This document shows, piece after piece, positions 1-64,000 of a stretch of 64,000 bases of DNA; within the stretch, counting starts at the first letter, position 1, and the number at the start of each line of letters is the position of its first letter. A program made the position numbers and the translations under genes. Source of the stretch: Nitrospira japonica (GTDB lineage: Bacteria; Nitrospirota; Nitrospiria; Nitrospirales; Nitrospiraceae); contig NZ_LT828648.1 of NCBI RefSeq assembly GCF_900169565.1, positions 2,888,501 to 2,952,500 on the forward strand, read 5' to 3'. Under the pieces are notes generated by a model. The model saw only the letters and a program-made list of their open reading frames with translations, ran no database searches and had not been told where the DNA came from.

Positions 1-2
1 GG

Positions 3-575
3 CTGCCCAAACAGACGTGGGTCTTGGATCTCATGCAGTTTGCGGAGGCTGAGCAGGTGAGCCGCGCCAGGTCCTGTTCATTGCAGGACGCGGCGCTGGA
101 AGTCTTCCGCCGTACCCTTCCGGATGAATTAAAGGCGAAGCTCGAACGGAAAAATCTGGGGCTGGACTACCGGACGGTCAGTCCACAGGTGGCCAAAGGC
201 GGCGACATCAAGTACATCGATTTCAGGAAGGATTGGTCCCCGCATTTCAAGCGCCTCTGCATCATGCCGGACGGCCGGCTCGTGGAGACCGGCGGGCTGC
301 AGGAGTTCGCTCAATTGCATGGGATCACCGAAGCGCAAGCGAAGACGCTGATCGGCGAGGGGGGGATCCTGGAAGTCGGAGAAGAAGTCCTGGCTTGCCA
401 GATCGTGAATGGGCAGCCGGCCGTCGCGCGGTTCAGCGCAAAAAACTATGTCAAAGCGAAAGAACTGGTGACTGCGAAAGGACTTCACCTGATGGATGCG
501 CTCAGCGAGATTGGTTACAACGATCCCGCCATGATGCGCGGACTGATGCGCAAGGAATTGACCGCCGGACGCTAG
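3..575 (+). CDS. Hypothetical protein, 5' end outside the window
   Basis: The reading frame is open from the first bases of the window. A TTG at 24 and an ATG at 33 are possible starts, but with no visible ribosome site the gene probably begins upstream. The visible 190 residues are hydrophilic, with no signal peptide or membrane segment. They mix helical charged stretches (residues ending LKAKLERKNLG) with a region that looks like a small beta domain (MPDGRLVETGGLQEFAQ). I do not recognise a family. The next gene, a VanZ-like protein, is convergent. Coding character is good and no shadow frame is as plausible. Confidence 0.6.
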   Translation: MPKQTWVLDLMQFAEAEQVSRARSCSLQDAALEVFRRTLPDELKAKLERKNLGLDYRTVSPQVAKGGDIKYIDFRKDWSPHFKRLCIMPDGRLVETGGLQEFAQLHGITEAQAKTLIGEGGILEVGEEVLACQIVNGQPAVARFSAKNYVKAKELVTAKGLHLMDALSEIGYNDPAMMRGLMRKELTAGR

Positions 576-682
576 CGTTCGAATACGAGCCGACCTCTGC
601 CGAAACTCCTCTCCTTCTGCGCATGATCATGGGCATGCATGACAGGACTGCCTTGAAAGGACGATCCGGGACCGATGCTGTC

Positions 683-1165
683 TCAGGGGATGAGCGTGTG
701 ATTGTGCGGCGTGGGAGTCAGCACCCGATTTCGTTCCATCATGGCTGTCTTCGTCCTTGACCGACCTATCAGTACGCCAAGCAGCGTACCCGTTACGTTC
801 GTGACCACGTCGAAGACAGAGGGAAACCGGGAGTGACAATAGACCTGATAGAACTCGATGCTCAGCGAAAGGAGCGCGCCGACGGTCCCGGCCAGCAGCA
901 TGTGGCGAACAGGCTTGCTGGAATTCAACAGTCGGCTCAGGAAGTAGCCGAGTGGAAAGAATAGAAGAGTATTGCCGATCAGATCGGAGGCAATATCCAG
1001 TAAATAGGCGGGAGAGCGAAGGTCTTGCGCCGTGGGAAGCCATTTGATGTATTCCCAGTGCGAGTGTCCGACGAAATTCTTCAGCGGCAACGTGCCGACC
1101 ATCAGGATCACGATGGTCCATGCGGCCGCAAAAAGAAGGTCCGGATGTATTCGTCGGGCGAACAT
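683..1165 (-). CDS. VanZ-like membrane protein
   Basis: This 160-residue protein has four hydrophobic segments (about residues 10-27, 55-80, 88-108 and 118-135). It shows the VanZ-family pattern: a conserved DxxxNxLLFFPLG-like stretch (SDLIGNTLLFFPLGY) and an acidic residue in a late helix (SLSIEFYQV) followed by a D-V-x-x-N motif (FDVVTNVTGTLLG). VanZ proteins are small inner-membrane proteins; the founder gives low-level teicoplanin resistance, but most family members have no known role. It lies on the opposite strand to the gene before it, and the lone receiver gene upstream is co-directional. The ribosome site is weak, so the start is less certain than the family. Confidence 0.8.
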   Translation of the reverse strand: MFARRIHPDLLFAAAWTIVILMVGTLPLKNFVGHSHWEYIKWLPTAQDLRSPAYLLDIASDLIGNTLLFFPLGYFLSRLLNSSKPVRHMLLAGTVGALLSLSIEFYQVYCHSRFPSVFDVVTNVTGTLLGVLIGRSRTKTAMMERNRVLTPTPHNHTLIP

Positions 1166-1294
1166 GTCTTCAGGAGGTCCCGATTCGTATCACGGGAGGC
1201 ATGTTCACACTGCGGGCCGTGGAGCGGCGCACGCGATGAGCGCGGACACGCGTCGACGGTTCATCGGGAATGGCGTACAAGACGTGTACGAGCG

Positions 1295-1657
1295 TTACTT
1301 GGCGAGTTCCTCTTTGACGGCGTCGACCAGCTTGATCAAGTCAAAGGGTTTCTCAAAGACGCGACGGGCGCCGAACAGTTTGGCGACGTCCAGAAAATTC
1401 CGATCACCCTGCGCTCCGGTCATGGCGATCACCTTGGCGTCCACGTATTCCCGGGTCAATTGCAGCGTCGCCTCGAGGCCGTCCGTTCCGGGCATGAGGA
1501 TGTCCATGATGACGAGATCGATACGGTTTTTTTGATAGGCATGCAGGCCTTCCTGTCCGTCCCGGGCCTCGATGACCTGGTACTGGGCTTTCTCCAGGAC
1601 ATCTTTGAGGAGATGCCGGATCGAATCTTCATCGTCGATGACAAGAATAGTGGCCAT
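1295..1657 (-). CDS. Single-domain response regulator (CheY-like receiver)
   Basis: A stand-alone receiver domain of about 120 residues. It has the acidic pair near the N-terminus (VIDDEDS), the phospho-acceptor Asp in VIMDILMPG, the Thr switch residue in AMTGA and the conserved Lys in FEKPF. It has no output domain, so it should act by protein-protein contact or as a phosphate relay. The ATG at 1657 is chosen because AAGGAG lies upstream and the translation begins directly with MATILVIDD; longer in-frame starts add non-homologous sequence. No histidine kinase is adjacent, so its partner is elsewhere. Confidence 0.9.
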   Translation of the reverse strand: MATILVIDDEDSIRHLLKDVLEKAQYQVIEARDGQEGLHAYQKNRIDLVIMDILMPGTDGLEATLQLTREYVDAKVIAMTGAQGDRNFLDVAKLFGARRVFEKPFDLIKLVDAVKEELAK

Positions 1658-1921
1658 GATGATCAATGCTCCTTGAGCCCACTGAATACTACCCGCAGTC
1701 GGTGGCGGCTGTCTAGGAAGAATGCGATTGCGGGCGCTCAAAACCTCCGATGCGCGAGGACGGGCCGCATCCGTGCAAGCGGACCGCGCGATAACGCGAC
1801 ACGCAGATGAGGAGGAGCCCGATCAGCGCGGACGCTTGACCTCATTCGGCGATATTTGCTACAAAGCTGTGACGCTCATACCACCGCGACGCTCACCCCC
1901 ATTATCATCCCGGAGATTGTC

Positions 1922-2485
1922 GTGTCGGACCAGGACTGGCTCTGGACGCGCCGAGCCTTGCTGAAAACCTCGCTTGTCGGACTGCTTGCCGTCAGCGGAC
2001 GCGTGTTCTCTCCTTCGACCTCGCAGGCCGCGACATTGCCTGAAGGCGAACTGGACTTTTACAACGTCCATACCGACGAACGCCTGCACGTCCGGTATCG
2101 GAACGAACTGGGCGAGTACGATCTGGCCGCGTTGGACGAGGTCAATCACGTCCTTCGTTGCCATCACACCGGTGAAGTTGCGGCAATGGACATCCGTTTG
2201 CTCGAGCATGTGAATCTCGTGCAGAAGACCTTGGGGGGAAACGGCGAGATCCATGTCATCTCCGGATATCGGTCGCCGGAATATAACGCATTGCTGGTGA
2301 AGAGGAGCCGCCGCGCGGTGCGGCACAGTTATCACATCGAGGGGCAAGCACTGGATTTCTACATTCCCGGCACCCCTCTGCGCGCCATCCGGCAGGTTGC
2401 AAGGACGCTACGGTACGGGGGCGTCGGTTTCTATCCGCGAGCCGGCTTTGTGCACCTGGATTGCGGACCCGTCCGATTCTGGTAG
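1922..2485 (+). CDS. DUF882/YcbK-like peptidoglycan peptidase, exported
   Basis: The protein begins with a Tat-like leader (TRRALLKTSLVGLLAVSG) and continues as a DUF882 (YcbK, M15-like) domain. Zn-peptidase signature residues are visible: ISGYRSPEYN, the HSYHIEGQALDF segment with a His and an Asp, and a C-terminal FVHLDCG with His. Family members are thought to be murein endopeptidases acting in the periplasm. I choose GTG at 1922 because CCGGAG lies about 7 nt upstream; the longer TTG start at 1856 would bury the leader. The FKBP gene follows after 36 bp on the same strand, suggesting co-transcription. Confidence 0.85.
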   Translation: MSDQDWLWTRRALLKTSLVGLLAVSGRVFSPSTSQAATLPEGELDFYNVHTDERLHVRYRNELGEYDLAALDEVNHVLRCHHTGEVAAMDIRLLEHVNLVQKTLGGNGEIHVISGYRSPEYNALLVKRSRRAVRHSYHIEGQALDFYIPGTPLRAIRQVARTLRYGGVGFYPRAGFVHLDCGPVRFW

Positions 2486-2521
2486 CCGGACGCGCGGCTT
2501 CCGCGAACCATGGAGGACATC

Positions 2522-3070
2522 GTGACGCACTCGTTTCACCGCATCGTCCGGGACTGCGGCTCAGCCGTGCTGTTCGTCTCGCTTCTGGGAAGCGCCTTGT
2601 CCGTATCGGCCGCCGAAGCGGGCCAGAAGAGGGCCGTCATCAAAGACGGTGCCCAGGTCTCCCTCGAATACACGCTTCGATTGGACGATCAGACTGTTTT
2701 GGAGTCGAACGTGGGGAAGGCTCCCATGGTCTATCATCAGGGAGCCCATGAAATCGTACCGGGACTGGAGCGATCGCTGGCAGGGCATGCCAAAGGCGAC
2801 ACTGCACGGATCGTCGTGCAACCGGCCGAGGGATACGGAGACGTCGATCCGAAAGCCATTCAAGAGGTGAAGAAAAGCCTCATTCCGGAAGCAGCCAGGA
2901 AAGTCGGCGCGCAACTCGAAGCCAAGGGACCGGACGGCGAGTCGCTCTTTCCACGCGTGACCGCCGTGACCGAAGACACGGTCACGCTGGATTTCAATCA
3001 TCCTCTGGCTGGGAAAGTCCTCTTGTTCGACGTGACCGTCCTGGACGTCCTGTCCGTTCCCAAGAAGTGA
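2522..3070 (+). CDS. FKBP-type peptidyl-prolyl cis-trans isomerase, exported
   Basis: After an N-terminal signal sequence (about residues 10-32 from the chosen start) comes an FKBP/SlyD-like domain: DGAQVSLEYTLRLDDQTVLES, the H-E-I-V-P-G-L-E active-site segment, and AEGYGDVDP. SlyD-like enzymes carry an IF insert, seen here as the middle segment around KSLIPEAARKVGAQ. It would isomerise X-Pro bonds in periplasmic folding. The GTG at 2522 is preferred over ATG at 2510 because GGAGG sits 5 nt before it. It converges on glgB, whose stop is only a few bases away. The domain call is firm; the exact periplasmic client is unknown. Confidence 0.88.
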   Translation: MTHSFHRIVRDCGSAVLFVSLLGSALSVSAAEAGQKRAVIKDGAQVSLEYTLRLDDQTVLESNVGKAPMVYHQGAHEIVPGLERSLAGHAKGDTARIVVQPAEGYGDVDPKAIQEVKKSLIPEAARKVGAQLEAKGPDGESLFPRVTAVTEDTVTLDFNHPLAGKVLLFDVTVLDVLSVPKK

Positions 3071-3075
3071 TACCG

Positions 3076-5283
<2,208 letters not shown>

Positions 5284-5440
5284 GATCGACGAACCTCATC
5301 ATTATGCGCTATGGTACGTGGTTCGAACCTCGATAGGGAAGAGAAAAGCTCAGGCGAAGGAGAGCGTCGGGTGTATGGTCGGCCGCGTCTCTTCGGTGTA
5401 TGCGGATCCTCGATAAGACGATAAGGCTGGTGACGTCATC

Positions 5441-6778
5441 ATGTCCGACGTGTCTCTCTCGCTCCTGATATTCGGCCTCACATACCTCCTCATTATCACG
5501 GAACGTATCCACAAGACCATTATCGCCCTCTTCGGCGCCGCCCTCATGATCGCCTTGGGTATCGTCACCCAGGAGGAGGCCTTCTACTCCCATGAGTTCG
5601 GTGTGGATTATAACGTGATTTTTCTCCTCATCGGCATGATGGTGATCGTGAATATCGTCCGTGAAACAGGATTGTTTGAAGTCTTGGCCATCTGGACGGC
5701 CCAACGATCCGATGCACAGCCGTTTCGCATGCTCCTGCTGCTCGCGGTCATCACGGCGCTGTTGTCGGCCACATTGGACAACGTGACGACCGTGCTGTTG
5801 ATGGCGCCGGTCACCCTCTCTATTACGAAGCGGCTCGATCTCAATCCCGTGACCTTTCTTCTGGTCGAGGCGATGGCCTCGAACATCGGCGGGACGGCCA
5901 CCCTGGTCGGCGATCCGCCAAACATGATGATCGCCAGCAAGGCGGGATTCGGCTATCTGGATTTTCTCGTCAGGTTGGGTCCGATCGCCGTCGTCATCCT
6001 GACCGTATTTCTTGGAAGCCTGTGGTGGCTCGCCGGCCGGTCCATGCGGGTCGATTCCAGTCTCAGAGACACGGTGTTGACCTTACGCATCGAGGACGCG
6101 GTGCAGGACCGCGGCATGCTCCGGCGGTGTGTCTGGCTGTTGATCATCGTGAACACGGCGTTCTGCGCCCACGGTTGGCTCCGTTTGGAGCCGGCGACCA
6201 TCGCCCTGCTTGGCGCCAGTCTGTTCATGTTGTTCGGGCACAGACGCGGATCGAGCGGGACGGCGGAAGAGTTATCCTATCTGACGGAAGTGGAATGGAA
6301 GACCATTTTTTTCTTCATCGGATTGTTCATTTTGATCGGCGCGCTGGTGAAGGTGGGCGTCATCCGGCGGGCCGCTGAGCTATTGGTTGCCTATACGAGC
6401 GACAATCCAGCCGGGACAACGATAGCGATCTTGTGGGGATCGGCGCTGCTTTCGGCCGTGGTCGACAATATTCCGTACGTCGCGGCGATGAATCCGTTGA
6501 TCGTGGACCTGGCGCGGTCACGCCACCCGTCCCTGATCGATCAGCCCGCGCTGCTTCACCAGCCGGACATCCTGCCTCTGTGGTGGGCGCTGGCGCTCGG
6601 CGCTTGTTTGGGAGGCAATGCCACGATTATCGGCGCGAGCGCCAACGTCATCATCGTCGATCTCGCGCGGAAAGCCGGTTACGGTATTTCCTTCTGGCAA
6701 TTCGCGAGGATCGGCGTTCCGGTCACCATCGGATCGATGCTCCTGAGTTCGCTCTACCTGTGGTGGCTGTTCCTGTAA
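5441..6778 (+). CDS. ArsB/NhaD-family ion permease (SLC13-like)
   Basis: A 445-residue integral membrane protein with about eleven hydrophobic segments. It has two inverted-repeat hallmark loops: LSATLDNVTTVLLMAPV followed by GGTATLVGDPPNMMIAS in the first half, and LSAVVDNIPYVAAMNP followed by LGGNATIIGASANV in the second. This is the pattern of the ion transporter superfamily that includes ArsB, NhaD and the P protein. It probably exchanges an anion or Na+/H+ across the inner membrane. No arsenic regulator or reductase is nearby, so arsenite should not be assumed. The ATG at 5441 has AAGG upstream, and the gene is divergent from glgB. Confidence 0.88.
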   Translation: MSDVSLSLLIFGLTYLLIITERIHKTIIALFGAALMIALGIVTQEEAFYSHEFGVDYNVIFLLIGMMVIVNIVRETGLFEVLAIWTAQRSDAQPFRMLLLLAVITALLSATLDNVTTVLLMAPVTLSITKRLDLNPVTFLLVEAMASNIGGTATLVGDPPNMMIASKAGFGYLDFLVRLGPIAVVILTVFLGSLWWLAGRSMRVDSSLRDTVLTLRIEDAVQDRGMLRRCVWLLIIVNTAFCAHGWLRLEPATIALLGASLFMLFGHRRGSSGTAEELSYLTEVEWKTIFFFIGLFILIGALVKVGVIRRAAELLVAYTSDNPAGTTIAILWGSALLSAVVDNIPYVAAMNPLIVDLARSRHPSLIDQPALLHQPDILPLWWALALGACLGGNATIIGASANVIIVDLARKAGYGISFWQFARIGVPVTIGSMLLSSLYLWWLFL

Positions 6779-6832
6779 CGGGTCGCGTGTCCCAGCCTAT
6801 CGAATGACTGCCGGACCCATTACATCATCCCG

Positions 6833-7060
6833 TCAGGCCGACGGGGCGATGCTCCCGCGGCCGTACAGCATCAGCCGCTCATAGGAAGTCGTGCAGTCGG
6901 GACAGTACGTGTGCGACAGAAGAATATCTTCCGCATGAACGAGGTGGCGCTTGGCATACTCGGAGATCGAGCACCACTCGTGACCCGCAACTTCGACCAG
7001 ATGTTCGTCTTTCACCTTCCGACAGACTTCACAACAGAATGCAACATGGATTTCCGACAT
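6833..7060 (-). CDS. Small zinc-ribbon-like protein
   Basis: A 75-residue protein with two probable metal-binding Cys pairs: C-C-E-V-C near the N-terminus and C-P-D-C in the HTYCPDC segment. GGGAGGAGA precedes the ATG. It is a paralogue of the protein at 48104-48367, which has the same arrangement (Cys pair, Trp, Tyr, His, then THTYCPGC). Similar small proteins are often found near sensory genes, but no function is established. It lies on the same strand as, and downstream of, the caspase-like gene. Confidence 0.75.
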   Translation of the reverse strand: MSEIHVAFCCEVCRKVKDEHLVEVAGHEWCSISEYAKRHLVHAEDILLSHTYCPDCTTSYERLMLYGRGSIAPSA

Positions 7061-7168
7061 CGCAATCTCCTCCCACTTCGGTCTATGGGATCGATATCCA
7101 CGGCCTCGCCGTCAGGACCCATGGGAACATGATGCCGACGACAGCAAGATCACGAGGGAGCGGACGTT

Positions 7169-7456
7169 TTAGACGCCCGGGTTCGGGGGGCGCAAGAGGG
7201 TATGACCGTCGCCGGATTGGCGAAACTCGGGAAGACGCTCGGTGGCCAGGCCGGTGATGTCTGGAGGATGCAACTCGAGGTAGCTGACGGGAAGCGAGAA
7301 TCCTTCAAAGAGTAGGTTGCTGGGATGGTCCGACTCGAATTCGCAAGCCCAGAGCGTCAGGGTCGTGCCCAGGACCTGCATCAGCACGCAGAGACAGAGA
7401 AATGCGAAGGTCAAAACCGTGAGGAGGCGCCGCTGAGATCCACGAGTCAGAGGCAT
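7169..7456 (-). CDS. Small membrane-anchored or exported hypothetical protein
   Basis: A 95-residue product with one strong hydrophobic segment near the N-terminus (LLTVLTFAFLCLCVLMQVLG) behind basic residues, so it is either a signal anchor or a secreted protein. The remainder is polar with no recognisable motif. GAGG lies about 7 nt before the ATG. It sits 66 bp downstream of the caspase-like gene on the same strand and could be the last gene of that operon. I do not recognise a family. Confidence 0.55.
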   Translation of the reverse strand: MPLTRGSQRRLLTVLTFAFLCLCVLMQVLGTTLTLWACEFESDHPSNLLFEGFSLPVSYLELHPPDITGLATERLPEFRQSGDGHTLLRPPNPGV

Positions 7457-7522
7457 GAGGGATCCTCAAGAGTGCGGCGCAGTGTAGGGACTTCCGGTGT
7501 TTCTGTCAATGTCCTAATTGCG

Positions 7523-9775
7523 TTACCCTTCGACCTTGATCATGATCGATGTCGCAGCCCAATCTGGTGGAGGACCGGACGGAGCCATCGGCGACGGGTC
7601 GGGTGCGACGGGCGCGTCGATGGCTACTAGAGCCTCGGTGTTTGCAAGGGCGGGCAAAGCCATGGGCGGATCCGGTCGCGGTTCACTCGTTGCCTGCCCC
7701 GGTATGTGAGGCGTCGGATCATAGACGGGCACGATGCCGCGTGTGGCTCTGGTCGTCAGGCTTTCTCGAATGCCGCCGATCTCAGCGGAGACCCCGCGAG
7801 TGCCGACCGCCGGTCCATTCTTGCCAGGGACCGCCGTTTGAAGGTTTTTGATGCGCTGGCGAAGCAGGTGCGCCGTATCGAGGTCGGTGCTGCTGAAGAC
7901 GCGGACGGTATCGGTTCCCTTGGGCGGGGCATAGTCCCAATAGAAGCCGGCTCTGTTCCCGTTCTGCAACGAGTCGGGAATCAAGACCGTGTCGCCGGCC
8001 CTCACATATCCATCGGTATAGAAGCCTGCTTTGGTGTAATCGTTGGGAAACAACAGATTCACCCCGCCGTCGGCATCCACGTCCACCACGGTCAGATAGG
8101 AATCGGCGCTGACTCTGATTTCCAGCTGCAGACTGTTCTCCGATGTGCGCGGTTTCCCAGATTTTCTGATGCGATATTTTGCCGGTTGCGTATTGGCGGC
8201 GACGACCGCAATACCGCGAGTACCGACGGAGGGCTTCGCCGGTGCCGGCGAACTGGCGACCCGTACGTCGATACGCAACTGAGAGGACGGATTGTCGAGG
8301 GTGAGCAGTTCCGAGGCGGTGGCCGAGCGCGACACGACCGTGGCCAGACCCGTCCCCCAGCTGTCGCCGTCTCCGGCGAACGTCCCGACCAATTGCAGTC
8401 CGTCGGCTGCGTACAGCTTCATTTCCTTGTCATGCGCCTGGACCAGATAGCGCGGTGACTGCTCCGGTCCGACGATCGCGACGTTGGGAATGTATTTCGT
8501 GAGAATCTCTTCGATGTGCTTCCGCTTGCTCTCGGCCGGTTCGAGAACTTGAATGGGAATCGTGTCGCCGGTCGGAGCGGGAAGAAAGGCCACGGCGCGG
8601 GCATGATCGGGAATCTTCTTGTCGGCCGGCTGGAACGTGGCTTTGGCGTCCTGACCTGCCAATTGGGTGACCGTGGCGATCGCGATGGCGCGCCCCGGGC
8701 TAAAGGCCGTGTCCCCGGGCGGGTAAATAGCCCAGGTCGATCCTGGTACGGCGCCCAGCAACAGTCCATTGACCAACGTCATCGATCCGGATTCGGCCGA
8801 CTTGATTTCGAGCCAAGCCAACCGCGGACCGGAGCTCCCGGCCGCCGATCCGGCTGCACCCGATGGACCCAGCAGCGGAGTTTCGAGCAGGTCCGGCGGC
8901 GCTTCCAGTTGCGGCTCGGGCATCGAAGCACGGCCAAAGTGCAACTGAATGCGTTTGAGTTCCGTCTCCACTCCGCGAAAGACTTCCCGCGGAGATGCGG
9001 AAGACGGCGATGAGCGGAGACTCCGGGAGAGCGCATAGGAAAAGAAGCCGTGGTACCGGCCTTCCACTGGGCCGTCGAGTGCCTCCTGATGCGATGCGGC
9101 CCCCGTCATGAGCACATAGCGGGCCGGCAGCGCCTGAATTCCGCCTCTGGTCCGCACATCCGAGGATCCGGGAGCGGGCCGATAGAGGTCGAGTCTGGTG
9201 TCCTGAGGTATAGACCTGGTCCGGATATCCAGCGAGCGCGTGGCCGTTCCTGAATGGCAGGAATCGAGCACGATGAACGCACGGGCCGTCGGCAGCCGTT
9301 TGAAAATGGCTTCCAGTTCGTCGTCCGTGATGTCGGGAATCGTGCCGGTTCGTCCGTCCTGTGGTACGAGGGTTTCGTCGAGGTTATCTTCCGGCTCGTC
9401 GCCGTTGAGATCGGCCACCTGCGAACCATGTCCTGAATAGTGGATATACACCGTATCCTGGGGACCGGTTTCGCCGACGAACTGATTGAGCGCCGCCAGG
9501 ATGCCCGCGCGCGTGGCCTGTTCATCCGTCAGGGTGCGGATGTGATTTTCCGGAAATCCCCATCGGGTGATGAGGACTTGCTTCATCGTGTCGATATCAT
9601 TCAGGGAACCCTGCAGCTTAGGCACGGCCCGGTATTTGTTGATGCCGATCAACAGTGCGCGCTTCGTTCCGCCCGTTCCTCCGGTGGATTGGCCGACGGC
9701 CTGATCGTGAAGCGGGCCGGCCCACAGCAATAGGAGGGCGATCAGGATGACGCGGGTGCAGGAGGGAACCTTCAT
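7523..9775 (-). CDS. Exported metacaspase-like C14 peptidase with C-terminal DUF4384-like domain
   Basis: The protein has a signal peptide (residues 1-29), then a caspase-fold peptidase (about 35-290) starting KRALLIGINKY. The catalytic dyad is His116 (HYSGHGSQ) and Cys173 (LDSCHSGT). Type I metacaspase features are present: the acidic motif DEPEDNLDETLVP, and Asp60 and Asp171 at positions that form the basic-specific S1 pocket in metacaspases. That predicts cleavage after Arg or Lys. A middle beta region and a DUF4384-like segment (SADSYLTVVDVDADGG...LLFPND) follow. Three R-G sites (VGTRGIAV, VGTRGVSA, ATRGIVPV) lie in linkers of the C-terminal half. GAAAGGTGAT precedes the ATG at 9775. It is third in an operon with an ECF sigma and anti-sigma factor. 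Confidence 0.9.
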   Translation of the reverse strand: MKVPSCTRVILIALLLLWAGPLHDQAVGQSTGGTGGTKRALLIGINKYRAVPKLQGSLNDIDTMKQVLITRWGFPENHIRTLTDEQATRAGILAALNQFVGETGPQDTVYIHYSGHGSQVADLNGDEPEDNLDETLVPQDGRTGTIPDITDDELEAIFKRLPTARAFIVLDSCHSGTATRSLDIRTRSIPQDTRLDLYRPAPGSSDVRTRGGIQALPARYVLMTGAASHQEALDGPVEGRYHGFFSYALSRSLRSSPSSASPREVFRGVETELKRIQLHFGRASMPEPQLEAPPDLLETPLLGPSGAAGSAAGSSGPRLAWLEIKSAESGSMTLVNGLLLGAVPGSTWAIYPPGDTAFSPGRAIAIATVTQLAGQDAKATFQPADKKIPDHARAVAFLPAPTGDTIPIQVLEPAESKRKHIEEILTKYIPNVAIVGPEQSPRYLVQAHDKEMKLYAADGLQLVGTFAGDGDSWGTGLATVVSRSATASELLTLDNPSSQLRIDVRVASSPAPAKPSVGTRGIAVVAANTQPAKYRIRKSGKPRTSENSLQLEIRVSADSYLTVVDVDADGGVNLLFPNDYTKAGFYTDGYVRAGDTVLIPDSLQNGNRAGFYWDYAPPKGTDTVRVFSSTDLDTAHLLRQRIKNLQTAVPGKNGPAVGTRGVSAEIGGIRESLTTRATRGIVPVYDPTPHIPGQATSEPRPDPPMALPALANTEALVAIDAPVAPDPSPMAPSGPPPDWAATSIMIKVEG

Positions 9776-9873
9776 CGGATCACCTTTCGGGCCTTTTCGC
9801 ACGAGGCCTGTTCACGGGAACCGCCCATCGCGAAACTCGTCTGACCGCTCGTCGTGCGCACAGGTGAAGTGGT

Positions 9874-10539
9874 TCACGGGGTCACGGCATCGGCGTGCGC
9901 GATGATGCCGTTTTGCGACCGGAGAATGTTCAGGATCTGACGGGACATTGCGGCATCCGCCGCCTTTACCTCGAGCACATACGTACCCTCGGCGTTTGGC
10001 CCGTCGACGATGCGCCCATGGATCCGTACGACCACGTCTCTGATCTGTGCTCCGGTCGCGTGATCGTGGAAACGGACGGTGAATCGCGCGGCGGGGCTGT
10101 CGACCGATCTGGTGCTGATCGGGTGCCGATCGGATGGCATCGTTACCCACAGCAGCAGTCCGGACTGCACGGCGAGCAGAACAGCCGCCAAAGACGGCAC
10201 CCACGGAACATCGAAGAGCGGACGGAGCCAGCGATCAAAGGAGGTCAGGCGTTGGTCATCGCGACCAGCGTCCCGGCCGGCCGGCCGGATCTCCGCTGCG
10301 ACTTTGGAAAACACGGCTTTGGCCAGTGCAGGGTTCGGCCCCGGCTGGGCGGCGTACGTTTCATGAATGCTCCGCCCCAAGTCGGCCCATTCACTCAATT
10401 CCCTCCGGCATTCGAGGCAGGACTCCAAATGTCGCGCGACGCGCTGGCGGTCTTCTTCCCCGAGCGTCTCGTTCGCGTACCAGGGAAGCAGGGCCGCTTC
10501 CTGGTGTACCCCGGCCGGTAGAGTTTCTGGTTCGTTCAT
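9874..10539 (-). CDS. Zinc-finger anti-sigma factor
   Basis: A 221-residue protein. The N-terminal cytoplasmic zf-HC2 anti-sigma domain (WYANETLGEEDRQRVARH, then H-L-E-S-C-L-E-C) supplies the His and paired Cys ligands. One membrane helix follows (SLAAVLLAVQSGLLLWVTM, about residues 117-135) and then a periplasmic domain of about 85 residues. Such proteins hold an ECF sigma factor at the membrane until a signal arrives. Its start overlaps the sigma gene stop by 4 bp (ATGA), so the two are translationally coupled. The metacaspase-like gene begins about 100 bp downstream, suggesting the pair controls it or the peptidase acts on the anti-sigma factor; neither is shown. Confidence 0.9.
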   Translation of the reverse strand: MNEPETLPAGVHQEAALLPWYANETLGEEDRQRVARHLESCLECRRELSEWADLGRSIHETYAAQPGPNPALAKAVFSKVAAEIRPAGRDAGRDDQRLTSFDRWLRPLFDVPWVPSLAAVLLAVQSGLLLWVTMPSDRHPISTRSVDSPAARFTVRFHDHATGAQIRDVVVRIHGRIVDGPNAEGTYVLEVKAADAAMSRQILNILRSQNGIIAHADAVTP

Positions 10540-11117
10540 ACGATGGGTGCCTTCTGGTTCAGCCTATCCAGCGCCCGCTTGAGATGCTGTTTAGCGTAGA
10601 AGACGCGTGTCTTGACGGTATTGGACGGGATGCTCAACAGTGTCGCGATCTCATGGTAGGGCAGTTCCTCATAGAACACCAGGCGCAGAACCTCCTGGTG
10701 TTCGCGTGACAGTGTGGCCAGGGCTTGTTTCGTGAGGGATTCGACCTGTTTTCGATGAATGCCTTCCAACGGGCCGTCGCAGGAACTTGGGAGATCAGCG
10801 GCGCTGTCCAGGTCGACTTCGCGTTGTCGGCGTCCGGTGCGCCGCAGGGCGTCGAGCGACTTGTGCCGCGCGATGCCGAAGATCCACGTGGAGAGGCGTG
10901 ACGTGCCGGAAAAGGTTCCGGCACCCCGCCAAATGGCCATCATGGTTTCCCCGACCACGTCCTCGGCAACCGTCTGGTCGTTGACGAGGGTGTACACATA
11001 TTGATAGAGGCGTTTTTCATACAGACGATAGAGACGTTCAAAGGCCGTCTGCTCGCCGGCTACCACGGCACCAAGGAGGTCACTGTCAGAATCCTCACGG
11101 TCGTGAGTCGTGTCCAT
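10536..11117 (-). CDS. ECF RNA polymerase sigma factor (RpoE-like)
   Basis: A 193-residue sigma-70 family protein of ECF type. Region 2 is seen in AFERLYRLYEKRLYQYV and AEDVVGETMMAIWRG. Region 4 is the helix-turn-helix LPYHEIATLLSIPSNTVKTR followed by VFYAKQHLKRAL. No region 1 or 3 is present. ATG at 11117 is chosen; the longer TTG at 11123 has no better ribosome site. It heads the operon sigma, anti-sigma, metacaspase-like peptidase, and faces the divergent DUF4384 gene across about 170 bp. That intergenic region is the obvious place for an autoregulated promoter, though I cannot point to a convincing -35/-10 pair. Confidence 0.93.
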   Translation of the reverse strand: MDTTHDREDSDSDLLGAVVAGEQTAFERLYRLYEKRLYQYVYTLVNDQTVAEDVVGETMMAIWRGAGTFSGTSRLSTWIFGIARHKSLDALRRTGRRQREVDLDSAADLPSSCDGPLEGIHRKQVESLTKQALATLSREHQEVLRLVFYEELPYHEIATLLSIPSNTVKTRVFYAKQHLKRALDRLNQKAPIV

Positions 11118-11289
11118 GGCCAAGGGAGTTCAATCTGAAGGATATCGGCGCTGATCGCTCCTGCTGTAGCACAGAAGCCTGAGTGCCCTCAATAGGCCTT
11201 AAGTTGACCCACCGGGGAGTCGGAGACTACAATCCCCATGAACCATCCGCCGAATCCGACGACTGACGGGTAGACGGCGAGGAATTCTT

Positions 11290-12990
11290 GTGACGAACAG
11301 TCAGCCATCGCTCCAACAATCCTCCTTTCGACGCTTCGAGCTTTCGACGCTTCTGGGTTTTCTCCTCCTGTCATCCTGCGCCGCAGCGCCGTTCTTGATC
11401 CCGGCAGGAATCGAGTTTGCCAGGAATCTGCTGATGACCAGCAACAAGAATTACGGCAGCAAGTATTCTGAGGACATGAACCGGCTGATGATGCGACTCA
11501 GTACGCCGTATGTGGCGATGGGATTACCGATGGGGACGCCGCAGTCTGCGCTCATCCCGCCGGCCATGCAGCAACCGGGTATGAATCAAATGGTGGGGCA
11601 GGGGATGCCGGGGCAGCCGGGCATGGATCCCTACGCGCAAGCCGGTCAGATGCAGGGCATGCAGAATCCAGGTTATGCTCAGGGCTCCTACGGCCAACAA
11701 CCTGGAATGGGCTACGGCATGCAGGGATCCCAATTCGGTGGACAGCCGGGCGCTTACGATCCCAACAATCCCTATGCCTATCCCGGGACCAACGTACAGG
11801 CGCCTGCCTATGGGATGAATCAGGCTTACGGCGGGCAGCAATACGGCGGACAGCCACAGTATGGGCAGATGGGGGGAGGACTGCCTCAGTCCGGTTACCA
11901 ACCTCAGCCCAGCTTGCCGCTGCAGCCGGGATATCCGGCCACGGCTCCCGGCGCCACGGCGCCGGCCTATCCTCCACAGGGCAATCCGGGTTATCCGCCG
12001 CAGATGGGACAAGCCATGCCGCAGCATCAGCCGCAACTGTATCAGCAGCCGGCCATGGATCCGTACCAGCAGCAGTATCAACAGCAGCCTATGGCGGGAA
12101 TGCAAGGGTATGCTCAGCCAGGCATGACGGGACAAGGGCAGGTCTATCAGCAGCCGGTCATGGATCCGTATCAACAACAGTATCAGCAACAGCCCATGGC
12201 GGGGATGCAGGGCGGCTATAACCAGCAGACGATGCCGGGACAGCCGTATCAGCAGTACCAACAGCCCTATCAGCAACAGCCGATGCAGAACTACCAGCAG
12301 CAGCAGCTTTATCAACAGCCGGTCGCGGCGCAGCCGTATGGTTATGGCGGCCAACCGGCTGGAATGGGATATGGTGGACAAGTCTACCCGCGATCCGTCG
12401 CGGGACCTGCCGAACCGGTCGCGTTGGACGTGGCCTTGGTCCGTCAGGTCCCCACGCCGTCCGGCAAAGGCAAGCACGTGGTCATGATGCAGGACGGGGA
12501 GACGCTCAAAGGGGGGCCGAACGGCGATCGTTTTAAGTTGATCGTGCGGACGAATTGCGAATGCTTCGTCTATGTCATCTCAATCGACGGATCCGGCTGG
12601 GCTCAACCGGTCTTTCCACTGGATAACGGCAGCGTGGCCAATCCGCTCAAGCCAGAAGTCGAACAGGCATTTCCGGAGGGACAATATTGGTTCACGTTGG
12701 ATCAATATAAGGGGGTGGAAACGTTCTTCCTGGTGGCTTCCCCGGCGCGACGGACCGATATCGAGGAGAGTCTGGCTCACCTGGCCGGCCAGCAACGGCC
12801 CACGGGTCAGGCCGCGGCCAAAGTCGAGGAGCCGGCGGTCATTCCCAACGGATTCGGAAAGACCGAAGCGGCCAAAGCCACGATGGTCAAGGATGAGTCG
12901 CAACAGCCCGTGCAGGTGACCCCGCTTTCATACGTGGCGACGAAGCCGGGCGAAGACGTGCGGGTGACGCGCTGGTTCAACCACCAATAG
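11290..12990 (+). CDS. Exported Gln/Pro-rich DUF4384 protein
   Basis: A 566-residue protein with an N-terminal hydrophobic leader (LLGFLLLSSCAAAPFLIPAG) that contains a possible lipobox Cys. A low-complexity Met/Gln/Pro/Gly/Tyr region of about 300 residues follows, then a C-terminal DUF4384 domain (about 395-500: LKGGPNGDRFKLIVRTN, CFVYVISIDGSG, FPLDNG). DUF4384 domains are commonly coupled to caspase-like peptidases and the neighbouring peptidase has a similar domain, so a functional link is likely. A PRSVAG site lies at the junction between the disordered region and the folded domain, resembling the R-G motif of the downstream block. The start is GTG at 11290 with GAGGA upstream. The disordered region would suit a surface or adhesive spacer. 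Confidence 0.85.
   Translation: MTNSQPSLQQSSFRRFELSTLLGFLLLSSCAAAPFLIPAGIEFARNLLMTSNKNYGSKYSEDMNRLMMRLSTPYVAMGLPMGTPQSALIPPAMQQPGMNQMVGQGMPGQPGMDPYAQAGQMQGMQNPGYAQGSYGQQPGMGYGMQGSQFGGQPGAYDPNNPYAYPGTNVQAPAYGMNQAYGGQQYGGQPQYGQMGGGLPQSGYQPQPSLPLQPGYPATAPGATAPAYPPQGNPGYPPQMGQAMPQHQPQLYQQPAMDPYQQQYQQQPMAGMQGYAQPGMTGQGQVYQQPVMDPYQQQYQQQPMAGMQGGYNQQTMPGQPYQQYQQPYQQQPMQNYQQQQLYQQPVAAQPYGYGGQPAGMGYGGQVYPRSVAGPAEPVALDVALVRQVPTPSGKGKHVVMMQDGETLKGGPNGDRFKLIVRTNCECFVYVISIDGSGWAQPVFPLDNGSVANPLKPEVEQAFPEGQYWFTLDQYKGVETFFLVASPARRTDIEESLAHLAGQQRPTGQAAAKVEEPAVIPNGFGKTEAAKATMVKDESQQPVQVTPLSYVATKPGEDVRVTRWFNHQ
12046..12265 (+). repeat. In-frame 105-bp tandem repeat coding for Gln-rich units
   Basis: Two 35-codon units encode YQQP(A/V)MDPYQQQYQQQPM followed by AGMQG and a variable spacer. 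The ATGGAT landmarks are at 12055 and 12160, exactly 105 bp apart. Further degenerate YQQ runs continue to about 12330. The third bases differ between copies, so the units are not freshly duplicated. Copy number may vary between strains. Confidence 0.8.
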
Positions 12991-13016
12991 ATCGGATTGG
13001 TGCGAGGCAGACGGAC

Positions 13017-14000
13017 ATGACGCGACGACTATGCGGTCTCATCGCTTCGATGAGTCTGACCGTTCTCGCGGCCGGAGTGTGGCCCGGTTTCGGGCCCGGC
13101 ATTCCAGGCAGCCTGGCGCAAGTGTTCCCGCCCCGGTCCAACACTCAGTCCGTTCCGGCACCGCCGCAGGGACAGGGGGGACAGCCCGGGGGCGCTCAGG
13201 CTCCGGTGCCGCAGGCTCAACCACCGCACATGCAGATGCCGGCTAGCAACATGCCGGGACAGTATCAACCGCCTCCGCCGCCCGCTCCGCTGCAGAAAAC
13301 CGTCCCCTTCACGACGCTGTTGGGCGGCGATCTGTCCAAGTCTTACGTCCAGCTGACTAACCTGCGTGGCCAGATGGATTCGAATTTTGTCATCGGGCGG
13401 AGTCTCGCCGGACGATTCACTCTTCCGCCGTACATTCACGATGCCTCGAATGCGGCTAAAGTCTACATCCTGACCAACGGGTTATCGAATCCGCCCATCG
13501 TGAAGCCCGAAGGAAACGAACTTCACCTCGAATTTCATTTTCCTGCGCTTCAGCTCAAGACGTATTACAAGGACTATTCACCCGAAGGGGATCAGGCCGT
13601 AGGGGATACGGTCGGTGAAGGCATCATTATCGACGTGTTTCTCATCCCCGTCACGAATCACCAAGGCTATCCGACGTACCAGTCGGCGCGGACCGCGTTC
13701 CGCGGCCAGCTGAAGTCGCAGGACAAGTGCGTGTTTTGGTTCGACGTCATCTTTCCGATCAACATTTGCGATGTGTCTAAAAAGTATCTGGCCACCCTCG
13801 GCTCCGCCATCGAAAACGGCATGCGAGAGGCCCTGTTGCATCCCCAAACCAGAACTCAATTCGATCAGGTGGTGTGGCAGTCCTTGCGGACCGACCTTCT
13901 CATGCAGGCCGGGGTCAATCCCATGAGTCCTGCACAGATCATGGTGCTTGAAGGTGCGTTTCGTGGGACCGATTACGTCGTCAAGTACCTGCCGCGGTAG
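13017..14000 (+). CDS. Exported Pro-rich hypothetical protein
   Basis: A 327-residue protein with an N-terminal signal sequence (about 1-35), a Pro/Gln-rich linker (about 40-95) and a folded C-terminal part of about 230 residues that I do not recognise. The folded part has beta-like stretches (GNELHLEFHFPALQLKTYY, EGIIIDVFLIPV) and two Cys (DKCVFWFDVIFPINIC). GAGG lies about 9 nt upstream of the ATG. It follows the DUF4384 gene after 26 bp on the same strand, so the two are probably co-transcribed, and both share the exported, low-complexity-linker design. It converges on the sulfatase gene. Confidence 0.75.
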   Translation: MTRRLCGLIASMSLTVLAAGVWPGFGPGIPGSLAQVFPPRSNTQSVPAPPQGQGGQPGGAQAPVPQAQPPHMQMPASNMPGQYQPPPPPAPLQKTVPFTTLLGGDLSKSYVQLTNLRGQMDSNFVIGRSLAGRFTLPPYIHDASNAAKVYILTNGLSNPPIVKPEGNELHLEFHFPALQLKTYYKDYSPEGDQAVGDTVGEGIIIDVFLIPVTNHQGYPTYQSARTAFRGQLKSQDKCVFWFDVIFPINICDVSKKYLATLGSAIENGMREALLHPQTRTQFDQVVWQSLRTDLLMQAGVNPMSPAQIMVLEGAFRGTDYVVKYLPR

Positions 14001-14081
14001 CCTCCTGAACCATTCTTCGCTCCCAATGCATCAACGTTTCTCCCGCGAGGCCGTGACGCGATTGGCGCCGTTCTCTTAGGC

Positions 14082-16475
14082 CTATTTCCTCCGTGCGATC
14101 GGGTCACCGGCCGGGTCTTGATAGCGGACCTCGAATGAATTGATCTTGCCATTGAACTTGAACGGCGCCCGGTCGAAATATGCCAGCGAGACGGGGGAAT
14201 AACTGTCCATGCCCACGTCGAATGCGTCGTTGGCCGTAAAGCCGAGCGGCGCATTGCGCGGCACGCGGCCGGTTGCCAGTTCCTGTCCGTTGATTCGGAT
14301 CGTCACGTCCATGGTCTTGACATGACCGGTGCCGGCAGCGCGCGAGTCCACCTCGATCGTTGCTTTGCCGAACGAGACGGGAATGGCCGCCTCAATCCGC
14401 GTCCGTTCAAGCTCAAACAAGTTATATTCGTAGATGAGTTTGCCGTCTTGGATCCAAAGCGCCAGCCCTCCTGAGAATCCGCCGAGCGCATACAGGACAC
14501 CCGCCGAATCCAACTTGAGGTCCACATCGATCGTGACTCGGTTGCTCCGTGCCCCGAGCTTGGGTGCGGCGAACTCCGGCACCATGGTGACGTCTTGCGT
14601 GTAGTGGAACTCGGTCGCGGGATTCTGCGGCGCGTATTCCGGATGGAAGACCGCCGACCACAGTCCCCCGCCGATCGGATAGACCTTGTTGGCCCGCGCG
14701 GCTCCATCGAACGCCTTCTTGAGTTCGGCGAGCTTCTTTGGCTGCTGCTTGGCGAGATCGCGTGCCTGCGAATAGTCGCTGCGGAGGTCATAGAGTTCCC
14801 AGGTATCCGTATCCGGAGACCACTTGAGAATGCTGGGATCGATCCCGGGCACCCATGGAATGCGCGGCCCGAACGCCGAGGCGATGAACCCATCCTGATA
14901 CAAGCCGCGACTTCCCATGACCTCGAAATACTGGCTCTTCTTTCGTTCCGGTGCGGCCGCAGCGGCAAACGCGTATTTCATGCTGATGCCGTCCAGGGGA
15001 TCCTGTGACACCCCGTCCACCGCTTGTGGAGCTTTGATGCCGATGACGTCATAGATGGTCGGCACGATATCGTTGACATGGTGGAACTGGGTGCGCGGTG
15101 CCTTGTCTGGCGTGATGGACTTCGGCCATGAAACGGCCAGCGGCGTCCGCGAGCCGCCGAAATGCGAGGCGATGAGTTTGGTGCCTTGGTGCGGGGTCGA
15201 TCCCGCCCACGCCCAGCCGGCATGGTACATATTGTCAGTCTTCGGGCCTCCCAGCGCGTCCAGACCGCCCAACTCATTCAGCGCACGGATATGGTCCTCA
15301 ATTTCCGTGGCGATGCCGTTCTGTGCCAATAACTCACTGATGGTGCCGTGCTGCCCCTCGGCGCTGGAACCGTTGTCCCCCCACACATAGAAAATGAGGG
15401 TGTTGTCACGAATGCCGAGATGATCCAATTCATCCAGCAGCCGGCCGGCCTGCGTATCGGCATGCTCGACATAGCCGGCGAACACCTCCATCAGTCGACG
15501 CTGAAACGGCTTCTCTTCCTCCGGGATATCCGTCCAGCCGGCGAGGGTCGGGGGCCGCGGGGTGAGTTCCGTATTGGCCGGAATCCAGCCGAGCTCCTTC
15601 TGCCTTGCGAAGATGCGGTCACGCATCGCATCCCACCCGTCATCGAACTTCCCTTTGTACTTGTCGGCCCACTCCTTGAAGATGTGATGCGGACCATGGG
15701 CGGCACCGGGCGCCCAGTACATGAGAAACGGCCGCTCCGGCGTCAAGGCGCGCTCCTGGCGCATCCACTTGATTGCCTTGCCCGTCATGTCCTCGGTGAA
15801 GTGATAACCGTGGCGGTTCGACGATCCTGCGAGGCGCACCGTGTTTTCGACCACGGCCGGCTCCCACTGCGAAGACTCACCGGCAAGAAAGCCATAAAAG
15901 TAGTCGAAGCCCACGAGCCGGCCGGTCGGCCAACGGTCATAGGGCCCGACCGAACTGGTTTGGCTTGCCGGCGTGTTGTGCCATTTGCCGAAGGCGGAGG
16001 TCGCATAGCCATAGGAGCCGAGCACCTTGGCGACCGACGCGGTGGTGGGCGGCCACATGCCGGTATATCCGTCCCAATCATTGGCAAGCTCGGCGATCTG
16101 ACCGAAGGCCACGCGATGATGATTGCGGCCGGTCAAGAGGGAGGCGCGCGTCGGCGAGCACATGGCCGCATTGTGAAAGCGATTGAATGAAATGCCCGCG
16201 CTCGCCACACGTGTCAGCGTCGAAGAGGTGATATCGCCGCCGTACGTGTTTGGCAGCGCCGGTCCGACGTCATCGAGCATGATAACGAGAATATTCGGCG
16301 CGTCTTTAGGCAGCCGCTGCGCCTGGGCTCGCGGCTTGTACATGGACTGCTCGATCGTGCGGCCGGCCGTACTGCCGGACGGAACCGGTGGGAACGGCAG
16401 TCTCTCCTGCGCGAGCGCCGATGCGGACGCGGAAGCAACCGCCAACATCGCGACGGTGATCATGATTCGATTCAT
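14082..16475 (-). CDS. Exported sulfatase (arylsulfatase family, about 800 residues)
   Basis: A 797-residue periplasmic alkaline-phosphatase-superfamily sulfatase with a signal peptide (residues 1-22, cut after ALA). The formylglycine site is Cys106-Ser-Pro-Thr-Arg110 (CxPxR), and the metal-binding acidic pair is in VIMLDDVGPA (Asp68/69). A third metal region (VWGDNGSSAEG) follows. The C-terminal 200 residues are beta-rich and unlike the short bacterial arylsulfatases, but fit the long sulfatase subgroup. Formylglycine formation needs a separate maturase not seen here. The start at 16475 has GGGGAG upstream. It is isolated between convergent and divergent neighbours; substrate unknown. Confidence 0.92.
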   Translation of the reverse strand: MNRIMITVAMLAVASASASALAQERLPFPPVPSGSTAGRTIEQSMYKPRAQAQRLPKDAPNILVIMLDDVGPALPNTYGGDITSSTLTRVASAGISFNRFHNAAMCSPTRASLLTGRNHHRVAFGQIAELANDWDGYTGMWPPTTASVAKVLGSYGYATSAFGKWHNTPASQTSSVGPYDRWPTGRLVGFDYFYGFLAGESSQWEPAVVENTVRLAGSSNRHGYHFTEDMTGKAIKWMRQERALTPERPFLMYWAPGAAHGPHHIFKEWADKYKGKFDDGWDAMRDRIFARQKELGWIPANTELTPRPPTLAGWTDIPEEEKPFQRRLMEVFAGYVEHADTQAGRLLDELDHLGIRDNTLIFYVWGDNGSSAEGQHGTISELLAQNGIATEIEDHIRALNELGGLDALGGPKTDNMYHAGWAWAGSTPHQGTKLIASHFGGSRTPLAVSWPKSITPDKAPRTQFHHVNDIVPTIYDVIGIKAPQAVDGVSQDPLDGISMKYAFAAAAAPERKKSQYFEVMGSRGLYQDGFIASAFGPRIPWVPGIDPSILKWSPDTDTWELYDLRSDYSQARDLAKQQPKKLAELKKAFDGAARANKVYPIGGGLWSAVFHPEYAPQNPATEFHYTQDVTMVPEFAAPKLGARSNRVTIDVDLKLDSAGVLYALGGFSGGLALWIQDGKLIYEYNLFELERTRIEAAIPVSFGKATIEVDSRAAGTGHVKTMDVTIRINGQELATGRVPRNAPLGFTANDAFDVGMDSYSPVSLAYFDRAPFKFNGKINSFEVRYQDPAGDPIARRK

Positions 16476-16729
16476 GTCGGTCTCCCCTCAACCATGCGGT
16501 CGATCTCGATTGTCGGCTGGAATGCGTGTTGAGCTACGAGAAGAGTCTTGCATTCACCAACCAACTCTCCTCGATGACATGCTGTAGGCAAGGCTATCTA
16601 AGTATAGGTTTCGTGGTGATCAGGCGGTGGGAGTATATACGGAATGGGCGCTCGAATCCCACTGTTGCAAGTGACCGGATGGTCCGGCCACCGCTGGTGT
16701 GGCAACGGCCGTCCAATCCCGTGAGGACG

Positions 16730-17923
16730 TCATAGACCGATCATGATCAACTCGAACTTGGCGTTGTAGCCGATCGATGGAGCGGCGTTGGGATCACTGA
16801 TGCGCGTGGAAATAGTGGACGATCCCGGACCGACGGCCAGATAGAACCCGCTGACTGTTTGGATCGTATACGAGCAGTTGGGTGGTTGCTCGACGATCTT
16901 GAATTTTTCCCATGCCTGAACTTGGTGTGCATCCGTATGGAGGTTGTCGCCGCTCGCGAGCCCTCCACCATTCACGGCCGTCACATAATTTCCACTGGAG
17001 GTCTGCAAAGCGTATGTCCCGTCGTTCTGCTTGATCAATTTGAATCTTGATCCCACTTGCAACCCGCTAAAGGCCGTCATGGCCTGACTCGTCCGTCCAC
17101 CTCCACCCAGTGCCGTGAGATAGCTGACAAAATCCCCCTTGCCAGGGACCATGCCGGTTCCGGTCGGCCGGATGGCATATTGATAGCCCGATCCCAGATC
17201 GCCGCATTTTAGGAAATAATAATACTCCCAGGTTGAAGCTTTCGTCGCATCGGTATGGAAAGCATCGTTCGCCTTTCCGCCGCCTCCGAGGGCGGTGAGA
17301 AAGTGCCCATCGTAGGTTTTCATGGTATAGGTGCCAGCCGCGCTCGGGCCGTCCACTCGAAAGAGCGCAATATCCGACTGAGGCGTTTGCAATTCCGTTT
17401 GCACGGGTTGCGTGGCGTTGGGCGGTCCACCAAGCCCGCCCACGGCGCTCACGTAGTATCCGCCGCTCGTCTGAATTGTCGTGAAATCTGGTTGAACAGA
17501 CGCCAGCCTGAACCTCTGATTCGGTCCGAGTACTGAAGGCACGGTGATGACGGCATCGATACTATGGTGTCCCCCGTCCCGCGCAGTAAAGGGAGTGCTC
17601 TGCAAGTACGACCGGATGGCAAACTCTCCCGGAAGGGTGCCGAACGCAGGCGGGTTCGGCGGCACGCTCGGAGTCATCTGTTTGAACTCGAGACCAGGTT
17701 GCAGAACTCTGGGAGCCAACCCACGCTCTTGCACGTCTCCGGCCGGCGGTTCGTTCGGGAGTGCGATGGGCGGCGTCGCTTCCACCGTCGGACTTGGCTC
17801 ATTAATCACCGGGGGTGGGTCGTCGGCGAAATTCACTGCCACGGTCAGCCCAGAGGCGACAGTCGCCCATGCGACAGCCATGCATAATTGTCGTAATCTC
17901 GAAGGGGTTTGATGAAATCGCAT
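16730..17923 (-). CDS. Exported fascin-like beta-trefoil protein with N-terminal QERG motif
   Basis: A 397-residue protein with a leader (1-33), an acidic Pro-rich spacer (34-62) and the motif GDVQERGLA (Arg67-Gly68). About 300 residues of repeated fascin-type trefoil follow, with units such as YYVSAVGGLGG, HFLTALGGGG, SYLTALGGGG and NYVTAVNGGG, often followed by HTDA and a W-E-(K/Y)-F/Y segment. Fascin-like folds in bacteria often serve as carbohydrate- or surface-binding modules. It is related to the lipoprotein at 21162-22394. AAGGAGGA precedes the start. It is the last gene of the minus-strand exported-protein block. Confidence 0.82.
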   Translation of the reverse strand: MRFHQTPSRLRQLCMAVAWATVASGLTVAVNFADDPPPVINEPSPTVEATPPIALPNEPPAGDVQERGLAPRVLQPGLEFKQMTPSVPPNPPAFGTLPGEFAIRSYLQSTPFTARDGGHHSIDAVITVPSVLGPNQRFRLASVQPDFTTIQTSGGYYVSAVGGLGGPPNATQPVQTELQTPQSDIALFRVDGPSAAGTYTMKTYDGHFLTALGGGGKANDAFHTDATKASTWEYYYFLKCGDLGSGYQYAIRPTGTGMVPGKGDFVSYLTALGGGGRTSQAMTAFSGLQVGSRFKLIKQNDGTYALQTSSGNYVTAVNGGGLASGDNLHTDAHQVQAWEKFKIVEQPPNCSYTIQTVSGFYLAVGPGSSTISTRISDPNAAPSIGYNAKFELIMIGL

Positions 17924-18014
17924 GGCAGTTCCTCCTTCATCTCATAAGTCACGGCCCGGACGCGTTCATGCCTCAATGGGTAGTCGCAAGGGATTCGTAT
18001 GAAAGGCTCATCGA

Positions 18015-19412
18015 CTACGGCGTGGTGCCATCCGTCGGATCAAACGGACTCGGTTGCACAATTTCAGGTTCTTCTACTTGGTCTTTCTCAACCCCCCGGC
18101 TCATCACGGCCATGTTGGTGCCGGTCATCGCTCCCGTCGCTGCCACAAGACCTGACGAGACCTGGCAGGTGAATTCACGCGACGTACCGGGTGGGAGTAG
18201 GCCAAAAAAACTGGCGGTATTGCCAGAAATAGGTAGGGACTGCACCTGTGAGCCATTCGCCGTCGTGGTTCTCATCGTGAATCCGGTGAGTTGGGGCGGT
18301 CCAAACTTTGTCGCGGTTTGGTTCTTATCGAGGACGCACATGACGGTTTGCGTCTGACCGGGTTCGCACACGGCGCCTTCTTCGACACCGACGACGTTGA
18401 GCGGACCCACGACATTTCCTCCGCTGGGGTTGAAACAGGCGACCACCATCGTTCCGCGTGCGGAGCTACCGCTCCAGCGCAGGCGGGTGTTACCCGTCAG
18501 TGCGGCATCATTCATTCCCATCTTCTGGAGAATCCATCCGCGGAAATTATAGACATCCGTGAACGTGGCTTCACCGGTTGGGGTCTTACAATCGCTTACC
18601 GTCCCTTGCGAGGCAATCCCCCGGACTGTCGCCCGGCCGTACTCGACCGTGACGAATCCTGATCCGCTGTCGCCTTCACACAACGATGCATTGGCTGCCG
18701 CCGCAGTGATATAGAACTTCGGCGCGAAACTGTCCGGCCCGATAGGTGCTCGGAAAATGGCGAACTGTCCCGCCGGTGTATTGAGGTTGTGACTGAAGTT
18801 GGCCACGGTTCCCACGACCCCTTGGCGGCGCGAATCTCTTGGCAAACCGACGGTCTGAAGATAGGGGGTAATCGAGAAGGGCTGAGTCACTCTAATCAGC
18901 GCGATGTCGTTGAGTTGATCTGAGCTGCTCGATGAATACTGCTCATGGCTGTAGATTCCGCCTGAGCCGGAACCCGCCTGGCGAGTCTCTGATCGGCTCT
19001 GCCCGGTGTATGGATCGGTCCGGGTGTAGGTGACGGTGGCGCCGCTGATCTGCACGCAATGCGCAGCGGTCAAGACCCAGCGTGGATCGAGGAGGACGCC
19101 TTTGCAGGTGAGTCTCGACTGGACACTCACGACCCAGGGATACCTGTAGTCGGGTTCGAATTTTCCTCCCGTAGGCGGCAACACGATCGGCGTTGGGGCG
19201 CTCGGTGCCGTTGGCTGAGCCGTTTTTGACGGTACTCTCCCCGTATCAAGCTGTGCCCGGCTCACCGCGCGTTCTTGGACCGCGTTCGGATCACCCGCCG
19301 ATGGACTTGAAGAAGACGGCTGCCCAACGCAGCCGCTCGCAAGGCCGGTGATCACGATCACCGCGGATAGATACGATTCGATGCTCCGGTTCCTGCGCGG
19401 AATCGAGATCAT
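18015..19412 (-). CDS. Trypsin-like serine protease lipoprotein with two R-G/A motifs
   Basis: The chosen start (ATG 19412, AAGGAGG 7 nt upstream) gives a lipoprotein signal ending LASGC. An alternative ATG at 19454 also has AGGAG. A VQERA motif (Arg48) precedes the S1 domain. The catalytic triad is His118 (TAAHC), Asp169 (NDIALI) and Ser249 (CEGDSGSG). Six residues before the catalytic Ser is Ser243, not Asp, so specificity should be chymotrypsin- or elastase-like rather than tryptic. A beta-rich C-terminal extension of about 170 residues ends with VMSRGVEKD and an acidic tail. It probably sits at the outer membrane or cell surface. Confidence 0.88.
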   Translation of the reverse strand: MISIPRRNRSIESYLSAVIVITGLASGCVGQPSSSSPSAGDPNAVQERAVSRAQLDTGRVPSKTAQPTAPSAPTPIVLPPTGGKFEPDYRYPWVVSVQSRLTCKGVLLDPRWVLTAAHCVQISGATVTYTRTDPYTGQSRSETRQAGSGSGGIYSHEQYSSSSSDQLNDIALIRVTQPFSITPYLQTVGLPRDSRRQGVVGTVANFSHNLNTPAGQFAIFRAPIGPDSFAPKFYITAAAANASLCEGDSGSGFVTVEYGRATVRGIASQGTVSDCKTPTGEATFTDVYNFRGWILQKMGMNDAALTGNTRLRWSGSSARGTMVVACFNPSGGNVVGPLNVVGVEEGAVCEPGQTQTVMCVLDKNQTATKFGPPQLTGFTMRTTTANGSQVQSLPISGNTASFFGLLPPGTSREFTCQVSSGLVAATGAMTGTNMAVMSRGVEKDQVEEPEIVQPSPFDPTDGTTP

Positions 19413-19485
19413 GTTAGGCCTCCTTCTCCAACCAGTTGTATTAAGCCGACGCATGGCAATCTCCTGGATGAGGGTTCTGCTCCTC

Positions 19486-20457
19486 TCAGAATTGATCAAA
19501 CGGCATCAGCGCGCGGATGATCGTGTATGTGATCTCAGCTTCGCAACCGCCGCCAGGACTTGGGCGTCCAGGCGGCCCGCCCGTCTCTTCCTTCAAGAAA
19601 AAGTGATACTTGGTGGTCGGTCCCGGCAGCAAGGCTTTGCCCGACTGCTCTATAGGAGGGGTGTAATCGCCGAGAGGATCGCGCTCGTCAAAGTACACAG
19701 ACGGCTCCATGAGATTGGCCCGCGTACTGATCTCCTTGCGGGTCCAAGAGAACTGGGTGATCCCTCTTGCTTCGCCACGACCGAGTTTGAACTTTTGCTC
19801 ATGGATCTGACGGTCAGGCGAACGCCACTTGAACGTGATGTCGCTTTTCCCAACGGTATCGCATCGGTCAACCATGTAGAATCTCAAATCCGTGACAAAG
19901 ACGTCATAGAGCGGGGTGATCGTGAACTCCTTGTTGATCCCGGTTACTTGCCCATTGGGGACCAGTTCCCTCACAGTAATAACGAGCTTCATCGCCCGTG
20001 GCTCCCCATTCCCTTCAACATCGCGGTACGAGAGGGTCAGGCCGCTGGTGGAACTATAGGTTCGTTTCAGGATCTGCGATCGAAACGGAGAGCTATAGAA
20101 GACTTCGACCTCGATGGGCACCGTCACCGGCAGGTTAGGGGGAATGCGGAGGTTCACGGAGATGCTCTTCGAGGTGACCCGCATCGCGTTGCGGATCGCT
20201 GTTAAACTTGGCGTCGGCGCGCTAAACTTCGGATCGGCCAGTTGAAGCGTGCCCCCCGGCTTCACAAGCCCCGGCAGAAGTCCTCGTTCCTGAATGTCGG
20301 CACCCTCCGCCGGCGGAGGCGACTCTTCGGATATCGTGGGGGCGGTGTCCGGGCTCGCCGGTTCTTCGGCGAAGGCACAGAGCGGTAGCCAGAATACGAT
20401 CGCCCATGTCAGGGTCAGGGCACAAATGGCGTCACGATACGGAACTGATTTCGTCAT
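19486..20457 (-). CDS. Exported hypothetical protein with QERG motif
   Basis: A 323-residue product with a signal peptide (about 1-30), an acidic Pro/Glu spacer and the motif ADIQERGLLPG (Arg58-Gly59). A beta-rich domain of about 250 residues with unknown function follows (NLRIPPNLPVTVPIEVEVFY, MKLVITVRELVPNG). It has few Cys residues and no catalytic motif I can name. GGGAGG lies just upstream of the ATG at 20457; a longer frame upstream has no such site. It lies between the trypsin-like protease and a Cys-containing RRGVE protein on the same strand. Confidence 0.75.
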   Translation of the reverse strand: MTKSVPYRDAICALTLTWAIVFWLPLCAFAEEPASPDTAPTISEESPPPAEGADIQERGLLPGLVKPGGTLQLADPKFSAPTPSLTAIRNAMRVTSKSISVNLRIPPNLPVTVPIEVEVFYSSPFRSQILKRTYSSTSGLTLSYRDVEGNGEPRAMKLVITVRELVPNGQVTGINKEFTITPLYDVFVTDLRFYMVDRCDTVGKSDITFKWRSPDRQIHEQKFKLGRGEARGITQFSWTRKEISTRANLMEPSVYFDERDPLGDYTPPIEQSGKALLPGPTTKYHFFLKEETGGPPGRPSPGGGCEAEITYTIIRALMPFDQF

Positions 20458-20585
20458 ACACACCTCCCAAGTGCCTGAGCGTCTCACGGTCCCAGACCGA
20501 CAGGAGCAGATCAGCATGCCATGCGTCGGCGCGTCGTTTGACGCCCCGAACACCATGTCACTCACCCAGAACGCAAGCCGGATGA

Positions 20586-21050
20586 TCAGGGCTTCTTGCC
20601 GCCACCTTCTCCCTGCGCAGCCAATTCCTTGACCCAATCAGGAACGGGAGTGGGCTCCCCAGCGGTGTCTTCCGCTTTCGAGGTTTCCTCCACGCCGCGC
20701 CGTTGAACACCGGCCATTCCCGCCTGACTCATCGCATTGCCGGACATGCCCGGCATGACTCTCGTTCCCGCCGGTTTCCGGCAGTTGATGACTTGATTGG
20801 TCGAATTATCGACGGTGCAGCAGAGCATCGTGTCTCCGCCACAAAAGAGCACGTGCGTATACGGCTTGTTGCCCATGAGGTCTTGTTGCATTTGATCGTT
20901 GCAGGACGCGCCGAAATTGGTATTGAGGTCTTTGGTCGTGCAACTTTCCGGCGTGCTCTTTTTGGGCTTGGCAAATACCCCGGACGGCAATACGATGCCG
21001 AGGACCAATAGGCCGGTGGCGACGGAGAGAATCAGGCGATGGTGTTTCAT
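20586..21050 (-). CDS. Small exported Cys-containing protein with C-terminal RRGVE motif
   Basis: A 154-residue protein with a signal peptide (1-27, cut near FAKP) and six Cys residues between 37 and 90 (CTTKD, GASCND, FCGGD, LCCT, NCRK), suggesting disulfides. After a Met/Gly-rich linker comes AGVQRRGVEE (Arg118-Gly119) and an acidic 35-residue tail. AAGGAGCGTT precedes the ATG at 21050; the longer frame upstream lacks a leader. Its layout matches the small proteins at 23084 and 24487 (leader, Cys module, Pro linker, RRGVE, acidic tail), though the Cys modules are not alike. Confidence 0.8.
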   Translation of the reverse strand: MKHHRLILSVATGLLVLGIVLPSGVFAKPKKSTPESCTTKDLNTNFGASCNDQMQQDLMGNKPYTHVLFCGGDTMLCCTVDNSTNQVINCRKPAGTRVMPGMSGNAMSQAGMAGVQRRGVEETSKAEDTAGEPTPVPDWVKELAAQGEGGGKKP

Positions 21051-21161
21051 AACGCTCCTTATCGATGGTGAGGATCGAATGGATTCGCCGAGTTCGTTTC
21101 GTTCATGACGGATGACCTGTGTCCAATGGATCTCCGGTATCGCGCTCACCTCCTTGGTGAG

Positions 21162-22394
21162 TTACTGGATAATAGCCGGCGATGCCAGGCCGAAGACGAC
21201 CAGTTGGAATTTTTCATTGGCGGACGGCGCCCCGTCGCGACGCGTGGTCAGTAAGGTGACGCCGGATGAATCCTTGAATATCCCGGAAAAGAAACCGCTC
21301 GAAGTCTGAATCGCATAGGTGCAATTGCCTTGATCGATGATCCGGAATTTCTCCCATGCCTGAACCTGCGTAGCGTCGGTGTGGAAAATGGGAGCGGAGC
21401 CGCCGACGCAAGGACCTCCGAAAAGCCCCCCACAGTCCGGCGTGTAATATTTCCTATCGTATTTCTCGACCTGCCCGCCGCCGCCGAGGGCGGTGAGGTA
21501 GGTCCGGCCATTCGCGGTTTGCAGGGCGTACGTGCCATCGCTCTGGCGGAACAGCTTGAATTTCATTTCCGCTTCGGCCGGCCTCGCGCTCAGGCCGAAT
21601 CCCGGTTTTCCTTCCCAATTGTTGGAAGCCAAGAATTCTCCGTCTGCCGCCATGATCGCGTATTCATAGCCGGACCCAGGATCGCCGCACTTCACGATCC
21701 TAAACTGCTCCCAAGCTTGGATCTGTTTGGCGTCAGTGTGCAACGCATCTTGATACTTCCCTCCGGCGCCGACAGCCGTGAGAAAGTTTCCTTTGATCGT
21801 CCCGATACCATAATAGGTAGGAGGATGGCCGCTCATGTACACCAGCCGGAAACGTTCCCAATCCCTGGGTTGAGTGGCATCGGTATGGATCGCGTTTGCG
21901 GTCATGCCACCACCGTTCACGGCAGTCACATAGTTGCCGTTTGCTGTTTGAAAGGTCTTGTCGTAAGGCGAAGGCGGGGACGCGATGGCAAACTTGAATT
22001 TCTCCCATGCGCCGGCCGACGTGGCGCCTGTAATGACGGTGGGATCGCCGATCCGTCCTCCGCCGTTGATCGCGGTGAGGTAATAGCCTTTGGATGTCCT
22101 GAAGGCAAACTCACCTGGGTACGTACTGGTCAGACCAGTGGACAGCGTGCCAAGGACGGCGGTCTTGCCCTCCAGCACGGCGGGATTGAGCCGGGTTATT
22201 CCGCGTTCCTGAACCTCACCGGTCTCTGCGGGCACCTCGGTAATCGCGGGCTGTTCGTCTGGTATGACGGGAACGTCCATCTGTGAAATGCTCGCCTGTC
22301 CGCGCTCCTTGGGGACCGGTTCGGCAGTGGCGCAGCCGAACGCGAGCAGACAGGCACCGTACAATAACCTGGTCACGAGCGATCTGGTGTTCAT
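21162..22394 (-). CDS. Fascin-like beta-trefoil lipoprotein with QERG motif
   Basis: A 410-residue lipoprotein (lipobox LAFGC, Cys21). An ERG (Arg31) and then GEVQERGIT (Arg64-Gly65) follow in an acidic spacer. The body is two or more beta-trefoil lobes with fascin-type repeats: YYLTAINGGG, NYVTAVNGGG, NFLTAVGAGG, TYLTALGGGG, each followed by HTDA(T/K)Q and W-E-(K/R/Q)-F-R. It is a paralogue of the protein at 16730-17923, which lacks the lipobox. GAGGAGAGGGAA precedes the ATG at 22394. It is probably a surface-anchored binding protein; ligand unknown. Confidence 0.83.
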   Translation of the reverse strand: MNTRSLVTRLLYGACLLAFGCATAEPVPKERGQASISQMDVPVIPDEQPAITEVPAETGEVQERGITRLNPAVLEGKTAVLGTLSTGLTSTYPGEFAFRTSKGYYLTAINGGGRIGDPTVITGATSAGAWEKFKFAIASPPSPYDKTFQTANGNYVTAVNGGGMTANAIHTDATQPRDWERFRLVYMSGHPPTYYGIGTIKGNFLTAVGAGGKYQDALHTDAKQIQAWEQFRIVKCGDPGSGYEYAIMAADGEFLASNNWEGKPGFGLSARPAEAEMKFKLFRQSDGTYALQTANGRTYLTALGGGGQVEKYDRKYYTPDCGGLFGGPCVGGSAPIFHTDATQVQAWEKFRIIDQGNCTYAIQTSSGFFSGIFKDSSGVTLLTTRRDGAPSANEKFQLVVFGLASPAIIQ

Positions 22395-22478
22395 TCCCTC
22401 TCCTCCTCTCACGCCGACGAAATCCATTCGTTAGACCGAGTTGCTCCCGGTCGCTTCCTCCGAATACGCTCCGAATCA

Positions 22479-23087
22479 TTACCGTCTCTGCATCGGCGTG
22501 CACTCGCAACTTGTACTGCCGGAAGGACACGAGCCCTGACAAAATGGAGTCAACAATTGGCATTCCTGCTGGTTATGGCATTCGCATTTCGTGAATGTGA
22601 GAGGCACCTGATAGCTGCATAGATTCGGTGGCAGGGGAGGCATAGCGCCGCGGCTCATCGGGGTGAATTCACAATGGCTGCTGCCCGGAGGGCACGAGTT
22701 GGGAAACAAGGCCGTGAGCGCCTGGCATTCCGTCTGGCTGAAACATTTGCACTGCGTGAGCATCCAGGTCTCCTGATGGCAGAGTTGAGCGGGTGGTTCG
22801 GACGGAGGGAGCGGCTGCTTCCGTTGGAAATCCTTCTTGAATTGTCCGAAGTCGCCCTTCCCAAGGCCTCGCTCTTGCACATCATCGGGCGCCCCCTCTG
22901 TCGTCGATGGCGGAGGACTGATCTCCAGCTGTTGCGAGGGGGCCGACACTTCTTCTTGCCTTGGCGAGATCGGAGTGACGGGCTCATCCGCCCCTTGTGC
23001 TACCGCGCCGGCGAATAATGTCATCGGTATCGCCATGACCAGAAGGTTACGCATTAGTCTCCGAGCAATTTGAGCATTCATCATCAC
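22479..23087 (-). CDS. Exported protein with two Cys-rich repeats, each ending in an M-x-R-(G/R) motif
   Basis: A 202-residue protein with a signal peptide (about 1-32), an acidic Pro spacer and DDVQERGLG (Arg73-Gly74). Two tandem Cys-rich repeats of about 50 residues follow, aligned as TxCxCxxQxECQxLT, then (P/G)SCPxGSxxCE(F/C)TPM. Repeat 1 is followed by MSRGAMPP; repeat 2 ends the protein at TPMQRR. The motif therefore marks the edge of each module. The start overlaps the stop of the upstream gene by 4 bp; three consecutive ATG codons leave the exact start open. Confidence 0.8.
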   Translation of the reverse strand: MMMNAQIARRLMRNLLVMAIPMTLFAGAVAQGADEPVTPISPRQEEVSAPSQQLEISPPPSTTEGAPDDVQERGLGKGDFGQFKKDFQRKQPLPPSEPPAQLCHQETWMLTQCKCFSQTECQALTALFPNSCPPGSSHCEFTPMSRGAMPPLPPNLCSYQVPLTFTKCECHNQQECQLLTPFCQGSCPSGSTSCECTPMQRR

Positions 23088-23521
23088 TTATTCGTTTCCT
23101 CCTGGGGTGGCGCAGTCGACTCCTCACCCTCGACGCCCCGCCGCATGATCGGAGCGTTCATCCCGGCTTTTGGGACAGGGGTTGTTCGCGGAGGAGGATT
23201 TGTCGGCGCGACCTGAAGCTGGCCCCCGTGAACTGCGCCCATATTGGCTTTTGGATTCTTGGGAGTCTGAAAGCTCTCGATTTGCTCACAATCTTTTCCG
23301 CCCTGCGCATTGGGAGCGCAGCACATGTAGTCTCCGCTACCGTTGCACTCGACCCACTGTCCAGGCTTATTCAGACAATGGAAGGCTCCGTCAGGAACAC
23401 CCCCTTTGCATTTATCTGGATTTTTTATGGGTTCCGCTTTGGCCGGTATGGTGTGACTCAGGCACATATACATCAGAAGCATCGCCACACCGCCGCATCG
23501 GATCCAGCATCTGCTCATCAT
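23084..23521 (-). CDS. Small exported Cys-containing protein with C-terminal RRGVE motif
   Basis: A 145-residue protein with a leader (about 1-29), a Cys module (DKCKGG, HCLNK, ECNGSGDYMCCAP, DCEQ), a Pro-rich linker and PIMRRGVEGEE (Arg128-Gly129) followed by a 16-residue acidic tail. AGAGGA lies 7-8 nt upstream of the tandem ATGs at 23521/23518. It overlaps the next gene by 4 bp, so the pair is translationally coupled. The function of the Cys module is unknown; it resembles a small carbohydrate-binding or structural disulfide domain only in general outline. Confidence 0.78.
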   Translation of the reverse strand: MMSRCWIRCGGVAMLLMYMCLSHTIPAKAEPIKNPDKCKGGVPDGAFHCLNKPGQWVECNGSGDYMCCAPNAQGGKDCEQIESFQTPKNPKANMGAVHGGQLQVAPTNPPPRTTPVPKAGMNAPIMRRGVEGEESTAPPQEETNK

Positions 23522-23661
23522 ACGCACCGTCCTCTCTGGCCTTTGGCCTGTTGAAATCTTCGGTTCTCTGGAAAACAATCAGGTCCCCTCATGATTTGCG
23601 GTTTCACTCCTAGACTGGGAGCCAGCCAAGATTTATCTCTCACAGTCCCAGCCCACAGATG

Positions 23662-24381
23662 TCACCTGCCTTCCTTCTCCGAAGATAGAGGTTTCTCAAT
23701 CTCGACCCCGCGACGCTGCAGCACCGGCGCATTTGACTTAGGGAGAACAGAGGGGCGGACGTTTCCTAATTGAGGCTTTTCCTCGAAACAACCGCCGGCG
23801 CAGCCGACGGGTCCTTGCGAGGGAACACACCCATGCACTGCGCTAAATACACACTGTCCCGCGGGGCTAACACACGCGCATACAGGTGACTCTCCAGGAG
23901 CGCCCGTCCCTTGTCGAATGGCGCGCTCTTGCACGTCTCCGGGACCAGTCATGGGGCCCTTTTCTTCTCGCGGCACCGGCGCCGTCTCTTGCGCGCCAGT
24001 ATCTTTCTCCGCCTCACGGTCCCTGGCAGGGGATGGAGTCTGGGAGGGAAGCTCGCCCGCCAACAGCCGCGGAGCGAGCGGCACACTCACAAGACCACCA
24101 GTCAATAAAGCCGTGGTTATTATTGAGATCGTGATCGATCGCACGGCGATCCTCCTAGGCTGGAGAGTAACCACTGGATCTAAAGAAGTTCCGCGTTCTC
24201 GAATCTCGCCTGTAGTGGGGGGCGGAGCATCCTGCTCGGGCGTAAAGGGGACTGACTCCGTGGTCTGAGCTATACTCGTTGGTTGTTCGGCCGTTGCCAC
24301 TCCTGCGAGAGCGATAAGAACCAAGAAGATTCCTGCAGCGATCAAAGTTGAGAAGCTATGAAGTCTCGGTTGCATGGACAT
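23662..24381 (-). CDS. Composite exported protein: two leader-plus-motif units fused in frame
   Basis: The 239-residue frame holds two exported proteins in series. Unit 1 (residues 1-79) has a signal peptide (STLIAAGIFLVLIALAGVATA), an acidic spacer and GEIRERGTS, but then no domain. Unit 2 begins at residue 80 with a second leader (SITISIITTALLTGGLVS), then GDVQERAIR, a Cys-rich module (VCACVSPAGQC...GCAGGCFEE) and a C-terminal VLQRRGVEIE with an acidic tail. A perfect AGGAGG stands 6 nt before a GTG at 24144, so unit 2 probably initiates on its own. Either a deletion fused two genes, or both a long and a short product are made. Confidence 0.72.
   Translation of the reverse strand: MSMQPRLHSFSTLIAAGIFLVLIALAGVATAEQPTSIAQTTESVPFTPEQDAPPPTTGEIRERGTSLDPVVTLQPRRIAVRSITISIITTALLTGGLVSVPLAPRLLAGELPSQTPSPARDREAEKDTGAQETAPVPREEKGPMTGPGDVQERAIRQGTGAPGESPVCACVSPAGQCVFSAVHGCVPSQGPVGCAGGCFEEKPQLGNVRPSVLPKSNAPVLQRRGVEIEKPLSSEKEGR
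24142..24156 (-). promoter_or_regulatory. Internal Shine-Dalgarno and GTG start inside the composite gene
   Basis: On the minus strand AGGAGG (24156-24151) is followed by six bases and then GTG (24144-24142), in frame with the surrounding reading frame and at the beginning of a second signal peptide. Spacing is optimal. It decides that the downstream half can be made as a separate 160-residue exported protein. Confidence 0.75.
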
Positions 24382-24486
24382 CTCGTTTTCTGATGAGGCG
24401 TTCGTCCTCTCTTTTCCTGCCAGACCCGGTTGCCCATTAGTCGAACGAAAGACACGATAGGTTCATGACGTGTGCGCAGGCGATGT

Positions 24487-24942
24487 TTACTTAGACTCAG
24501 GCCCTGTTCCGGATGGATTAGCCATCCCGCCATCCGGCTGCTCACCCTCGACTCCGCGACGCTGAATCGTTCCGGCCGGCGCGGGCACTCGACTGGGGGG
24601 AGGAGTTTTCGGCTGCAGCTGCGGCAGCTCCCCTAGACTCTGAGCGGCGGAAGTACACGTCGGCAACGGGTAATTCGGCAAGCATTTCTGGCAATTGGCC
24701 AATTTCCCTGGGGTGAATGTTTTCCCCCCATCCACGGTGAACCTACAGTCCTTGCCATTCGACATGCAGTTTGTCGTCATTGCCCAAGTCAGCTCCTTCG
24801 CGCTGCCACTGGAAGCCGTACAGGAACACTTGCAATGGGTAGTACTGAACTCCGGAGGGAGTGCGACACTGACCGCTGCCGTTCCCACCAGCATGGTGAG
24901 GCCCAGGGTCCCGACCACGAACACTTTCACGATCGCTCTCAT
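24487..24942 (-). CDS. Small exported Cys-containing protein with C-terminal RRGVE motif
   Basis: A 151-residue protein with a signal peptide (about 1-28), a Cys module (HCKCSCTAS, NCMSNGKDC, NCQKCLP, TCTSA), a Pro-rich linker and GTIQRRGVEGE followed by a 20-residue acidic/polar tail. AAGGAGGAG lies directly upstream of the ATG at 24942, while the longer frame starts with unrelated sequence. The layout is the same as in the proteins at 20586 and 23084. No enzymatic motif is seen. Confidence 0.78.
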   Translation of the reverse strand: MRAIVKVFVVGTLGLTMLVGTAAVSVALPPEFSTTHCKCSCTASSGSAKELTWAMTTNCMSNGKDCRFTVDGGKTFTPGKLANCQKCLPNYPLPTCTSAAQSLGELPQLQPKTPPPSRVPAPAGTIQRRGVEGEQPDGGMANPSGTGPESK

Positions 24943-25049
24943 CGCTCTCCTCCTTGTGATTCTTGGTTCTATTGCGGTTGATACTCGCCTTTCTCTATGA
25001 CCTCTTTCATTCACATGACGCTCTTTTAGCCGTTATGCGAGCATGCAGA

Positions 25050-25820
25050 TCACTTCCCATCCTTCACACGGGCTATCAGATCCTTCAATCCTTTTACATC
25101 CAGGGCTCCTGGCACGAGTTCCGTCCCGACAATGAAACCTGGCGTACCCGAAATACCGAGTTCCCGCGCCAAGGCACGGTTCCGGTCGATCACCGTCTGC
25201 CATTCCGGGTTAGCCATATCGGTATCGAGACGCTTGGCATCCAAACCAACCTCGCCGGCCACGCGCAGCAATTCATCCCTCGTCATCTCATTCTTAGTGG
25301 CCAGCAGCGCTTCGTGAAAGGCCTGATGCTTTCCCTGCGCATTGGCGGAGAGGGCGGCTTTCGCGGCCAGTTCGGACGGTTCACCTAAGATGGGGAAGTC
25401 CTTGTACACCACCCGCACGCTTGGGTCTTCTTTCTGGAGTTGGGTCACGGCACCGGCGGCTCGCTTGCAAAATCCGCAACGATAGTCAAAGAATTCGATG
25501 AGCGTGACCTGACCGTTGGGATTGCCGCTTACAGGCGAACTGGCATCATGCAGGAGTTCCTTCTGCCGATTGGCGAGGGCCACCTTTTGCCGCGCTCGCT
25601 CTGCGGTCTCTCGCTTGGTTTCCAATTCTTGGAGCGACTGCTCGATCACTTCCGGATGCGCGCGAATGTATTGTTCGATTGCCTTGTCGAGCGTCTGTTG
25701 AGAGGCAGGGTTGGGTACAGCGGATGAATCGTTCAAGGAGGTACATCCGGTGACTGCGACTGCAAGCAATAGCAATGTGAGACGGCAAAACGGCGATACC
25801 TGTGCGCACACTTGTGTCAT
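25050..25820 (-). CDS. DsbA-family thiol oxidoreductase lipoprotein
   Basis: A 256-residue protein with a lipobox (AVAVTGC) and a helical linker of about 60 residues rich in charged residues (KAIEQYIRAHPEVIEQSLQE). A DsbA/thioredoxin domain follows, with the active-site pair C-G-F-C in FDYRCGFCKR and the cis-Pro loop GTPGF. It resembles Com1/DsbA-like proteins with an N-terminal helical region. It would form or isomerise disulfides outside the inner membrane, and the neighbouring Cys-rich exported proteins are obvious clients. AGGAG precedes the ATG at 25820, which overlaps the upstream stop by 4 bp. Confidence 0.92.
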   Translation of the reverse strand: MTQVCAQVSPFCRLTLLLLAVAVTGCTSLNDSSAVPNPASQQTLDKAIEQYIRAHPEVIEQSLQELETKRETAERARQKVALANRQKELLHDASSPVSGNPNGQVTLIEFFDYRCGFCKRAAGAVTQLQKEDPSVRVVYKDFPILGEPSELAAKAALSANAQGKHQAFHEALLATKNEMTRDELLRVAGEVGLDAKRLDTDMANPEWQTVIDRNRALARELGISGTPGFIVGTELVPGALDVKGLKDLIARVKDGK

Positions 25821-26152
25821 GGATGAAGCTCCTGTTGTGTAGATGGATCGGCGACCGTTGGAATAGGACATTGTACGTCTGACGTAGTCGTGGACAACCG
25901 CGCAAACCTGCTCAGCATGGTCCGGGGGCGTGCGGTCGATGGACGCGCATCGTCGCAATCGGGATTCTCGTCCGGCTGCTGCGGCCGTATCGTGCCGCTC
26001 AGTGCATCTTCCGTGTACGGTGGGGCTGGAGAGGCGGGTGAAAGATTCTGCAATGACGATTGCGGCGCATCAACCCTCTGCTCTGCCGCATGCGCGACGG
26101 ATGGACCCACCGCGAGCCCGACGGTCATCATGACCACCAACAGCCCTTGCAT
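25817..26152 (-). CDS. Small exported hypothetical protein coupled to the DsbA-like gene
   Basis: A 111-residue product with a clear signal peptide (LLVVMMTVGLAVGPSVAHA) and a Pro/Ser/Asp-rich mature part without recognisable domain; two Cys are present (PDCDDA, VQCPIP). GGAGGG precedes the ATG at 26152. The stop overlaps the start of the DsbA-like gene as ATGA, so the two are translationally coupled. The mature part looks disordered. It has an IRP-type Arg-rich stretch but no clear copy of the R-G motif. Confidence 0.6.
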   Translation of the reverse strand: MQGLLVVMMTVGLAVGPSVAHAAEQRVDAPQSSLQNLSPASPAPPYTEDALSGTIRPQQPDENPDCDDARPSTARPRTMLSRFARLSTTTSDVQCPIPTVADPSTQQELHP

Positions 26153-26730
26153 CAATCCCTCCGTTTTCTGATCCGGCGATTCCGATCGCATCTGTGCGGT
26201 CAGTCGAATGGGCGATCCGGAAGGTTCAACGGAAAAAGACGAGTGGGGAAGGAGATGGACTGGGGGGTCGTCGGACCGTCTGACTCTCAAGGCATCCCTC
26301 CATGCCGCCGAGCCGCTCGACCGGTCGAACAACGAGCGCTGTACGTAATCGGGGAGTGCAGGATATGCGAGAACGACTCGTCCGGTCAATCACGGAATGG
26401 CAAATACCAGCTATTTTTCAAAGTGGCGAGAGGGCTGGTCACCGGTAACGAGCAGTCGGCACATAAGTGCCATTTTTCTCTGCAGATGATGGTCTCTCAG
26501 CGGTGTGGTTCTGCCGGGGGCTTGTGTCGGCTACAAGGAATTGGCGGCAGGAACCCGGCTTTAGGCTCGGACAGTCACATGTTGAGAAGTTCCTCGTTTC
26601 GGTGGAGCCCCCAACGTCATCCAGCGCACGTGCATAAATGGCCAGATGGTCCTGGAAAAGCGTTGTGACCGGCACGAAACGGTTACATGTCTACCTAAAA
26701 CAGCGGCGATTCGATCCGCCGCCGCTACTC
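26153..26730 (-). other. 578-bp stretch without a supported gene
   Basis: Several frames are open on both strands, but none has a ribosome site, a leader or plausible composition. The part next to 26152 probably holds the promoter of the small exported protein and DsbA-like gene. No hairpin or repeat stands out. Confidence 0.4.
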
Positions 26731-27198
26731 TCAGAATCGTCCGACCGCCTTCTGTGCCAGTGCCTTTAACTTGTCTTCATCACCCGCCGTTTCATGGAGC
26801 GACAGTTTGACTGTGGCGCTACCTTTTTTGATGAAAATATCTACATAGTCGAGTCCGTGCATTCCACGATTCATGAACGCGTCATCGCCAAGTCCCTTTA
26901 ACTGGACCGGCTTTTTGGCTAACTTGCGGGCGCGATCGATGCCGCTGGCTGGAAACACCCAGATTTCAAAAGCATCCTTCCCGTTCGCAAACTCATAGTT
27001 GCACCAGGCTGCTTCGCCCTCCTGGCCGCTCTTGGGCGCCTCTTTCAATTTGCCGATAATTTGTTCCACCTCGGCAATTGTAACGATCTTGCAGGGCTCG
27101 ATTGCAGGAGGTGCGGCAAGCACCAATGAACTGACCCAGATGCCCATCATGAAGACAGATACAACAAAAATGCTCAAGTAATGAACCACGCGAATCAT
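26731..27198 (-). CDS. Small exported hypothetical protein
   Basis: A 155-residue protein with a signal peptide (about 1-30, cut near LAAPP). The folded domain of about 120 residues has a Cys at each end of its first half (EPCKIVT and AWCNYEF), separated by a helix (EVEQIIGKLKEAP). A beta-alpha region follows (FEIWVFPASG, VDIFIKKGSATVKLSLHE). The pattern resembles DUF3558-like exported proteins in outline (Cys, helix with IG, W-C-x-Y), but I cannot assign it firmly. GAGGAGG precedes the ATG at 27198. Divergent from a 27-residue small protein on the plus strand. Confidence 0.72.
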   Translation of the reverse strand: MIRVVHYLSIFVVSVFMMGIWVSSLVLAAPPAIEPCKIVTIAEVEQIIGKLKEAPKSGQEGEAAWCNYEFANGKDAFEIWVFPASGIDRARKLAKKPVQLKGLGDDAFMNRGMHGLDYVDIFIKKGSATVKLSLHETAGDEDKLKALAQKAVGRF

Positions 27199-27358
27199 GC
27201 GGCCTCCTCTCATGGCTGTTTTCCTTCCTATTGGGTTGATTGAGAGTCTGATGATGGGAGAGTTTCCCTGGCTTTGCGATCACGTTGAACTTCCAGCCCC
27301 CTCCTATCGACATACTGGACATGAAAGCCGTTCAGCCTGGTCTCCAAGGAGGTGTTTC

Positions 27359-27442
27359 ATGTGGATCATCACCGTGTCGCTCGCTTTATTAGTCATCCTG
27401 GCTATTGCTTCCGCGTTAGTGAAGCCCAGGGAAGCGGAGTAA
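27359..27442 (+). CDS. 27-residue single-pass membrane microprotein
   Basis: The frame begins ATG-TGG-ATC at 27359 and ends with TAA at 27442. A textbook AAGGAGGTG lies 5 nt upstream. The product is one hydrophobic helix (ITVSLALLVILAIASALV) with a short basic-acidic tail (KPREAE). It is the only plus-strand gene candidate within the 31 kb minus-strand block, and could be a regulatory membrane microprotein. Coding status rests on the ribosome site and composition. Confidence 0.55.
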   Translation: MWIITVSLALLVILAIASALVKPREAE

Positions 27443-27455
27443 GTCCGGCCAGAAT

Positions 27456-29288
27456 TCATTTCGCTATCTTCTCCATCGGTTCATCCGTCGACCGTGTAAC
27501 GACACCGAATGAAGGTTGGGGTGGACGAGGACTGGGCGAAGGAGCCACCATTGGAGCCGAAACCGGTGAACCGTCGCCCATGCGATCCTCAACGACCGGC
27601 TGAGATTGCTTGCCTAGAAAATTGGTCACGATCACGTGCAACGTTCCGGGATTCATGTCGCGACACTCATCGTCCTTGGAAGGTGTCGCCGGCGATGTCT
27701 CATCGCAAGTTTGAACCGGTCTCGGCGAGGTGGATGGTCGCACTGAAGTCTGCTTGGTCCCGCCAGAGTGGGGAGCGAATGGCGCCGGCTGCGGCCCCAA
27801 CCGTAAGAGTCCTCCGTTCGGGAGCAGGAAGCGGCTGGGTGCGAGAACGGGAGAGGTGCCGCGCGCGCGCACGTCACTTGTCTGCGCAATCGCATAGCGC
27901 GCCCGGCCGTCGGGCTCCAGGAGCAGCAACAGCTGACCGTTTTGCGACTCGGATGGCAGCCAGAGAAGCGCTGTTCCCGTAATGCTGCCATCGTAGACGG
28001 CCGGGTTGGAGGCCACGGTGAAACTCGGAGGGCCGCCATCCGGTTGGATGAGTTGCAGTTGATCGTGCTCGTCCACCACTGCGTATTCCCCGGCCGGCAC
28101 CGTCACCGTGCCTTTCTTGGTTGCGACGAACCGTGCTTGGCTGTCGAGAATCAGGGTCGGAGGAACGGCCGGCTCCGCCTCTCCTTCGACGCCGCGCGGA
28201 ACGACGCCGAATGCGCGCTGGGGCGACGGGGTAGGTGCTGGCTGGGTCGCAGTCTTCTGCGTGGTGGACGGCACATCGATTTTGACCACCGTCCTCTGCG
28301 GCAAGCCACCGAGCTGAATCTGAAAGTTTGAGTTGGGGTAGGGAATTGGAACCGGGCTCGAAGGGGGCGGGGTCTTCACTACCAGAGGACTGGTCGAGAT
28401 GGCGTTCTGTGTTCTAGTCGATCCCGTATTCAACGGCTGCACCTGGGGCATGGCCGGCTTGGTTTGAGGAATCGGCGTTCCGGAGACGACGGACCCGCTC
28501 GTCCGAGGGGTTTGCTGGAGTGGAGGCACCTTTAAAGACGGAGGTGTACCCGAAGGGACGGATTCGGTCGGTGGATAGACCTCCTGGCGATCGTCAGGGA
28601 AGATGATCGTGATGGTGCCGTCGGGATAAATGCGAATACGTGTCTTGTCCGGAAGCTGGACTTCCGCAGCCTTGCTTCCCGAGTCGGGGTGCCCTTGGTT
28701 TGGCAGGAGGGTTGAGAGCGAGGCCCCGGAAGGGAATATGGTCGTCGAATGGCCGATGGCTCCGACACCGTTGGTGTAGATCACCGTCCCATCCGGCAGT
28801 GTCGTCACGGTATCCCCAGATGGAGAAATGAGTGTATTCGTTCCATCGGGTTGCGTGACGGATTGTCCCATTCCGTTCGGACGCTCCGTCACCCGGCCGG
28901 TCGTCGGAAGCGAGATGCGTAGGTTAACCTCGAGGCCGATCGTGATCTTGGTGCCATCTGGCAGTCGATTCGTCGCCCCTCCGTCGGGGTTCGTCGTGAT
29001 CGTGCCGCCGCGGGGCAGTTGCGTATGCGTCGTTCCATCGGGATAGACCGTGTAGGTCACCCCTTCCGGCAATCTCGTAATCAACGTCCCATCCGGCTTT
29101 TTCGTCACGGTGGACCCGCCCGGCAGTTGCGACCGGATGGATCCGTCAGCGAGTTTGGTTTTGATGATCGTCGTTGCGGAGGCTTCCGGCAGAAGCCCGT
29201 TCCATGTTTGGCAGGCCAGTAGGATGATCATGAGTGACAGGCGGGAGAGTGCATGAATCAGTCTAGATGGTGGGAATAGATGCATCAT
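27456..29288 (-). CDS. Exported TCP10-like beta-repeat protein with R-G motifs
   Basis: After the leader (to about residue 40) come some ten short beta repeats of 16-18 residues with the pattern T-x-x-x-P-D-G-T-x-x-T-x-L-P-x-G (residues about 45-230), ending IYPDGTITIIFPDDRQ. This resembles the G-box of the TCP10/CPAP C-terminal domain, which forms a long single-layer beta-sheet. A Pro/Ser/Thr-rich linker follows, then GVVPRGVEGE, a beta domain (VPAGEYAVVDEHDQLQL) related to the end of the protein at 31996, and VRARGTSPV. The start is uncertain: ATGs at 29288 and 29285 follow GGAGG closely, and an ATG at 29309 overlaps the previous stop. Confidence 0.78.
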   Translation of the reverse strand: MMHLFPPSRLIHALSRLSLMIILLACQTWNGLLPEASATTIIKTKLADGSIRSQLPGGSTVTKKPDGTLITRLPEGVTYTVYPDGTTHTQLPRGGTITTNPDGGATNRLPDGTKITIGLEVNLRISLPTTGRVTERPNGMGQSVTQPDGTNTLISPSGDTVTTLPDGTVIYTNGVGAIGHSTTIFPSGASLSTLLPNQGHPDSGSKAAEVQLPDKTRIRIYPDGTITIIFPDDRQEVYPPTESVPSGTPPSLKVPPLQQTPRTSGSVVSGTPIPQTKPAMPQVQPLNTGSTRTQNAISTSPLVVKTPPPSSPVPIPYPNSNFQIQLGGLPQRTVVKIDVPSTTQKTATQPAPTPSPQRAFGVVPRGVEGEAEPAVPPTLILDSQARFVATKKGTVTVPAGEYAVVDEHDQLQLIQPDGGPPSFTVASNPAVYDGSITGTALLWLPSESQNGQLLLLLEPDGRARYAIAQTSDVRARGTSPVLAPSRFLLPNGGLLRLGPQPAPFAPHSGGTKQTSVRPSTSPRPVQTCDETSPATPSKDDECRDMNPGTLHVIVTNFLGKQSQPVVEDRMGDGSPVSAPMVAPSPSPRPPQPSFGVVTRSTDEPMEKIAK

Positions 29289-29305
29289 GGCCTCCGTGGG
29301 ACCCG

Positions 29306-30484
29306 TCATTTTGGCTGCTCCGCCGATTCGTCGGCGGCTTCCACTCCGCGAGGGATCACGAATGCTCCGGGTGGCGGAGAAGATGCGGCGCCGCTGCCCG
29401 GCCCGTCCAGATTACGTTGCGTACCCAACGGCTGCCCGCCATTCCCTGGTTGAGGCGTGCTCAACGTCGATCCGGGCGGCGGTCCTGTCATGGTCGTGCC
29501 GGAGGGGCTTCCCGGAATGACGACCGCACCCGTCTGGTTCGGTACGGGCACTGAAGCGCCAGTCAGAGGCTTGACCGGAGGAGGAGCCGACGTGAACGAA
29601 TCGGAGGCAGCTGGAAGCTCGAGCGTGATCTCCTGCTTCGTCAACGCGACGGCAAGATCGGTGGTCCCTCGCTGCCCCGACGCGTAGATACTGAATGACA
29701 TCTGCCAGCGCAGATCGGTATTGACCGGCACGTCGACGTACGGGTCGATGGTCGCACGCGGAGTCGGGTTAGGGTTCGGTCCGGAAATTCTGAGGTCGGC
29801 CACCTGATCGATGACGATTCTCGCCTCCAGTGCGGAATGCTGCAGATCCTTCCCTGAGGATTGTCCGGCGATCTCACCAACCACCCGAACCCGCATCTTC
29901 TCTGCTGCCCTTGCCCCAGGTTTGGAGATGCGCAACGTAGATTGCGCGTTGAATTGCTGTCGCCAGCTTCCTGATCCCTTGTCTTGAGGCGGTCCGGAAA
30001 AACGGAGGCCGAGAACCTGTTTCTCGTTCTGCGACAAGGGGACGGACAACCGGATCAATGTCCCGTAGCCGCGCATGGCACCTTGGGGAGTCCCTGGTGA
30101 GCCGGCTCGTGTGCGTATGTCCAGCGGCTCACTGTCATCGATGCGGGCGTATCGCTGGTCGATATTGGACAGCCAGCGCATCGCATAGCCATATTTACCG
30201 GTACCTAAGAATCCCTTGTCCTGAACTGGTTCCCTATCAAGGGCGTCTCGCCACACGATGGTGGCACCGTTCCAGTATCCTATGGCAGGGTTGGACCGCT
30301 CGCCTCTTACCGTCGATCCTGCCATGGAATAGGCAGCGGGAGTGGCATACTGCTGCGGCACCTGGAACTCAACGGCAGCGGCCAGACAGACGACAAGACC
30401 GGTCCAGATGACAACGGACAAACAGACAAACATACGGAGCAAACGGGGAAGCCGCGCAGTCTGCCGCGACGGTGGAAGCGTCAT
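29306..30484 (-). CDS. Exported hypothetical protein with C-terminal RGVE motif
   Basis: A 392-residue protein with a leader (about 12-38). A beta-rich domain of about 250 residues follows (IGYWNGATIVWRD, LIRLSVPLSQNEKQVLGLRF, DLRWQMSFSIYASGQRG), which could bind or scaffold but matches nothing I know. A Pro/Gly/Thr-rich linker of about 80 residues leads to FVIPRGVEAADE and a 12-residue acidic tail. The ATG at 30484 overlaps the previous gene's stop as ATGA and has GGAGGG upstream; the much longer frame to 30931 is out-of-frame overlap with the previous gene. Confidence 0.75.
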   Translation of the reverse strand: MTLPPSRQTARLPRLLRMFVCLSVVIWTGLVVCLAAAVEFQVPQQYATPAAYSMAGSTVRGERSNPAIGYWNGATIVWRDALDREPVQDKGFLGTGKYGYAMRWLSNIDQRYARIDDSEPLDIRTRAGSPGTPQGAMRGYGTLIRLSVPLSQNEKQVLGLRFSGPPQDKGSGSWRQQFNAQSTLRISKPGARAAEKMRVRVVGEIAGQSSGKDLQHSALEARIVIDQVADLRISGPNPNPTPRATIDPYVDVPVNTDLRWQMSFSIYASGQRGTTDLAVALTKQEITLELPAASDSFTSAPPPVKPLTGASVPVPNQTGAVVIPGSPSGTTMTGPPPGSTLSTPQPGNGGQPLGTQRNLDGPGSGAASSPPPGAFVIPRGVEAADESAEQPK

Positions 30485-31686
30485 GGTGTTTTGCCCTCCG
30501 GTCGAAAAGAATGATCCGCCGGTTGACCGTCCTCGGTTTCGTCGGGGCCTTCGACGCCGCGCATACGAATCATTCCCGAGGACGAACTCGATCCTTGTGA
30601 CGGAGGGGCGGTGACGGCCGGTGGACGGACCATCGGGGCGGCGCTTCCCTGCGGCGCGGCCTGTACGGCCGATGACGGTAAGGGAACCGTCTGCGGGATG
30701 GGGGATGCTTGCTTCTTGGATTGTGTCGGTTGGGTCAAAAATAATTTGAATTGTACGGGGAAACTCCAGGGACCCGGCACCGCTTTGCCGCTGGCCCGCG
30801 CACGGATCTCCCAACGTCCCGCATTTCCCCGCGTGACTGCCTGGTCCACCTGGTAGCCCTGAAGCAATTTCGACGTCTCCACGGCAAAAACATTCGGGAC
30901 GTTGGATTGGTTGGCGGGCGCATCGAGCCACCTGAATTCCAGTTCCGTCATCTGTGTTGCCCCGGTTTTTGGCGCATCCGCCTTGAGGAAGAGTTGGCCC
31001 TGCTGCACGAGGGCATTCCGTACGGGATTGGTAATCGTGAACATGTCGTCGGTCGGGCCCAGGACCCCTGGGATCCGTTTAGTCCCCGCAACCGGCGAAT
31101 TCACTCGAAGATATTGCGCATGCAATCGTTGCCGATCGGCAGGGGCAATCATGTTCTCGGTTTTGGGAAAGTTGAGTGTCTGCAACTCCGGAACGACGAC
31201 CCGCAAGTCCTCCGGGATCGATACACCGACGATGCGACAGCTGGCTGCCTCGGGCTGCAACCACGGATCTTGTTTGCAGCGCCCGGTCCAGAACATGAAA
31301 ATGCGGCCGCCCGGCGCTCGGACGGGAATGAACGGTTCGTATCCTGTCATGGCGATTGACTCGGATGCATTCGGCTTTTGGGGGTCGGTCTCGGAGGGAC
31401 TCCATGAGGCTTCCAACCGGTATTGAAGCTGAGCGCCGGGCTTTTGTGGGCTGGTGCAGATCCCGTCGAACGAGTACTTCGCGGTTCCCTTCGGACTACT
31501 GAAAAACTGTGATTGTCCCGTGAATCGTGGTGGAGTGCATGTCGTGGGAATCGGTGGTTCGTCTGGCGTGAGCTGGAGTTCTTTGCCCAAAGGGAAAGAA
31601 CGAATCGGGGATCCGACCATGCCGGCCAAGAAAACGGCCATGCCGATGGCGACGAATCTTCGCCGAGATGACGACCGAAAACGCAT
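30481..31686 (-). CDS. DPW-family exported protein with C-terminal RGVE motif
   Basis: A 401-residue protein with a leader (about 1-30). The N-terminal domain shared by five paralogues in this block has Y-x-F-x-G-x-C, a W-x-P-S-E segment and the signature C-K-Q-D-P-W-L...C. The C-terminal Ig-like domain (about 210-320: MTELEFRWLD...GRWEIRARAS) resembles those of the proteins at 33590 and 35016. It ends with IRMRGVEGPDE and a 26-residue acidic tail. GGAAGGAGG gives ATG at 31686 a 7-nt spacing (the ATG at 31692 is too close). Function unknown, probably surface binding. Confidence 0.78.
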   Translation of the reverse strand: MRFRSSSRRRFVAIGMAVFLAGMVGSPIRSFPLGKELQLTPDEPPIPTTCTPPRFTGQSQFFSSPKGTAKYSFDGICTSPQKPGAQLQYRLEASWSPSETDPQKPNASESIAMTGYEPFIPVRAPGGRIFMFWTGRCKQDPWLQPEAASCRIVGVSIPEDLRVVVPELQTLNFPKTENMIAPADRQRLHAQYLRVNSPVAGTKRIPGVLGPTDDMFTITNPVRNALVQQGQLFLKADAPKTGATQMTELEFRWLDAPANQSNVPNVFAVETSKLLQGYQVDQAVTRGNAGRWEIRARASGKAVPGPWSFPVQFKLFLTQPTQSKKQASPIPQTVPLPSSAVQAAPQGSAAPMVRPPAVTAPPSQGSSSSSGMIRMRGVEGPDETEDGQPADHSFRPEGKTP

Positions 31687-31757
31687 GGTCATGCCTCCTT
31701 CCGATATGCGGACTCATCTGTGCTCATGACCATTTCCTTCTGAGCAGTGTGGATCAG

Positions 31758-31967
31758 TCATGGCCTCTTGTCCGTCTCGATGGGCTGATCCGAAGTCTCA
31801 TGGCGTTCCGTGCCGGGTCCCAATCGTCTGTCCGATGGAGAAGTTTCTGAAGGTCTGCGCGGCGTGTCGGTCGCCATCGCCTGAATCGGCAAGAACGTCA
31901 TCGTTGGGAGGAGTATCGCGAGGAGCATCTGCATGGACTGGATGGCGCGACGAGATGACGGTGTCAT
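31758..31967 (-). CDS. Small exported tail-like peptide
   Basis: A 69-residue product with a signal peptide (SMQMLLAILLPTMTFLPIQAMA) and a mature part of about 36 residues made of Arg, Pro, Ser, Glu and Thr, ending PIETDKRP. That ending closely resembles the acidic tail of the protein at 33590 (PAETEKRP). It has no folded domain. GGAGG lies 6 nt before the ATG at 31967. It sits 28 bp after the stop of the preceding gene. It may be a stand-alone copy of the tail that follows the RGVE motif elsewhere, or a degenerate gene. Confidence 0.5.
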   Translation of the reverse strand: MTPSSRRAIQSMQMLLAILLPTMTFLPIQAMATDTPRRPSETSPSDRRLGPGTERHETSDQPIETDKRP

Positions 31968-31995
31968 GAATGCCTCCATCGGATGGGCTCTTGCC

Positions 31996-33474
31996 CTATG
32001 GGCCCGAAGGTTGGTGAGGTTGGGTGTGGACGGTACAGGGTACGGGAATCCAGTGCGGACCGGTCGATGCTGGATTGGGCTGACAGGGTGGAGACGAGAC
32101 TCCCCGTGGACTGACGGAAGCTGCCAGTACGGCGGCTTCGATTGTCTTGTCGGGAAGTGGGGCGATGTGATCGACGCTCCTCGGTTTGACTGCGGAGGGA
32201 AAGCCGATGGCATCGAATCGCCTACCGTCAGCCGTCAAGTAGAGAAGATGCATGTCGTCCGATGGCCCGGGAATGACCAGCGCAAGAGTCCGATGAATGG
32301 GAAAGCTGTGCCGGTCCTGCTTGGCATTTAGCAGCACGGTTGACTGGCCTTCTTTGGCAAGTCCGAGTTGAAGGTCCATGATGGGCCCAACTTCATAGGC
32401 GCCGGTCTTGAGTTCGACCGCCTCACCTTTGGCGTCGGTCGCGTGAAAGGAGCGGTCCAGCTTGAGCGCTACCGGTTCGACCATCTCAGGTGTCCGTTCT
32501 TCGATGACGGCCGGATCAGAGGTCTCGGCGGCGGCCTCTGCCGGGGCCTCGTTTCCTTCTTGATTTAAGATCTGCCCATCCTTTTCATCGACCCCTCGCG
32601 AGAAAAGTCCCGAGCGCGCGAGGGCGCCTGTCGATGCTTGGGTCTTGGGTAGTGCGGATTGCGGCTGTGCCTCCATGACGTTCGCGGTCTGCGATTGTGT
32701 CATGACCTGGGACTGCGGTGGCTGGGCCATCATGACCTGCGATGACTGAGATGGTTTGACCATCGGAGCCTGTTGCGGCTCGGTCATCATGCTTTGAATG
32801 CGCTGTTGGTTGCTCATTCGCGGCGATCCTTGCGGGTTTGCGGCTTGATATTGTTTGATCAGTTGCTGTTTCAGCTTTGCAGATAGGGAGTCCTTAGTGA
32901 GGGGAAATGGCTTATCGTCAATCTCAGAGGGGAAGGCCGCCTTCACGTCGGCCGGCACGTACTCGCCAAGGCGCTGGCAAGTTCCGCCTTGAAGCCAGGG
33001 ATCTGCAGTGCAACGGGCTGTCCAATACACAAAGATTCTTCTCTCTCCTGGTCCTTTCATTTGGCGGTTCGGAAAAAATTGTTCATAGTTCTCGACGAAA
33101 AGCGTTTCGACTGCATTCGGACGATCTTGACGCGTCTCCGACGGGTTCCATCGCCCTTCAAAGAACAGGTGAATGACACCATTGTGGTACTGACCTGCCT
33201 GCAAACTGACGGGACACTGCTCTTCGAATGGATATGAGGCAAAGCCCGGTGGGTTAGAAGAAAAGGTCGCCGGTTTTTTCATCACCGGTCCGGGGCAAGA
33301 GAGTCTCACCGTATCGTAAGTACACCCATGGCAAAATAGTAGGTCTCCAAATGCCTTAACTGACGCGGGCGCAGGAACACCGACCAAGAGAACGCTGCCG
33401 ATTACATAGAGAATTAATCTGAGATTTAGTTTTTGCCAGCGCGAGCACTCTGGCGTCAATACTGTCTGTTTCAT
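31996..33474 (-). CDS. DPW-family exported protein with central RGVD motif and beta domain
   Basis: A 492-residue protein with a leader (about 18-40) and the DPW-family domain (PFEEQC, RWNPSETRQDRPNAVE, RCTADPWLQGGTC). A Met/Gln-rich low-complexity linker follows (repeats of QSQVM-type), then GLFSRGVDEKDG, an acidic segment, a beta domain resembling that at the end of the protein at 27456 (LKTGAYEVG...HLLYLTADGRRFD), and a final VSPRGVSSPP. The motif therefore separates two folded modules here. TTGGAGG precedes the ATG at 33474. Function unknown. Confidence 0.77.
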   Translation of the reverse strand: MKQTVLTPECSRWQKLNLRLILYVIGSVLLVGVPAPASVKAFGDLLFCHGCTYDTVRLSCPGPVMKKPATFSSNPPGFASYPFEEQCPVSLQAGQYHNGVIHLFFEGRWNPSETRQDRPNAVETLFVENYEQFFPNRQMKGPGERRIFVYWTARCTADPWLQGGTCQRLGEYVPADVKAAFPSEIDDKPFPLTKDSLSAKLKQQLIKQYQAANPQGSPRMSNQQRIQSMMTEPQQAPMVKPSQSSQVMMAQPPQSQVMTQSQTANVMEAQPQSALPKTQASTGALARSGLFSRGVDEKDGQILNQEGNEAPAEAAAETSDPAVIEERTPEMVEPVALKLDRSFHATDAKGEAVELKTGAYEVGPIMDLQLGLAKEGQSTVLLNAKQDRHSFPIHRTLALVIPGPSDDMHLLYLTADGRRFDAIGFPSAVKPRSVDHIAPLPDKTIEAAVLAASVSPRGVSSPPCQPNPASTGPHWIPVPCTVHTQPHQPSGP

Positions 33475-33589
33475 TGGATTCCTCCAAGAATCGCAGGTGC
33501 TTTATCGGTCGTTCCTTTGAGATTCCTTTTATGGGTGCCGGCGTTTCTCTGATCGACGTTGGTACGAAAACGACATGATCACCGGTTCT

Positions 33590-34795
33590 TCACGGCCTCT
33601 TTTCCGTTTCAGCCGGCTCAGCTGAGGGTCGGTCTTCTTTCGTCTCGCCATCGTCGACCCCTCGTGGCCGGATGACGCTGGTGTTGCCCATGCCTTGCTG
33701 CGGTGTCGATTGTGGCCGATAGACACCTGTAGCTTGATTCATGTTCTTCTGTTGTCCGCCTATGCCAAATTGGAGATCTTGGTTCTGTGCATCCTGCGTC
33801 GGAGTGCCAAAGGATGGATGTTGCAAGTAGTACGTGAAACGTACGGGAGCGCTCCAGTCTCCAGCTTTCGGGACTACGATCCGAACACGGATTTCCCATG
33901 TTCCAGGGGCCAGATAAATTTGTGGAGCATCGACTCCCTTCGGCCCTGCGATTACACTCATCGGAGCTCGGTACGTATAAACTGTTTGAACATTTTGTTG
34001 TCTCAGATTCGCTGATGGATTCAGCCATTTCAGTTCGATCTCGGCGTCCGTCCCAGAGAGGAACTGCGAAGGCGCGATCCGAAAGACGCCGTTGCCTTTT
34101 ATGATGAAACCGTTTGGTTTGGGAGAAAGGATGGCCGGCGCATTGGGGAATGCTTGAGTCATTTTCTGGATATCTGTTTGAGCGGTGCCTGGCTTTATCA
34201 AGGGCTGACAGATAAGACCCAAGGCATCTACAAAGAGACCGGCTCGGCCGTGAAAGCCGACGGCCACTAATCCCGTAGGGCAGAAGCTGTCTGATCCGTA
34301 GGGAACAAACTGGCCACCGCCTTCTCCACCTGGGCTGAAGATAAAAAAAGAGTTGAGAGTGTTTGGGATTATGCCTTGGCAGTATGCGTAGAGACGACTC
34401 ACGAACTTATGGTCCGGAAGACCGCCTTCTCCTATGGTATTGTCAAAATCGAGTCCTGCTATCGCGCCACCCAACGCACAGGATGCTGTTCTTGGAGAGC
34501 CTCCGCTGCTGCTCCCGTGTGACCCCATTGTTTGCGGGGCGCCGAAGGTCCGCTTTACAGTTTCAAGTGGTGAACAGATCGGAGCCAGTTGGTCGATCCA
34601 CTTGCCTGCTCGACCTGCCAAGCCGGTGAGATAAGCCCCCTTTGGACACTCGGCCCGAAACAAGGTACCGCCTGGTCCTCCTTGAATGGGCAGATCTGTT
34701 CCTGTAGCCGGTGATGGGGAGCAAACCAATACACTAAAGATGAGAACAGTATATATGGATGCGAAGCCACCACAATGGCGGGATTTCTCACTCAT
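33590..34795 (-). CDS. Exported protein with VMO-I/jacalin-like repeats, Ig-like domain and RGVD motif
   Basis: A 401-residue protein with a leader (about 12-34). Two repeats of a beta-prism type pattern follow: FRAECPKGAYLTGLAGRAGKWIDQLAPIC-like and FCPTGLVAVGFHGRAGLFVD-like, with Cys-Pro-x-Gly, GRAG and a late Cys. This is reminiscent of VMO-I or jacalin-like lectins. The Ig-like domain (IELKWLNPS...GTWEIRVRIV) is shared with the DPW family. It ends with VIRPRGVDDGE and a 20-residue acidic tail (ending AETEKRP). GGAAGGAA precedes ATG 34795. It is probably a surface glycan-binding protein. Confidence 0.75.
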   Translation of the reverse strand: MSEKSRHCGGFASIYTVLIFSVLVCSPSPATGTDLPIQGGPGGTLFRAECPKGAYLTGLAGRAGKWIDQLAPICSPLETVKRTFGAPQTMGSHGSSSGGSPRTASCALGGAIAGLDFDNTIGEGGLPDHKFVSRLYAYCQGIIPNTLNSFFIFSPGGEGGGQFVPYGSDSFCPTGLVAVGFHGRAGLFVDALGLICQPLIKPGTAQTDIQKMTQAFPNAPAILSPKPNGFIIKGNGVFRIAPSQFLSGTDAEIELKWLNPSANLRQQNVQTVYTYRAPMSVIAGPKGVDAPQIYLAPGTWEIRVRIVVPKAGDWSAPVRFTYYLQHPSFGTPTQDAQNQDLQFGIGGQQKNMNQATGVYRPQSTPQQGMGNTSVIRPRGVDDGETKEDRPSAEPAETEKRP

Positions 34796-35015
34796 GGGAG
34801 TTCCTTCCACATCCTGGTCCTTCGCTCGTAAGTCGTTCGTTGTCAATCACTGGTTCAGTGTCCTGATCTGGGAAACACTTACTGGTCCAAACTATTGGGC
34901 GAACAGTCACGCGAGATACCACGCCTCTCCCCCAATCGACTACGGTGAAGTGCATTGACTGACTAGCTAGACCCAGTGTGATGAGCCATTCTCCTCAGAG
35001 GACGTTCGCTCTTCC

Positions 35016-36053
35016 TCATTGTCCGAACATCTTCGGTGCCTTCTGAATCGTTTTGCTCGGCGCCGTCACCACAAACTCGACCGCTTCACTCCATCCCGTC
35101 GGTTTCGGAGTCGATACCTGAGCGCTGATTCGATAGGTTCCTGGTCCGGCGATCATGGGCGCTCCCTTGCCGTTACCGGACGCGCCCCATCCCAGATAGC
35201 CGGAGGCCGACGAGGCGTCGGCGATGTTGATCGGAAGGTTGGTCACGAGTGTCCAATTACCCTGAGCATCCTTCCGTTCAATCCTTGCGAGATAGGCGGT
35301 GACCGTCATCCGCCGAGGCGGGGGAGCCAGTTTGATCGGCACGGCGGTCATGCTCATGAACAGCGACCCGGCCGCCGGCGAGACGACATAGGGCGCCAGA
35401 TTTGCGAGGAGGGTAGGGGCCGGCTGAACGGATTGTTTGAGCCGCTGCGTCTGCTTTTGGCGTGCCGCCTCCGCTTGAGTATAGGCCTGCAGCGAGGCGA
35501 CGAGAGCCTGGCGGTCGTTCGCGGATAAATTGGAAGTGACGGGCCGACCTCCGCGCGGATAGAGGTTCAACACCTCCTGAATCACCTGTCGCGAATACTC
35601 GCCATATATGTTCGGTGCGTATGCCGTGACGGGCGGATTGACGGAGAGTGCTATTTGGCCGCAGGCGGTTGCTTCCCTCCACGGGTCTTTTCCGCCGCAG
35701 TGCATCGACGCCGTAAACCGGCCATAGGGGCGTGAAGGCTGGGCGGCCGTCGGCTCCGGAATGTTGATCTCTTCGGTGACCTTGCCGGAAGCCGGATCAA
35801 ACGTGCCGACGCCGGTCCAGGGAACGGTGATCGGCAAGGCATATCTGGTATTGAGAAGATAACAATTGCCGCTGAACCGGTAGGTGAACGGAGTCGAAGC
35901 AAAGGAATAAGCAGTCAGCGTGGAATCGCGACAGACGTCCTGGGGTATCGATTGGATGTCTACGATGACGCCCGATCCGGATGCATCGTGAACCCACGCA
36001 AGGATGAACGTGAAGCAGGCAGCTGCGGCCCTGAGACTCACCCCCCTCATCAC
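35016..36053 (-). CDS. DPW-family exported protein without R-G tail
   Basis: A 345-residue protein with a leader (about 1-26). The N-terminal DPW-family domain has FSGNCY, RPYGRF and C-G-G-K-D-P-W...C. A helical Gln/Ala-rich linker precedes the C-terminal Ig-like domain (VPIKLAPP, ARIERKDAQGNW, APGTYRISAQVS-like, GWSEAVEFVV). It ends IQKAPKMFGQ, shared with the paralogue at 37845, instead of an RGVE tail. AAGGAGGG precedes the tandem ATGs. The stop lies 220 bp before the next gene, and lnt lies just upstream. Confidence 0.77.
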   Translation of the reverse strand: MMRGVSLRAAAACFTFILAWVHDASGSGVIVDIQSIPQDVCRDSTLTAYSFASTPFTYRFSGNCYLLNTRYALPITVPWTGVGTFDPASGKVTEEINIPEPTAAQPSRPYGRFTASMHCGGKDPWREATACGQIALSVNPPVTAYAPNIYGEYSRQVIQEVLNLYPRGGRPVTSNLSANDRQALVASLQAYTQAEAARQKQTQRLKQSVQPAPTLLANLAPYVVSPAAGSLFMSMTAVPIKLAPPPRRMTVTAYLARIERKDAQGNWTLVTNLPINIADASSASGYLGWGASGNGKGAPMIAGPGTYRISAQVSTPKPTGWSEAVEFVVTAPSKTIQKAPKMFGQ

Positions 36054-36063
36054 GCCCTCCTTT

Positions 36064-37608
36064 TTATGACTTCGCGACGACTGAAGCCGGAGCCGGTGCG
36101 AACTTTTTTAGCCGGCCTCTGCCGACGCGGACGACCGTCAGCATGCTCGCGACGACCGCCACCCACACAAACCAATCTCCGGTTCGAGTATAGAGCGACG
36201 GATTCCGGCCCGGCGCGACCTCGCCGACCACGACGTCCGGCTCGAACAAACGGGTACTCTGGACGACGATCCGGCCATGGGCATCGATAATTTGCGAAGG
36301 GCCGGTATTGGAGGCGACCAGGACAGGAACGCGGTTTTCCACGGCGCGAAGCACAGACGAAAGATTTTGCTGCTGACTGGCCGCGCTCCGCCCGAACCAG
36401 GCCGGGTTGTTGAGTTGAACCAACAGACGAGCGCCTTCGTCCACCGATTCCCGGCTCAGGCCGCTGAAGAGGCTTTCCCAACAAATCAAGACGGAAAAGA
36501 CCGTTCCATCCGGAAGAGAAAATAATTGCGGCCGGTTTCCGGAAGACCGATCGTATCCGCGTCCGCCGACCCAGGACGGCCATGACACAAATCTCTCCAA
36601 TGGCATGTATTCCCCGAAGGGCATGAGCACGCGCTTATGATACGGCTTGGAAAGGGGAAGATCGGGAGACACGAGATACGCGGAGTTATAGGCGTGCCGG
36701 CGAATTTCTCCACGGTCATCGCTGGAAGAAAACTTCTCCACCTCGGAGACTCCGAGCATAATCGGGGTTCCGACAGTTTGCGCGAGGGCTTGTAATTCGG
36801 CGGCGAGCAACGGATTGCCCTGAACGCTTCCGGCCATGGCCGTTTCCGGCCAGGCGATCAAAGCGGGTTTCATGGCGGCTGCGGTCCGCGTCAATAGTTC
36901 AAGACGGTCGAAGCTCATTTTGCGGCCTTCAGCGGTGGTCAATCCGCCGACGGGAATGTTGGGTTGGACAGCGGCGAGGCGTAAGGTCGGAAGAGGATGC
37001 TCAATCCAGAGCGCCAACGAGCCGAAGGCATGGGCGAGTAACACAATGGCTCCGGCAAAAAGGGCACTACGCCACGCTCGCTGCACGATGATTCCAGCAA
37101 TGGCAGCGCTTCCCAGTGCGACAATGCACGTGACCCCATACTCGCCGGCTACAGTCGCGACCTGCAGGATAGCGAGATTCTGATGTTGGGTCTGTGCAAG
37201 CGTTCCCCAGGGAAACGCGAGGAATCCTGCATGAGACCGGACATAGTCCAAGACGACCCAGAGCGCGGTAGCCGGAAGGGTGAGTGTCACGCCGGCACGC
37301 ATCATCCAAGCGATGCCCACACACCAGATCGTTGGATAGAGTGCGAGATAGGAAGCTCCGAGAAGGAAGTGAAGAATGCCAAAAGCAGGAACTTCAAAGA
37401 TCCAATACATCGTGCCATATGCCGTAGCAACTCCGCTCAACAGCCCGAGGGCCGCAGCCCGAAGTGGCGTGAGACCGCTGCAAGCGAGCAGCAACGGCGC
37501 CAATGCCACCCATGCGAGCCAGCCCCAATCGAGCGGTGGCAGTGCCCCGCTCAACAATGCCGACGTGAGCAAGGCTAGACCACAACGAGTCGCCATCCGC
37601 GACGACAT
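36064..37608 (-). CDS. lnt: Apolipoprotein N-acyltransferase
   Basis: An inner-membrane enzyme that adds the third acyl chain to bacterial lipoproteins using phospholipid as donor. N-terminal hydrophobic helices (LALLTSALLSGALPP, WVALAPLLLAC) are followed by a periplasmic nitrilase-type domain. The catalytic triad is visible as Glu in IAWPETAM, Lys in YHKRVLMPFGEY and Cys in VLICWESLF. A last helix (WFVWVAVVASMLTVV) closes the protein. ATG at 37608 has AAGGAA upstream and gives 514 residues, near the E. coli length of 512; ATG at 37686 would add 26 residues. It lies within a lipoprotein-rich block. Confidence 0.93.
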   Translation of the reverse strand: MSSRMATRCGLALLTSALLSGALPPLDWGWLAWVALAPLLLACSGLTPLRAAALGLLSGVATAYGTMYWIFEVPAFGILHFLLGASYLALYPTIWCVGIAWMMRAGVTLTLPATALWVVLDYVRSHAGFLAFPWGTLAQTQHQNLAILQVATVAGEYGVTCIVALGSAAIAGIIVQRAWRSALFAGAIVLLAHAFGSLALWIEHPLPTLRLAAVQPNIPVGGLTTAEGRKMSFDRLELLTRTAAAMKPALIAWPETAMAGSVQGNPLLAAELQALAQTVGTPIMLGVSEVEKFSSSDDRGEIRRHAYNSAYLVSPDLPLSKPYHKRVLMPFGEYMPLERFVSWPSWVGGRGYDRSSGNRPQLFSLPDGTVFSVLICWESLFSGLSRESVDEGARLLVQLNNPAWFGRSAASQQQNLSSVLRAVENRVPVLVASNTGPSQIIDAHGRIVVQSTRLFEPDVVVGEVAPGRNPSLYTRTGDWFVWVAVVASMLTVVRVGRGRLKKFAPAPASVVAKS

Positions 37609-37844
37609 GATTCCTTGCAACCGCCGCGAAGCAGATTGCTCAACTTCCGTCTGAGGGATCTCTGTGGTGGCGGACGAAATGATCATGACGTCTCTTGGTT
37701 GGATGAGAAGTCAGAAAGATCGAAGCACACTCCCTTGCCGGCCTGATAATTGCCTTTGCTGATTCGAACAGGGTCTTTATCAATTGTGCCGTTCATATTG
37801 ACCACCAGATCTCTAATTCATGTGACCGTTGTCGACGGTACAAG

Positions 37845-38855
37845 TCATTGCCCGAACATCTTCGGCGTCTTCTGGATCGCTTTATTCGGCGATGTCACCG
37901 CAAACTCCACCCAGTCGCTCCACCTGGTCGCCGTCGGTGAGGACATCTGGGCGCTCAGTCGCCAGGCGCCTGGAGTACTTACGCCGCCGGGAGGCGCACC
38001 AGAACCAAATCCTGTAAAGCCGGTCGGCGATTCTGCCTGAACTGCGCCCACAGGCAGGGTCGTGTGCGGCACCCAGTTCCCGGCCGCATCTTTTCGTTCG
38101 AGCCGCACCATGTATAAGCGATTGTTGTTCATCGGCTTGCCATCAAGCCCCACTTGTGTGTCCACCCATTCCCTCGGCGGCGCCAGTTTGATGGGGACGT
38201 TGGTTCCGCTGATGAATAGCGCGTTCGTCATCGGTGAAAGGATGATCGGTGCAATGAGTGCCGGACCAGGCTGTTTCGCTTGCTTGAGCCGCTGATTTTG
38301 CTGCTGGAGGGCTGCGGCTGCCGCCGCCGCTTCGGCCTTGAGCGCTGCGTCGCGCTGGGCGATCAGGGCCGCGCGATCATACGGGAAACCTGTGGAATTC
38401 GGGAGTGGGCCAATTTTCTCGTTCGTTCTGGAATAAAATCCCTCGTGCAAGTACGTCAACCACCATTTAACGGGGGCTTTCCTCGTCTCAAAGGTAGGTT
38501 TTGTGCATCTGACCATCCCGGGCTGCAGTGACGACCCCAGCCAAGGATCGCTTGGGCAAAACAGAGTCGTTGTGACCGTTCCACTTTCAATCATGACGTC
38601 TTCCCTGGCCAGGCCAGTGCGCGAATCGTAGGAACCTTGAGAGGACCAGTGAGCCGGAAGGCGCTGCGCCGGGACTGGACCCTCCAGCGGGTGGTAATAC
38701 ATACAGCCTGCTTCCACGCGATAGGTGGATGTTTCAGCCGCGAAGGTCGCCTGAATCGACTCCAGCCAACACTGGCGTGAATCATCCGCGTACGCGGCAT
38801 CCACAGTCGCTGCCGCAAGGGCTAATCCGACGATGCTTACGATTTTCCACCTCAC
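37845..38855 (-). CDS. DPW-family exported protein without R-G tail
   Basis: A 336-residue protein with a leader (about 1-23). The DPW-family N-terminal domain has VEAGCMY and F-C-P-S-D-P-W-L-x(9)-C. A long Ala/Gln helix follows (AALKAEAAAAAAALQQQNQ), then the Ig-like domain (VPIKLAPPREW, VRLERKDAAGNWVPH, PTGFTGFG, WSDWVEFAV). It ends with IQKTPKMFGQ. The start is GTG at 38855 with GAGG upstream. It is the closest relative of the protein at 35016; together with that at 40885 it forms the tail-less branch of the family. Confidence 0.77.
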   Translation of the reverse strand: MRWKIVSIVGLALAAATVDAAYADDSRQCWLESIQATFAAETSTYRVEAGCMYYHPLEGPVPAQRLPAHWSSQGSYDSRTGLAREDVMIESGTVTTTLFCPSDPWLGSSLQPGMVRCTKPTFETRKAPVKWWLTYLHEGFYSRTNEKIGPLPNSTGFPYDRAALIAQRDAALKAEAAAAAAALQQQNQRLKQAKQPGPALIAPIILSPMTNALFISGTNVPIKLAPPREWVDTQVGLDGKPMNNNRLYMVRLERKDAAGNWVPHTTLPVGAVQAESPTGFTGFGSGAPPGGVSTPGAWRLSAQMSSPTATRWSDWVEFAVTSPNKAIQKTPKMFGQ

Positions 38856-38891
38856 GCGTGCACCTCAGGGTTCAGGATTCCTTGCCCTTCA

Positions 38892-40397
38892 TCATGGTGC
38901 CGCCGGTGCAGCGACTGGTTCGTTCAGGTCCTGTCTGGTCTCTTCGTCGATGCTGCGTGGCATGATGATGCGAGGGGGTGGAAACGGTTGGATGGCCTGG
39001 AAGGTGTTGGATCTCAGATCGCCCAAGGCATTGACGGGGTCATCGCCTGCCGGTCCTCGCAACGTCAGCTTGACAATTGACGGTTGCTGGTCTGAACGCG
39101 TCAAGTCAGGAACCGTAATGCACTGTACGGCGTTGTAGGAGCCCGGCAGCGCGGGACGTCCCAGATCACCCGGCAACGCCGGCAATTTAGGAGGCGGCGA
39201 CCTAAATTCATATACCAGTCGCCGCCAGGAAAGGGTTCGCTTCAACGCACGCGCCCCGCAATAGGGACAACTCGGCTCCGAATACTTGTCGTACACGACG
39301 GCTGGCGATGTGCCTTTTGCAAAGGCACGAGCGGGCAAAGTTGGGAGACCGGGAAACGATCCATGGATCTCCATCAGCTGCCAATAGAGCATAAGATCGG
39401 GGCCGTCGAACTCTTCAACACTTGCAGACACATCTTCTAGAACCTTGTTGCTCACACGCTCATCCTGAACTGGATCGGACGGCAACAGCATGGCGCCGTT
39501 CGGGCAGTAGGTATTGTCCTTCTTGTTGAATTTGAACTCGCCTGCTTTGAATCGATAGCCTCGGGTTTTCGCGGCTGCAATGAATTGATCCAGGGCCTGT
39601 CCCGTCAGTTCATAGGTAACGAGTTTTCCGGGCTCTAAAACCACGCTGATCCCATGCGCGTGCGAGACGCATCCGTTCAGCGCGAGACTTGTCTGTATAT
39701 AAAGATGGTGGGTGCCGTAGTGCGGTTCGGTTAGCGTAAAATTAAGCGTCAGTACCGGCGTGGTGATGGGCAGCCAGGCAACGTTTTTCTTGGCAAACGC
39801 CACATCGGGGTTGAACTGTGATTCAGGATAGCGCTCCGCTGCGGAAAATTCCGTGAGGCGGTAAAAAGCGGGCTTTTCTGAGAAACCCGCGACAACACTA
39901 ATCGTCCGCTTGGTCGTCTTCCATCCGCCCGGCACTGGCACACCGACCACTTCAAGGTTAGTAATCCTGTCACAACCGCTGCTTCCTCCGGTGGCTGTCC
40001 CTGCAAATCCACCACAGTCGCTTGGCAGGGGAGTGGCCTGACCAGTTTGCAAGAAAATCTGACGCACGAAGTTGGCACCGTTGGTCATGGCGACCGTGGC
40101 TTGAGCGTTGGCATAGCCGTTTCTTGAAGTACGAACCGTGGTCGAACCTACTGGTAGAGAAGCTGTGTAGCGGCCGTTCTGATCTGTCATTTTCTGCACG
40201 CTTTGTCCGGGCATTGCGAGACAAAGGTTGACGTTCGAAATCGGCGTTCCGTTCTGGTCCGTGACGATGATCTGCACAGTGCCGGATTCAGGCAAAAGTC
40301 CCGAAGCGGTTGTCGCCGTAAGAACGAGCACGGAACTGAATGATAAAACACGCCAAGCAAAGATTGTTCGTTGCGCTTTCGTCATGCGGGACGGCAT
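38892..40397 (-). CDS. Exported carboxypeptidase-regulatory-like protein with C-terminal RSID motif
   Basis: A 501-residue protein with a leader (about 8-32). A CarboxypepD_reg-like beta-sandwich follows (about 37-125: VTDQNGTPISNVNLCLA, TDQNGRYTASLPVGS). A large domain of unknown type with a C-P-Y-C pair (EPSCPYCGARAL) comes next. Near the C-terminus IIMPRSIDEET replaces the RGVE motif by RSID, followed by a 19-residue tail. GGGAGA precedes ATG 40397. It is probably a surface or periplasmic binding protein; the C-P-Y-C pair might bind metal or form a disulfide. Confidence 0.75.
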   Translation of the reverse strand: MPSRMTKAQRTIFAWRVLSFSSVLVLTATTASGLLPESGTVQIIVTDQNGTPISNVNLCLAMPGQSVQKMTDQNGRYTASLPVGSTTVRTSRNGYANAQATVAMTNGANFVRQIFLQTGQATPLPSDCGGFAGTATGGSSGCDRITNLEVVGVPVPGGWKTTKRTISVVAGFSEKPAFYRLTEFSAAERYPESQFNPDVAFAKKNVAWLPITTPVLTLNFTLTEPHYGTHHLYIQTSLALNGCVSHAHGISVVLEPGKLVTYELTGQALDQFIAAAKTRGYRFKAGEFKFNKKDNTYCPNGAMLLPSDPVQDERVSNKVLEDVSASVEEFDGPDLMLYWQLMEIHGSFPGLPTLPARAFAKGTSPAVVYDKYSEPSCPYCGARALKRTLSWRRLVYEFRSPPPKLPALPGDLGRPALPGSYNAVQCITVPDLTRSDQQPSIVKLTLRGPAGDDPVNALGDLRSNTFQAIQPFPPPRIIMPRSIDEETRQDLNEPVAAPAAP

Positions 40398-40438
40398 CGT
40401 TCATCTCCCTTCTCAGTCTACTGACTCGCTTGTACCGT

Positions 40439-40888
40439 CTACTTCTTCGGCGACCGCTGGTAGAGACAATCATCTCTAGATGCGTCTTGATGTTTGATGA
40501 AACAGGGATCGAAATTGTACTTGTCCGCTTCGCCGGCCTTGAGCGCGTCGATCCTAAAATACGCTTGTTCCGTCTGCCCGTTGTCGAGCCGCATGGTGGC
40601 CTCGCAGTAGCGCGACTTGTGATAGTAGTCTTTTGACGGCGCATGTTTGTTCACCCACGGGTTGGGCCCGCCGTAGTGTGTTTCCTTGACCGCTTCTCCA
40701 CGGAACTTGTGACTCGACTTGTCGACGGACAAGGCGAACTCGTAGGCGCGTCTGACTTTGTACAGCACGTCCTCGTCGTTGCACGGAGGCGCTTCCGCGG
40801 AAAAGGCGTTAGGACAAGAGATCGCCCAGGAGATGCCGAGGGCGCAGACGGAGGAGAGCATGCGGCAAGCATGTCTTCGACTTATCAC
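40439..40888 (-). CDS. Exported hypothetical protein
   Basis: A 149-residue protein with a leader (about 10-31, cut near FSAEA). The mature part holds four Cys (PPCND, RYCEA, DPCFI, DDCLY), probably disulfide-paired, in an alpha/beta-looking domain (ATMRLDNGQTEQAYFRIDAL). The GTG at 40888 overlaps the stop of the preceding DPW lipoprotein gene (GTGA) and has GAGG upstream. No R-G motif is present; the end is YQRSPKK. Function unknown. Confidence 0.72.
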   Translation of the reverse strand: MISRRHACRMLSSVCALGISWAISCPNAFSAEAPPCNDEDVLYKVRRAYEFALSVDKSSHKFRGEAVKETHYGGPNPWVNKHAPSKDYYHKSRYCEATMRLDNGQTEQAYFRIDALKAGEADKYNFDPCFIKHQDASRDDCLYQRSPKK

Positions 40889-41907
40889 TGTGGCCTCATG
40901 AGCGAACCTTTGCCAATGGCCGCCTTGCCTGATTGAGAGCCGCTTGGAGGCGGAGTCGCGACTTTGAACTCAACGGCGTTGCTCCAGCCGGACTGGTTGG
41001 GAGCGGAGATCTGCGCGCTGATTCGCCAGTTGCCGGGTGAGGACGGAAAGCCGCCTACGCCGAATCCGGTGTAGCCTCCCGCGGACTGAGCTTGAGGCGC
41101 TCCGACCGGGATCGTCTTGTGCGCCACCCAGGTCCCCTGGGCATTTTTCACTTCGAGCTTGACCATGTAGGTGGTGACGGTCCATCCCACGGGCGGACCC
41201 AACTTGATCGGAATCGGATTGCCGGACAGAAATACTTGTCCGGCGGCCGGTCTCAGGATCGACGGAGCCACTCCCGCGCTGTACGACAAGCCCGGTGTCT
41301 GGCGTGCTCCTTGAGCGAGCTGCTCTTGCTTTCGGTATGCCGCCCAGGCCTTGGCAATCGCTTCATTACCTTCGCTCGAGTGGCGGACGGCGGCCGCGCT
41401 GTAGGGCTTTTTGAAATGTGCAATCATGGAGAAAATCTCGTTCAAGAGGATCCGGGACGCCTCATATCTGGGCCCCGGATAGGCGCTGATCGGCGGGTTG
41501 GCGGAAGCCGTCAAGGGCTCGCATTTCACGTCGTTCAGCCAGGGATCCTGTTCGCACCGGAACGATGATTGAAACGTTCCCCAAGGACGCGACGGTTCGC
41601 TGATTTTCGGTTCCGGCACCCTGAAGATTTCCGTGGCGACTTTCGACTGCGGCTCGTAATAGCCCTCCGCGATAAAGGGCGCGTCGATCGGCATGAAGTA
41701 CGGTTGACCTCCCGGACTATCGATGCGCAATCGAGCCACGTGGCAGGTTCCCTGGAAGACATACTGGTGCTTGGTGCCGGTGATGTGAGCTTTTTGCGGC
41801 ATCGCTGCCGACCTGACGCACGTCTCTTCATCGATCGGCAGGAGAGTCCCGCACGAACTCGTCAGCAGGAGACAGAGCGCCAGGCTGCAACTAGGGATAT
41901 ATTTCAC
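40885..41907 (-). CDS. DPW-family lipoprotein without R-G tail
   Basis: The start is GTG at 41907, just after AAAGGAAG, giving KYIPSCSLALCLLLTSSC with the lipobox Cys at position 18 or so. The DPW-family domain has VFQGTCHV, RPWGTF and C-E-Q-D-P-W-L-N-D-V-K-C. The Ig-like domain follows (PIPIKLGPPVGW, KLEVKNAQGTWVAHK, GYTGFGVGG, GNWRISAQIS). It ends GKGSLMRPQ. It is the only lipid-anchored member of the five paralogues. It overlaps the next gene by 4 bp. Confidence 0.78.
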   Translation of the reverse strand: MKYIPSCSLALCLLLTSSCGTLLPIDEETCVRSAAMPQKAHITGTKHQYVFQGTCHVARLRIDSPGGQPYFMPIDAPFIAEGYYEPQSKVATEIFRVPEPKISEPSRPWGTFQSSFRCEQDPWLNDVKCEPLTASANPPISAYPGPRYEASRILLNEIFSMIAHFKKPYSAAAVRHSSEGNEAIAKAWAAYRKQEQLAQGARQTPGLSYSAGVAPSILRPAAGQVFLSGNPIPIKLGPPVGWTVTTYMVKLEVKNAQGTWVAHKTIPVGAPQAQSAGGYTGFGVGGFPSSPGNWRISAQISAPNQSGWSNAVEFKVATPPPSGSQSGKAAIGKGSLMRPQ

Positions 41908-41969
41908 GACGTGCTTCCTTTCTTGTGGAGCCGTGCCCACATCGCCTCTGATGCTTCGCCTGTCCCTCG

Positions 41970-42551
41970 TCAGTTCCCAAGGAGCGTGGTGCTACCGGTG
42001 ACGATGTCTCCGATCACCGACGTTCCGACGACCACGCCCCCCTGCACGGTCCCGATGACTTGCCCCGGGCGGATCTGTACCCGGTTTCCTACCGTGGCGA
42101 GCGGCATGCCGCCTCCGTTGAATTTGACGACCCCTCCTTTCAGATCCAGCGACCCCCCGGCTTCCAGAGCGGCGGAGCTTCCCGATCTGATTGTGGTTGT
42201 CATGGACGCGCGGGCATCGAGAGAGGTCCCGGCAGCGATGGTGACGCTCTTGGTCGATTGCAGCGTCAACGCTTCCGACGTCACGATCGTCAACGTCGGG
42301 GCTTGAAGCGTCACCCCGCCTGGCGTCAGCTTGATGACCGATTGTAGGGCGGCAAGTTGAGCGGTCAGCAGTTCGACTTGCTGCTGCAATTTCGCCAATC
42401 GCATATCCGTGGCCGACATGGACCCTTCGGCCTGGAGCCCTTGCCTCACTCCGGTGTTCGGCACGGCGCGTTCCTGTATGTCATCTGCCGCATGGGCAGG
42501 TATCACCAGAAGTAGAGCCACCATCAACAACCATTGTGTCCTGACGCGCAT
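41970..42551 (-). CDS. Exported spike-like beta-helix protein with QERA motif
   Basis: A 193-residue protein with a signal peptide (1-21) followed almost at once by DDIQERAVP (Arg28-Ala29). A short coiled coil (MRLAKLQQQVELLTAQLAALQS) comes next. A repetitive beta region follows (VTLQAPTLTIVTSEALTLQ, SVTIAAGTSLDARAS, SLDLKGGVVKFNGG), similar in rhythm to the trimeric beta-helix of VgrG/gp5 phage spikes. AGGAGG precedes ATG 42551. The coiled coil plus beta-helix suggests a trimeric surface fibre. No T6SS genes are nearby. Confidence 0.75.
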   Translation of the reverse strand: MRVRTQWLLMVALLLVIPAHAADDIQERAVPNTGVRQGLQAEGSMSATDMRLAKLQQQVELLTAQLAALQSVIKLTPGGVTLQAPTLTIVTSEALTLQSTKSVTIAAGTSLDARASMTTTIRSGSSAALEAGGSLDLKGGVVKFNGGGMPLATVGNRVQIRPGQVIGTVQGGVVVGTSVIGDIVTGSTTLLGN

Positions 42552-42854
42552 GAAGCCTCCTGTCGATCCTCTGTGTTGGGGCAACGATTCCTTCTGACAT
42601 ATCTGAAGCGCACCCTCGTCCTTCGTCTGCCGCTGAACCAACGCATTGCCCGGAATGGCCGAAGATCGCTGTAGAGTCGGGCAAAACGGGTATGGAACTC
42701 CGAGTTGGGGCTGAAGTGGACGAAAGGGGGTGTCGTTCGGAAATACCGGCTTGCCGGATGGAAGGGCAGATCGTCTCGTGAGAGGAAACAGATCGGATTC
42801 GAGCACGCTGAGCCTCGCCCGCCTGGAGCAATGCGACCGGACTTTATCTCCGTC

Positions 42855-42889
42855 AGCGGCGGATTCCAGCCAATCGGGAATCCGCCGCT
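42855..42889. terminator. Perfect 13-bp inverted repeat, possible terminator or attenuator
   Basis: AGCGGCGGATTCC (42855-42867), a 9-base loop, then GGAATCCGCCGCT (42877-42889). It lies in the 430-bp gap between the FecR-like gene and the spike-like gene, so it may separate two transcription units. Neither side has a clear T run, so factor-independent termination is not certain. I see nothing else in this gap. Confidence 0.5.
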
Positions 42890-42983
42890 CCTTGACCGTC
42901 AGTCGGTGTATCGAAGCCTAAGGTTCATAATCCCTTCGCGCGGCGCGTGATTCGTCTTTGTGGGTTCCGAACGAGAGAACGGC

Positions 42984-43619
42984 CTATTTGACGCCTCCGC
43001 GGACGGCCTCCGTCCACGATTTCGCGGCCTTCGCATCGCTCGTTGCCGGTTTTGTACACTTTTTGCCCCGGACCCCATAGCTGATGGTGTCGGTCCGGAT
43101 AGGGCAGGTCCCGAACGGGGTGCCGAACTGCACGATGCCTTCGATCACCGTCAGGATGCTTTGTCCGTCTTCTTGGACCTTCAAATTGAATTCCGTCTCC
43201 TTGACGGAAGCGGTCGCCACCGGCGTTTCTACCTCGAACCGCTTCGGGCCGCCGGCGGTCTTGGCCCATACCTCTCCCTGCTTCAACCGTAGGATCCGCA
43301 CGGTGGGCTTGTCCTTCTCCCAACGAGACAAGAGCTTGAAAGACGTGTCTTCGTTGAGCGCCACCTCGATGCCTTCGGAGAACGTGATGAGCGCCTGACT
43401 GCTGGCATCGGTCTTGAGGACGTCGCCTTCGTACAGGGGGATATTGCCCTTGCCCTGCAACCGCTGCTGTACGCCGTCGGTCCGGACGATCACCAAGGTG
43501 CCGACGGCATTGGTGGCAGTTCCGATGGGGATGTTGTCGGCGGCAGCCTGCGGGATCGGAGTCAGGTTGAGAAGGGCGAGGAGCGGAACTGCGAGCAACA
43601 CGTGTCGTAGAATCATCAT
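42984..43619 (-). CDS. Exported stand-alone FecR-domain protein
   Basis: A 211-residue protein with a signal peptide (about 1-27) followed by a FecR domain: VGTLVIVRTDG, IPLYEGDVLKTDASSQALITF, GEVWAKTAGGPKRFEVETPVATASVKETEF. FecR domains usually sit in the periplasm behind an anti-sigma segment; here that segment and the membrane helix are absent, so this is the secreted form found near surface proteins. The end is VRGGVK. AAGGAG lies about 10 nt before the tandem ATGs. It follows the YVTN lipoprotein after 56 bp on the same strand. Confidence 0.85.
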   Translation of the reverse strand: MMILRHVLLAVPLLALLNLTPIPQAAADNIPIGTATNAVGTLVIVRTDGVQQRLQGKGNIPLYEGDVLKTDASSQALITFSEGIEVALNEDTSFKLLSRWEKDKPTVRILRLKQGEVWAKTAGGPKRFEVETPVATASVKETEFNLKVQEDGQSILTVIEGIVQFGTPFGTCPIRTDTISYGVRGKKCTKPATSDAKAAKSWTEAVRGGVK

Positions 43620-43675
43620 GGTCGTGAACTCCTTCAGTCCTTGGTCTGTATCCGGGTCGGTTGAGATGCCGGTCG

Positions 43676-44719
43676 TTATCGGGACACCACGACCCTGATC
43701 GGTTTTCGTCCGACCGGCACCGTAGCCAGCGTTTGTCCCGTTCCCGTGTCGATGACGCGGATTTCGTTGCCCTTGTCGTGCGCGACGAACAGACGCGTGC
43801 CTTCCGGGTTGGACCAGATGCCGTTCGGGCCTTCGCCGACGGCGATTTCATCCACGACTTTGAGTTCCTTGGGATCGCCGCCGAGACCCACGACTTTGTT
43901 CTGACTGCCGACGGTGATGTAGGCCAACGGACCGGCCGTTCCCTTATAGGCAAAGGCGATCTGTTGCGGTTTGTCGCCCACGGTGAACGTGCCGACCTTC
44001 TCGTGGCTTTCGGGGTCGAGGACATAGACGTCGTTCTGTCCGGTGTTCACGCCCCAGATGTGCCCGTCGCGGCTTACGACCAGGAAATGCGGATTGGCCC
44101 CTACGGGAATGGTTTTGACGATCTGGTGCGATGCGGTGTCGATAACGCCGACGGTCTTTTCCCCCTGAGAACTGACGAAGGCGAAGCGGCCGTCGTGCGA
44201 AAAGGTCAATCCGGTCGGGCCTTTGCCGACGGGGATCGTGCCGAGAATTCTGAAGGTGACGGTATCCACGATGGAGATCGTGTTTTCGCCGATGTTGGCC
44301 ACCCAGAGTTGCCCGTCGTCGTTGCTGAGCGCGACGACATGGCACCGCTCGCCCGTATAGATCGAGGCGATGGTTTCCCGTTTCGCCGTGTCGATGACGG
44401 AGACGCGGCCGGACGCCAGATTCGTGGCGTACAGACGTCGGCCGTCCCGGCTCACGGCCAAGTCGTGCGTCGAATGGTTAAGCGCGGGGATCGTGCCGAC
44501 CGATTGGAAAGTATTGGCATCGATGACGCTCACATCGTTGCTGCTCTCATTTGCCACATAGATGCGTGCAGGAACCGAGGCTGACGGGGCGCTTGAGGAA
44601 GCCTGTGACGCCGGCATGTCGTATGAGCCGATCTTCACCGGCTCGAATGCCCCGCTGCATCCGCCCAGAGCCAGAATCGCGGACCAGGCCGTCGCTGTGA
44701 TGTACCGCAGATACCTCAT
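43676..44719 (-). CDS. YVTN beta-propeller lipoprotein
   Basis: A 347-residue lipoprotein (LALGGC lipobox) with seven blades of the YVTN/NHL-like type: IYVANESSNDVSVIDANTF, LYATNLASGRVSVIDTA, LWVANIGENTISIVDT, FAFVSSQGEKTVGVIDT, IWGVNTGQNDVYVLDP, AYITVGSQNKVV, LFVAHDKGNEIRVIDT. Such propellers act in protein or ligand binding at the periplasm or surface. GGAGG precedes ATG 44719. It starts 41 bp after the WD40-caspase stop and was probably transcribed with it. Confidence 0.88.
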   Translation of the reverse strand: MRYLRYITATAWSAILALGGCSGAFEPVKIGSYDMPASQASSSAPSASVPARIYVANESSNDVSVIDANTFQSVGTIPALNHSTHDLAVSRDGRRLYATNLASGRVSVIDTAKRETIASIYTGERCHVVALSNDDGQLWVANIGENTISIVDTVTFRILGTIPVGKGPTGLTFSHDGRFAFVSSQGEKTVGVIDTASHQIVKTIPVGANPHFLVVSRDGHIWGVNTGQNDVYVLDPESHEKVGTFTVGDKPQQIAFAYKGTAGPLAYITVGSQNKVVGLGGDPKELKVVDEIAVGEGPNGIWSNPEGTRLFVAHDKGNEIRVIDTGTGQTLATVPVGRKPIRVVVSR

Positions 44720-44759
44720 AAAGCCTCCATGAATAATGATGATGACTCGACGGTCGTGA

Positions 44760-47700
44760 TTACCGAACATGACCGAGGACCAATTGACCTTCGACTTCCC
44801 CTTTCTTGATCGGGTGCTGGTTTTGTCCCGTGACCTCCGGAACCTTTTTCGCCACGTATCCGTAGACCTCGTCCACCGTTACGATGCCGTCCTTATCGGC
44901 GTCGGCCTTGCCGTGCAAACCTTCGAGGAGATAGTAGGTGAAGACTCCGTGGCCGAGATCTTCACGCTCCTCGCTCACCTCGCTGGCCTTGCTGGCGCTC
45001 AGGACGATGCGGCCCTTGCCTTTGGACAGCCGGGAGAGAAAATTCTCGGACACGACGGCGCGGCGCGAAGCGGTGGCGAACGTGCGGCCGGCGGTCGCTC
45101 CGCTGTAGCAGGAATCGCTGATGAAGATGATGCGTTCGGGGGTCAGGCGTTGGAAAATCGTTTCGATCTCCCTCATCGGCAGGCCGGTCGTATAGAGATC
45201 ACGCGGGTCCGCATCGTAGGGCACGATGTATTTTTCCAATCCGTCGTCGTCGCCGGCCGAGGAGTCGGCCTCCGGCGCCCCGTGGCCCGCATAGTAGACG
45301 ATGATCGTGTCTTTTTCTCCCGCCTTGCGTCTGAGATCCGTGCCCAGCGTGCGCTTCAGGTTCATCAACGTGGCCTGCTCGTTCAACAGCAGGGTGGTCT
45401 GTTCTTTCGGAATGCCGATGTGATTGGCCAAGTAGTCATGAAAGGCCAGCGCATCCTTGTCGGCATAGCGGAGCGGCTGGACGCCTTTATAATTGGAGAT
45501 GCCGATGACGACCGCCCAGATTTTTCCCCGATCGACGACTCGGGTGACGTGGAGCGTACGGCTGGCCGAGAGATTGTCCCGATCGACGGCGGTCACGACG
45601 ATCTGATTCTTACCTTCCTGCAGCGCCAACCGCTCGGAGAATTCGACGTTGGTCTGGATGTCCGATCCGCCCGGTTTCACCGCGATGCCACGGCTGTCCC
45701 GCTGGGTCACGAGGTGGCCGTTGAGTCGGATCTCCACCCGTGCCACGCCTTTTTCACTGGCCGCGGCGCCGGCGAGATTGATCCGTTCGACTCCGACCTC
45801 CGTGCCGTCGGAAGGCGTCGCCATGGCGATGACCGGCGGCGCATTCTGATAGAGCTTGACGACCGGCGTGCCTGAGATCGTCGGGATGGGCATCTCTCCC
45901 TTCACCGGTTGCTGCGATTCGATGACGTCCGCCTTGGCGATCCAGCCGATCTCTTTCGGGGAAATCTGTATGCGGTACCAATCGCCCAATTCGCCGGTGA
46001 CCGCCAGACCCTGATCCTTTGCCGCAGACGCGATGACGGAGGCCTCCGTCCCGGCTCCGCTGTGAATCTTGGCGGACTGGGTGCCGACGGAAACCAGTTT
46101 ATTGGTGGCGACGATCTGCGGAGCGGCCTTGTGGTCGACCGCGACCTTCATGGTGTCGTCCAGCGTCGTGTGGAGGCCTCGCTCCTTGATGAACAGGCGG
46201 ATGGGAATCTGGTCTTCGCGGATGTCGCGCCCGACGAACAGATTGACGGTGGCATGTTTGGCTTCATCCGGCTTGAGCAGGCCGAAGTCCACTTGACTCT
46301 TGCTCAGCTTGAGGCTTGGATTTGGCGGGATGGAAATATCCACGGAGGTGTTCTGCGCCTGGACGGCTCCGACGTTTTTGACGGTGACGAGCAGGTCGAC
46401 CGCCTCGCCCCGCTGCAGGCGCCCATCGCCGTTTCCCACCGAGTTGCCGCTGCCGTCGTCGATGATCTGCAGGGTATAGGCGAAGCGCGGACGCGGCAGG
46501 CCTTTGAGCGCAAGGACGGCCTTCAGGTTTTCCGGCACGAAGCCGTTGTACTCCTCGAATTCCACGCGAACGGGAACACTGCCGTCGGGTCGATCGGCCG
46601 GGACTTTGATCGTCACGACATCCTCGGCGCTCTGTCCTCCCTCTATCTTGCCGAGATAGAAGAGATGCCCGTCGAGAGCCGGATCGTCGCTTTTGATGCG
46701 GGCTTGAAACCGATAGAGCGGTCCCTTCCCTGTGTTTCGCACGGCCAGCGTCAACGTCACTTCACTGCCGGCCTTCGCTTCCATCGGTCTGATTGCGAGG
46801 TCCGCTTCGGCCAACGGGGGCGGGGAGGGGGGCGTGCCGACTTCGTTGCCGCGCCGCTGGACCTTTTCCGACAGTTGCGCGCTCAGCGTCGGCGGCGTCG
46901 GCGGCTGCAGCCGGACGCTGCGGTCCCGGCCGCCGGAGGCGACCAGAGACCCGTCGGGTGACATGGCTAACGACCAGACCGGCCCCTTGTGGCCTCCCAG
47001 CGTATGGCGTTCGTTGCCTGACGCCACGTCCCAGACGCGTACGGTTCCGTCTGCCCCGGCCGACACCAGGGCGCGGCCGTCCGAGGAGAATACGATCGCG
47101 TAGACTTCGCCTTTGTGTCCGGTGAGTGTGAGATGCTCCTGGCCGCTCTCGAGGTCCCACAGACGGATCGAGCCGTCGGCCGAGGCGCTGGCCAGCCATT
47201 GGCTGTTGGGGTGAAACGCGAGGCTGTGAACGGCGCCGCCATGGCCCGAGAGCGCTTGCCGCTGCCGGCCGGTCGCCAGGTCCCAGAGGTGGACCTGCAT
47301 GTCGCTGCTACCGGTCGCGAGCGTCTTGCCGTCCGGTGAAAACTGCAGGGCGAACACCACGCCGAATTGCCCGCGCACGGACTTCAATTCTTTTCCGGTG
47401 GCCGCCTCCCACAAGCGGAAGCTCCGGTCATTTCCGCCGGAGGCGATCGTCTTTCCATCCGCGGAGAAGGTGATGGCGCGGATCGCGCCGAATGTCGATG
47501 TGACGGCGTGCAGTTCGCGCCCGGATGCGACGTCCCAGATGCGGATCGACGTATCGGCGCTTCCGGATGCGAGCTGGGCACCGTCAGGTGAGAAAGCCAG
47601 AGCATGAACGGCACCCAGATGTCCGCGCAGGACGCGAACATCTCTGCCGGTATCCGGATCCCAGAGACGAATGGTTTGATCGGTCCCGGCCGAGGCGATG

Positions 47701-47873
47701 AGTCGGCCGTCGGGTGAGAAGGCCACGGCGAGCACTTCGTTGCTGTGCCCATTGAGCAGCCGGGTCGCCTGTTCCAACGCGGATGAAACGAAAGGGAATC
47801 CGGCGAGTCCGCAGGCGAAGAGCCCGGCACAGATGTATCGGCACATGACGCGGATTTTGCCCCGTCCGCTCAC
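44760..47873 (-). CDS. Exported WD40-caspase (C14 peptidase with propeller, SH3b and EF-hand-like parts)
   Basis: A 1037-residue protein with a signal peptide (about 11-33). Seven WD40 blades (about 38-323) are followed by a linker with KVQRRGNEV (Arg341-Gly342), a beta-sandwich region (about 355-600), an SH3b-like domain (HSGAGTEASVIASAAKDQGL...GWIAKADVI) and an Ig-like stretch. The caspase fold starts IWAVVIGISNYKG and has His864 (YYAGHGAPE) and Cys922 (SDSCYSG). A DADKDGIVTVDEV segment near the end is EF-hand-like and may bind Ca2+. The start is GTG at 47873 with GGGAG upstream. It heads the exported-protein block. Confidence 0.92.
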   Translation of the reverse strand: MSGRGKIRVMCRYICAGLFACGLAGFPFVSSALEQATRLLNGHSNEVLAVAFSPDGRLIASAGTDQTIRLWDPDTGRDVRVLRGHLGAVHALAFSPDGAQLASGSADTSIRIWDVASGRELHAVTSTFGAIRAITFSADGKTIASGGNDRSFRLWEAATGKELKSVRGQFGVVFALQFSPDGKTLATGSSDMQVHLWDLATGRQRQALSGHGGAVHSLAFHPNSQWLASASADGSIRLWDLESGQEHLTLTGHKGEVYAIVFSSDGRALVSAGADGTVRVWDVASGNERHTLGGHKGPVWSLAMSPDGSLVASGGRDRSVRLQPPTPPTLSAQLSEKVQRRGNEVGTPPSPPPLAEADLAIRPMEAKAGSEVTLTLAVRNTGKGPLYRFQARIKSDDPALDGHLFYLGKIEGGQSAEDVVTIKVPADRPDGSVPVRVEFEEYNGFVPENLKAVLALKGLPRPRFAYTLQIIDDGSGNSVGNGDGRLQRGEAVDLLVTVKNVGAVQAQNTSVDISIPPNPSLKLSKSQVDFGLLKPDEAKHATVNLFVGRDIREDQIPIRLFIKERGLHTTLDDTMKVAVDHKAAPQIVATNKLVSVGTQSAKIHSGAGTEASVIASAAKDQGLAVTGELGDWYRIQISPKEIGWIAKADVIESQQPVKGEMPIPTISGTPVVKLYQNAPPVIAMATPSDGTEVGVERINLAGAAASEKGVARVEIRLNGHLVTQRDSRGIAVKPGGSDIQTNVEFSERLALQEGKNQIVVTAVDRDNLSASRTLHVTRVVDRGKIWAVVIGISNYKGVQPLRYADKDALAFHDYLANHIGIPKEQTTLLLNEQATLMNLKRTLGTDLRRKAGEKDTIIVYYAGHGAPEADSSAGDDDGLEKYIVPYDADPRDLYTTGLPMREIETIFQRLTPERIIFISDSCYSGATAGRTFATASRRAVVSENFLSRLSKGKGRIVLSASKASEVSEEREDLGHGVFTYYLLEGLHGKADADKDGIVTVDEVYGYVAKKVPEVTGQNQHPIKKGEVEGQLVLGHVR

Positions 47874-48103
47874 GGCGCTCTCCCTCTAGCCTGCACTACA
47901 GAGACGGCTACTTATGACATGATGCGGTAACGATTTTTGAACGAGCCTTGTTTCCCCTTAGTCGACCACAATCTTCAATGGGTTCAGGCGGTCGCTAGTC
48001 TAGGGATAGCCCTTGCGGGAAGTCAATGTAGAGAGACGGTCCCATACCAAAGATGGGGCGTTGGAAGAATAAGGAGAAACGAGAGGATGAGGTGATTCAG
48101 ACG

Positions 48104-48367
48104 TTAGGCTGCTCGAACTTTGCGCATGAACTTGGTGTAGCAGCCGGGACAGTAGGTATGCGTGAACAGGCACTCGCGAGGATCGATTTGGTGCGTCTTC
48201 TCGTAGAGCCGGGACGTTACCCAGCGCTCAGGAGCGGCCGGGCTCTGGGATTCAATGCGAATCAGCCCACACATGCAACAGACGGGAAGCAATGATTTTC
48301 CCCTGGTGCGGCTCTCGGTTTGTTCTTGCTGAGTATGATGAGTCATGGTGGCAAGATTGACGCTCAT
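48104..48367 (-). CDS. Small zinc-ribbon-like protein
   Basis: An 87-residue protein with two Cys pairs, VCCMCG and THTYCPGC, plus Trp, Tyr and His residues between them as in its paralogue at 6833-7060. No leader. Its start is uncertain: ATG at 48367 or 48346, neither with a good ribosome site. The two paralogues lie just outside the two caspase-family genes. Function unknown; probable zinc binding. Confidence 0.7.
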   Translation of the reverse strand: MSVNLATMTHHTQQEQTESRTRGKSLLPVCCMCGLIRIESQSPAAPERWVTSRLYEKTHQIDPRECLFTHTYCPGCYTKFMRKVRAA

Positions 48368-48553
48368 GAATGACTTACTCTACCAGGTCGCGATTGTCCT
48401 TGAAAAGTCTGGAGGAGGAAAAAATGAAAAAAATTTGTGGCCCTAGGATCTCCCCTAGGCGATCTGAAAAAATACTAGGAATGACTGTGAAAATTACTAG
48501 GTCTGCCTTCTCGCCGTACCCGGCTCGAAGTTGGATCACAATGCGCCGAGACT

Positions 48554-49540
48554 TTATTGGGGAAGAATCCAGATGTGACGAAATACGACGGGGTCTCCGT
48601 GACCTTGAAGATACAGCACATCAGGCAGCGGCCCTTCCGCCGCGCGTCCGGGAGTGCCGTGGGGTAGTTCGAGGTTTTCGTGAATCACCACGGCGTTATG
48701 GCGGATTGTCACGCGGGCGTTCCGTTGCTTCTTTCCTTCATGATTGAAACGCGCGGCGGTGAAGTCGATATCGTAGGTTTGCCACGTCAGCGGTGGAAAG
48801 CTCATGTTGATCGACGGGGCGGCGATGCTATAGATGCCGCCGCATGCGTCGTACCCGGTCTCGAAGCCGAATGAATCAAGAATCTGCAGTTCGTATCGAT
48901 TCTGGAGATAGACACCGCTGTTGCCGCGACCTTGTCCTCTCGCCTCCGGCTTGAAAGGAACGCGAAACTCCACATGCAGCCGATGATCGCCGAAGGTCCG
49001 TCGGCTTGCCACGTCCGCCGCCAGAAGATCCTGCATCACGATCTTCCCATTCGTAAAGGCTTCGGCGGTGCGGCCATCGAATAGAACGATCGCGCCTGGA
49101 GGCGGCGTACTTCCCAGGGTGGAACTCTTCCGTTCAATCCGTTTCAAGGTTCCTAGTTGCGACTGGTCTGGACCGGACAGGGTCAGGAGTCCCTGCGTGA
49201 TGCTTGCATGCCAGGACTCTACCTGAAATCTCGTCCCATCTTCACCGGAAGTTCCATCAGCCTCCATTTTTCTGTCGCCTGGTTGCCAGCCTTGTCCTGG
49301 AAGTCCGCCGGAAAAGAGCGTCAGATGAAACCGTTTTTGTCCCAAGGCTGTGACCTGTGCACCCCAGTGGAGGAGGTTCGACTCCACTGAGACGTCCCCG
49401 AGATATTCGCCCTGAATTCCAAAATCAGGCCCGGCATGGGCTGGATCTGTGAATACACCAGGACGTTCCTGTGCTCGTCCGCATGTCGGAGCCACTAATA
49501 GCAGGCAGAGTACGAAGGCTTTTTCCCACCAGGTACGCAT
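48554..49540 (-). CDS. Exported DUF1080 (3-keto-disaccharide hydrolase-like) protein
   Basis: A 328-residue protein with a leader (about 5-24, AFVLCLLLVAPTCGRAQ). The first half has a short beta domain (FHLTLFSGGLPGQGWQPGD) found in some DUF1080 proteins. The second half is a concanavalin-like DUF1080 domain: DHRLHVEFRVPF, GQGRGNSGVYLQNRYELQI, NARVTIRHNAVVIHEN, PHGTPGR and LYLQGHGDPVVFRHIWI. Family members act on 3-keto-glucosides or bind glycans outside the cell. AGAGGAG precedes ATG 49540. It stands alone, 190 bp from the zinc-ribbon gene. Confidence 0.85.
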   Translation of the reverse strand: MRTWWEKAFVLCLLLVAPTCGRAQERPGVFTDPAHAGPDFGIQGEYLGDVSVESNLLHWGAQVTALGQKRFHLTLFSGGLPGQGWQPGDRKMEADGTSGEDGTRFQVESWHASITQGLLTLSGPDQSQLGTLKRIERKSSTLGSTPPPGAIVLFDGRTAEAFTNGKIVMQDLLAADVASRRTFGDHRLHVEFRVPFKPEARGQGRGNSGVYLQNRYELQILDSFGFETGYDACGGIYSIAAPSINMSFPPLTWQTYDIDFTAARFNHEGKKQRNARVTIRHNAVVIHENLELPHGTPGRAAEGPLPDVLYLQGHGDPVVFRHIWILPQ

Positions 49541-49738
49541 AGGCTCCTCTTGGTCACTCGATGGTAGCGAAGCGATGCTGACTGCGCAAGACGGTTCCAA
49601 GCCGGGGGGCATGTGGCTCGACGGTCCGGCCTGGTTTGAGGTCCTCCGCCCACTGTTCCGATTACACACTGATCCGTTTCCAATCGGTTTGACAGGATAT
49701 CTGATAGAGGGATATCTTCAGATGGAGAGAGGTATGCC

Positions 49739-49891
49739 GTGCTTGCCCGTCTCATCGCGGCTGTATCGTTGACCGGTATCGCCGTCCTCTTCAAACGCTT
49801 AGTGACACGGAAGCGTCGCCCTTTGCCCTATCGCAAAGCGGAATCTGATTGGCCTCGCCATAGCTACCGAGACCCCTCGTCGCGCTCCTAG
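49739..49891 (+). CDS. 50-residue membrane microprotein (candidate)
   Basis: The GTG frame at 49739 gives one hydrophobic segment (LIAAVSLTGIAVLF) followed by a basic, Arg/Lys/Pro-rich tail (FKRLVTRKRRPLPYRK). GGAGAGAGG lies upstream. The order hydrophobic helix then basic stretch fits a small inner-membrane protein. It is the only supported coding sequence in the 580-bp gap between the DUF1080 and PilZ genes; the rest of the gap shows no clear signal. Confidence 0.4.
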   Translation: MLARLIAAVSLTGIAVLFKRLVTRKRRPLPYRKAESDWPRHSYRDPSSRS

Positions 49892-50123
49892 GTTGTCTCC
49901 AGTCTTCCTAGATATAAATGGGGTATTCCCACCCATTTTCCACTGATTCCTCTTTCATGAAATGTCTGTAAGGCTTTGTTCTTGCTGGCCTATTCAGGTC
50001 GATGGACTTTGGGATTGGTACGGCAAACCGGGGAGGGGTAGGACCTTCGAGATCCTCACCTGGCCGATACGCCAGGTGCATGACTGTCTTATTGGAAGTA
50101 CTGTGGGAATCAGGTAGGAGAGA

Positions 50124-50501
50124 ATGCCCGATCCTCGCAGTCACACAAGAATTCCGGTACGGGTTTCAGGCTGTTTTGCGTATGGATCCGGCGGTTGGAT
50201 CGATGGAATCGTCGTGGATCTGTCCGCTGCGGGCTGTTGCCTTGAGACCAGGACCAGGATTCAGCCGCCCAGTTTTCTGCAATTGATCCTGACCGCATCC
50301 GCAGAGGACCTGCCGATCAGCATCGACCTGGCCGTCGTGCGCTGGGTCAAGGAAGGAAAGATCGGAGTTCGGTTCTTGAGTCTGCAGGCCGAACAGCACA
50401 AACGTCTCCACTGCCTGCTCGTCGGAGACAGGCACACCCACGACATACCCTGCCTCTCTCGAATGCCGGAGACGGCAAGACTTTCTGCTGAGAATGTATA
50501 A
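50124..50501 (+). CDS. PilZ-domain protein
   Basis: A 125-residue protein consisting of one PilZ domain. The c-di-GMP-binding motifs are RSHTRIPVR (an RxxxR-type motif) and DLSAAGCCLET (DxSxxG). AGGAGAGA lies directly before the ATG. Such single-domain proteins link c-di-GMP level to motility, exopolysaccharide or transcription. Its partner is not evident here. It converges on the DUF1059 gene. Confidence 0.88.
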   Translation: MPDPRSHTRIPVRVSGCFAYGSGGWIDGIVVDLSAAGCCLETRTRIQPPSFLQLILTASAEDLPISIDLAVVRWVKEGKIGVRFLSLQAEQHKRLHCLLVGDRHTHDIPCLSRMPETARLSAENV

Positions 50502-50512
50502 AGAGCCTGTCG

Positions 50513-50719
50513 CTAGGCCTCGACGCTCACCGTCTTGATGGCCGCCTTCACTTTCGCAGCCATTTCAGGTGGAATCGCCGTGAGTTTGTGGCACAGTTTG
50601 GCGTGTTCGCCGGTCAGCCGCAGGACCTCGTCCTCCGTTTCAGCCCGCACCTGAAACGCACATCCCCCTTTCGGGTCGACATCCAAACAACCGAGTTGCT
50701 TGTAGGGTTTTGAAGCCAT
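50513..50719 (-). CDS. DUF1059 small protein
   Basis: A 68-residue protein with the DUF1059 pattern: a Cys-containing first strand (KQLGCLDVDPKGGCAFQVRA), then a helix ending in H-x-K-x-x-H-like residues (EDEVLRLTGEHAKLCHKL) and a C-terminal helix. AGGAGG precedes the ATG. Family function is unknown; the Cys and His residues suggest metal binding. Confidence 0.85.
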   Translation of the reverse strand: MASKPYKQLGCLDVDPKGGCAFQVRAETEDEVLRLTGEHAKLCHKLTAIPPEMAAKVKAAIKTVSVEA

Positions 50720-51251
50720 GGCGCCTCCTATTGAAAAGCCGTGGAAGGTCTCGCTCCGGTGCCAGTATGAATCATCGGCTTCATCGCCGGCAATAGGTAT
50801 GAATGGTCGTCACCTGAGCGCTATTCGCCTAGTGTTCCCGCACTCGATATTCCAAGATCAGAAAGACGTCTGCCAGTTCCCCAAGATCATGCTGTTTTGA
50901 ATCGCCTGGCGAGACGCTCAACAGACAGGGATTGTCGTCCAGCGGAAATTCCAACGTCCAACGATCGATTGGACGGAGCGAGAGATGGCACACACTCGGG
51001 CCAATCAGGCGGTCTTCGATCGGGCATTGGCCTAGCATTGATAGAGTAGAAATAGATAACAGTATAGATGAAGAGTGTACTTGCAAGATATTGATTATGT
51101 GGTGATTATGTAATTCGTGTAACGATCAAATAATGGATGCAGCTCTCTCATGTATCTGAGATATGAAATTTACCGATACACCGCGAGACTGGGTTCATTT
51201 CGGTGTATAGTTCGCGGGACGAACGAGTCTCATCGAGCATAGAGGATATCC
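50720..51251. other. 530-bp intergenic stretch with one weak minus-strand frame
   Basis: A minus-strand frame 50829-51035 would give about 68 residues (ending LADVFLILEYRVREH) with ordinary amino-acid composition but no ribosome site, so I do not call it a gene. From about 51040 to 51170 the DNA is AT-rich compared with its surroundings and contains repeated TTATGT-type words, probably the promoter region for the methyltransferase or a remnant of transferred DNA. No hairpin or tRNA is seen. Confidence 0.35.
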
Positions 51252-52103
51252 GTGGCGAAGACCGGGCCGAGTGATCCTTCCCGTGATCAGACCCGCATCA
51301 ACGTCAAAGCGTTCGAACAAATCGACGAGGCCGCGAACGTCCAGGATTACATCCGCATCCTCGACGTCTTTGACTCCCTCGATGGAATTCAGCGACTCAA
51401 GAAGGCCGCGATCGACCGGTGCCGAATCAGGCCGGGCCTCTCGGTACTGGACAACGGCTGCGGGATCGGACTGGAGACAATCAGACTGGCCCGCCTCGTG
51501 GCTCCCTCGGGCAAGGTCACTGGTCTCGACTACAGCCTGAAGTTTTTGGACGAAGCACGGCGGCGAGCCTCTCGTCTCGAGCTTCCGGCGACGTACCAGC
51601 AGGGAGACGCCCAGCAACTGCCGTTCTCGAGTCGGACTTTTGATGTTTCGAGAAGCGAACGCCTATTTCCCTATCTCATCGATCCGAAGCAAGCCCTGAC
51701 CGAATTGATCCGCGTGACAAAGCCGGGCGGATTCGTCTCTCTGATCGAGCCGGATTTCGAGACGGTGACGATCAATCTGAGCGATCGAGGTCTGGTACGA
51801 AAGGTTCTGCACTTCGACTGTGATCACCATACCAAGAACGGATGGATCGGCCGCGAACTGCCCAGGCTGTTCAAGTCTTGCGGATTGATCGATGTGGCGG
51901 TCGAAGCCGACGTCGTCGTGTTCGAACCCGCCGGTTTCAGCCCGTACTTTGTGGAGATCGGCCGAGCTGCCGCGCAGAATCAGGTCATCACGGCACAGGA
52001 GTTGACGGGCTGGGAGGAGGAGATCCGTCAGTTGCTCGCCGCCAACGAGTTGTTCGCCACGATCAGCTATTTCATGGTCGCCGGCAAAGTACGCGAAGGA
52101 TGA
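51252..52103 (+). CDS. SAM-dependent class I methyltransferase
   Basis: A 283-residue protein with a Rossmann-type methyltransferase core. Motif I is VLDNGCGIGLETIRLA, followed by VTGLDYSLKFLDEARRRA (acidic end of strand 2), YQQGDAQQLPF (motif II region) and LIRVTKPGGFVSLIEPD (motif III). It resembles UbiE/Methyltransf_11-type enzymes; the substrate is not evident. The start is GTG at 51252 after GGATATCC. It has no co-directional close partner. Confidence 0.88.
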   Translation: MAKTGPSDPSRDQTRINVKAFEQIDEAANVQDYIRILDVFDSLDGIQRLKKAAIDRCRIRPGLSVLDNGCGIGLETIRLARLVAPSGKVTGLDYSLKFLDEARRRASRLELPATYQQGDAQQLPFSSRTFDVSRSERLFPYLIDPKQALTELIRVTKPGGFVSLIEPDFETVTINLSDRGLVRKVLHFDCDHHTKNGWIGRELPRLFKSCGLIDVAVEADVVVFEPAGFSPYFVEIGRAAAQNQVITAQELTGWEEEIRQLLAANELFATISYFMVAGKVREG

Positions 52104-52192
52104 GAGTCGAGCGGCTGTGCTACCGTCAGATAGAGATGCCCCGCTTTGAACCGACTCTCCTCGTCGCCAACGATCCGATAAGTGGTTCGGCC

Positions 52193-52432
52193 TCAGTGCA
52201 ATGTCGGACGTCTGGGAATCGAGTTCGGGTCGGATTTTTCGAAAGAGACGACTCCGTCGAGCAACAAGAAGATGGCAAGGAGGAGCAGGAGAATCCCGCC
52301 GATTCCCCAGCCGTGCGGAGTAAACCACCACGGGTCTTTCGTGGTGGACGCCAACCCACCGAAAAATCCACAGAGCGTGCCTAACCCTGCCGCAATTCTC
52401 GCGATCATGGTACGCTTGGCACCAGCTTCCAT
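52193..52432 (-). CDS. Small two-helix membrane protein
   Basis: A 79-residue protein with two hydrophobic segments (MIARIAAGLGTLCGFFGGLA and IGGILLLLLAIFLLLDGVV) separated by a polar loop with TKDPWWFTPHGWG. GGGAGG lies upstream of the ATG at 52432. The family is unknown; the polar loop rich in Trp suggests an interface segment. Confidence 0.65.
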   Translation of the reverse strand: MEAGAKRTMIARIAAGLGTLCGFFGGLASTTKDPWWFTPHGWGIGGILLLLLAIFLLLDGVVSFEKSDPNSIPRRPTLH

Positions 52433-52612
52433 AACTTACCTCCCAAAGCAGTGAATGAGATGAGATTCAGCAGGCTGGCCTATCGTCGGACTTCTGGAAC
52501 AGCAGTGTCAAGACTAAGGGGGGAAGAATCCCGGCAATACCGCGAGGCCCTTGTTGGAGTTCATTCCGTTTCATAGAATGACGTGGATTATTCCACATGC
52601 TGAAGGTTCATC

Positions 52613-52927
52613 GTGTTGCTGAAGCTTTTCCTGTTCAGTGTCCTGGGGATCGCGACCGTATCTGATATCGGCAGGGCTGGGGATCTGGGATCTATGCCGA
52701 AGGACCTTGATGCTCAATCCGAGCAGTTGCCCCCAACGGAGCTGGAGCAAGTCGTGGCCTTGTGCGCCAAACAAATTCACAACGAATCAGCATCATCCAA
52801 GTTTGATGCGTATGTGCAGCGAGGCGTTGTGGAGAGCTTCGGGACGGATCAGGAGCGGTTTAGATTCAGAAAGTGCATGGCCCAACGTGAGCACCCCCTT
52901 GGGCCAAGTCTGCATGAGAAGAAATGA
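52613..52927 (+). CDS. Small exported hypothetical protein
   Basis: A 104-residue protein with a leader (LLKLFLFSVLGIATVSDIGRAG) and a helical mature part with two Cys (ALCAKQI, RKCMAQ). GAAGG lies upstream of the GTG start. A YVQRGVV sequence in the middle of the mature part superficially recalls the R-G motif but lies within a helix, not at a linker. Function unknown. It converges on the omptin-like gene. Confidence 0.6.
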   Translation: MLLKLFLFSVLGIATVSDIGRAGDLGSMPKDLDAQSEQLPPTELEQVVALCAKQIHNESASSKFDAYVQRGVVESFGTDQERFRFRKCMAQREHPLGPSLHEKK

Positions 52928-52956
52928 CAGGGGAGAAGTCCTCAACTTTCTAGATG

Positions 52957-53946
52957 CTAGAAGAGCAGGGTGAGTCCGGCGGTCAGTCCATGTCGGAGAG
53001 ATTGAAACTGCGTGAGGGGAAAGGACTGGCTCGAATCGTTCACCGGATAGACGGTGAGATTGCCGCTGATAAGCTGATTCCAGAATACGCGGTACCCCAC
53101 CTCGGCAGCGAAATTCTTCATGAACTGAAACCGAAGCCCCACGTCGGCATCGGCCCCGATGCCGTAGCCGGTCATGGCGAAGCTCGGATTTTGCTGTAAG
53201 TCTGGCCGCAGATGATGCTGGTCCTTATTGTCCAGATAGCTGGCTGGAATAAACACCGCGGTACCGTGGATGCTGATGCGGCGGGTAATGCGATATTCGG
53301 AAGTGGCACCGATTCGAAGTGAGTGCCAGGAGGTGGTATTGGTGATGACGGTCTGTCCTTGATTGGTGCTCGTGCCGGGAGGCAAGCAGGTCAGGCCTGG
53401 AATTGCGGCAGGATTACAGGAAATCTGCGCCACTCCGACCGCTTCATATTCCGTGTGCCAGTATTGATAGCCACCGAAGACGTCGAAATAGCCCCTGTGG
53501 TGAGCGAACTCCGTGACACGCCCGCCTAAATCCGCGTTCACGTACCACATATTGTTGCCGTTGATGTTGCTCTGCGTGCTCGAAAAGAGCTGCTGCCCCG
53601 CTCCATAGTCGTCGTCGGTCAGGCGGCCGCCGCCGATGTTTGCGAATCCGACGTTGAGCTTCGTGAAGACCTTGGGAGAGAACCAGAATTTCCCGGCAAC
53701 GTCGATCACGTTCGTGCCGACGTCTTTATAATCCAGTTTCGACGTGGGATTCCCGAGACCCGGCACCGAAGAGGCATTGTGGGCCCACTTGGTTTCTCCG
53801 ACGCTGATCCATGTGCCGATGGTGATTTCGGTCGGAGGCCGCCGAGCCTCGTCTTCAGGTTCTTGAGCCAGGACGGGACTTATCAGGGAGACGCAGGTCA
53901 AGGCGGTCGCCAGGACCATCCTGCCGGCCGGGAAGCTCAGCTTCAT
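52957..53946 (-). CDS. Omptin-like outer-membrane protease
   Basis: A 329-residue protein with a signal peptide (1-27) and a beta-barrel ending in Phe (LTAGLTLLF). Its strands align by eye with OmpT: SKLDYKDVGTNVIDVAGKFW matches the SQLDWKFNNAAIIKGAINW region. The DxD of omptins lies in LTDDDYG (Asp111/Asp113), and the D-x-H in NKDQHH (Asp242, His244). All four catalytic positions are thus kept. Omptins cut between basic residues at the cell surface. ATG 53946 overlaps the upstream stop (ATGA) and has GGAG upstream. Other barrel families are possible but the active-site match favours omptin. Confidence 0.72.
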   Translation of the reverse strand: MKLSFPAGRMVLATALTCVSLISPVLAQEPEDEARRPPTEITIGTWISVGETKWAHNASSVPGLGNPTSKLDYKDVGTNVIDVAGKFWFSPKVFTKLNVGFANIGGGRLTDDDYGAGQQLFSSTQSNINGNNMWYVNADLGGRVTEFAHHRGYFDVFGGYQYWHTEYEAVGVAQISCNPAAIPGLTCLPPGTSTNQGQTVITNTTSWHSLRIGATSEYRITRRISIHGTAVFIPASYLDNKDQHHLRPDLQQNPSFAMTGYGIGADADVGLRFQFMKNFAAEVGYRVFWNQLISGNLTVYPVNDSSQSFPLTQFQSLRHGLTAGLTLLF

Positions 53947-54254
53947 CGCCTCGCTCCGCCCCGCTGGATGATGACCGTATCCACACATCGTTCGACCGCA
54001 TCAGGCATGATCCGCTGACAGGACGAACGGATGTCTTCGAGGACGAAATGACGTTGCAGGTAGGCGGTCAGCCAGACCAGCCAACTGCCGAGAGCGAAGG
54101 CTACGACGATGCCGACTGTCCATCGAATGACCGTCCCAATAGCTCCGGTCGTTCCGGAAGGGGACCGGGACGGTTCCTCGCTCATCCGGCCTTTTTTCAC
54201 CGCCTGTTCAACCGCTTGTTCGACCGATGGCTCGACCACCTGAAGATTCGGCAT
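53943..54254 (-). CDS. Single-pass membrane protein coupled to the omptin-like gene
   Basis: A 103-residue protein with an N-terminal acidic and basic cytoplasmic part, one membrane helix (WTVGIVVAFALGSWLVWLTAYL, about 45-66) and a short periplasmic part with two Cys (SSCQRIM, ERCVDTV) ending QRGGARR. Its stop overlaps the omptin-like start as ATGA, so the two are coupled. GAGG lies upstream of ATG 54254. Family unknown. Confidence 0.65.
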   Translation of the reverse strand: MPNLQVVEPSVEQAVEQAVKKGRMSEEPSRSPSGTTGAIGTVIRWTVGIVVAFALGSWLVWLTAYLQRHFVLEDIRSSCQRIMPDAVERCVDTVIIQRGGARR

Positions 54255-54453
54255 AGCCAGTCCTCACGAATGAGCGTCCAATGAGCACATTGAGAGCCAG
54301 TGCTTCATCCTACTGGAGCGGGTGGATTCTGGATAGAGTTTTTTCCGAATGGAGCGGCGGCTTCTGCTCCCTTGACCCATCGGGGTAGAGCCCTGTATAA
54401 CCGCACACTGCCGCCGTCAGTGCGTGACTAATGGTCACGTACCTCTCCGCGAT

Positions 54454-54529
54454 GCGCCCGTAGCTCAATGGATAGAGCACCAGACTACGGATCTGGGGGT
54501 TACAGGTTCAAGTCCTGTCGGGCGCACCA
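54454..54529 (+). tRNA. tRNA-Arg (anticodon ACG)
   Basis: The 76 nt fold as a complete cloverleaf. Acceptor arms GCGCCCG and CGGGCGC pair, followed by discriminator A and an encoded CCA. The anticodon stem CCAGA/TCTGG closes the loop CTACGGA, giving ACG at 34-36 (Arg, decoding CGU and, after A34 deamination, CGC/CGA). The T arm has GTTCAAG. Its 3' half is the presumed attachment site of the adjoining element. Confidence 0.97.
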
Positions 54530-55733
54530 CTTTACGCGCACTTAGAGAAGCTCCCTCACACGCCCCGTCGGTCAGTTGCGCCGGGGTTGCGTTTCGGCCT
54601 TCAAAGTCGAGAGAATCCAGCCCGTCTACTAGCCCGCGGTTACGATTCGGGAAGAGATGCCCGTAGGTGTCCATCGTCATGGTGATCGACGCATGCCCGA
54701 GTTGCTCTTGGATGTACTTCGGGTATGCGCCTTGTTCGATGAGTTGAGAGGCGAATGTATGCCGAAGGTCATGCAACCGGACTTTCCGAATCCCCGAAGC
54801 CTTCAACGTCTCGCGCCACAGCTTGTCTAGGTTGTGCTCGTCCCATCTGAAGCCACGCGGGGAACGAAAGACCGGCGCGTCAAGCTTCAGGGCCTCTCCG
54901 TCTGCCTCGGCTTCCCGCTCATGCTCCGCCCGCAGCGCGGTCAGTTCCGCACACAAGCCTGCGCTGAGATCGACCCGGCGAGGCTTGCCACTTTTTGGAG
55001 GCCCGACGACCCCACGGACGACCGCCCGGCGGACGAGTAACGACCGGCCGGCTAGGTCAATGTCTCCCCACTGGAGGCCAATCAATTCACCCCGCCGGAG
55101 TCCGGTACGGACCGCACAGAAGAGAAGGGGAGAGATTAATGGGGTCTTCGCTTTCGCCGTGTCGAGCAGGGTTGCTGTTTCCTGCCGGGTTAGCGGGTGA
55201 ATGTCTTTCGCAGACCCCTTCGTATGCTTCAAGAGCTTGCCGAGCTTCGCAGCTGGGTTCTTTGATACCAAGCCGTCATCCTCTGCTTGCGTAAAAGCCG
55301 CACGCAGCGGAGCTAGGTAATTCCGTATCGTGGCCCTCGATTTCCCGGCTTCTGTGTACTTGGCGATTATCTGCCGAACATGGGCCACTGTTAGTGCGTC
55401 GAGCGGCAACGTCCCAAACTCGGGGAGTAGGATATGCTCGATACACCATGAGTACTCCGCATAGGTCGAAGGCTTGCAATTGACCTGTGCATGTTCCTTG
55501 AGCCAGGCCTTCAGGTAGCTCCCGACTGTCGCAAGGTCCGCCTTCGGCTCAGGTTGCGGCGGCTCATCAAACGCAGCTTGACCCAGTGCAAGGCGGGCTT
55601 GAATCAACCGGGCGGCATCCTTCGCCGCTTTCTTTCCCGCCTCGCCGGGGCCAACCCGTTTCGCCTTCCGTTGCTTGTTGTGATGGATAAAGATCCACCA
55701 CGCTCCGTCGCGTTCACGGATACGGACGCCCAT
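54465..55733 (-). CDS. Tyrosine recombinase (phage-type integrase)
   Basis: A 422-residue tyrosine integrase. It has an N-terminal arm domain (IRERDGAWWIFIHHNKQRK), a SAM-like core-binding domain (about 75-165) and the catalytic domain: Arg in RTGLRRGELIGLQWGD, H-x-x-R in LHDLRHTFAS, the second His in LGHASI and Tyr in TMDTYGH. It ends inside the tRNA gene, so its last residues (PTGLEPVTPRSVVWC) are the tRNA read antisense and may change when the element excises. TGGAGA lies upstream of ATG 55733. It should catalyse attP-attB recombination at tRNA-Arg. Confidence 0.96.
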   Translation of the reverse strand: MGVRIRERDGAWWIFIHHNKQRKAKRVGPGEAGKKAAKDAARLIQARLALGQAAFDEPPQPEPKADLATVGSYLKAWLKEHAQVNCKPSTYAEYSWCIEHILLPEFGTLPLDALTVAHVRQIIAKYTEAGKSRATIRNYLAPLRAAFTQAEDDGLVSKNPAAKLGKLLKHTKGSAKDIHPLTRQETATLLDTAKAKTPLISPLLFCAVRTGLRRGELIGLQWGDIDLAGRSLLVRRAVVRGVVGPPKSGKPRRVDLSAGLCAELTALRAEHEREAEADGEALKLDAPVFRSPRGFRWDEHNLDKLWRETLKASGIRKVRLHDLRHTFASQLIEQGAYPKYIQEQLGHASITMTMDTYGHLFPNRNRGLVDGLDSLDFEGRNATPAQLTDGACEGASLSARKVVRPTGLEPVTPRSVVWCSIH

Positions 55734-55735
55734 GG

Positions 55736-56020
55736 TTACTTCTCCAGACTTTCTTCTAGGTGCGCCAGGTCTTCGAGGTCAGAAATAATTTCTTCGACAA
55801 GCCCGATAAGTACGTCATTGCCCATCCTGTAGTACAAGTGCCGAAAGTATGCAATGACCGTGAACGTCGGGACGCCCGCAGTCAGTAACTCGTCTTTTGC
55901 CTGGACAAGTGCACGGCGAGAGATGGCGTCCAGCGGTCCGGCGCCTAGGAAATGGTCCCAATATTTTCCGAAATCCACGCGGGTAATGAACTCGCTCGGG
56001 GTGGCAGTTGGCATACTCAT
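55736..56020 (-). CDS. Small hypothetical protein upstream of integrase
   Basis: A 94-residue helical protein (ISRRALVQAKDELLTAG, YFRHLYYRMGNDVLIGLVEEI) ending in an acidic helix (DLEDLAHLEESLEK). AGGAGG lies upstream of ATG 56020 and the stop is 2 bp before the integrase start, so it belongs to the integrase operon. No domain recognised; it might be a directionality or regulatory protein. Confidence 0.68.
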   Translation of the reverse strand: MSMPTATPSEFITRVDFGKYWDHFLGAGPLDAISRRALVQAKDELLTAGVPTFTVIAYFRHLYYRMGNDVLIGLVEEIISDLEDLAHLEESLEK

Positions 56021-56196
56021 TTATCGCCTCCTATTGAGTCAGCGAAATTGCTGACAGCCATGATGTAACATCAGTTACCTAGTTTAGTCAAGAGTCATTG
56101 GTAATATATTTAAGTCTTGATACTCTGCGTAGCATACGGCATCATGTCACATAGTCACCGCAGCTATGGACCATGCGGTAGTCAGAAGGGAACGAT

Positions 56197-56400
56197 ATGA
56201 AACGGCCTAAAGGTACAGCGACGGACGCCCCAGACACCATTTCCTTGAACCTCCGGGCCATGCCCCTTGACCTCGTGTCCCGGCTGAAAGCCGCAGCGGC
56301 GCTATCAACTCCCCCCGTCACTATGCGGCAGTATGTAATCGATCTCCTTCAGGACCATCTAGGGGCCCTGGAGCGAAAGGGTGTTCTGCCGAAGAAGTAA
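56197..56400 (+). CDS. Small RHH-like (Arc-type) candidate DNA-binding protein
   Basis: A 67-residue protein with the outline of a ribbon-helix-helix fold: a strand (DTISLNLRAMP) followed by two helices (LDLVSRLKAAAAL and TMRQYVIDLLQDHLGAL). GAAGGGAAC lies upstream of the ATG. It is divergent from the integrase operon, which fits a repressor of the integrase. Its 3' end overlaps the opposite-strand glycosyltransferase gene by 80 bp. Confidence 0.6.
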   Translation: MKRPKGTATDAPDTISLNLRAMPLDLVSRLKAAAALSTPPVTMRQYVIDLLQDHLGALERKGVLPKK

Positions 56401-57745
56401 CCCTCTGCCTCGCTGTGACTTCCTCTGCTAATGCCCCCCGGATTGCCATAATCGGACCGGCCCAGTTGCCCGGCCACGGCTGACGGAACAATCGAGCCGA
56501 TCGGTACCACGGGCTATCTGTCCGTCCTTCAAACCATCGCCAGTCGGCCGCATAGGGCAAGAGAATCCAAACGGGTTTGCCCATCGACCCGGCGAGATGG
56601 GCCACGGCGGTATCTACTGTGACGACTAGATCTAGCTGGCTAAGCGCCGATGCCGTGTCGGCGAAGTCCTGTAGCTGCGGACTCAGGTTATGAAACAGCC
56701 CCGTCATGCCGTACCGGCGAAGGTCTTGGACTGCGGGCCCGACCTGAAGGCTGAACCATTTCGTCCCCGAGGTTCTAACAAGCGGGGAGAGCGTCTCTAA
56801 GGGAATGGCCCGCCTGCGTTCATGAGCCGTGTTGACTTGCCCAGACCACACAAGCCCGGCCTTGAACCCGTCCGCCTTTGGCATAGTAACGTGGGCCCCC
56901 GAAGGAACAGACAGGTACGCTTCCGTAAGAATCGTTTCCAGTGTGGTGCCGAAGTGATACGGCAGACTCCCGACGGGGACATGCCGGTCTATTTGCCCGA
57001 CATTCCCAAGCGCGTCATAGGTCTGCACGACTGTAACGCCGGGGAGCGTTCGGAACAGCCGAGCTAATGCCGGGGGACATAGGACAAAGACCCGCCCAGC
57101 GCGTTGAGCGAGGAGGGGAGCGTAGCGAATGAACTGGAGCGCGTCCCCGTAGCCTTGCTCTGTCCAAACAAGGACCGTCTTGCCGTTGAGATCGTCGCCG
57201 GTCCAGTGGGGAATACCAGACAGCCGCAACAAGACTGCCGGGTCATACTGCCGAGCCTCATAGGCGGCGAACCCCGCTGGGCAGTCTCCGGCCCGGAGCA
57301 AGGCGAAGGCCGCGGCCGAGAGACAGGTACGACTATCGGGCTGAAGGGCAAGGGCCTTCCTGAAGCAGGCCAACGCTGCGCCGGTCTCGCCCAGGTGATA
57401 CAAGGCTGTCCCCCGAGTGTGAAGCATTGAGGCGTCACGGGGATTCAGCATGAGCCCGGTTGTCGTATGCGCCACGGCGGCGAGGTCGTGTCCTTCCGTG
57501 TGACTCACAGCCGCCAGGGCGTGGTGCAGTTCCGACACATGGGGAGCGATCTGAGATGCACGGCGCCATGTCAGCCGAGCGAGCCACAACCAGCCCCGGC
57601 CATAGACCCACTGGCCGACCCGGTACAAGACATAGGCGGCCAGGACCTTGAGCCTATCCGCGAAGCGGGCAGGGCGCCGGATCTTCCCTGGCTGTCCCAG
57701 GATACCCAGGACTGACAGAACATTATGTTGTACTTCAGCTATCAT
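56321..57745 (-). CDS. TPR protein with glycosyltransferase-9-like domain
   Basis: A 474-residue protein. TPR repeats fill the N-terminal third (LHTRGTALYHLGETGAALAC, FRKALALQPDSRTCLSAAAF). A GT-B-type domain follows, with VLVWTEQGYGDALQFIRY, VFVLCPPALARLF, AGLVWSGQ and the nucleotide-sugar-site-like LDLVVTVDTAVAHLAGSMGKPVW. Heptosyltransferase-like and TPR-GT9 proteins modify glycans or proteins. It is an unexpected passenger gene in an integrative element. The C-terminus overlaps the RHH gene; the true end could be slightly shorter. Confidence 0.78.
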   Translation of the reverse strand: MIAEVQHNVLSVLGILGQPGKIRRPARFADRLKVLAAYVLYRVGQWVYGRGWLWLARLTWRRASQIAPHVSELHHALAAVSHTEGHDLAAVAHTTTGLMLNPRDASMLHTRGTALYHLGETGAALACFRKALALQPDSRTCLSAAAFALLRAGDCPAGFAAYEARQYDPAVLLRLSGIPHWTGDDLNGKTVLVWTEQGYGDALQFIRYAPLLAQRAGRVFVLCPPALARLFRTLPGVTVVQTYDALGNVGQIDRHVPVGSLPYHFGTTLETILTEAYLSVPSGAHVTMPKADGFKAGLVWSGQVNTAHERRRAIPLETLSPLVRTSGTKWFSLQVGPAVQDLRRYGMTGLFHNLSPQLQDFADTASALSQLDLVVTVDTAVAHLAGSMGKPVWILLPYAADWRWFEGRTDSPWYRSARLFRQPWPGNWAGPIMAIRGALAEEVTARQRVTSSAEHPFAPGPLDGPEGDRLHTAA

Positions 57746-57888
57746 CCCGGGACACTCATAGATTCCGTCGTCCTCCTTTTAAGGCTTGGCCTAGACCTGG
57801 CCGTCGGATTCCTGGCAGTCTTCCCTATTTGACATGCGGCCGACTGCGGCTAGACGGCCTAGCTTCAGCGGGTTTACCTAGATGTGTT

Positions 57889-57898
57889 CTAGATCTAG
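57889..57898. promoter_or_regulatory. CTAGATCTAG palindrome, candidate operator
   Basis: The 10-bp palindrome lies 144 bp upstream of the glycosyltransferase start, with more CTAG words at 57850, 57859, 57878 and 57895. The same word occurs twice upstream of the sigma-like gene (62313, 62334) and once inside the glycosyltransferase gene (56626-56635). CTAG is normally rare in GC-rich bacteria, so the clustering suggests a binding site of the element. Confidence 0.5.
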
Positions 57899-57976
57899 GT
57901 CGCTTCGTGCTGGCTTCGTAGCATGGCCTAAACATCACCTTTTACTTTATGTATTGACCGGTTAAGACTGACGAGA

Positions 57977-58006
57977 CCCGGACAACCCTTTTTGAAGGTT
58001 TCCGGG
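57977..58006 (-). terminator. Hairpin downstream of the replication operon
   Basis: CCCGGA-c-AACC and GGTT-TCCGGG pair around a loop CTTTTTGAA, giving a 10-bp stem with one bulged base. It lies about 40 bp after the stop of the 58044 gene. On the minus strand it is followed by TCTCGTCAGTCTT, a weak T-containing tail, so it may be an intrinsic terminator of modest strength. Confidence 0.45.
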
Positions 58007-58043
58007 CCCGGCTCGCGTGCGTTAGGCCTGCGCTCGTCCTGTT

Positions 58044-58355
58044 CTAGGCGGCCCGTTTCAATCCCTGGAGTACGTCATCGACCAAAGCATGGAGATTGAC
58101 AACCGGCGCTTGCCGTCTTGTCAGATAGGCGTCAATATCCCCCGGGCGTATCAAGACTTTGCCCCGGGTCGTTCCCTGATGCACGGGCAACCCGGACCGA
58201 ATCCAGCGAGTAACCGTCTTGGCTGAGACACTGGCATACTGAGCCGCCCCGTGAATCGTCACATAGCCGACGGGTATCTGCCCCGGGTGTCGTGTCGTAC
58301 TAGCCCCCGGGGTGTTGCCCTGGACCGTTGGACCGACTGGACCAGCATTTTTCAT
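58044..58355 (-). CDS. Excisionase-like helix-turn-helix protein
   Basis: A 103-residue protein with a MerR/HTH_17-type winged helix: TIHGAAQYASVSAKTVTRWI, RSGLPVHQGTTRG, then KVLIRPGDIDAYLTRRQ. It resembles excisionases and phage regulators. The N-terminal 30 residues are Pro/Gly-rich and probably disordered. GGAGAAGGA lies upstream of ATG 58355. It may bend attachment-site DNA or repress the primase operon. Confidence 0.8.
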   Translation of the reverse strand: MKNAGPVGPTVQGNTPGASTTRHPGQIPVGYVTIHGAAQYASVSAKTVTRWIRSGLPVHQGTTRGKVLIRPGDIDAYLTRRQAPVVNLHALVDDVLQGLKRAA

Positions 58356-58444
58356 CTCTTTCCTTCTCCTCTCTTCTTCTTTTCCTTAGCCACAACAACA
58401 ATAGAAATGGACCGGTCCATCCGGTCCACAAGCTTTACGTGAGG

Positions 58445-59902
58445 TTACGCAATGCTTTGGCCCCTGTCGGGGCCTACTTCGCTCAGCCATGAGCTTCTCG
58501 ATGCTATCGGCCCCCTATGGTTGGTGGTGATGCCGTGGAAGATATGCGGCCGGGTACCGTCTGCTTTTCGTAGCCGGTCCTCCTTCACCCCGGACAATGA
58601 CAAAACTTCCTTCCTGAACTTCGTACGGCTGAGGGGCTTGTATCCTCCCCGCTGGGCATCGAGGCGGTAGGCGTCGTACAGGTCCTGGGCTCCAATGCGT
58701 GCATGCTTTTCGAGACAACAGCGCTCCTTCAGGAATGCCCGTTCGTGGTTTGCCTGGTCCCGAAACTCTTCGCCCGCGGCCTTCGATTGAGGCGGCTCTA
58801 TGAATCGGCCCGCGTTATTCAGCGACACGGCCCCCTGAATGGCCCAGTTCAGGACCCCGGGCAGTTCTAGGGACAACCGTGTTTCAAGTTCTGGGTCCTG
58901 CTCCTCAGGAGGAATCGAAACGGGGAACGGCAGGACGACAAGCCGCCGCCACAGTCCATTACTCCGATCCGTAAAGGTCGGGCGCTCATTCGTACAAAGA
59001 ATAATCTTTGCTGTGAACGGCGCGGTAAACGACGTTTTGTACTTCGGCTCAAAGTACATCGCGTCTCCGCCCGTCGCTTGCTTCAGCAAGTCTTCGGCAA
59101 CCGTGTCCTTCTCCCGTAGCTCCCCGGTGACGTTCACGAGCTTCCCATACGTCCCGACGAGCCCGTGCTTGTCGCCAAACCGGTTCAGCGGCAGGCTACT
59201 GGTGTTCTGCGCCCCGACGACACGCCGGAGGATACGCGTCACGACACTCTTGCCATTGCCCCCGGTGCCTTCGAACAAGAAGAACTTCTGGTGTTTCATG
59301 TCGAAGGTCAGACAGTACCCAAATATCTGTTGCAGCAATGTCCGGGTCGCGTCATCGGGCAGAATGTGTTCCAGAAACTTGAGCCACGCCGGGCATGTCG
59401 CGGCTGGGTCGTAGTTAAACGGCAAGGCGCACCGGGTGACGAGTTGGCAGGAATGCGCCTGAAGGTCCGGCAGGTGCCCGACGGAGGCAAGCCGGACGAT
59501 TCCGTTCTTGAGTACAACAATTCCCGCGTCTCGTACTGGATTCCAGGCGCCGCCGTGGTACTCCGCAGGGAGATCAATATCGGGCATGAGGCACCGGGCG
59601 GTCAGCTGATGAATAATGCCCGACACGAATGCCTTGTTGACCCGGTCCCGGTACAGCGTGCCGTTAAAGTAGGTCGTCACGTCGGCCTCTAACGCCTCCG
59701 GTGTCAGCGACTCGTAATAGGCCCCGTTGTACCGGAGCCATTCCCCCCGGTGTTTTCTGAGCCAGAGCCCGGCCACCGTCACGAGTCCACGGGCCGTGAG
59801 GTACTCGTCTGCCCAGTCCGCGGCGGTGAGCGGACGACTTTGCAGCGGGGCGCCGGTCTCTACCCCGGCCCGGTTTTCGGTATCGTTGCGTATACTCGTC
59901 AT
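58445..59902 (-). CDS. P4-type primase-helicase (D5_N/SF3 helicase)
   Basis: A 485-residue protein. The N-terminal region (about 30-190) is a D5_N-like segment (TVAGLWLRKHRGEWLRYNG). An SF3 helicase core follows: Walker A in FLFEGTGGNGKSVVTRIL, Walker B-like EL in VNVTGELREKDT, motif C in KIILCTNERPTF and the Arg-containing RSNGLWRRLVV. Such proteins start replication of phages, satellites and plasmids. The AEP-type primase half is not obvious, so it may be helicase only. AAGGAGG lies upstream of ATG 59902, which overlaps the preceding stop (ATGA). Confidence 0.9.
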   Translation of the reverse strand: MTSIRNDTENRAGVETGAPLQSRPLTAADWADEYLTARGLVTVAGLWLRKHRGEWLRYNGAYYESLTPEALEADVTTYFNGTLYRDRVNKAFVSGIIHQLTARCLMPDIDLPAEYHGGAWNPVRDAGIVVLKNGIVRLASVGHLPDLQAHSCQLVTRCALPFNYDPAATCPAWLKFLEHILPDDATRTLLQQIFGYCLTFDMKHQKFFLFEGTGGNGKSVVTRILRRVVGAQNTSSLPLNRFGDKHGLVGTYGKLVNVTGELREKDTVAEDLLKQATGGDAMYFEPKYKTSFTAPFTAKIILCTNERPTFTDRSNGLWRRLVVLPFPVSIPPEEQDPELETRLSLELPGVLNWAIQGAVSLNNAGRFIEPPQSKAAGEEFRDQANHERAFLKERCCLEKHARIGAQDLYDAYRLDAQRGGYKPLSRTKFRKEVLSLSGVKEDRLRKADGTRPHIFHGITTNHRGPIASRSSWLSEVGPDRGQSIA

Positions 59903-60204
59903 GCCTTGGATGTCCCTCCTTTGTGTTCCATGTCTCGTTCAGTCCCTTCTGTTCGTTCTCCGGCAACATGTACGCCCCATGCCATAACGGCCTCGTCCCG
60001 GCGCATCGTTCGCACGCTGAGGGCGCGGGACACACTGCGGAACTGCGCTGCGGTCAGAAGTCCCGGTTGCTCTCTGAGCCGCTTCCGAAGCTTTGCCCGC
60101 GGCGCGTCCGTCACGACCGACGGCGGGGACCAGCCGCAGCTACACGACGCCGGCCCGTTGTGCCAGACGAACCGGTGCATTGGTTCTCGCTTGTTCTGTG
60201 CCAT
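59899..60204 (-). CDS. Small Zn-binding-like protein
   Basis: A 101-residue protein with HRFVWHNGPASCSCGW near the N-terminus (His and a C-x-C-G) and a helical remainder. It is a paralogue of the protein at 60728-61000 (HRFHFSQKAQAGTCSCGRW). GGAGGG lies upstream of ATG 60204. It overlaps the primase gene by 4 bp. Role unknown; zinc binding and DNA replication accessory are reasonable guesses. Confidence 0.65.
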   Translation of the reverse strand: MAQNKREPMHRFVWHNGPASCSCGWSPPSVVTDAPRAKLRKRLREQPGLLTAAQFRSVSRALSVRTMRRDEAVMAWGVHVAGERTEGTERDMEHKGGTSKA

Positions 60205-60234
60205 GTCCCTTGTTCCCTCCTGCTTCCTTTCGTC

Positions 60235-60498
60235 CTAGGCGGCCTTGCGTTCCTGGATGTCCGTCCCCTGTGAGGCCTCCGGGTCCTCGTGGCTCCGTTG
60301 GCCTCGGTTTCTCTGCCGTTGCCAGAAGTCCCGGCGCTGCATCACAAACCGCTTTTCTTTGTAGCCGGCTACGGCGGTGCCGCACTTCGGGCAAGTACCC
60401 GTAGCCAGGTCTACCGCTGCGGCATGACACCACGGACATTCTGCCGTCGTGCTGTACAGGAACGCCGGGTGCTTCTGTCTCCGACGGCGCTTAGCCAC
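60235..60498 (-). CDS. Small zinc-ribbon protein
   Basis: An 87-residue protein from GTG 60498, which overlaps the end of the upstream excisionase-like gene. It has a basic N-terminus (KRRRRQKH), a four-Cys zinc ribbon (ECPWCHAAA and TCPKCG) and a polar C-terminal tail (ending GTDIQERKAA). The start is uncertain; the longer frame runs to 60585. Probably a nucleic-acid-binding protein of the element. Confidence 0.62.
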   Translation of the reverse strand: MAKRRRRQKHPAFLYSTTAECPWCHAAAVDLATGTCPKCGTAVAGYKEKRFVMQRRDFWQRQRNRGQRSHEDPEASQGTDIQERKAA

Positions 60499-60709
60499 GG
60501 GTAGGCCCCGAGACTCCGGCCGACGCCCCGGCCTTGCCGCCGATCGGCAACCCGACACGGACGACTGCGTCAAGGTCCTGCTCATTGATCCGGGTTAGTC
60601 GGCCGACTTTGAGCCGACGGAGCGAGCCAGTCTTTAACCACTTCCAAATAGTGTCTTCACTGCACGACAACCGTTTCGCGGCTTCTTTGACTGATACAAG
60701 TTTGTCCAT
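60491..60709 (-). CDS. Excisionase/MerR-type helix-turn-helix protein
   Basis: A 72-residue HTH_17 protein: LVSVKEAAKRLSCSEDTIWKW, LKTGSLRRLKVGRLTRINEQDL. The recognition helix is SEDTIWKWL. It has the standard excisionase size and pattern. TAAGGAG lies upstream of ATG 60709. Together with the protein at 58044 it gives two excisionase-like proteins; this one sits upstream in the operon and is the likelier Xis. Confidence 0.85.
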   Translation of the reverse strand: MDKLVSVKEAAKRLSCSEDTIWKWLKTGSLRRLKVGRLTRINEQDLDAVVRVGLPIGGKAGASAGVSGPTRG

Positions 60710-60727
60710 CGTCTGGCTCCTTAGTTG

Positions 60728-61000
60728 TTAAGCGGCTATGCCGCCATGCTTGATTGCGGCCCGGTGTGTTCTGACCGAAGCCGAGCTATGCACGGTCTGT
60801 CCCTCTGGGAGATTGGCAATATGATTCCCCCAGTCCTTCAAGGCTTGCTGCTCCGTCAATTCGACGAATGCCGGACCGGGCCCGGCCTTGTTTGTCATTG
60901 CTCGTCGCCTGGTAATGGCCCAGCGGCCACAGCTACAGGTCCCGGCCTGTGCCTTCTGTGAGAAATGAAACCGGTGGGGGGCTGCTCGTGGTGTCGCCAT
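60728..61000 (-). CDS. Small Zn-binding-like protein
   Basis: A 90-residue protein with PHRFHFSQKAQAGTCSCGRW near the N-terminus, paralogous to the protein at 59899. The remainder is helical (FVELTEQQALKDWGNHIANL). AAAGGAG precedes ATG 61000. The two paralogues flank the excisionase-like and zinc-ribbon genes; such duplicates are common in satellite replication modules. Function unknown. Confidence 0.65.
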   Translation of the reverse strand: MATPRAAPHRFHFSQKAQAGTCSCGRWAITRRRAMTNKAGPGPAFVELTEQQALKDWGNHIANLPEGQTVHSSASVRTHRAAIKHGGIAA

Positions 61001-61226
61001 GGTCTCGAACTCCTTTCGTCGTGTTTTGGTGGTCTATAAGCCCCTGAATCTATTCAGAGTGGTTTTCGCAAATTGCCCCAGGACGCGCCTTTCCTCCGCG
61101 CCTGATGTCGGCATCGAATCTCAGAAAGGCCCCCATTCGATTCGTCATACGTCAGCGGTACCGGTCCCCTGATGGGCCCTGCGCATTACCGCTCTACTAT
61201 AGGAAGAGGCGAGATAAGGGCGGGCC

Positions 61227-62237
61227 TTATCCGGTATCGAATGACCGGCGGTAACTTTTTCGACGGCAACCTGGAGCTAGCAACGGCGAGACTTCGACTT
61301 CGTCTTGTGGCGCCTCGTAGCCCTGCGTTTCGAGGAATACCCGTAGCTGGGCCCGGGCGGATTGGACTAAAAGTTTGACGTACTCAACGGTGCGGCCTAC
61401 TTGTCGGGCATAGGCCTGCTCAGTTAGGCCGTCCCGGTAGACAGCTTCAAAGGCCCTCCGCTGTTCAGCCGAAAGCCGGGACAGTGCGTCAGCTATGTCC
61501 TGTTGCTCGTCACGGGGAGCCTCGGGAACCTTCGGTTCTTCCTCTGAGTCTGTATCCTGACTCGAACACGGCAGAGTATTTCCTATAGCAACAGTGGCGG
61601 CCTTCAGCCGACTCCGGGTCGTCGAGCATCTACCAACCGCTCTCCGGTTTTTTACGGCCGTATCATGTAGGCGAAGCCGGACCTCCGCTTTGTCACGTCG
61701 GCTCCGTTTCGTTTGCATTGGCAGGTACGCCCGTAGCGCTTCCATTACCAACGATTTTGGATAGGACCTATTGAGTAAGACCCCGTACCAGTCGCTTGGA
61801 ATATCGTGCAGGCCGGTACTCAGAAGCTTCCATGCTGGAGGAAGAAGCGAATCATCCTGGCCGAGTGCGTCCCACTCTGGAGCGGGGACCGGTTCCAAAG
61901 GAGGAAATTGCCCTAGGCGGATGTCCTCGATAATCTGTTCCGGGAAGGCGACGTTATGTTCCGACGTGAACTTAGCCCAATCGAGAAGAAACTTGTCCCC
62001 ATGGTCAAGAATGCGGTACGTCCTCAGGAATGCATCTTTCCTCTCTAAGAGGGCATTGATACACTCGCCGTCTAAGTACAGCACAACTGCCAAGGCCGGA
62101 CCCGTTACCCACTTCGCGTACCTGCGTATGATGCGGATTAAGTCGGTACGGAACGCGTCATTCCGTATCAGCAGTCTCCACCTGTTGCAGCGCTCTTGCT
62201 TCAATTCCTCGCTAGCCGCCCGTCCGCGTATTGCCAT
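61227..62237 (-). CDS. Sigma-region-4-like regulator of the element
   Basis: A 336-residue protein from ATG 62237 (GGGAGGGG upstream). The first 200 residues are helical and unrecognised (LIRIIRRYAKWVTGPALAVV). An Arg-rich linker leads to a C-terminal helix-turn-helix typical of sigma region 4: LSRLSAEQRRAFEAVYRDGL, TEQAYARQVGRTVEYVKLLV. No region 2 is seen, so it is probably a transcription activator or repressor rather than a full sigma factor. CTAGATCTAG sites lie just upstream of its start, which suggests autoregulation. Confidence 0.7.
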   Translation of the reverse strand: MAIRGRAASEELKQERCNRWRLLIRNDAFRTDLIRIIRRYAKWVTGPALAVVLYLDGECINALLERKDAFLRTYRILDHGDKFLLDWAKFTSEHNVAFPEQIIEDIRLGQFPPLEPVPAPEWDALGQDDSLLPPAWKLLSTGLHDIPSDWYGVLLNRSYPKSLVMEALRAYLPMQTKRSRRDKAEVRLRLHDTAVKNRRAVGRCSTTRSRLKAATVAIGNTLPCSSQDTDSEEEPKVPEAPRDEQQDIADALSRLSAEQRRAFEAVYRDGLTEQAYARQVGRTVEYVKLLVQSARAQLRVFLETQGYEAPQDEVEVSPLLAPGCRRKSYRRSFDTG

Positions 62238-62312
62238 ACACCCCTCCCTGAGCGGGAGCGATAACGCGTTAGCAGACGGAGTCAAGAGCGCGGGATGAAA
62301 TCTCTAGATTTT

Positions 62313-62343
62313 CTAGATCTAGAGCAGTGCTTCCTAGATCTAG
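62313..62343. promoter_or_regulatory. Two CTAGATCTAG palindromes 21 bp apart, candidate operator
   Basis: The palindromes are at 62313-62322 and 62334-62343. The 21-bp offset places them on the same face of the helix, as expected for cooperating dimers. A half site CTAGAT is at 62304. They lie 76-106 bp upstream of the sigma-like gene and in front of the low-GC plus-strand genes, and share the word with 57889. Confidence 0.6.
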
Positions 62344-62537
62344 CGCGATCAGATTCTAGTGAGAACCCGTATCCTGCTATCAAATGAGAATATGTATAAA
62401 GAGAAATACTTATACTGTAATATTACTGTACGCAATTTATTAAATATGTGATAAAACTATAGACAAAAGTGGCATGTTGCATTTTAATTATTTTTAATGT
62501 ATTACAAAGGCACGGGTCTAAAAACATAGGAGGAATT

Positions 62538-62834
62538 ATGCTGCAGCACCATGATACTGACCTTGATCGTGCTCTTGATCGATTGTATCTAGATGGAGCG
62601 GTCTCAATCCCTTGGGACCATCTGTACATTTGGTTTAATGTTGATAGGCTCAGCAAGGGAGCATACAGAGAGATCAAACAGCGCTGGGAGAAACGCTGTA
62701 CCTATTACGGATATAAGAAGGCTCCTGCTCTCTCAATACTCCAGGGGAATAATTCCTACCCGTATTTGCTGCGAATCATTCGAGAGCCATTTCAACCAGG
62801 AGAAGATCTAGTACGCCTTGACTCGGAAATATAA
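62538..62834 (+). CDS. Hypothetical protein in low-GC cargo
   Basis: A 98-residue soluble protein starting at ATG 62538 with AGGAGGAATT upstream. It is helical and rich in charged and aromatic residues (YIWFNVDRLSKGAYREIKQR, CTYYGYKK). Codon use is A/T-rich, unlike the neighbouring operon, which marks recent transfer. No domain recognised. Confidence 0.6.
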   Translation: MLQHHDTDLDRALDRLYLDGAVSIPWDHLYIWFNVDRLSKGAYREIKQRWEKRCTYYGYKKAPALSILQGNNSYPYLLRIIREPFQPGEDLVRLDSEI

Positions 62835-63138
62835 CGGCCGGCCAGAGTTCAGTTGGGAGAGTGAATGGGCTAAAGTCTCGCTGTAAGGCTTGAAAAAATA
62901 GGATCACATCGCAGGCGGTGAGCTGGCGGGGTAGGCTCGGCGGCATTCCTGCGGGGGAACATGACAGCCGAGACATTCAGATTTGTGTTAGCACGGCTCG
63001 CAGTTTTGATTGCGAAGCAAGACCGGTTGCTCTTACCGACTCGGGTACGTCGGGGAGCAGTTCTTGCCCGTCAGGATGAGAGGGGATTCGCCTACAGTGC
63101 TCAAGACTGTTGTGCCCGACATTGGCGGATAAGGCACG

Positions 63139-63525
63139 CTGACGCCCGAACAGGTCGTCGTCTTCCACGGATGCAATGCCGGCGAGCGATACGTGAGTGT
63201 TTACCCGGCCAGCCGTGCCGCCGCCGTTCGGCAGTCAAATCTCGGTTTGGGCCTCCGGATTGATACCCCAGAGATATGCGGTAAGTGTGACCGAAAAAAA
63301 TCGTCAACCCGCAAGGCGCAGGCCGTGACGAGTCAACTCCTCAACCAGGCGAAGCAAATTGAATCCTTCGAAATACGCCGAGACAAGTATTTTCGATTCC
63401 TCGCGGGATTAAGGCTGACGGGAAGGGCACTTCTTGATGCCGGGCTGGCCGTACCGCACACGGGGGCACCAAGACGGCCAAGTGGTGTCCTGAATCCCTC
63501 ACGGCACCGCCTAGAGGAATATTGA
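63139..63525 (+). pseudogene. Possible gene remnant in cargo region
   Basis: An open frame of 129 codons, beginning with TPEQVVVFHGCNAGERYVSV and ending SRHRLEEY, has protein-like composition with a C-x-x-C (EICGKCDRKK) but no ATG or ribosome site at its beginning; GTG at 63193 is the first internal start. A stop (TAA) precedes it directly. It looks like the 3' part of a broken gene. Between 62835 and 63138 nothing else is supported. Confidence 0.3.
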
Positions 63526-63611
63526 GGAGTTGCCACTTGGTTTCGTTGCTCATACAATGCGCCGAACTAATTAGGTCCAGAACAATAGCGCCCCAATTTC
63601 CCTTACATCGG

Positions 63612-64000
63612 ATGAATAGAATGCCAAAAAGGCCAGTTAAATCGGAACTGAATACTCTGAAGAAAGCCTATATTTCCACTCGCGGCCTAATGCTTAGTGG
63701 CAGGTCGGAACAATTTTTGAGATCGAGGCGTGCGAAACGATTAGGCGGAAAGATTCAGCTAATATTTACCTCTCCGCCGTTCCCTCTAAATCATAAGAAG
63801 AAGTATGGAAATCTCACTGGGGATGCTTATGTTGACTGGTTCGCGAGCTTTGCGAAGCCCTTTAGAAAATTACTAACCAGGGACGGTTCAATCGTTATCG
63901 AATTGGGGAATGCTTGGGAAGCCGGAAAACCCGTCATGTCAACGCTTGCCCTTCGTGCACTCTTGGCTTTTCAAGAAAGAGGAGACTTCAACCTTTGTCA
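63612..64000 (+). CDS. DNA methyltransferase (beta class), truncated by window end
   Basis: From ATG 63612 (or 63621) the frame is open to the last base. Motif IV of N4-cytosine/N6-adenine methyltransferases is visible as LIFTSPPFPLN (residues 53-57 TSPPF), followed by the typical YVDWFASFAKPFRKLLTRDG and IVIELGNAW. Motif IV comes before motif I, as in beta-class enzymes. The sequence is AT-rich (about 45% GC by eye) and so foreign to its surroundings. It may belong to a restriction-modification or other defence system continuing beyond the window. Confidence 0.72.
   Translation, partial: MNRMPKRPVKSELNTLKKAYISTRGLMLSGRSEQFLRSRRAKRLGGKIQLIFTSPPFPLNHKKKYGNLTGDAYVDWFASFAKPFRKLLTRDGSIVIELGNAWEAGKPVMSTLALRALLAFQERGDFNLC

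Follow-up and report, generated by a model that had tools for sequence, protein, structure and literature searches.

Why should sixteen exported proteins encoded close together in Nitrospira japonica share one short motif around an arginine? The earlier note on this locus, which lies in the 64,000-nucleotide stretch of DNA analysed here (the window), saw in the motif a common signal and took it for a kind of sorting tag. The first part of that proposal holds, since the motif sits on mostly unrelated exported proteins, is conserved in their orthologues and co-occurs with caspase-family genes; the second part is not supported. The forms of the motif unite in the pattern (V/I)-x-x-R-(G/A/S). We consider it likely that caspase-fold proteases with Arg specificity, encoded at this locus and exported, cut there, at (V/I)-x-x-R↓(G/A/S) (the arrow marks the putative cut).

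All sixteen proteins, encoded on the reverse strand, lie where they had been placed, each with the motif described for it. Form 1, [VI][QR]ER[GA], occurs eight times in seven proteins, namely an exported beta-trefoil/fascin-like protein (16730-17923; GDVQER67↓GL, kept in orthologues), a trypsin-fold lipoprotein (18015-19499; AVQER77↓AV), an exported protein at 19486-20637 (DIQER118↓GL), a beta-trefoil-like exported protein (21162-22427; EVQER75↓GI), an exported Cys-rich protein (22479-23087; DVQER73↓GL), an exported protein with two copies (23662-24381; EIRER63↓GT and DVQER153↓AI), and another in which the site directly follows the leader (41970-42806; DIQER113↓AV). Form 2, [VILMF]xxR[GS][VI][ED], occurs twelve times in eleven proteins. 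It recurs in the trypsin-fold lipoprotein (AVMSR468↓GVE) and in the product of 23662-24381 (VLQRR224↓GVE), and is found in small Cys-rich exported proteins (20586-21149, GVQRR151↓GVE; 23084-23578, PIMRR147↓GVE; 24487-25014, TIQRR153↓GVE), in exported proteins at 29306-30931 (FVIPR528↓GVE, 13 residues before the C terminus) and 30481-31692 (MIRMR378↓GVE), in an exported jacalin-like protein (33590-34846; VIRPR395↓GVD), and in an exported CarboxypepD_reg protein (38892-40397; IIMPR481↓SID). As had been reported, form 2 is internal in an exported repeat protein (27456-29309; VVPR372↓GVE, with a related C-terminal copy, VVTR606↓STDEP) and in an exported protein at 31996-33474 (GLFSR293↓GVD, with a further VSPR457↓GV). 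An apolipoprotein N-acyltransferase gene also lies inside the block.

Two details of the original description needed correction. The carriers had been called unrelated, which is mostly so, except that the proteins starting at 16730 and 21162 are homologous, as are those starting at 30481, 31996 and 33590. Form 1, said to come shortly after the leader, is not the start of the mature protein; in most cases several tens of residues separate it from the leader upstream. Orthologues retain the motif core while linkers and flanks diverge, and the outcome that the earlier note had named as a refutation, a motif missing from orthologues, thus turned into a point in its favor; in the trypsin-fold lipoprotein both sites are kept in five orthologues of 49-56% identity. 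The putative substrates that were scanned matched no informative NCBIfam model and contain few Pfam domains, and Pfam detects a C14 domain in none of the sixteen.

The motif is specific to its surroundings. Among the block's exported proteins we counted 12 occurrences of R[GS][VI][ED], where residue shuffles gave 0.7, and 19 of [VI]xxR[GAS] with a hydrophobic residue next, where shuffles gave 3.3. When ten 20 kb stretches were drawn at random from the genome, counts were close to or below those of shuffles (4 versus 2.9 and 9 versus 15.3, respectively). Profile hidden Markov models (HMMs), built separately for the two forms from 22-residue windows and searched against the 4.08 Mb genome, gave significant matches only within the 25 kb block, where they recovered 13 form-2 and 8 form-1 sites; the next best matches had E values of 0.21 (form 2) and 0.056 (form 1). 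Once broadened to include relatives, the form-1 profile additionally matched another caspase locus (351-360 kb). The sites there read VESR↓G and those of this block VQER↓G, and such locus-specific variants suggest co-evolving sets of protease and substrates.

A third form of the motif marks the end of a beta domain of about 110 residues, which precedes 26 unrelated cargo families and looks like an undescribed family of pro-domains. In the block, it is found in the repeat protein (residues ~374-494, with DVRAR483↓G) and in the product of 31996-33474 (residues ~324-444, ending in AVKPR432↓SV). In an HMM alignment of the domain, whose members were not selected for the motif, the site Arg is the most conserved column, being present in all 70 copies that have a residue at that position, while the sequences are otherwise diverse. 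The site has V/I at P4 in 60 of 69 copies, R/Q/H at P3, S/P at P2 and G/A/S at P1'. Structural models, confident for the domain itself, place it in a disordered exit just past the last strand. For the fold, neither Foldseek (best E value 0.017, TM score 0.25) nor VIA-align (best Z score 3.6, rmsd 3.8 over 70 aligned residues) gave a convincing match in the PDB.

Which enzyme would recognize these sites? The best candidate, and most likely the processing enzyme, is an exported metacaspase (7523-9802, reverse strand) with a leader, a C14 domain at residues 47-298 (Pfam, E value 7.6e-25) and a DUF4384 domain at residues 556-639. It matches yeast Mca1 (E value 7e-22) as well as AtMC4, AtMC9 and TbMCA2, and is thus a true relative of the C14B metacaspases of MEROPS, with which it shares homology, the His/Cys dyad (H125 and C182, invariant in seven homologs) and the acidic residues of the S1 pocket. 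In TbMCA2, Arg/Lys is bound in S1 by D95, S156, D211 and C92 (PMC4357240); conserved surrounding sequence matches the first three to the invariant D69, S123 and D180 of the metacaspase, and the fourth is a Ser. The consensus of the beta-domain site (V/I, R/Q, S/P, R) is similar to what has been published for metacaspases, in particular for AtMCA-IIf, which favors I/V (P4), a basic residue (P3) and Pro/Tyr/Phe (P2) (PMC10896300). The P4 preference of forms 1 and 2 is in part imposed by our search pattern. Form 1, with Q-E at P3-P2, contrasts with the basic P3 of known metacaspases and counts against this assignment. The metacaspase carries copies of the motif itself, at R529 (VGTR↓GI), R669 (VGTR↓GV) and R688 (ATR↓GI), and R529/G530, R669 and R688/G689 are invariant among homologs. 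The AlphaFold model of the whole protein was poor (pLDDT 50) and was set aside; PADLOC matched only generic caspase and HEAT/ARM models and assigned no defence system.

The metacaspase gene forms one run, on the same strand, with genes for an anti-sigma factor (9874-10539) and an ECF sigma factor (10536-11123; Pfam Sigma70_r2/r4), the anti-sigma gene being placed between the other two. The anti-sigma factor has the architecture of those controlled by regulated intramembrane proteolysis, with a zinc-finger domain (Pfam zf-HC2), one transmembrane helix, a periplasmic domain and an adjacent ECF sigma gene. Shortly after the helix, just outside the membrane, it carries ISTR↓SVD, whose Arg (R144) is invariant in 11 homologs and may be a site-1 cleavage position in the stalk. 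A divergent DUF4384 lipoprotein gene on the forward strand (11290-12990) encodes VYPR↓SV, with IYPR↓GV and PVIPR↓GV in homologs. We found no shared GGAAC-type promoter in the intergenic regions before the sigma gene that would speak for ECF autoregulation; the conserved blocks there resemble ordinary divergent -35/-10 elements.

The distribution of these genes links the motif to particular caspases. Across 296 Nitrospirota genomes, the beta domain is present in 12, and the metacaspase in 11 of these 12 versus 2 of the 284 others (Fisher p 2.9e-17). Co-occurrence counts of this kind are not independent with respect to phylogeny; the positives come from five genera, three of which include many negative species. 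All seven genomes matched by the form-2 profile are beta-domain positive, and the form-1 profile matches eight beta-domain genomes plus two single tiny ORFs. Outside Nitrospirota, where the distribution was judged from metacaspase neighbors, the metacaspase likewise adjoins beta-domain proteins in a Zixibacteria metagenome-assembled genome. C14 proteins of any kind are encoded in 140 of the 296 genomes, 128 of them without the beta domain, and the motif is not enriched at the four other caspase regions of the N. japonica genome (L011-L018). Caspases in general are thus not the partner of the motif, and the co-occurrence that the earlier note had suggested checking holds for two C14 subfamilies.

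The second of these is an exported WD40-C14 caspase-like protein (44760-47873, reverse strand), which is possibly also a processing enzyme. It has an invariant dyad (H864 and C922), a very conserved C14 domain and a junction site of its own, KVQRR341↓GNE, and its gene flanks the block of putative substrates here and in four other genomes (G002, G003, G094 and G289). It might even be the main enzyme, leaving to the metacaspase only the anti-sigma factor and itself, and G289, which has motif proteins and WD40-C14 without a metacaspase match (in an assembly of 90 contigs, 90% complete), agrees with such a division. We regard this as rather unlikely: the phylogenetic profile of WD40-C14 (10 of 12 versus 6 of 284, p 4e-13) fits less well than that of the metacaspase, and G091 and G245 have beta-domain proteins and the metacaspase, while no WD40-C14 orthologue passed our threshold in either. 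Nevertheless, the link to two C14 enzymes and the gaps in these three genomes make the assignment to any one enzyme less firm.

Trypsin-like and subtilisin-like enzymes cut many secreted proteins after Arg, and the sites could be cut by such a protease encoded elsewhere in the cell, the caspases being passengers. The block does encode the trypsin-fold lipoprotein mentioned above, but by sequence it has Ser at position 189 (ASLCEGDSGSG; Ala in the G005 orthologue) and hence lacks the Asp that binds Arg, and we set it aside as processing enzyme. As the phylogenetic profile moreover singles out the metacaspase, we hold this alternative to be improbable.

Could the motif be a sorting signal after all? 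PEP-CTERM, GlyGly-CTERM and MYXO-CTERM, served by exosortase, rhombosortase and myxosortase, are sporadic short signals that pair many-to-one with a dedicated protease (PMC1569441, PMC3237569, PMC11980579), as is proposed here. However, these proteases are intramembrane enzymes and our candidate is a soluble cysteine protease. Moreover, the present sites lie at either end or internally, with no transmembrane segment and no basic tail; the combination of C-terminal motif, hydrophobic segment and basic tail that defines these tags and LPXTG is not found. The form-2 tails after the Arg, 13-36 residues long, are net acidic and not hydrophobic, confirming that no membrane segment follows, and no sorting model of NCBIfam matched the ten proteins scanned. 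Sorting could also occur by transpeptidation, a caspase-fold enzyme such as PorU or GPI transamidase cutting after the Arg and joining the product to a surface anchor. The pairing of one tag with a dedicated caspase-fold enzyme, the exported substrates and the N-acyltransferase gene of the block would suit this mechanism, which we nonetheless judge very unlikely, given that N-terminal and internal sites are as frequent as C-terminal ones, that another lies in the anti-sigma stalk, and that no anchor-making genes were recognized among the block genes scanned. Sites at both termini, within proteins, at the exit of a prodomain and in an anti-sigma stalk are much more what one would expect of a protease site than of an address label, and in our best reading the motif is not a sorting tag of known class. 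Least probable of all is a functionless leftover, with terminal segments having passed between neighboring genes through duplication and recombination. The genes are adjacent and some carriers paralogous, but the core persists where its flanks have changed, it recurs in three distinct settings and again in the anti-sigma factor, and no column of the otherwise diverse beta domain is more conserved than the site Arg.

With the motif read as a protease site, we infer from the sequence evidence that cleavage occurs, by which enzyme, in which compartment and in what sequence, as well as what the mature proteins are for. Substrates would cross the inner membrane via Sec leaders, several of them as lipoproteins, and the metacaspase would cleave them after Arg outside the cytoplasm. 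Cutting at form 1 would free the mature part from an acidic, Pro-rich N-terminal spacer, at form 2 would remove the acidic C-terminal tail, and at form 3 would release the cargo from the folded beta prodomain. The metacaspase probably cleaves itself around DUF4384 and may cut the anti-sigma factor of its operon at site 1, just outside the membrane, thereby starting regulated proteolysis and freeing the ECF sigma factor. More tentatively, since the chances seem to us somewhat less than even, the locus may be an island complete in itself: a single exported metacaspase would mature a whole set of secreted pro-proteins whose cargo can be exchanged, would activate itself and would signal to transcription by anti-sigma cleavage.

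Elements of such a system have precedents. The Arg-gingipain of Porphyromonas gingivalis is an exported, Arg-specific protease of caspase fold that removes the N-terminal part of fimbrillin lipoprotein precursors, much as proposed here, but gingipains are C25 enzymes with a much broader range of cuts, and their substrates are not known to us to share any such tag. In polymorphic toxins, a caspase-like releasing peptidase resides within the cargo polypeptide (PMC3482391); there too a clan CD peptidase frees exported cargo, whereas the present enzyme would act in trans on many proteins, none of the sixteen having a caspase domain just upstream in the same polypeptide. Compared with known metacaspases, the one described here is exported, fused to DUF4384, encoded in a run with ECF sigma and anti-sigma genes and located next to a block of likely substrates. 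Operons of metacaspase and sigma-70 family genes have been described in Myxococcus, Anaeromyxobacter, Haliangium, Sorangium, Ralstonia and Fibrobacter, with no mechanism given for the link (PMC3501461). The operon layout is shared, and the site borne by the anti-sigma factor here suggests a mechanism that could explain their recurrence.

Bacterial caspase homologs are widespread, as in the 140 Nitrospirota genomes counted above. They are usually treated as enzymes of cell death, and for most of them no natural substrate is known; in the open-access papers we searched, no bacterial metacaspase had its set of natural substrates described. With likely substrates beside the enzyme and cut sites readable in sequence, the purpose of a bacterial metacaspase becomes directly testable. 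If our reading is correct, this locus encodes a system in which a protease drives the maturation of secreted proteins and in which the genome sequence directly reveals the substrates. Should the island reading also hold, a caspase-family protease would serve both as maturase of the secretome and as site-1 protease.

The sixteen proteins in which the earlier note had noticed a shared Arg-Gly motif (a block of ~25 kb, window positions 16730-42551) are all ORFs at the positions assigned to them and carry hydrophobic leaders, some only after trimming of an over-long predicted start. The claim that they are unrelated stands in part: 16730 and 21162 are homologues, as are 30481, 31996 and 33590, but the folds are otherwise diverse, spanning beta-trefoil, trypsin, carboxypeptidase-regulatory and small Cys-rich types. 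Form 1, [VI][QR]ER[GA] after an acidic Pro-rich spacer, occurs 8 times in 7 of the 16 proteins, and form 2, [VILMF]xxR[GS][VI][ED], mostly near the C terminus, 12 times in 11 of them. Common to both is a core with V/I at the fourth residue before the break (P4, a preference that is partly built in), Arg directly before it (P1), G/A/S after it and, in most cases, a hydrophobic residue at the following position. In the block's exported proteins this core is several times as frequent as in shuffled sequences, with no such excess in ten random stretches of the Nitrospira japonica genome, and profiles built from 22-residue windows recovered the known sites and no other significant place in the 4.08-Mb genome.

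Other features of the block deserve mention. The protein at 23662-24381 resembles a fusion of two exported proteins: its leader and first form-1 site are followed by another hydrophobic, leader-like segment, a further form-1 site and a form-2 site. The gene for the apolipoprotein N-acyltransferase Lnt (TIGR00546, 36064-37686) lies mid-block among exported proteins and lipoproteins. Three paralogous exported proteins (35016-36053, 37845-38855 and 40885-41940) do not contain the motif; two of them, together with relatives of these two in genomes G003 and G005, end in another common tail, (I/V)QKxPKMFGQ, which may be a second C-terminal signal. A mobile element near the far end of the island is suggested by genes for a phage-type integrase and a primase-like protein, accompanied by small ORFs (54465-62285).

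Absence from orthologues had been named as one observation that would speak against a processing or sorting site. The motif is in fact kept in G002, G003, G005, G094, G121, G259 and G289 while the surrounding linkers change, with a few exceptions (e.g., 38892 in G005). The trypsin-fold lipoprotein (18015) retains an N-terminal VQER↓A and a C-terminal (V/I)(M/L)SR↓G(V/I)E in each of the five orthologues recovered, at 49-56% identity (arrows mark the proposed cut). Three of the thirteen C14 (caspase) matches in the N. japonica genome lie at 335-375 kb among exported proteins with a related motif: five of these have VESR↓G, and IRPR↓GVEGD, VKSR↓T, VQSR↓A and IQSR↓G also occur. At this second caspase locus (L009 14846-20000 and L010 1-6400, about 350-361 kb), VESR↓G is followed by a similar Gln/Pro-rich segment. 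Nothing like this enrichment was seen in the other four caspase regions of the genome. In G005, VQER↓G and VETR↓G or IESR↓G types occur together in one island. Form-2 sites of G002 are also found in small frames far from its main island (C1:172242-172301 and C1:919988-920493), so certain genomes may have their substrates scattered.

The same core ends a domain of ~110 residues in several proteins (form 3; e.g., residues 324-432 of 31996). Its AlphaFold model is confident and all-beta, with ten strands and a block pLDDT of roughly 90 or higher across the core, and the site comes directly after the last strand, at the drop in confidence; structure comparison yielded no convincing match among solved structures. 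In an HMM alignment made without selection for the motif, the Arg is the most conserved column, being present in 70 of the 70 copies with a residue there (72 distinct copies), P4 is V/I in 60 of 69, and the prevailing residues are R, Q or H at P3, S or P at P2, and G, A or S at P1'. In most cases the beta domain comes straight after the leader (46 of 72 copies start no later than residue 60), and the cargo behind it belongs to 26 families defined by single linkage; this is how a pro-domain is laid out.

Co-occurrence of the motif with caspase-family genes had been proposed as a check, and the motif does accompany two C14 subfamilies. Among 296 evenly sampled Nitrospirota genomes, the beta domain is present in 12, and homologues of the metacaspase (7523-9802, minus strand) in 13, namely 11 of these 12 plus G214 (at a contig edge) and G290 (weak). 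The WD40-C14 protein (44760-47873, minus strand) is found in 10 of the 12, with six more distant relatives elsewhere. Fisher p values with the beta domain are 2.9e-17 for the metacaspase and 4e-13 for WD40-C14, in genomes that are not independent, the positives falling in five genera. All seven genomes matched by the form-2 profile are beta-domain positive, and the form-1 profile matched eight beta-domain genomes, plus two isolated weak matches in very short frames. Because C14 proteins at large occur in 140 of the 296 genomes, the association is specific to these two subfamilies. Many sister species in three of the five positive genera (g2, g3 and g5) have neither enzyme nor motif, a pattern suggesting that the two were gained or lost together more than once. 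Beyond Nitrospirota, metacaspase relatives adjoin beta-domain proteins in two MAGs, one from candidate Zixibacteria (L124) and one gammaproteobacterial (L116, 55% identical to the query and possibly a binning error).

By every sequence feature tested, the 7523-9802 enzyme, in which a leader is followed by a C14 domain and DUF4384, belongs to the metacaspases. The solved structures nearest to it are those of yeast Mca1 (E 7e-22), of a trypanosomal metacaspase-1-like set and of AtMC4, AtMC9 and TbMCA2. The dyad H125/C182 is invariant among homologues, as are D69, S123 and D180, which by their place in conserved sequence correspond to the substrate-pocket residues Asp95, Ser156 and Asp211 of TbMCA2 (PMC4357240). 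AtMCA-IIf prefers I/V at P4, a basic P3, Pro/Tyr/Phe at P2 and Arg at P1, and CrMCA-II a basic P3, Ala/Thr/Ser at P2 and Arg at P1 (PMC10896300); the beta-domain sites, V/I-R/Q-S/P-R, look like a mixture of these two preferences. The metacaspase has motif copies of its own around DUF4384 (R529, R669 and R688), invariant in the alignment. WD40-C14, whose dyad is intact and which has KVQRR↓G at a junction, remains a second candidate.

Site-1 proteases cut anti-sigma factors just outside the membrane in regulated intramembrane proteolysis. In the anti-sigma factor (9874-10539, minus strand), the short variable stretch at this very place contains (I/V)-x-x-R-(S/G)-(V/I/L), the Arg being invariant in 11 of 11 sequences, namely the protein of the window itself and ten homologues with 31-69% identity to it. 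Metacaspase-sigma operons were noted earlier in Myxococcus, Ralstonia and others (PMC3501461). No link was found between the ECF sigma factor (10536-11123, minus strand) and the promoters of the block. The divergent ECF sigma/DUF4384 promoter region (11124-11289) is strikingly conserved with the homologous intergenic regions L110, L111, L137 and L114, in blocks AAGGTTCA..ATTGTAG, GGGTCAA, CTATTGAGG and TGTGYTASAGCA; an ECF-type -35 element is absent from it and from its homologues.

Neither the Arg motif nor the beta prodomain was found described in the open PMC papers searched, nor was any set of natural substrates for a bacterial metacaspase that is exported. The many-to-one arrangement, with one dedicated protease for a short signal on many proteins, recalls exosortase, rhombosortase and myxosortase, but here the motif is not confined to the C terminus, the enzyme is of another class and, as the earlier note had held, no membrane segment follows the motif, unlike in PEP-CTERM, LPXTG or GlyGly-CTERM. 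Closest in mode of action is Arg-gingipain, which processes fimbrillin precursors. Going beyond the anatomy, conservation and co-occurrence shown here, we propose as most likely that the substrates, several of them lipoproteins, are exported and would be cut after Arg by the metacaspase, which would itself be exported and may be activated by extracytoplasmic Ca2+, like other metacaspases by Ca2+. Cleavage at form 1 would separate the protein from its spacer, and lipoproteins also from the membrane, at form 2 it would trim the acidic tail, and at form 3 it would release the cargo from the prodomain, while cleavage of the anti-sigma factor would couple the activity of the enzyme to gene expression.

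Follow-up and report, generated by a model that had tools for sequence, protein, structure and literature searches.

A fused two-leader reading frame in a Nitrospira japonica island of exported proteins with a shared, putative protease site

The frame and the block around it

The window analysed here (64,000 nucleotides of the Nitrospira japonica genome) carries a block of genes for exported proteins, and within this block lies a single open frame of 239 codons (24381-23662(-), 239 aa). Along the frame are found, in this order, a leader, the motif IRERG, the hexamer AGGAGG, a GTG codon, a second leader, the motif VQERA, six cysteines, the motif RRGVE and a short acidic tail (Table 1). The presence of two leader-motif units in one open frame, as given in the preliminary description, is thus confirmed in the sequence. 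The AGGAGG (24156-24151) is separated from the GTG (24144-24142) by six bases. The residues TSLDPVV, which follow IRERG, bear a loose likeness to members of the fascin-like family.

Table 1. Positions of the features of the long frame, the block and the flanking caspase homologues (an arrow marks a predicted cut; SD, duplex energy of the ribosome site in kcal/mol)
Feature	Position	Strand	Basis or remark
Leader 1, residues 1-31 of the long frame	24289..24381	(-)	Hydrophobic score 3.07
Candidate starts of leader 1	ATG 24381, ATG 24375	(-)	Both poor ribosome sites: SD -0.1 and -3.0
Motif 1, IRERG, predicted cut R↓G	24190..24204	(-)	Sequence
AGGAGG ribosome site of unit 2	24151..24156	(-)	Anti-SD duplex
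Unit 2 (160 aa), predicted to be the real gene, with start at GTG 24144	23662..24144	(-)	G006 homology and ribosome site
Leader 2 (VRSITISIITTALLTGGLVSVPLAPRLLA)	24052..24144 (3' limit about 24052)	(-)	Sequence and G006 match
Motif 2, VQERA, predicted cut R153↓A154	23920..23934	(-)	Sequence, logo
Six-cysteine module	23788..23880	(-)	Sequence; sister modules mostly with even Cys numbers
Motif 3, RRGVE, predicted cut R224↓G225, close to chain end	23701..23715	(-)	Sequence; tail common to G002
Block core: fascin/ricin-like, trypsin-like, M6 and Cys-rich proteins	16730..24381	(-)	
Rest of block, further exported motif proteins	24487..42806	(-)	
Exported motif proteins, examples	25014-24487, 29309-27456, 30484-29306, 31692-30481	(-)	
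Exported motif proteins, more examples	33474-31996, 34846-33590, 40397-38892, 42551-41970	(-)	
DsbA-like exported thiol oxidase, recurrent partner	25050..25958	(-)	PF01323, 1e-26
Exported trypsin-like protein	18015..19499	(-)	VQERA before catalytic domain; SRGVE 26 aa from end
Exported WD40-caspase (C14), candidate protease	44760..47873	(-)	VQRRGNE between WD40 and next domain
Exported caspase (C14)-DUF4384, candidate protease	7523..9802	(-)	[VI]xTR sites in p20-p10 linker

The block is flanked by two exported proteins of the C14 family. No NCBIfam model scored over its cut-off for the 10 block proteins submitted, and no Pfam toxin family did so among the block proteins scanned. Cysteines occur in 38 of the 42 small modules and are even in number in 36 of those 38, these families being related and not independent, and the DsbA-like gene is present in 10 of the 23 loci inspected (11 copies). 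One further exported protein of the window (42806-41970(-)) carries IQERA and shows a weak VgrG-like NCBIfam match below the cut-off. Beside the block, two genes that look integrase-like and D5-helicase-like by eye (54465-55733 and 58445-59902, (-)) are perhaps part of a mobile element.

The probable working start and the proposed origin of the fusion

The strength of each ribosome site was taken as its duplex energy with the anti-Shine-Dalgarno sequence. GTG 24144 reaches -10.2 kcal/mol, against -0.1 for ATG 24381 and -3.0 for ATG 24375; the best starts of 20 other leader-bearing block genes range from -5.8 to -13.5 kcal/mol, and within the long frame only GTG 24144 combines a ribosome site in this range with a leader. 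Among the 6413 internal in-frame start codons of 333 control genes, drawn from 20 stretches of this genome, 7 were equal or better in both ribosome site and leader score, and a site as good as GTG 24144 is expected by chance in about 2% of genes. The ribosome site alone is therefore suggestive, and GTG 24144 becomes convincing because it is homologous to a real gene start in a second genome of the genus (G006). There, the homologue of leader 2 opens a free-standing gene of 331 aa (L004:4757-5752) in which ATG replaces GTG. The two proteins are 51% identical over 90 aa (E 8e-16), and their DNA is alike (75%, 113 bp) from base 2 of the start codon up to where the leader ends.

A search with the whole frame in 99 genomes (its own and relatives) gave matches in only two, namely its own genome and G006, the latter for residues 79-163 alone. 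Full-length orthologues, which the preliminary description, for the case that they lacked an internal ribosome site, had named as the evidence that would speak against its reading, were not found in these 99 genomes; the fusion is therefore local, and the notion of the long frame as one conserved gene was dropped. Nor did 110 leader-plus-motif ORFs from 20 loci contain another genuine succession of leader, motif, ribosome site and leader, the remaining doubled-leader matches being judged by inspection to have over-long or wrong-frame starts. From these data it is highly likely that GTG 24144 is the start codon of the working gene, whose product would have 160 aa. Judged by sequence, unit 2 is very probably a separate gene of 160 aa, and unit 1 is probably a truncated leader-plus-motif remnant whose own ribosome site is poor. 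The start proposed earlier within the frame, together with its ribosome site, is thus supported by the -10.2 kcal/mol value and by the G006 gene that begins at leader 2; the proposal that one gene displays all motif types gives way, unit 2 being most likely a gene in itself and unit 1 a remnant.

Beyond the QER motif, the window and G006 proteins diverge: a domain of family M6 follows in G006, and the six-cysteine module in the window. The DNA of the RRGVE tail resembles, in turn, a stretch of a third genome (G002, L017:14803-14860; 78%, 58 bp), and the shared tail begins at the Gln codon CAG of QRRGVE and runs past the stop. In G006, a 114-bp fragment of a trypsin-like gene (L004:4635-4750), 77% identical to the trypsin gene of the window (E 8e-22), ends immediately upstream of the leader common to both. 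In both genomes, then, leader 2 follows the debris of differing block genes, and the idea of cassettes is supported accordingly. Leader clusters and tail clusters cut across the domain families. The leader of unit 1 groups with six fascin/ricin-like leaders, the direct match to fascin-like leaders being weak (E 2e-4), and the lost domain of unit 1 was perhaps fascin-like. These comparisons support a cassette-like evolution of the block, in which leaders, domains and tails would be exchanged; the loss and fusion of cassettes suggested in the preliminary description find support in leader 2 on another domain in G006, in the G002 tail and in the trypsin debris. Another joining of motif types is seen in two proteins of other genomes (G019, L149:16143-16634; G026, L155:15647-16087), in which RRGVE or RRGIE is followed about 21 residues on by KERS or QERA near the C-terminus.

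The arginine motif and the exported caspase homologues

The motif [VI]xxR↓[GA][VIL] was found close to one or the other end of exported proteins that share no domain, in a form of the [VI]QER[GA] type after the leader and in a form of the RGVE/RGVD type mostly 15-30 residues before the end. The regular expressions were shaped on the window, and relatives then matched them. Under the position rule, 13 of the 23 leader genes between 16700 and 48000 carry the motif, as against 0 of 123 in control stretches, a frequency far beyond chance; a looser pattern is met in 16 of 23 block leader genes versus 9 of 123 controls. The pooled logos of the N-type and C-type motifs give one consensus: Val/Ile at P4, Arg at P1, Gly/Ala at P1' and Val/Ile/Leu at P2'. 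P4 is V/I in 53 of 54 N-type motifs and in 40 of 46 C-type motifs, for which the search pattern made no demand at P4. The flanks are Pro-rich, and the motif columns outscore them in conservation in all nine family/type alignments (means 0.55-0.95 vs 0.38-0.51; families with fewer than four members were left unscored), the weakest contrast being that of the C-type in the trypsin family, with cut fragments included. RERG, QERA and RRGVE, which had been described as separate kinds of motif, thus merge into one, probably a protease site; this pattern makes it likely that the motif is a cleavage (maturation) site.

Both flanking C14 proteins belong to PF00656 (88.4 bits for C14-DUF4384, with a cut-off of 21.4; 69.4 bits, also over the cut-off, for the WD40-C14 locus). 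Among solved chains, metacaspase-1 comes closest to C14-DUF4384 (E 7e-22); the acidic ND and DSC positions align with it and are kept in all 15 orthologues read. By this alignment they would be equivalent to Asp95 and Asp211, the acidic S1 residues of TbMCA2, and the protein would fall into the group C14B, whose enzymes cleave after Arg or Lys (PMC4357240). All 15 orthologues read contain [VI]xxR in the p20-p10 linker of C14-DUF4384; the residue that follows is G/A in 12 of them and Gln in 3 (the sixteenth orthologue, G085, gave no sequence). In 8 of 10 WD40-C14 sequences the stretch that joins WD40 to the following domain carries V/I/M-x-x-R↓G, and the linker R↓G is missing in the other 2. 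These linker sites are positions where such enzymes could process themselves.

At the thresholds applied, C14-DUF4384 was found in 16 of the 99 genomes and WD40-C14 in 13, all of them within the 16 (Fisher 9e-14, uncorrected for the relatedness of genomes). The trypsin-like gene occurs in seven of the 99, of which six have both caspases; the genome of the seventh, G031, is 72% complete. The WD40-caspase is a steadier neighbour of the motif genes than C14-DUF4384, which lies far from them in G003 (about 100 kb), in G048 (about 200 kb) and in G055 (on another contig). The N. japonica genome itself (4.08 Mb) contains 13 C14 matches, 12 of them over the cut-off, so that the enzyme could be another C14. 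On balance we lean modestly towards cleavage of the motif by one of the two island caspases, and the trypsin-like protein is likely a substrate.

Similar motif sets were found around trypsin-like or caspase genes in G006, G002, G003, G055, G031, G090, G019, G049 and G026, sets with fewer members in G048 and G036, and a further set in a named Nitrospira sp. MAG (locus L065). A Myxococcales relative of the trypsin-like gene (L066) had no strict motif nearby, which speaks against a wider spread of the system; the scan of wider relatives for motifs covered L065 and L066 out of 80 loci. At the DNA level, the pattern [DE]VQER[GA] has a mean of 2.38 matches in the 13 genomes with the caspase pair versus 0.62 in the other 86 (p 3e-4), and the reversed control pattern 0.38 versus 0.58. 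All four of its matches in the N. japonica genome fall in the block. The pattern is absent from three of the 13 caspase-pair genomes (G073, G083 and G090); G090 carries VTERG and MRRGVE instead, and the order-level relatives G073 and G083 (L162, L166, L167 and L168) have VxSR/IRSR forms near their caspases. The P2 residue of the motif may thus vary by lineage. The C-type DNA pattern, which matched in 74 of the 99 genomes, was too noisy for a genome count and was not used as a test, and scattered motif matches, such as those in L024 and L156, seem to be chance occurrences or other motif forms and were left out of the counts. In the incomplete genome G031, a motif-rich contig contains a trypsin-like gene with two TGA stops (C18:1113-2519; L012, L023).

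Proposed account, alternatives and known systems

In the account that we propose, a local deletion or recombination brought two units together in the long frame. Its working gene would begin at GTG 24144 with its AGGAGG and yield a 160-aa prepro-protein, which leader 2 would export by the Sec route; the neighbouring DsbA-like enzyme would oxidise the six cysteines, and a C14 caspase-like protease of the island would cleave behind the Arg of VQER↓A and of QRR↓G. This cutting would release a mini-protein of 71 residues with three disulfides (residues 154-224 of the long frame), and the unit 1 remnant would be translated weakly or not at all. With one motif common to most island proteins and to the linkers of both caspases, the island may be a caspase-matured secreted set, whose leaders, domains and tails would be shuffled as cassettes at and between the motif sites. 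For the account as a whole, with its fused units, its start at 24144 and its caspase-matured island, the evidence of sequence weighs slightly in favour. More tentatively, and with a little less assurance than doubt, some Nitrospirota might possess a dedicated caspase maturation, in which a shared MALT1-like site in an island of prepro-proteins doubles as an exchange boundary and the fused frame is a frozen exchange; the secreted set would then consist of disulfide-rich mini-proteins and of lectin-like and protease-like chains. Little is known of what bacterial caspase homologues cut in nature, and the island offers a sequence-defined, testable list of likely substrates encoded beside the proteases. 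If the account is true, bacterial caspases would be tied to secretion and maturation, not to cell death, and the fused frame would illustrate how cassettes get lost and joined.

A true cleavage site could also be served by some other exported Arg-specific enzyme, be it subtilisin/kexin-like, another of the 13 C14 matches or the trypsin-like protein that sits in the block. The number of C14 matches and the position of the trypsin-like gene lend this some weight, but co-occurrence with the block was seen for the two exported caspases, the only enzymes compared, and we consider another enzyme unlikely. In trypsin-like proteases, specificity for Arg goes with Asp at position 189; the trypsin-like protein, which itself bears both motifs, has Ser or Ala, not Asp, at this position before the active Ser in all six sequences aligned, and was rejected as the processing enzyme. 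No C11 homologue was found in the genome by a search in which positive controls were detected, and the search for C25 carries no weight, no control having matched. The motif might instead stay uncut and act as a tag for binding or sorting, by which the exported proteins dock to a shared partner; its shortness, its conservation and its place near chain ends would agree with this. The tags of PEP-CTERM and MYXO-CTERM consist of a motif followed by a transmembrane helix and a basic end. Beyond RGVE, the block proteins end in short stretches that are for the most part acidic or polar, with no hydrophobic tail or basic end of this kind. Although C-terminal sorting tags are known in bacteria (MYXO-CTERM; PMC11980579), the motif here stands at both ends and also inside the protease linkers, in Pro-rich flanks and with Arg followed by a small residue in every case, and a docking tag seems distinctly improbable.

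As to the frame itself, the full 239-aa protein with two leaders might be the working product, either membrane-tethered or twice-processed, since the frame is open throughout and has ATG starts at 24381 and 24375. The ribosome sites of these starts are, however, very weak beside the strong one at 24144, the G006 relative starts at leader 2, and no orthologue of the fused form was found in the 99 genomes, so that we hold a full-length product to be very unlikely. A sequencing or assembly error that joined two genes would account for the fragmentary state of unit 1 and for an arrangement unique among the loci read; but the genome is one contig, 99.96% complete, and like junction debris is present in G006, which leaves such an error hardly credible.

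The window enzymes share with the C14B metacaspases and orthocaspases the caspase family match, the His-Cys dyad and the conserved pocket residues for a basic P1, and differ from them in being exported and in accompanying an island of exported proteins that bear one putative site. Few bacterial substrates are known; the orthocaspase MaOC1 cuts a neighbouring antitoxin (PMC7935541). For the paracaspase MALT1, an aliphatic P4, Arg at P1, nearly always Gly at P1' and a P2 that may be Ser or Pro are described (PMC6207715); the likeness lies in the site residues, the block sites being V/I-x-P/S/R/E-R↓G, whereas Ala is likewise common at P1' in the block. In polymorphic toxin systems a caspase-like peptidase processes an exported toxin within one chain, and these systems also have exported modular proteins, cassette recombination and a processing peptidase of caspase type (PMC3482391). 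In the island, by contrast, the proteases and their presumed targets are encoded by different genes, and the block proteins scanned showed no recognisable toxin domain. As in the MYXO-CTERM and PEP-CTERM systems, many exported proteins of the island share a short signature at the C-terminus, with a protease devoted to it, here a putative one (PMC11980579), but no transmembrane helix or basic tail follows the motif, which is N-terminal too. Metacaspases are abundant in the Nitrospirae (PMC3501461), and among the papers found on Nitrospira and bacterial caspases none describes such a motif island in its title or abstract opening.
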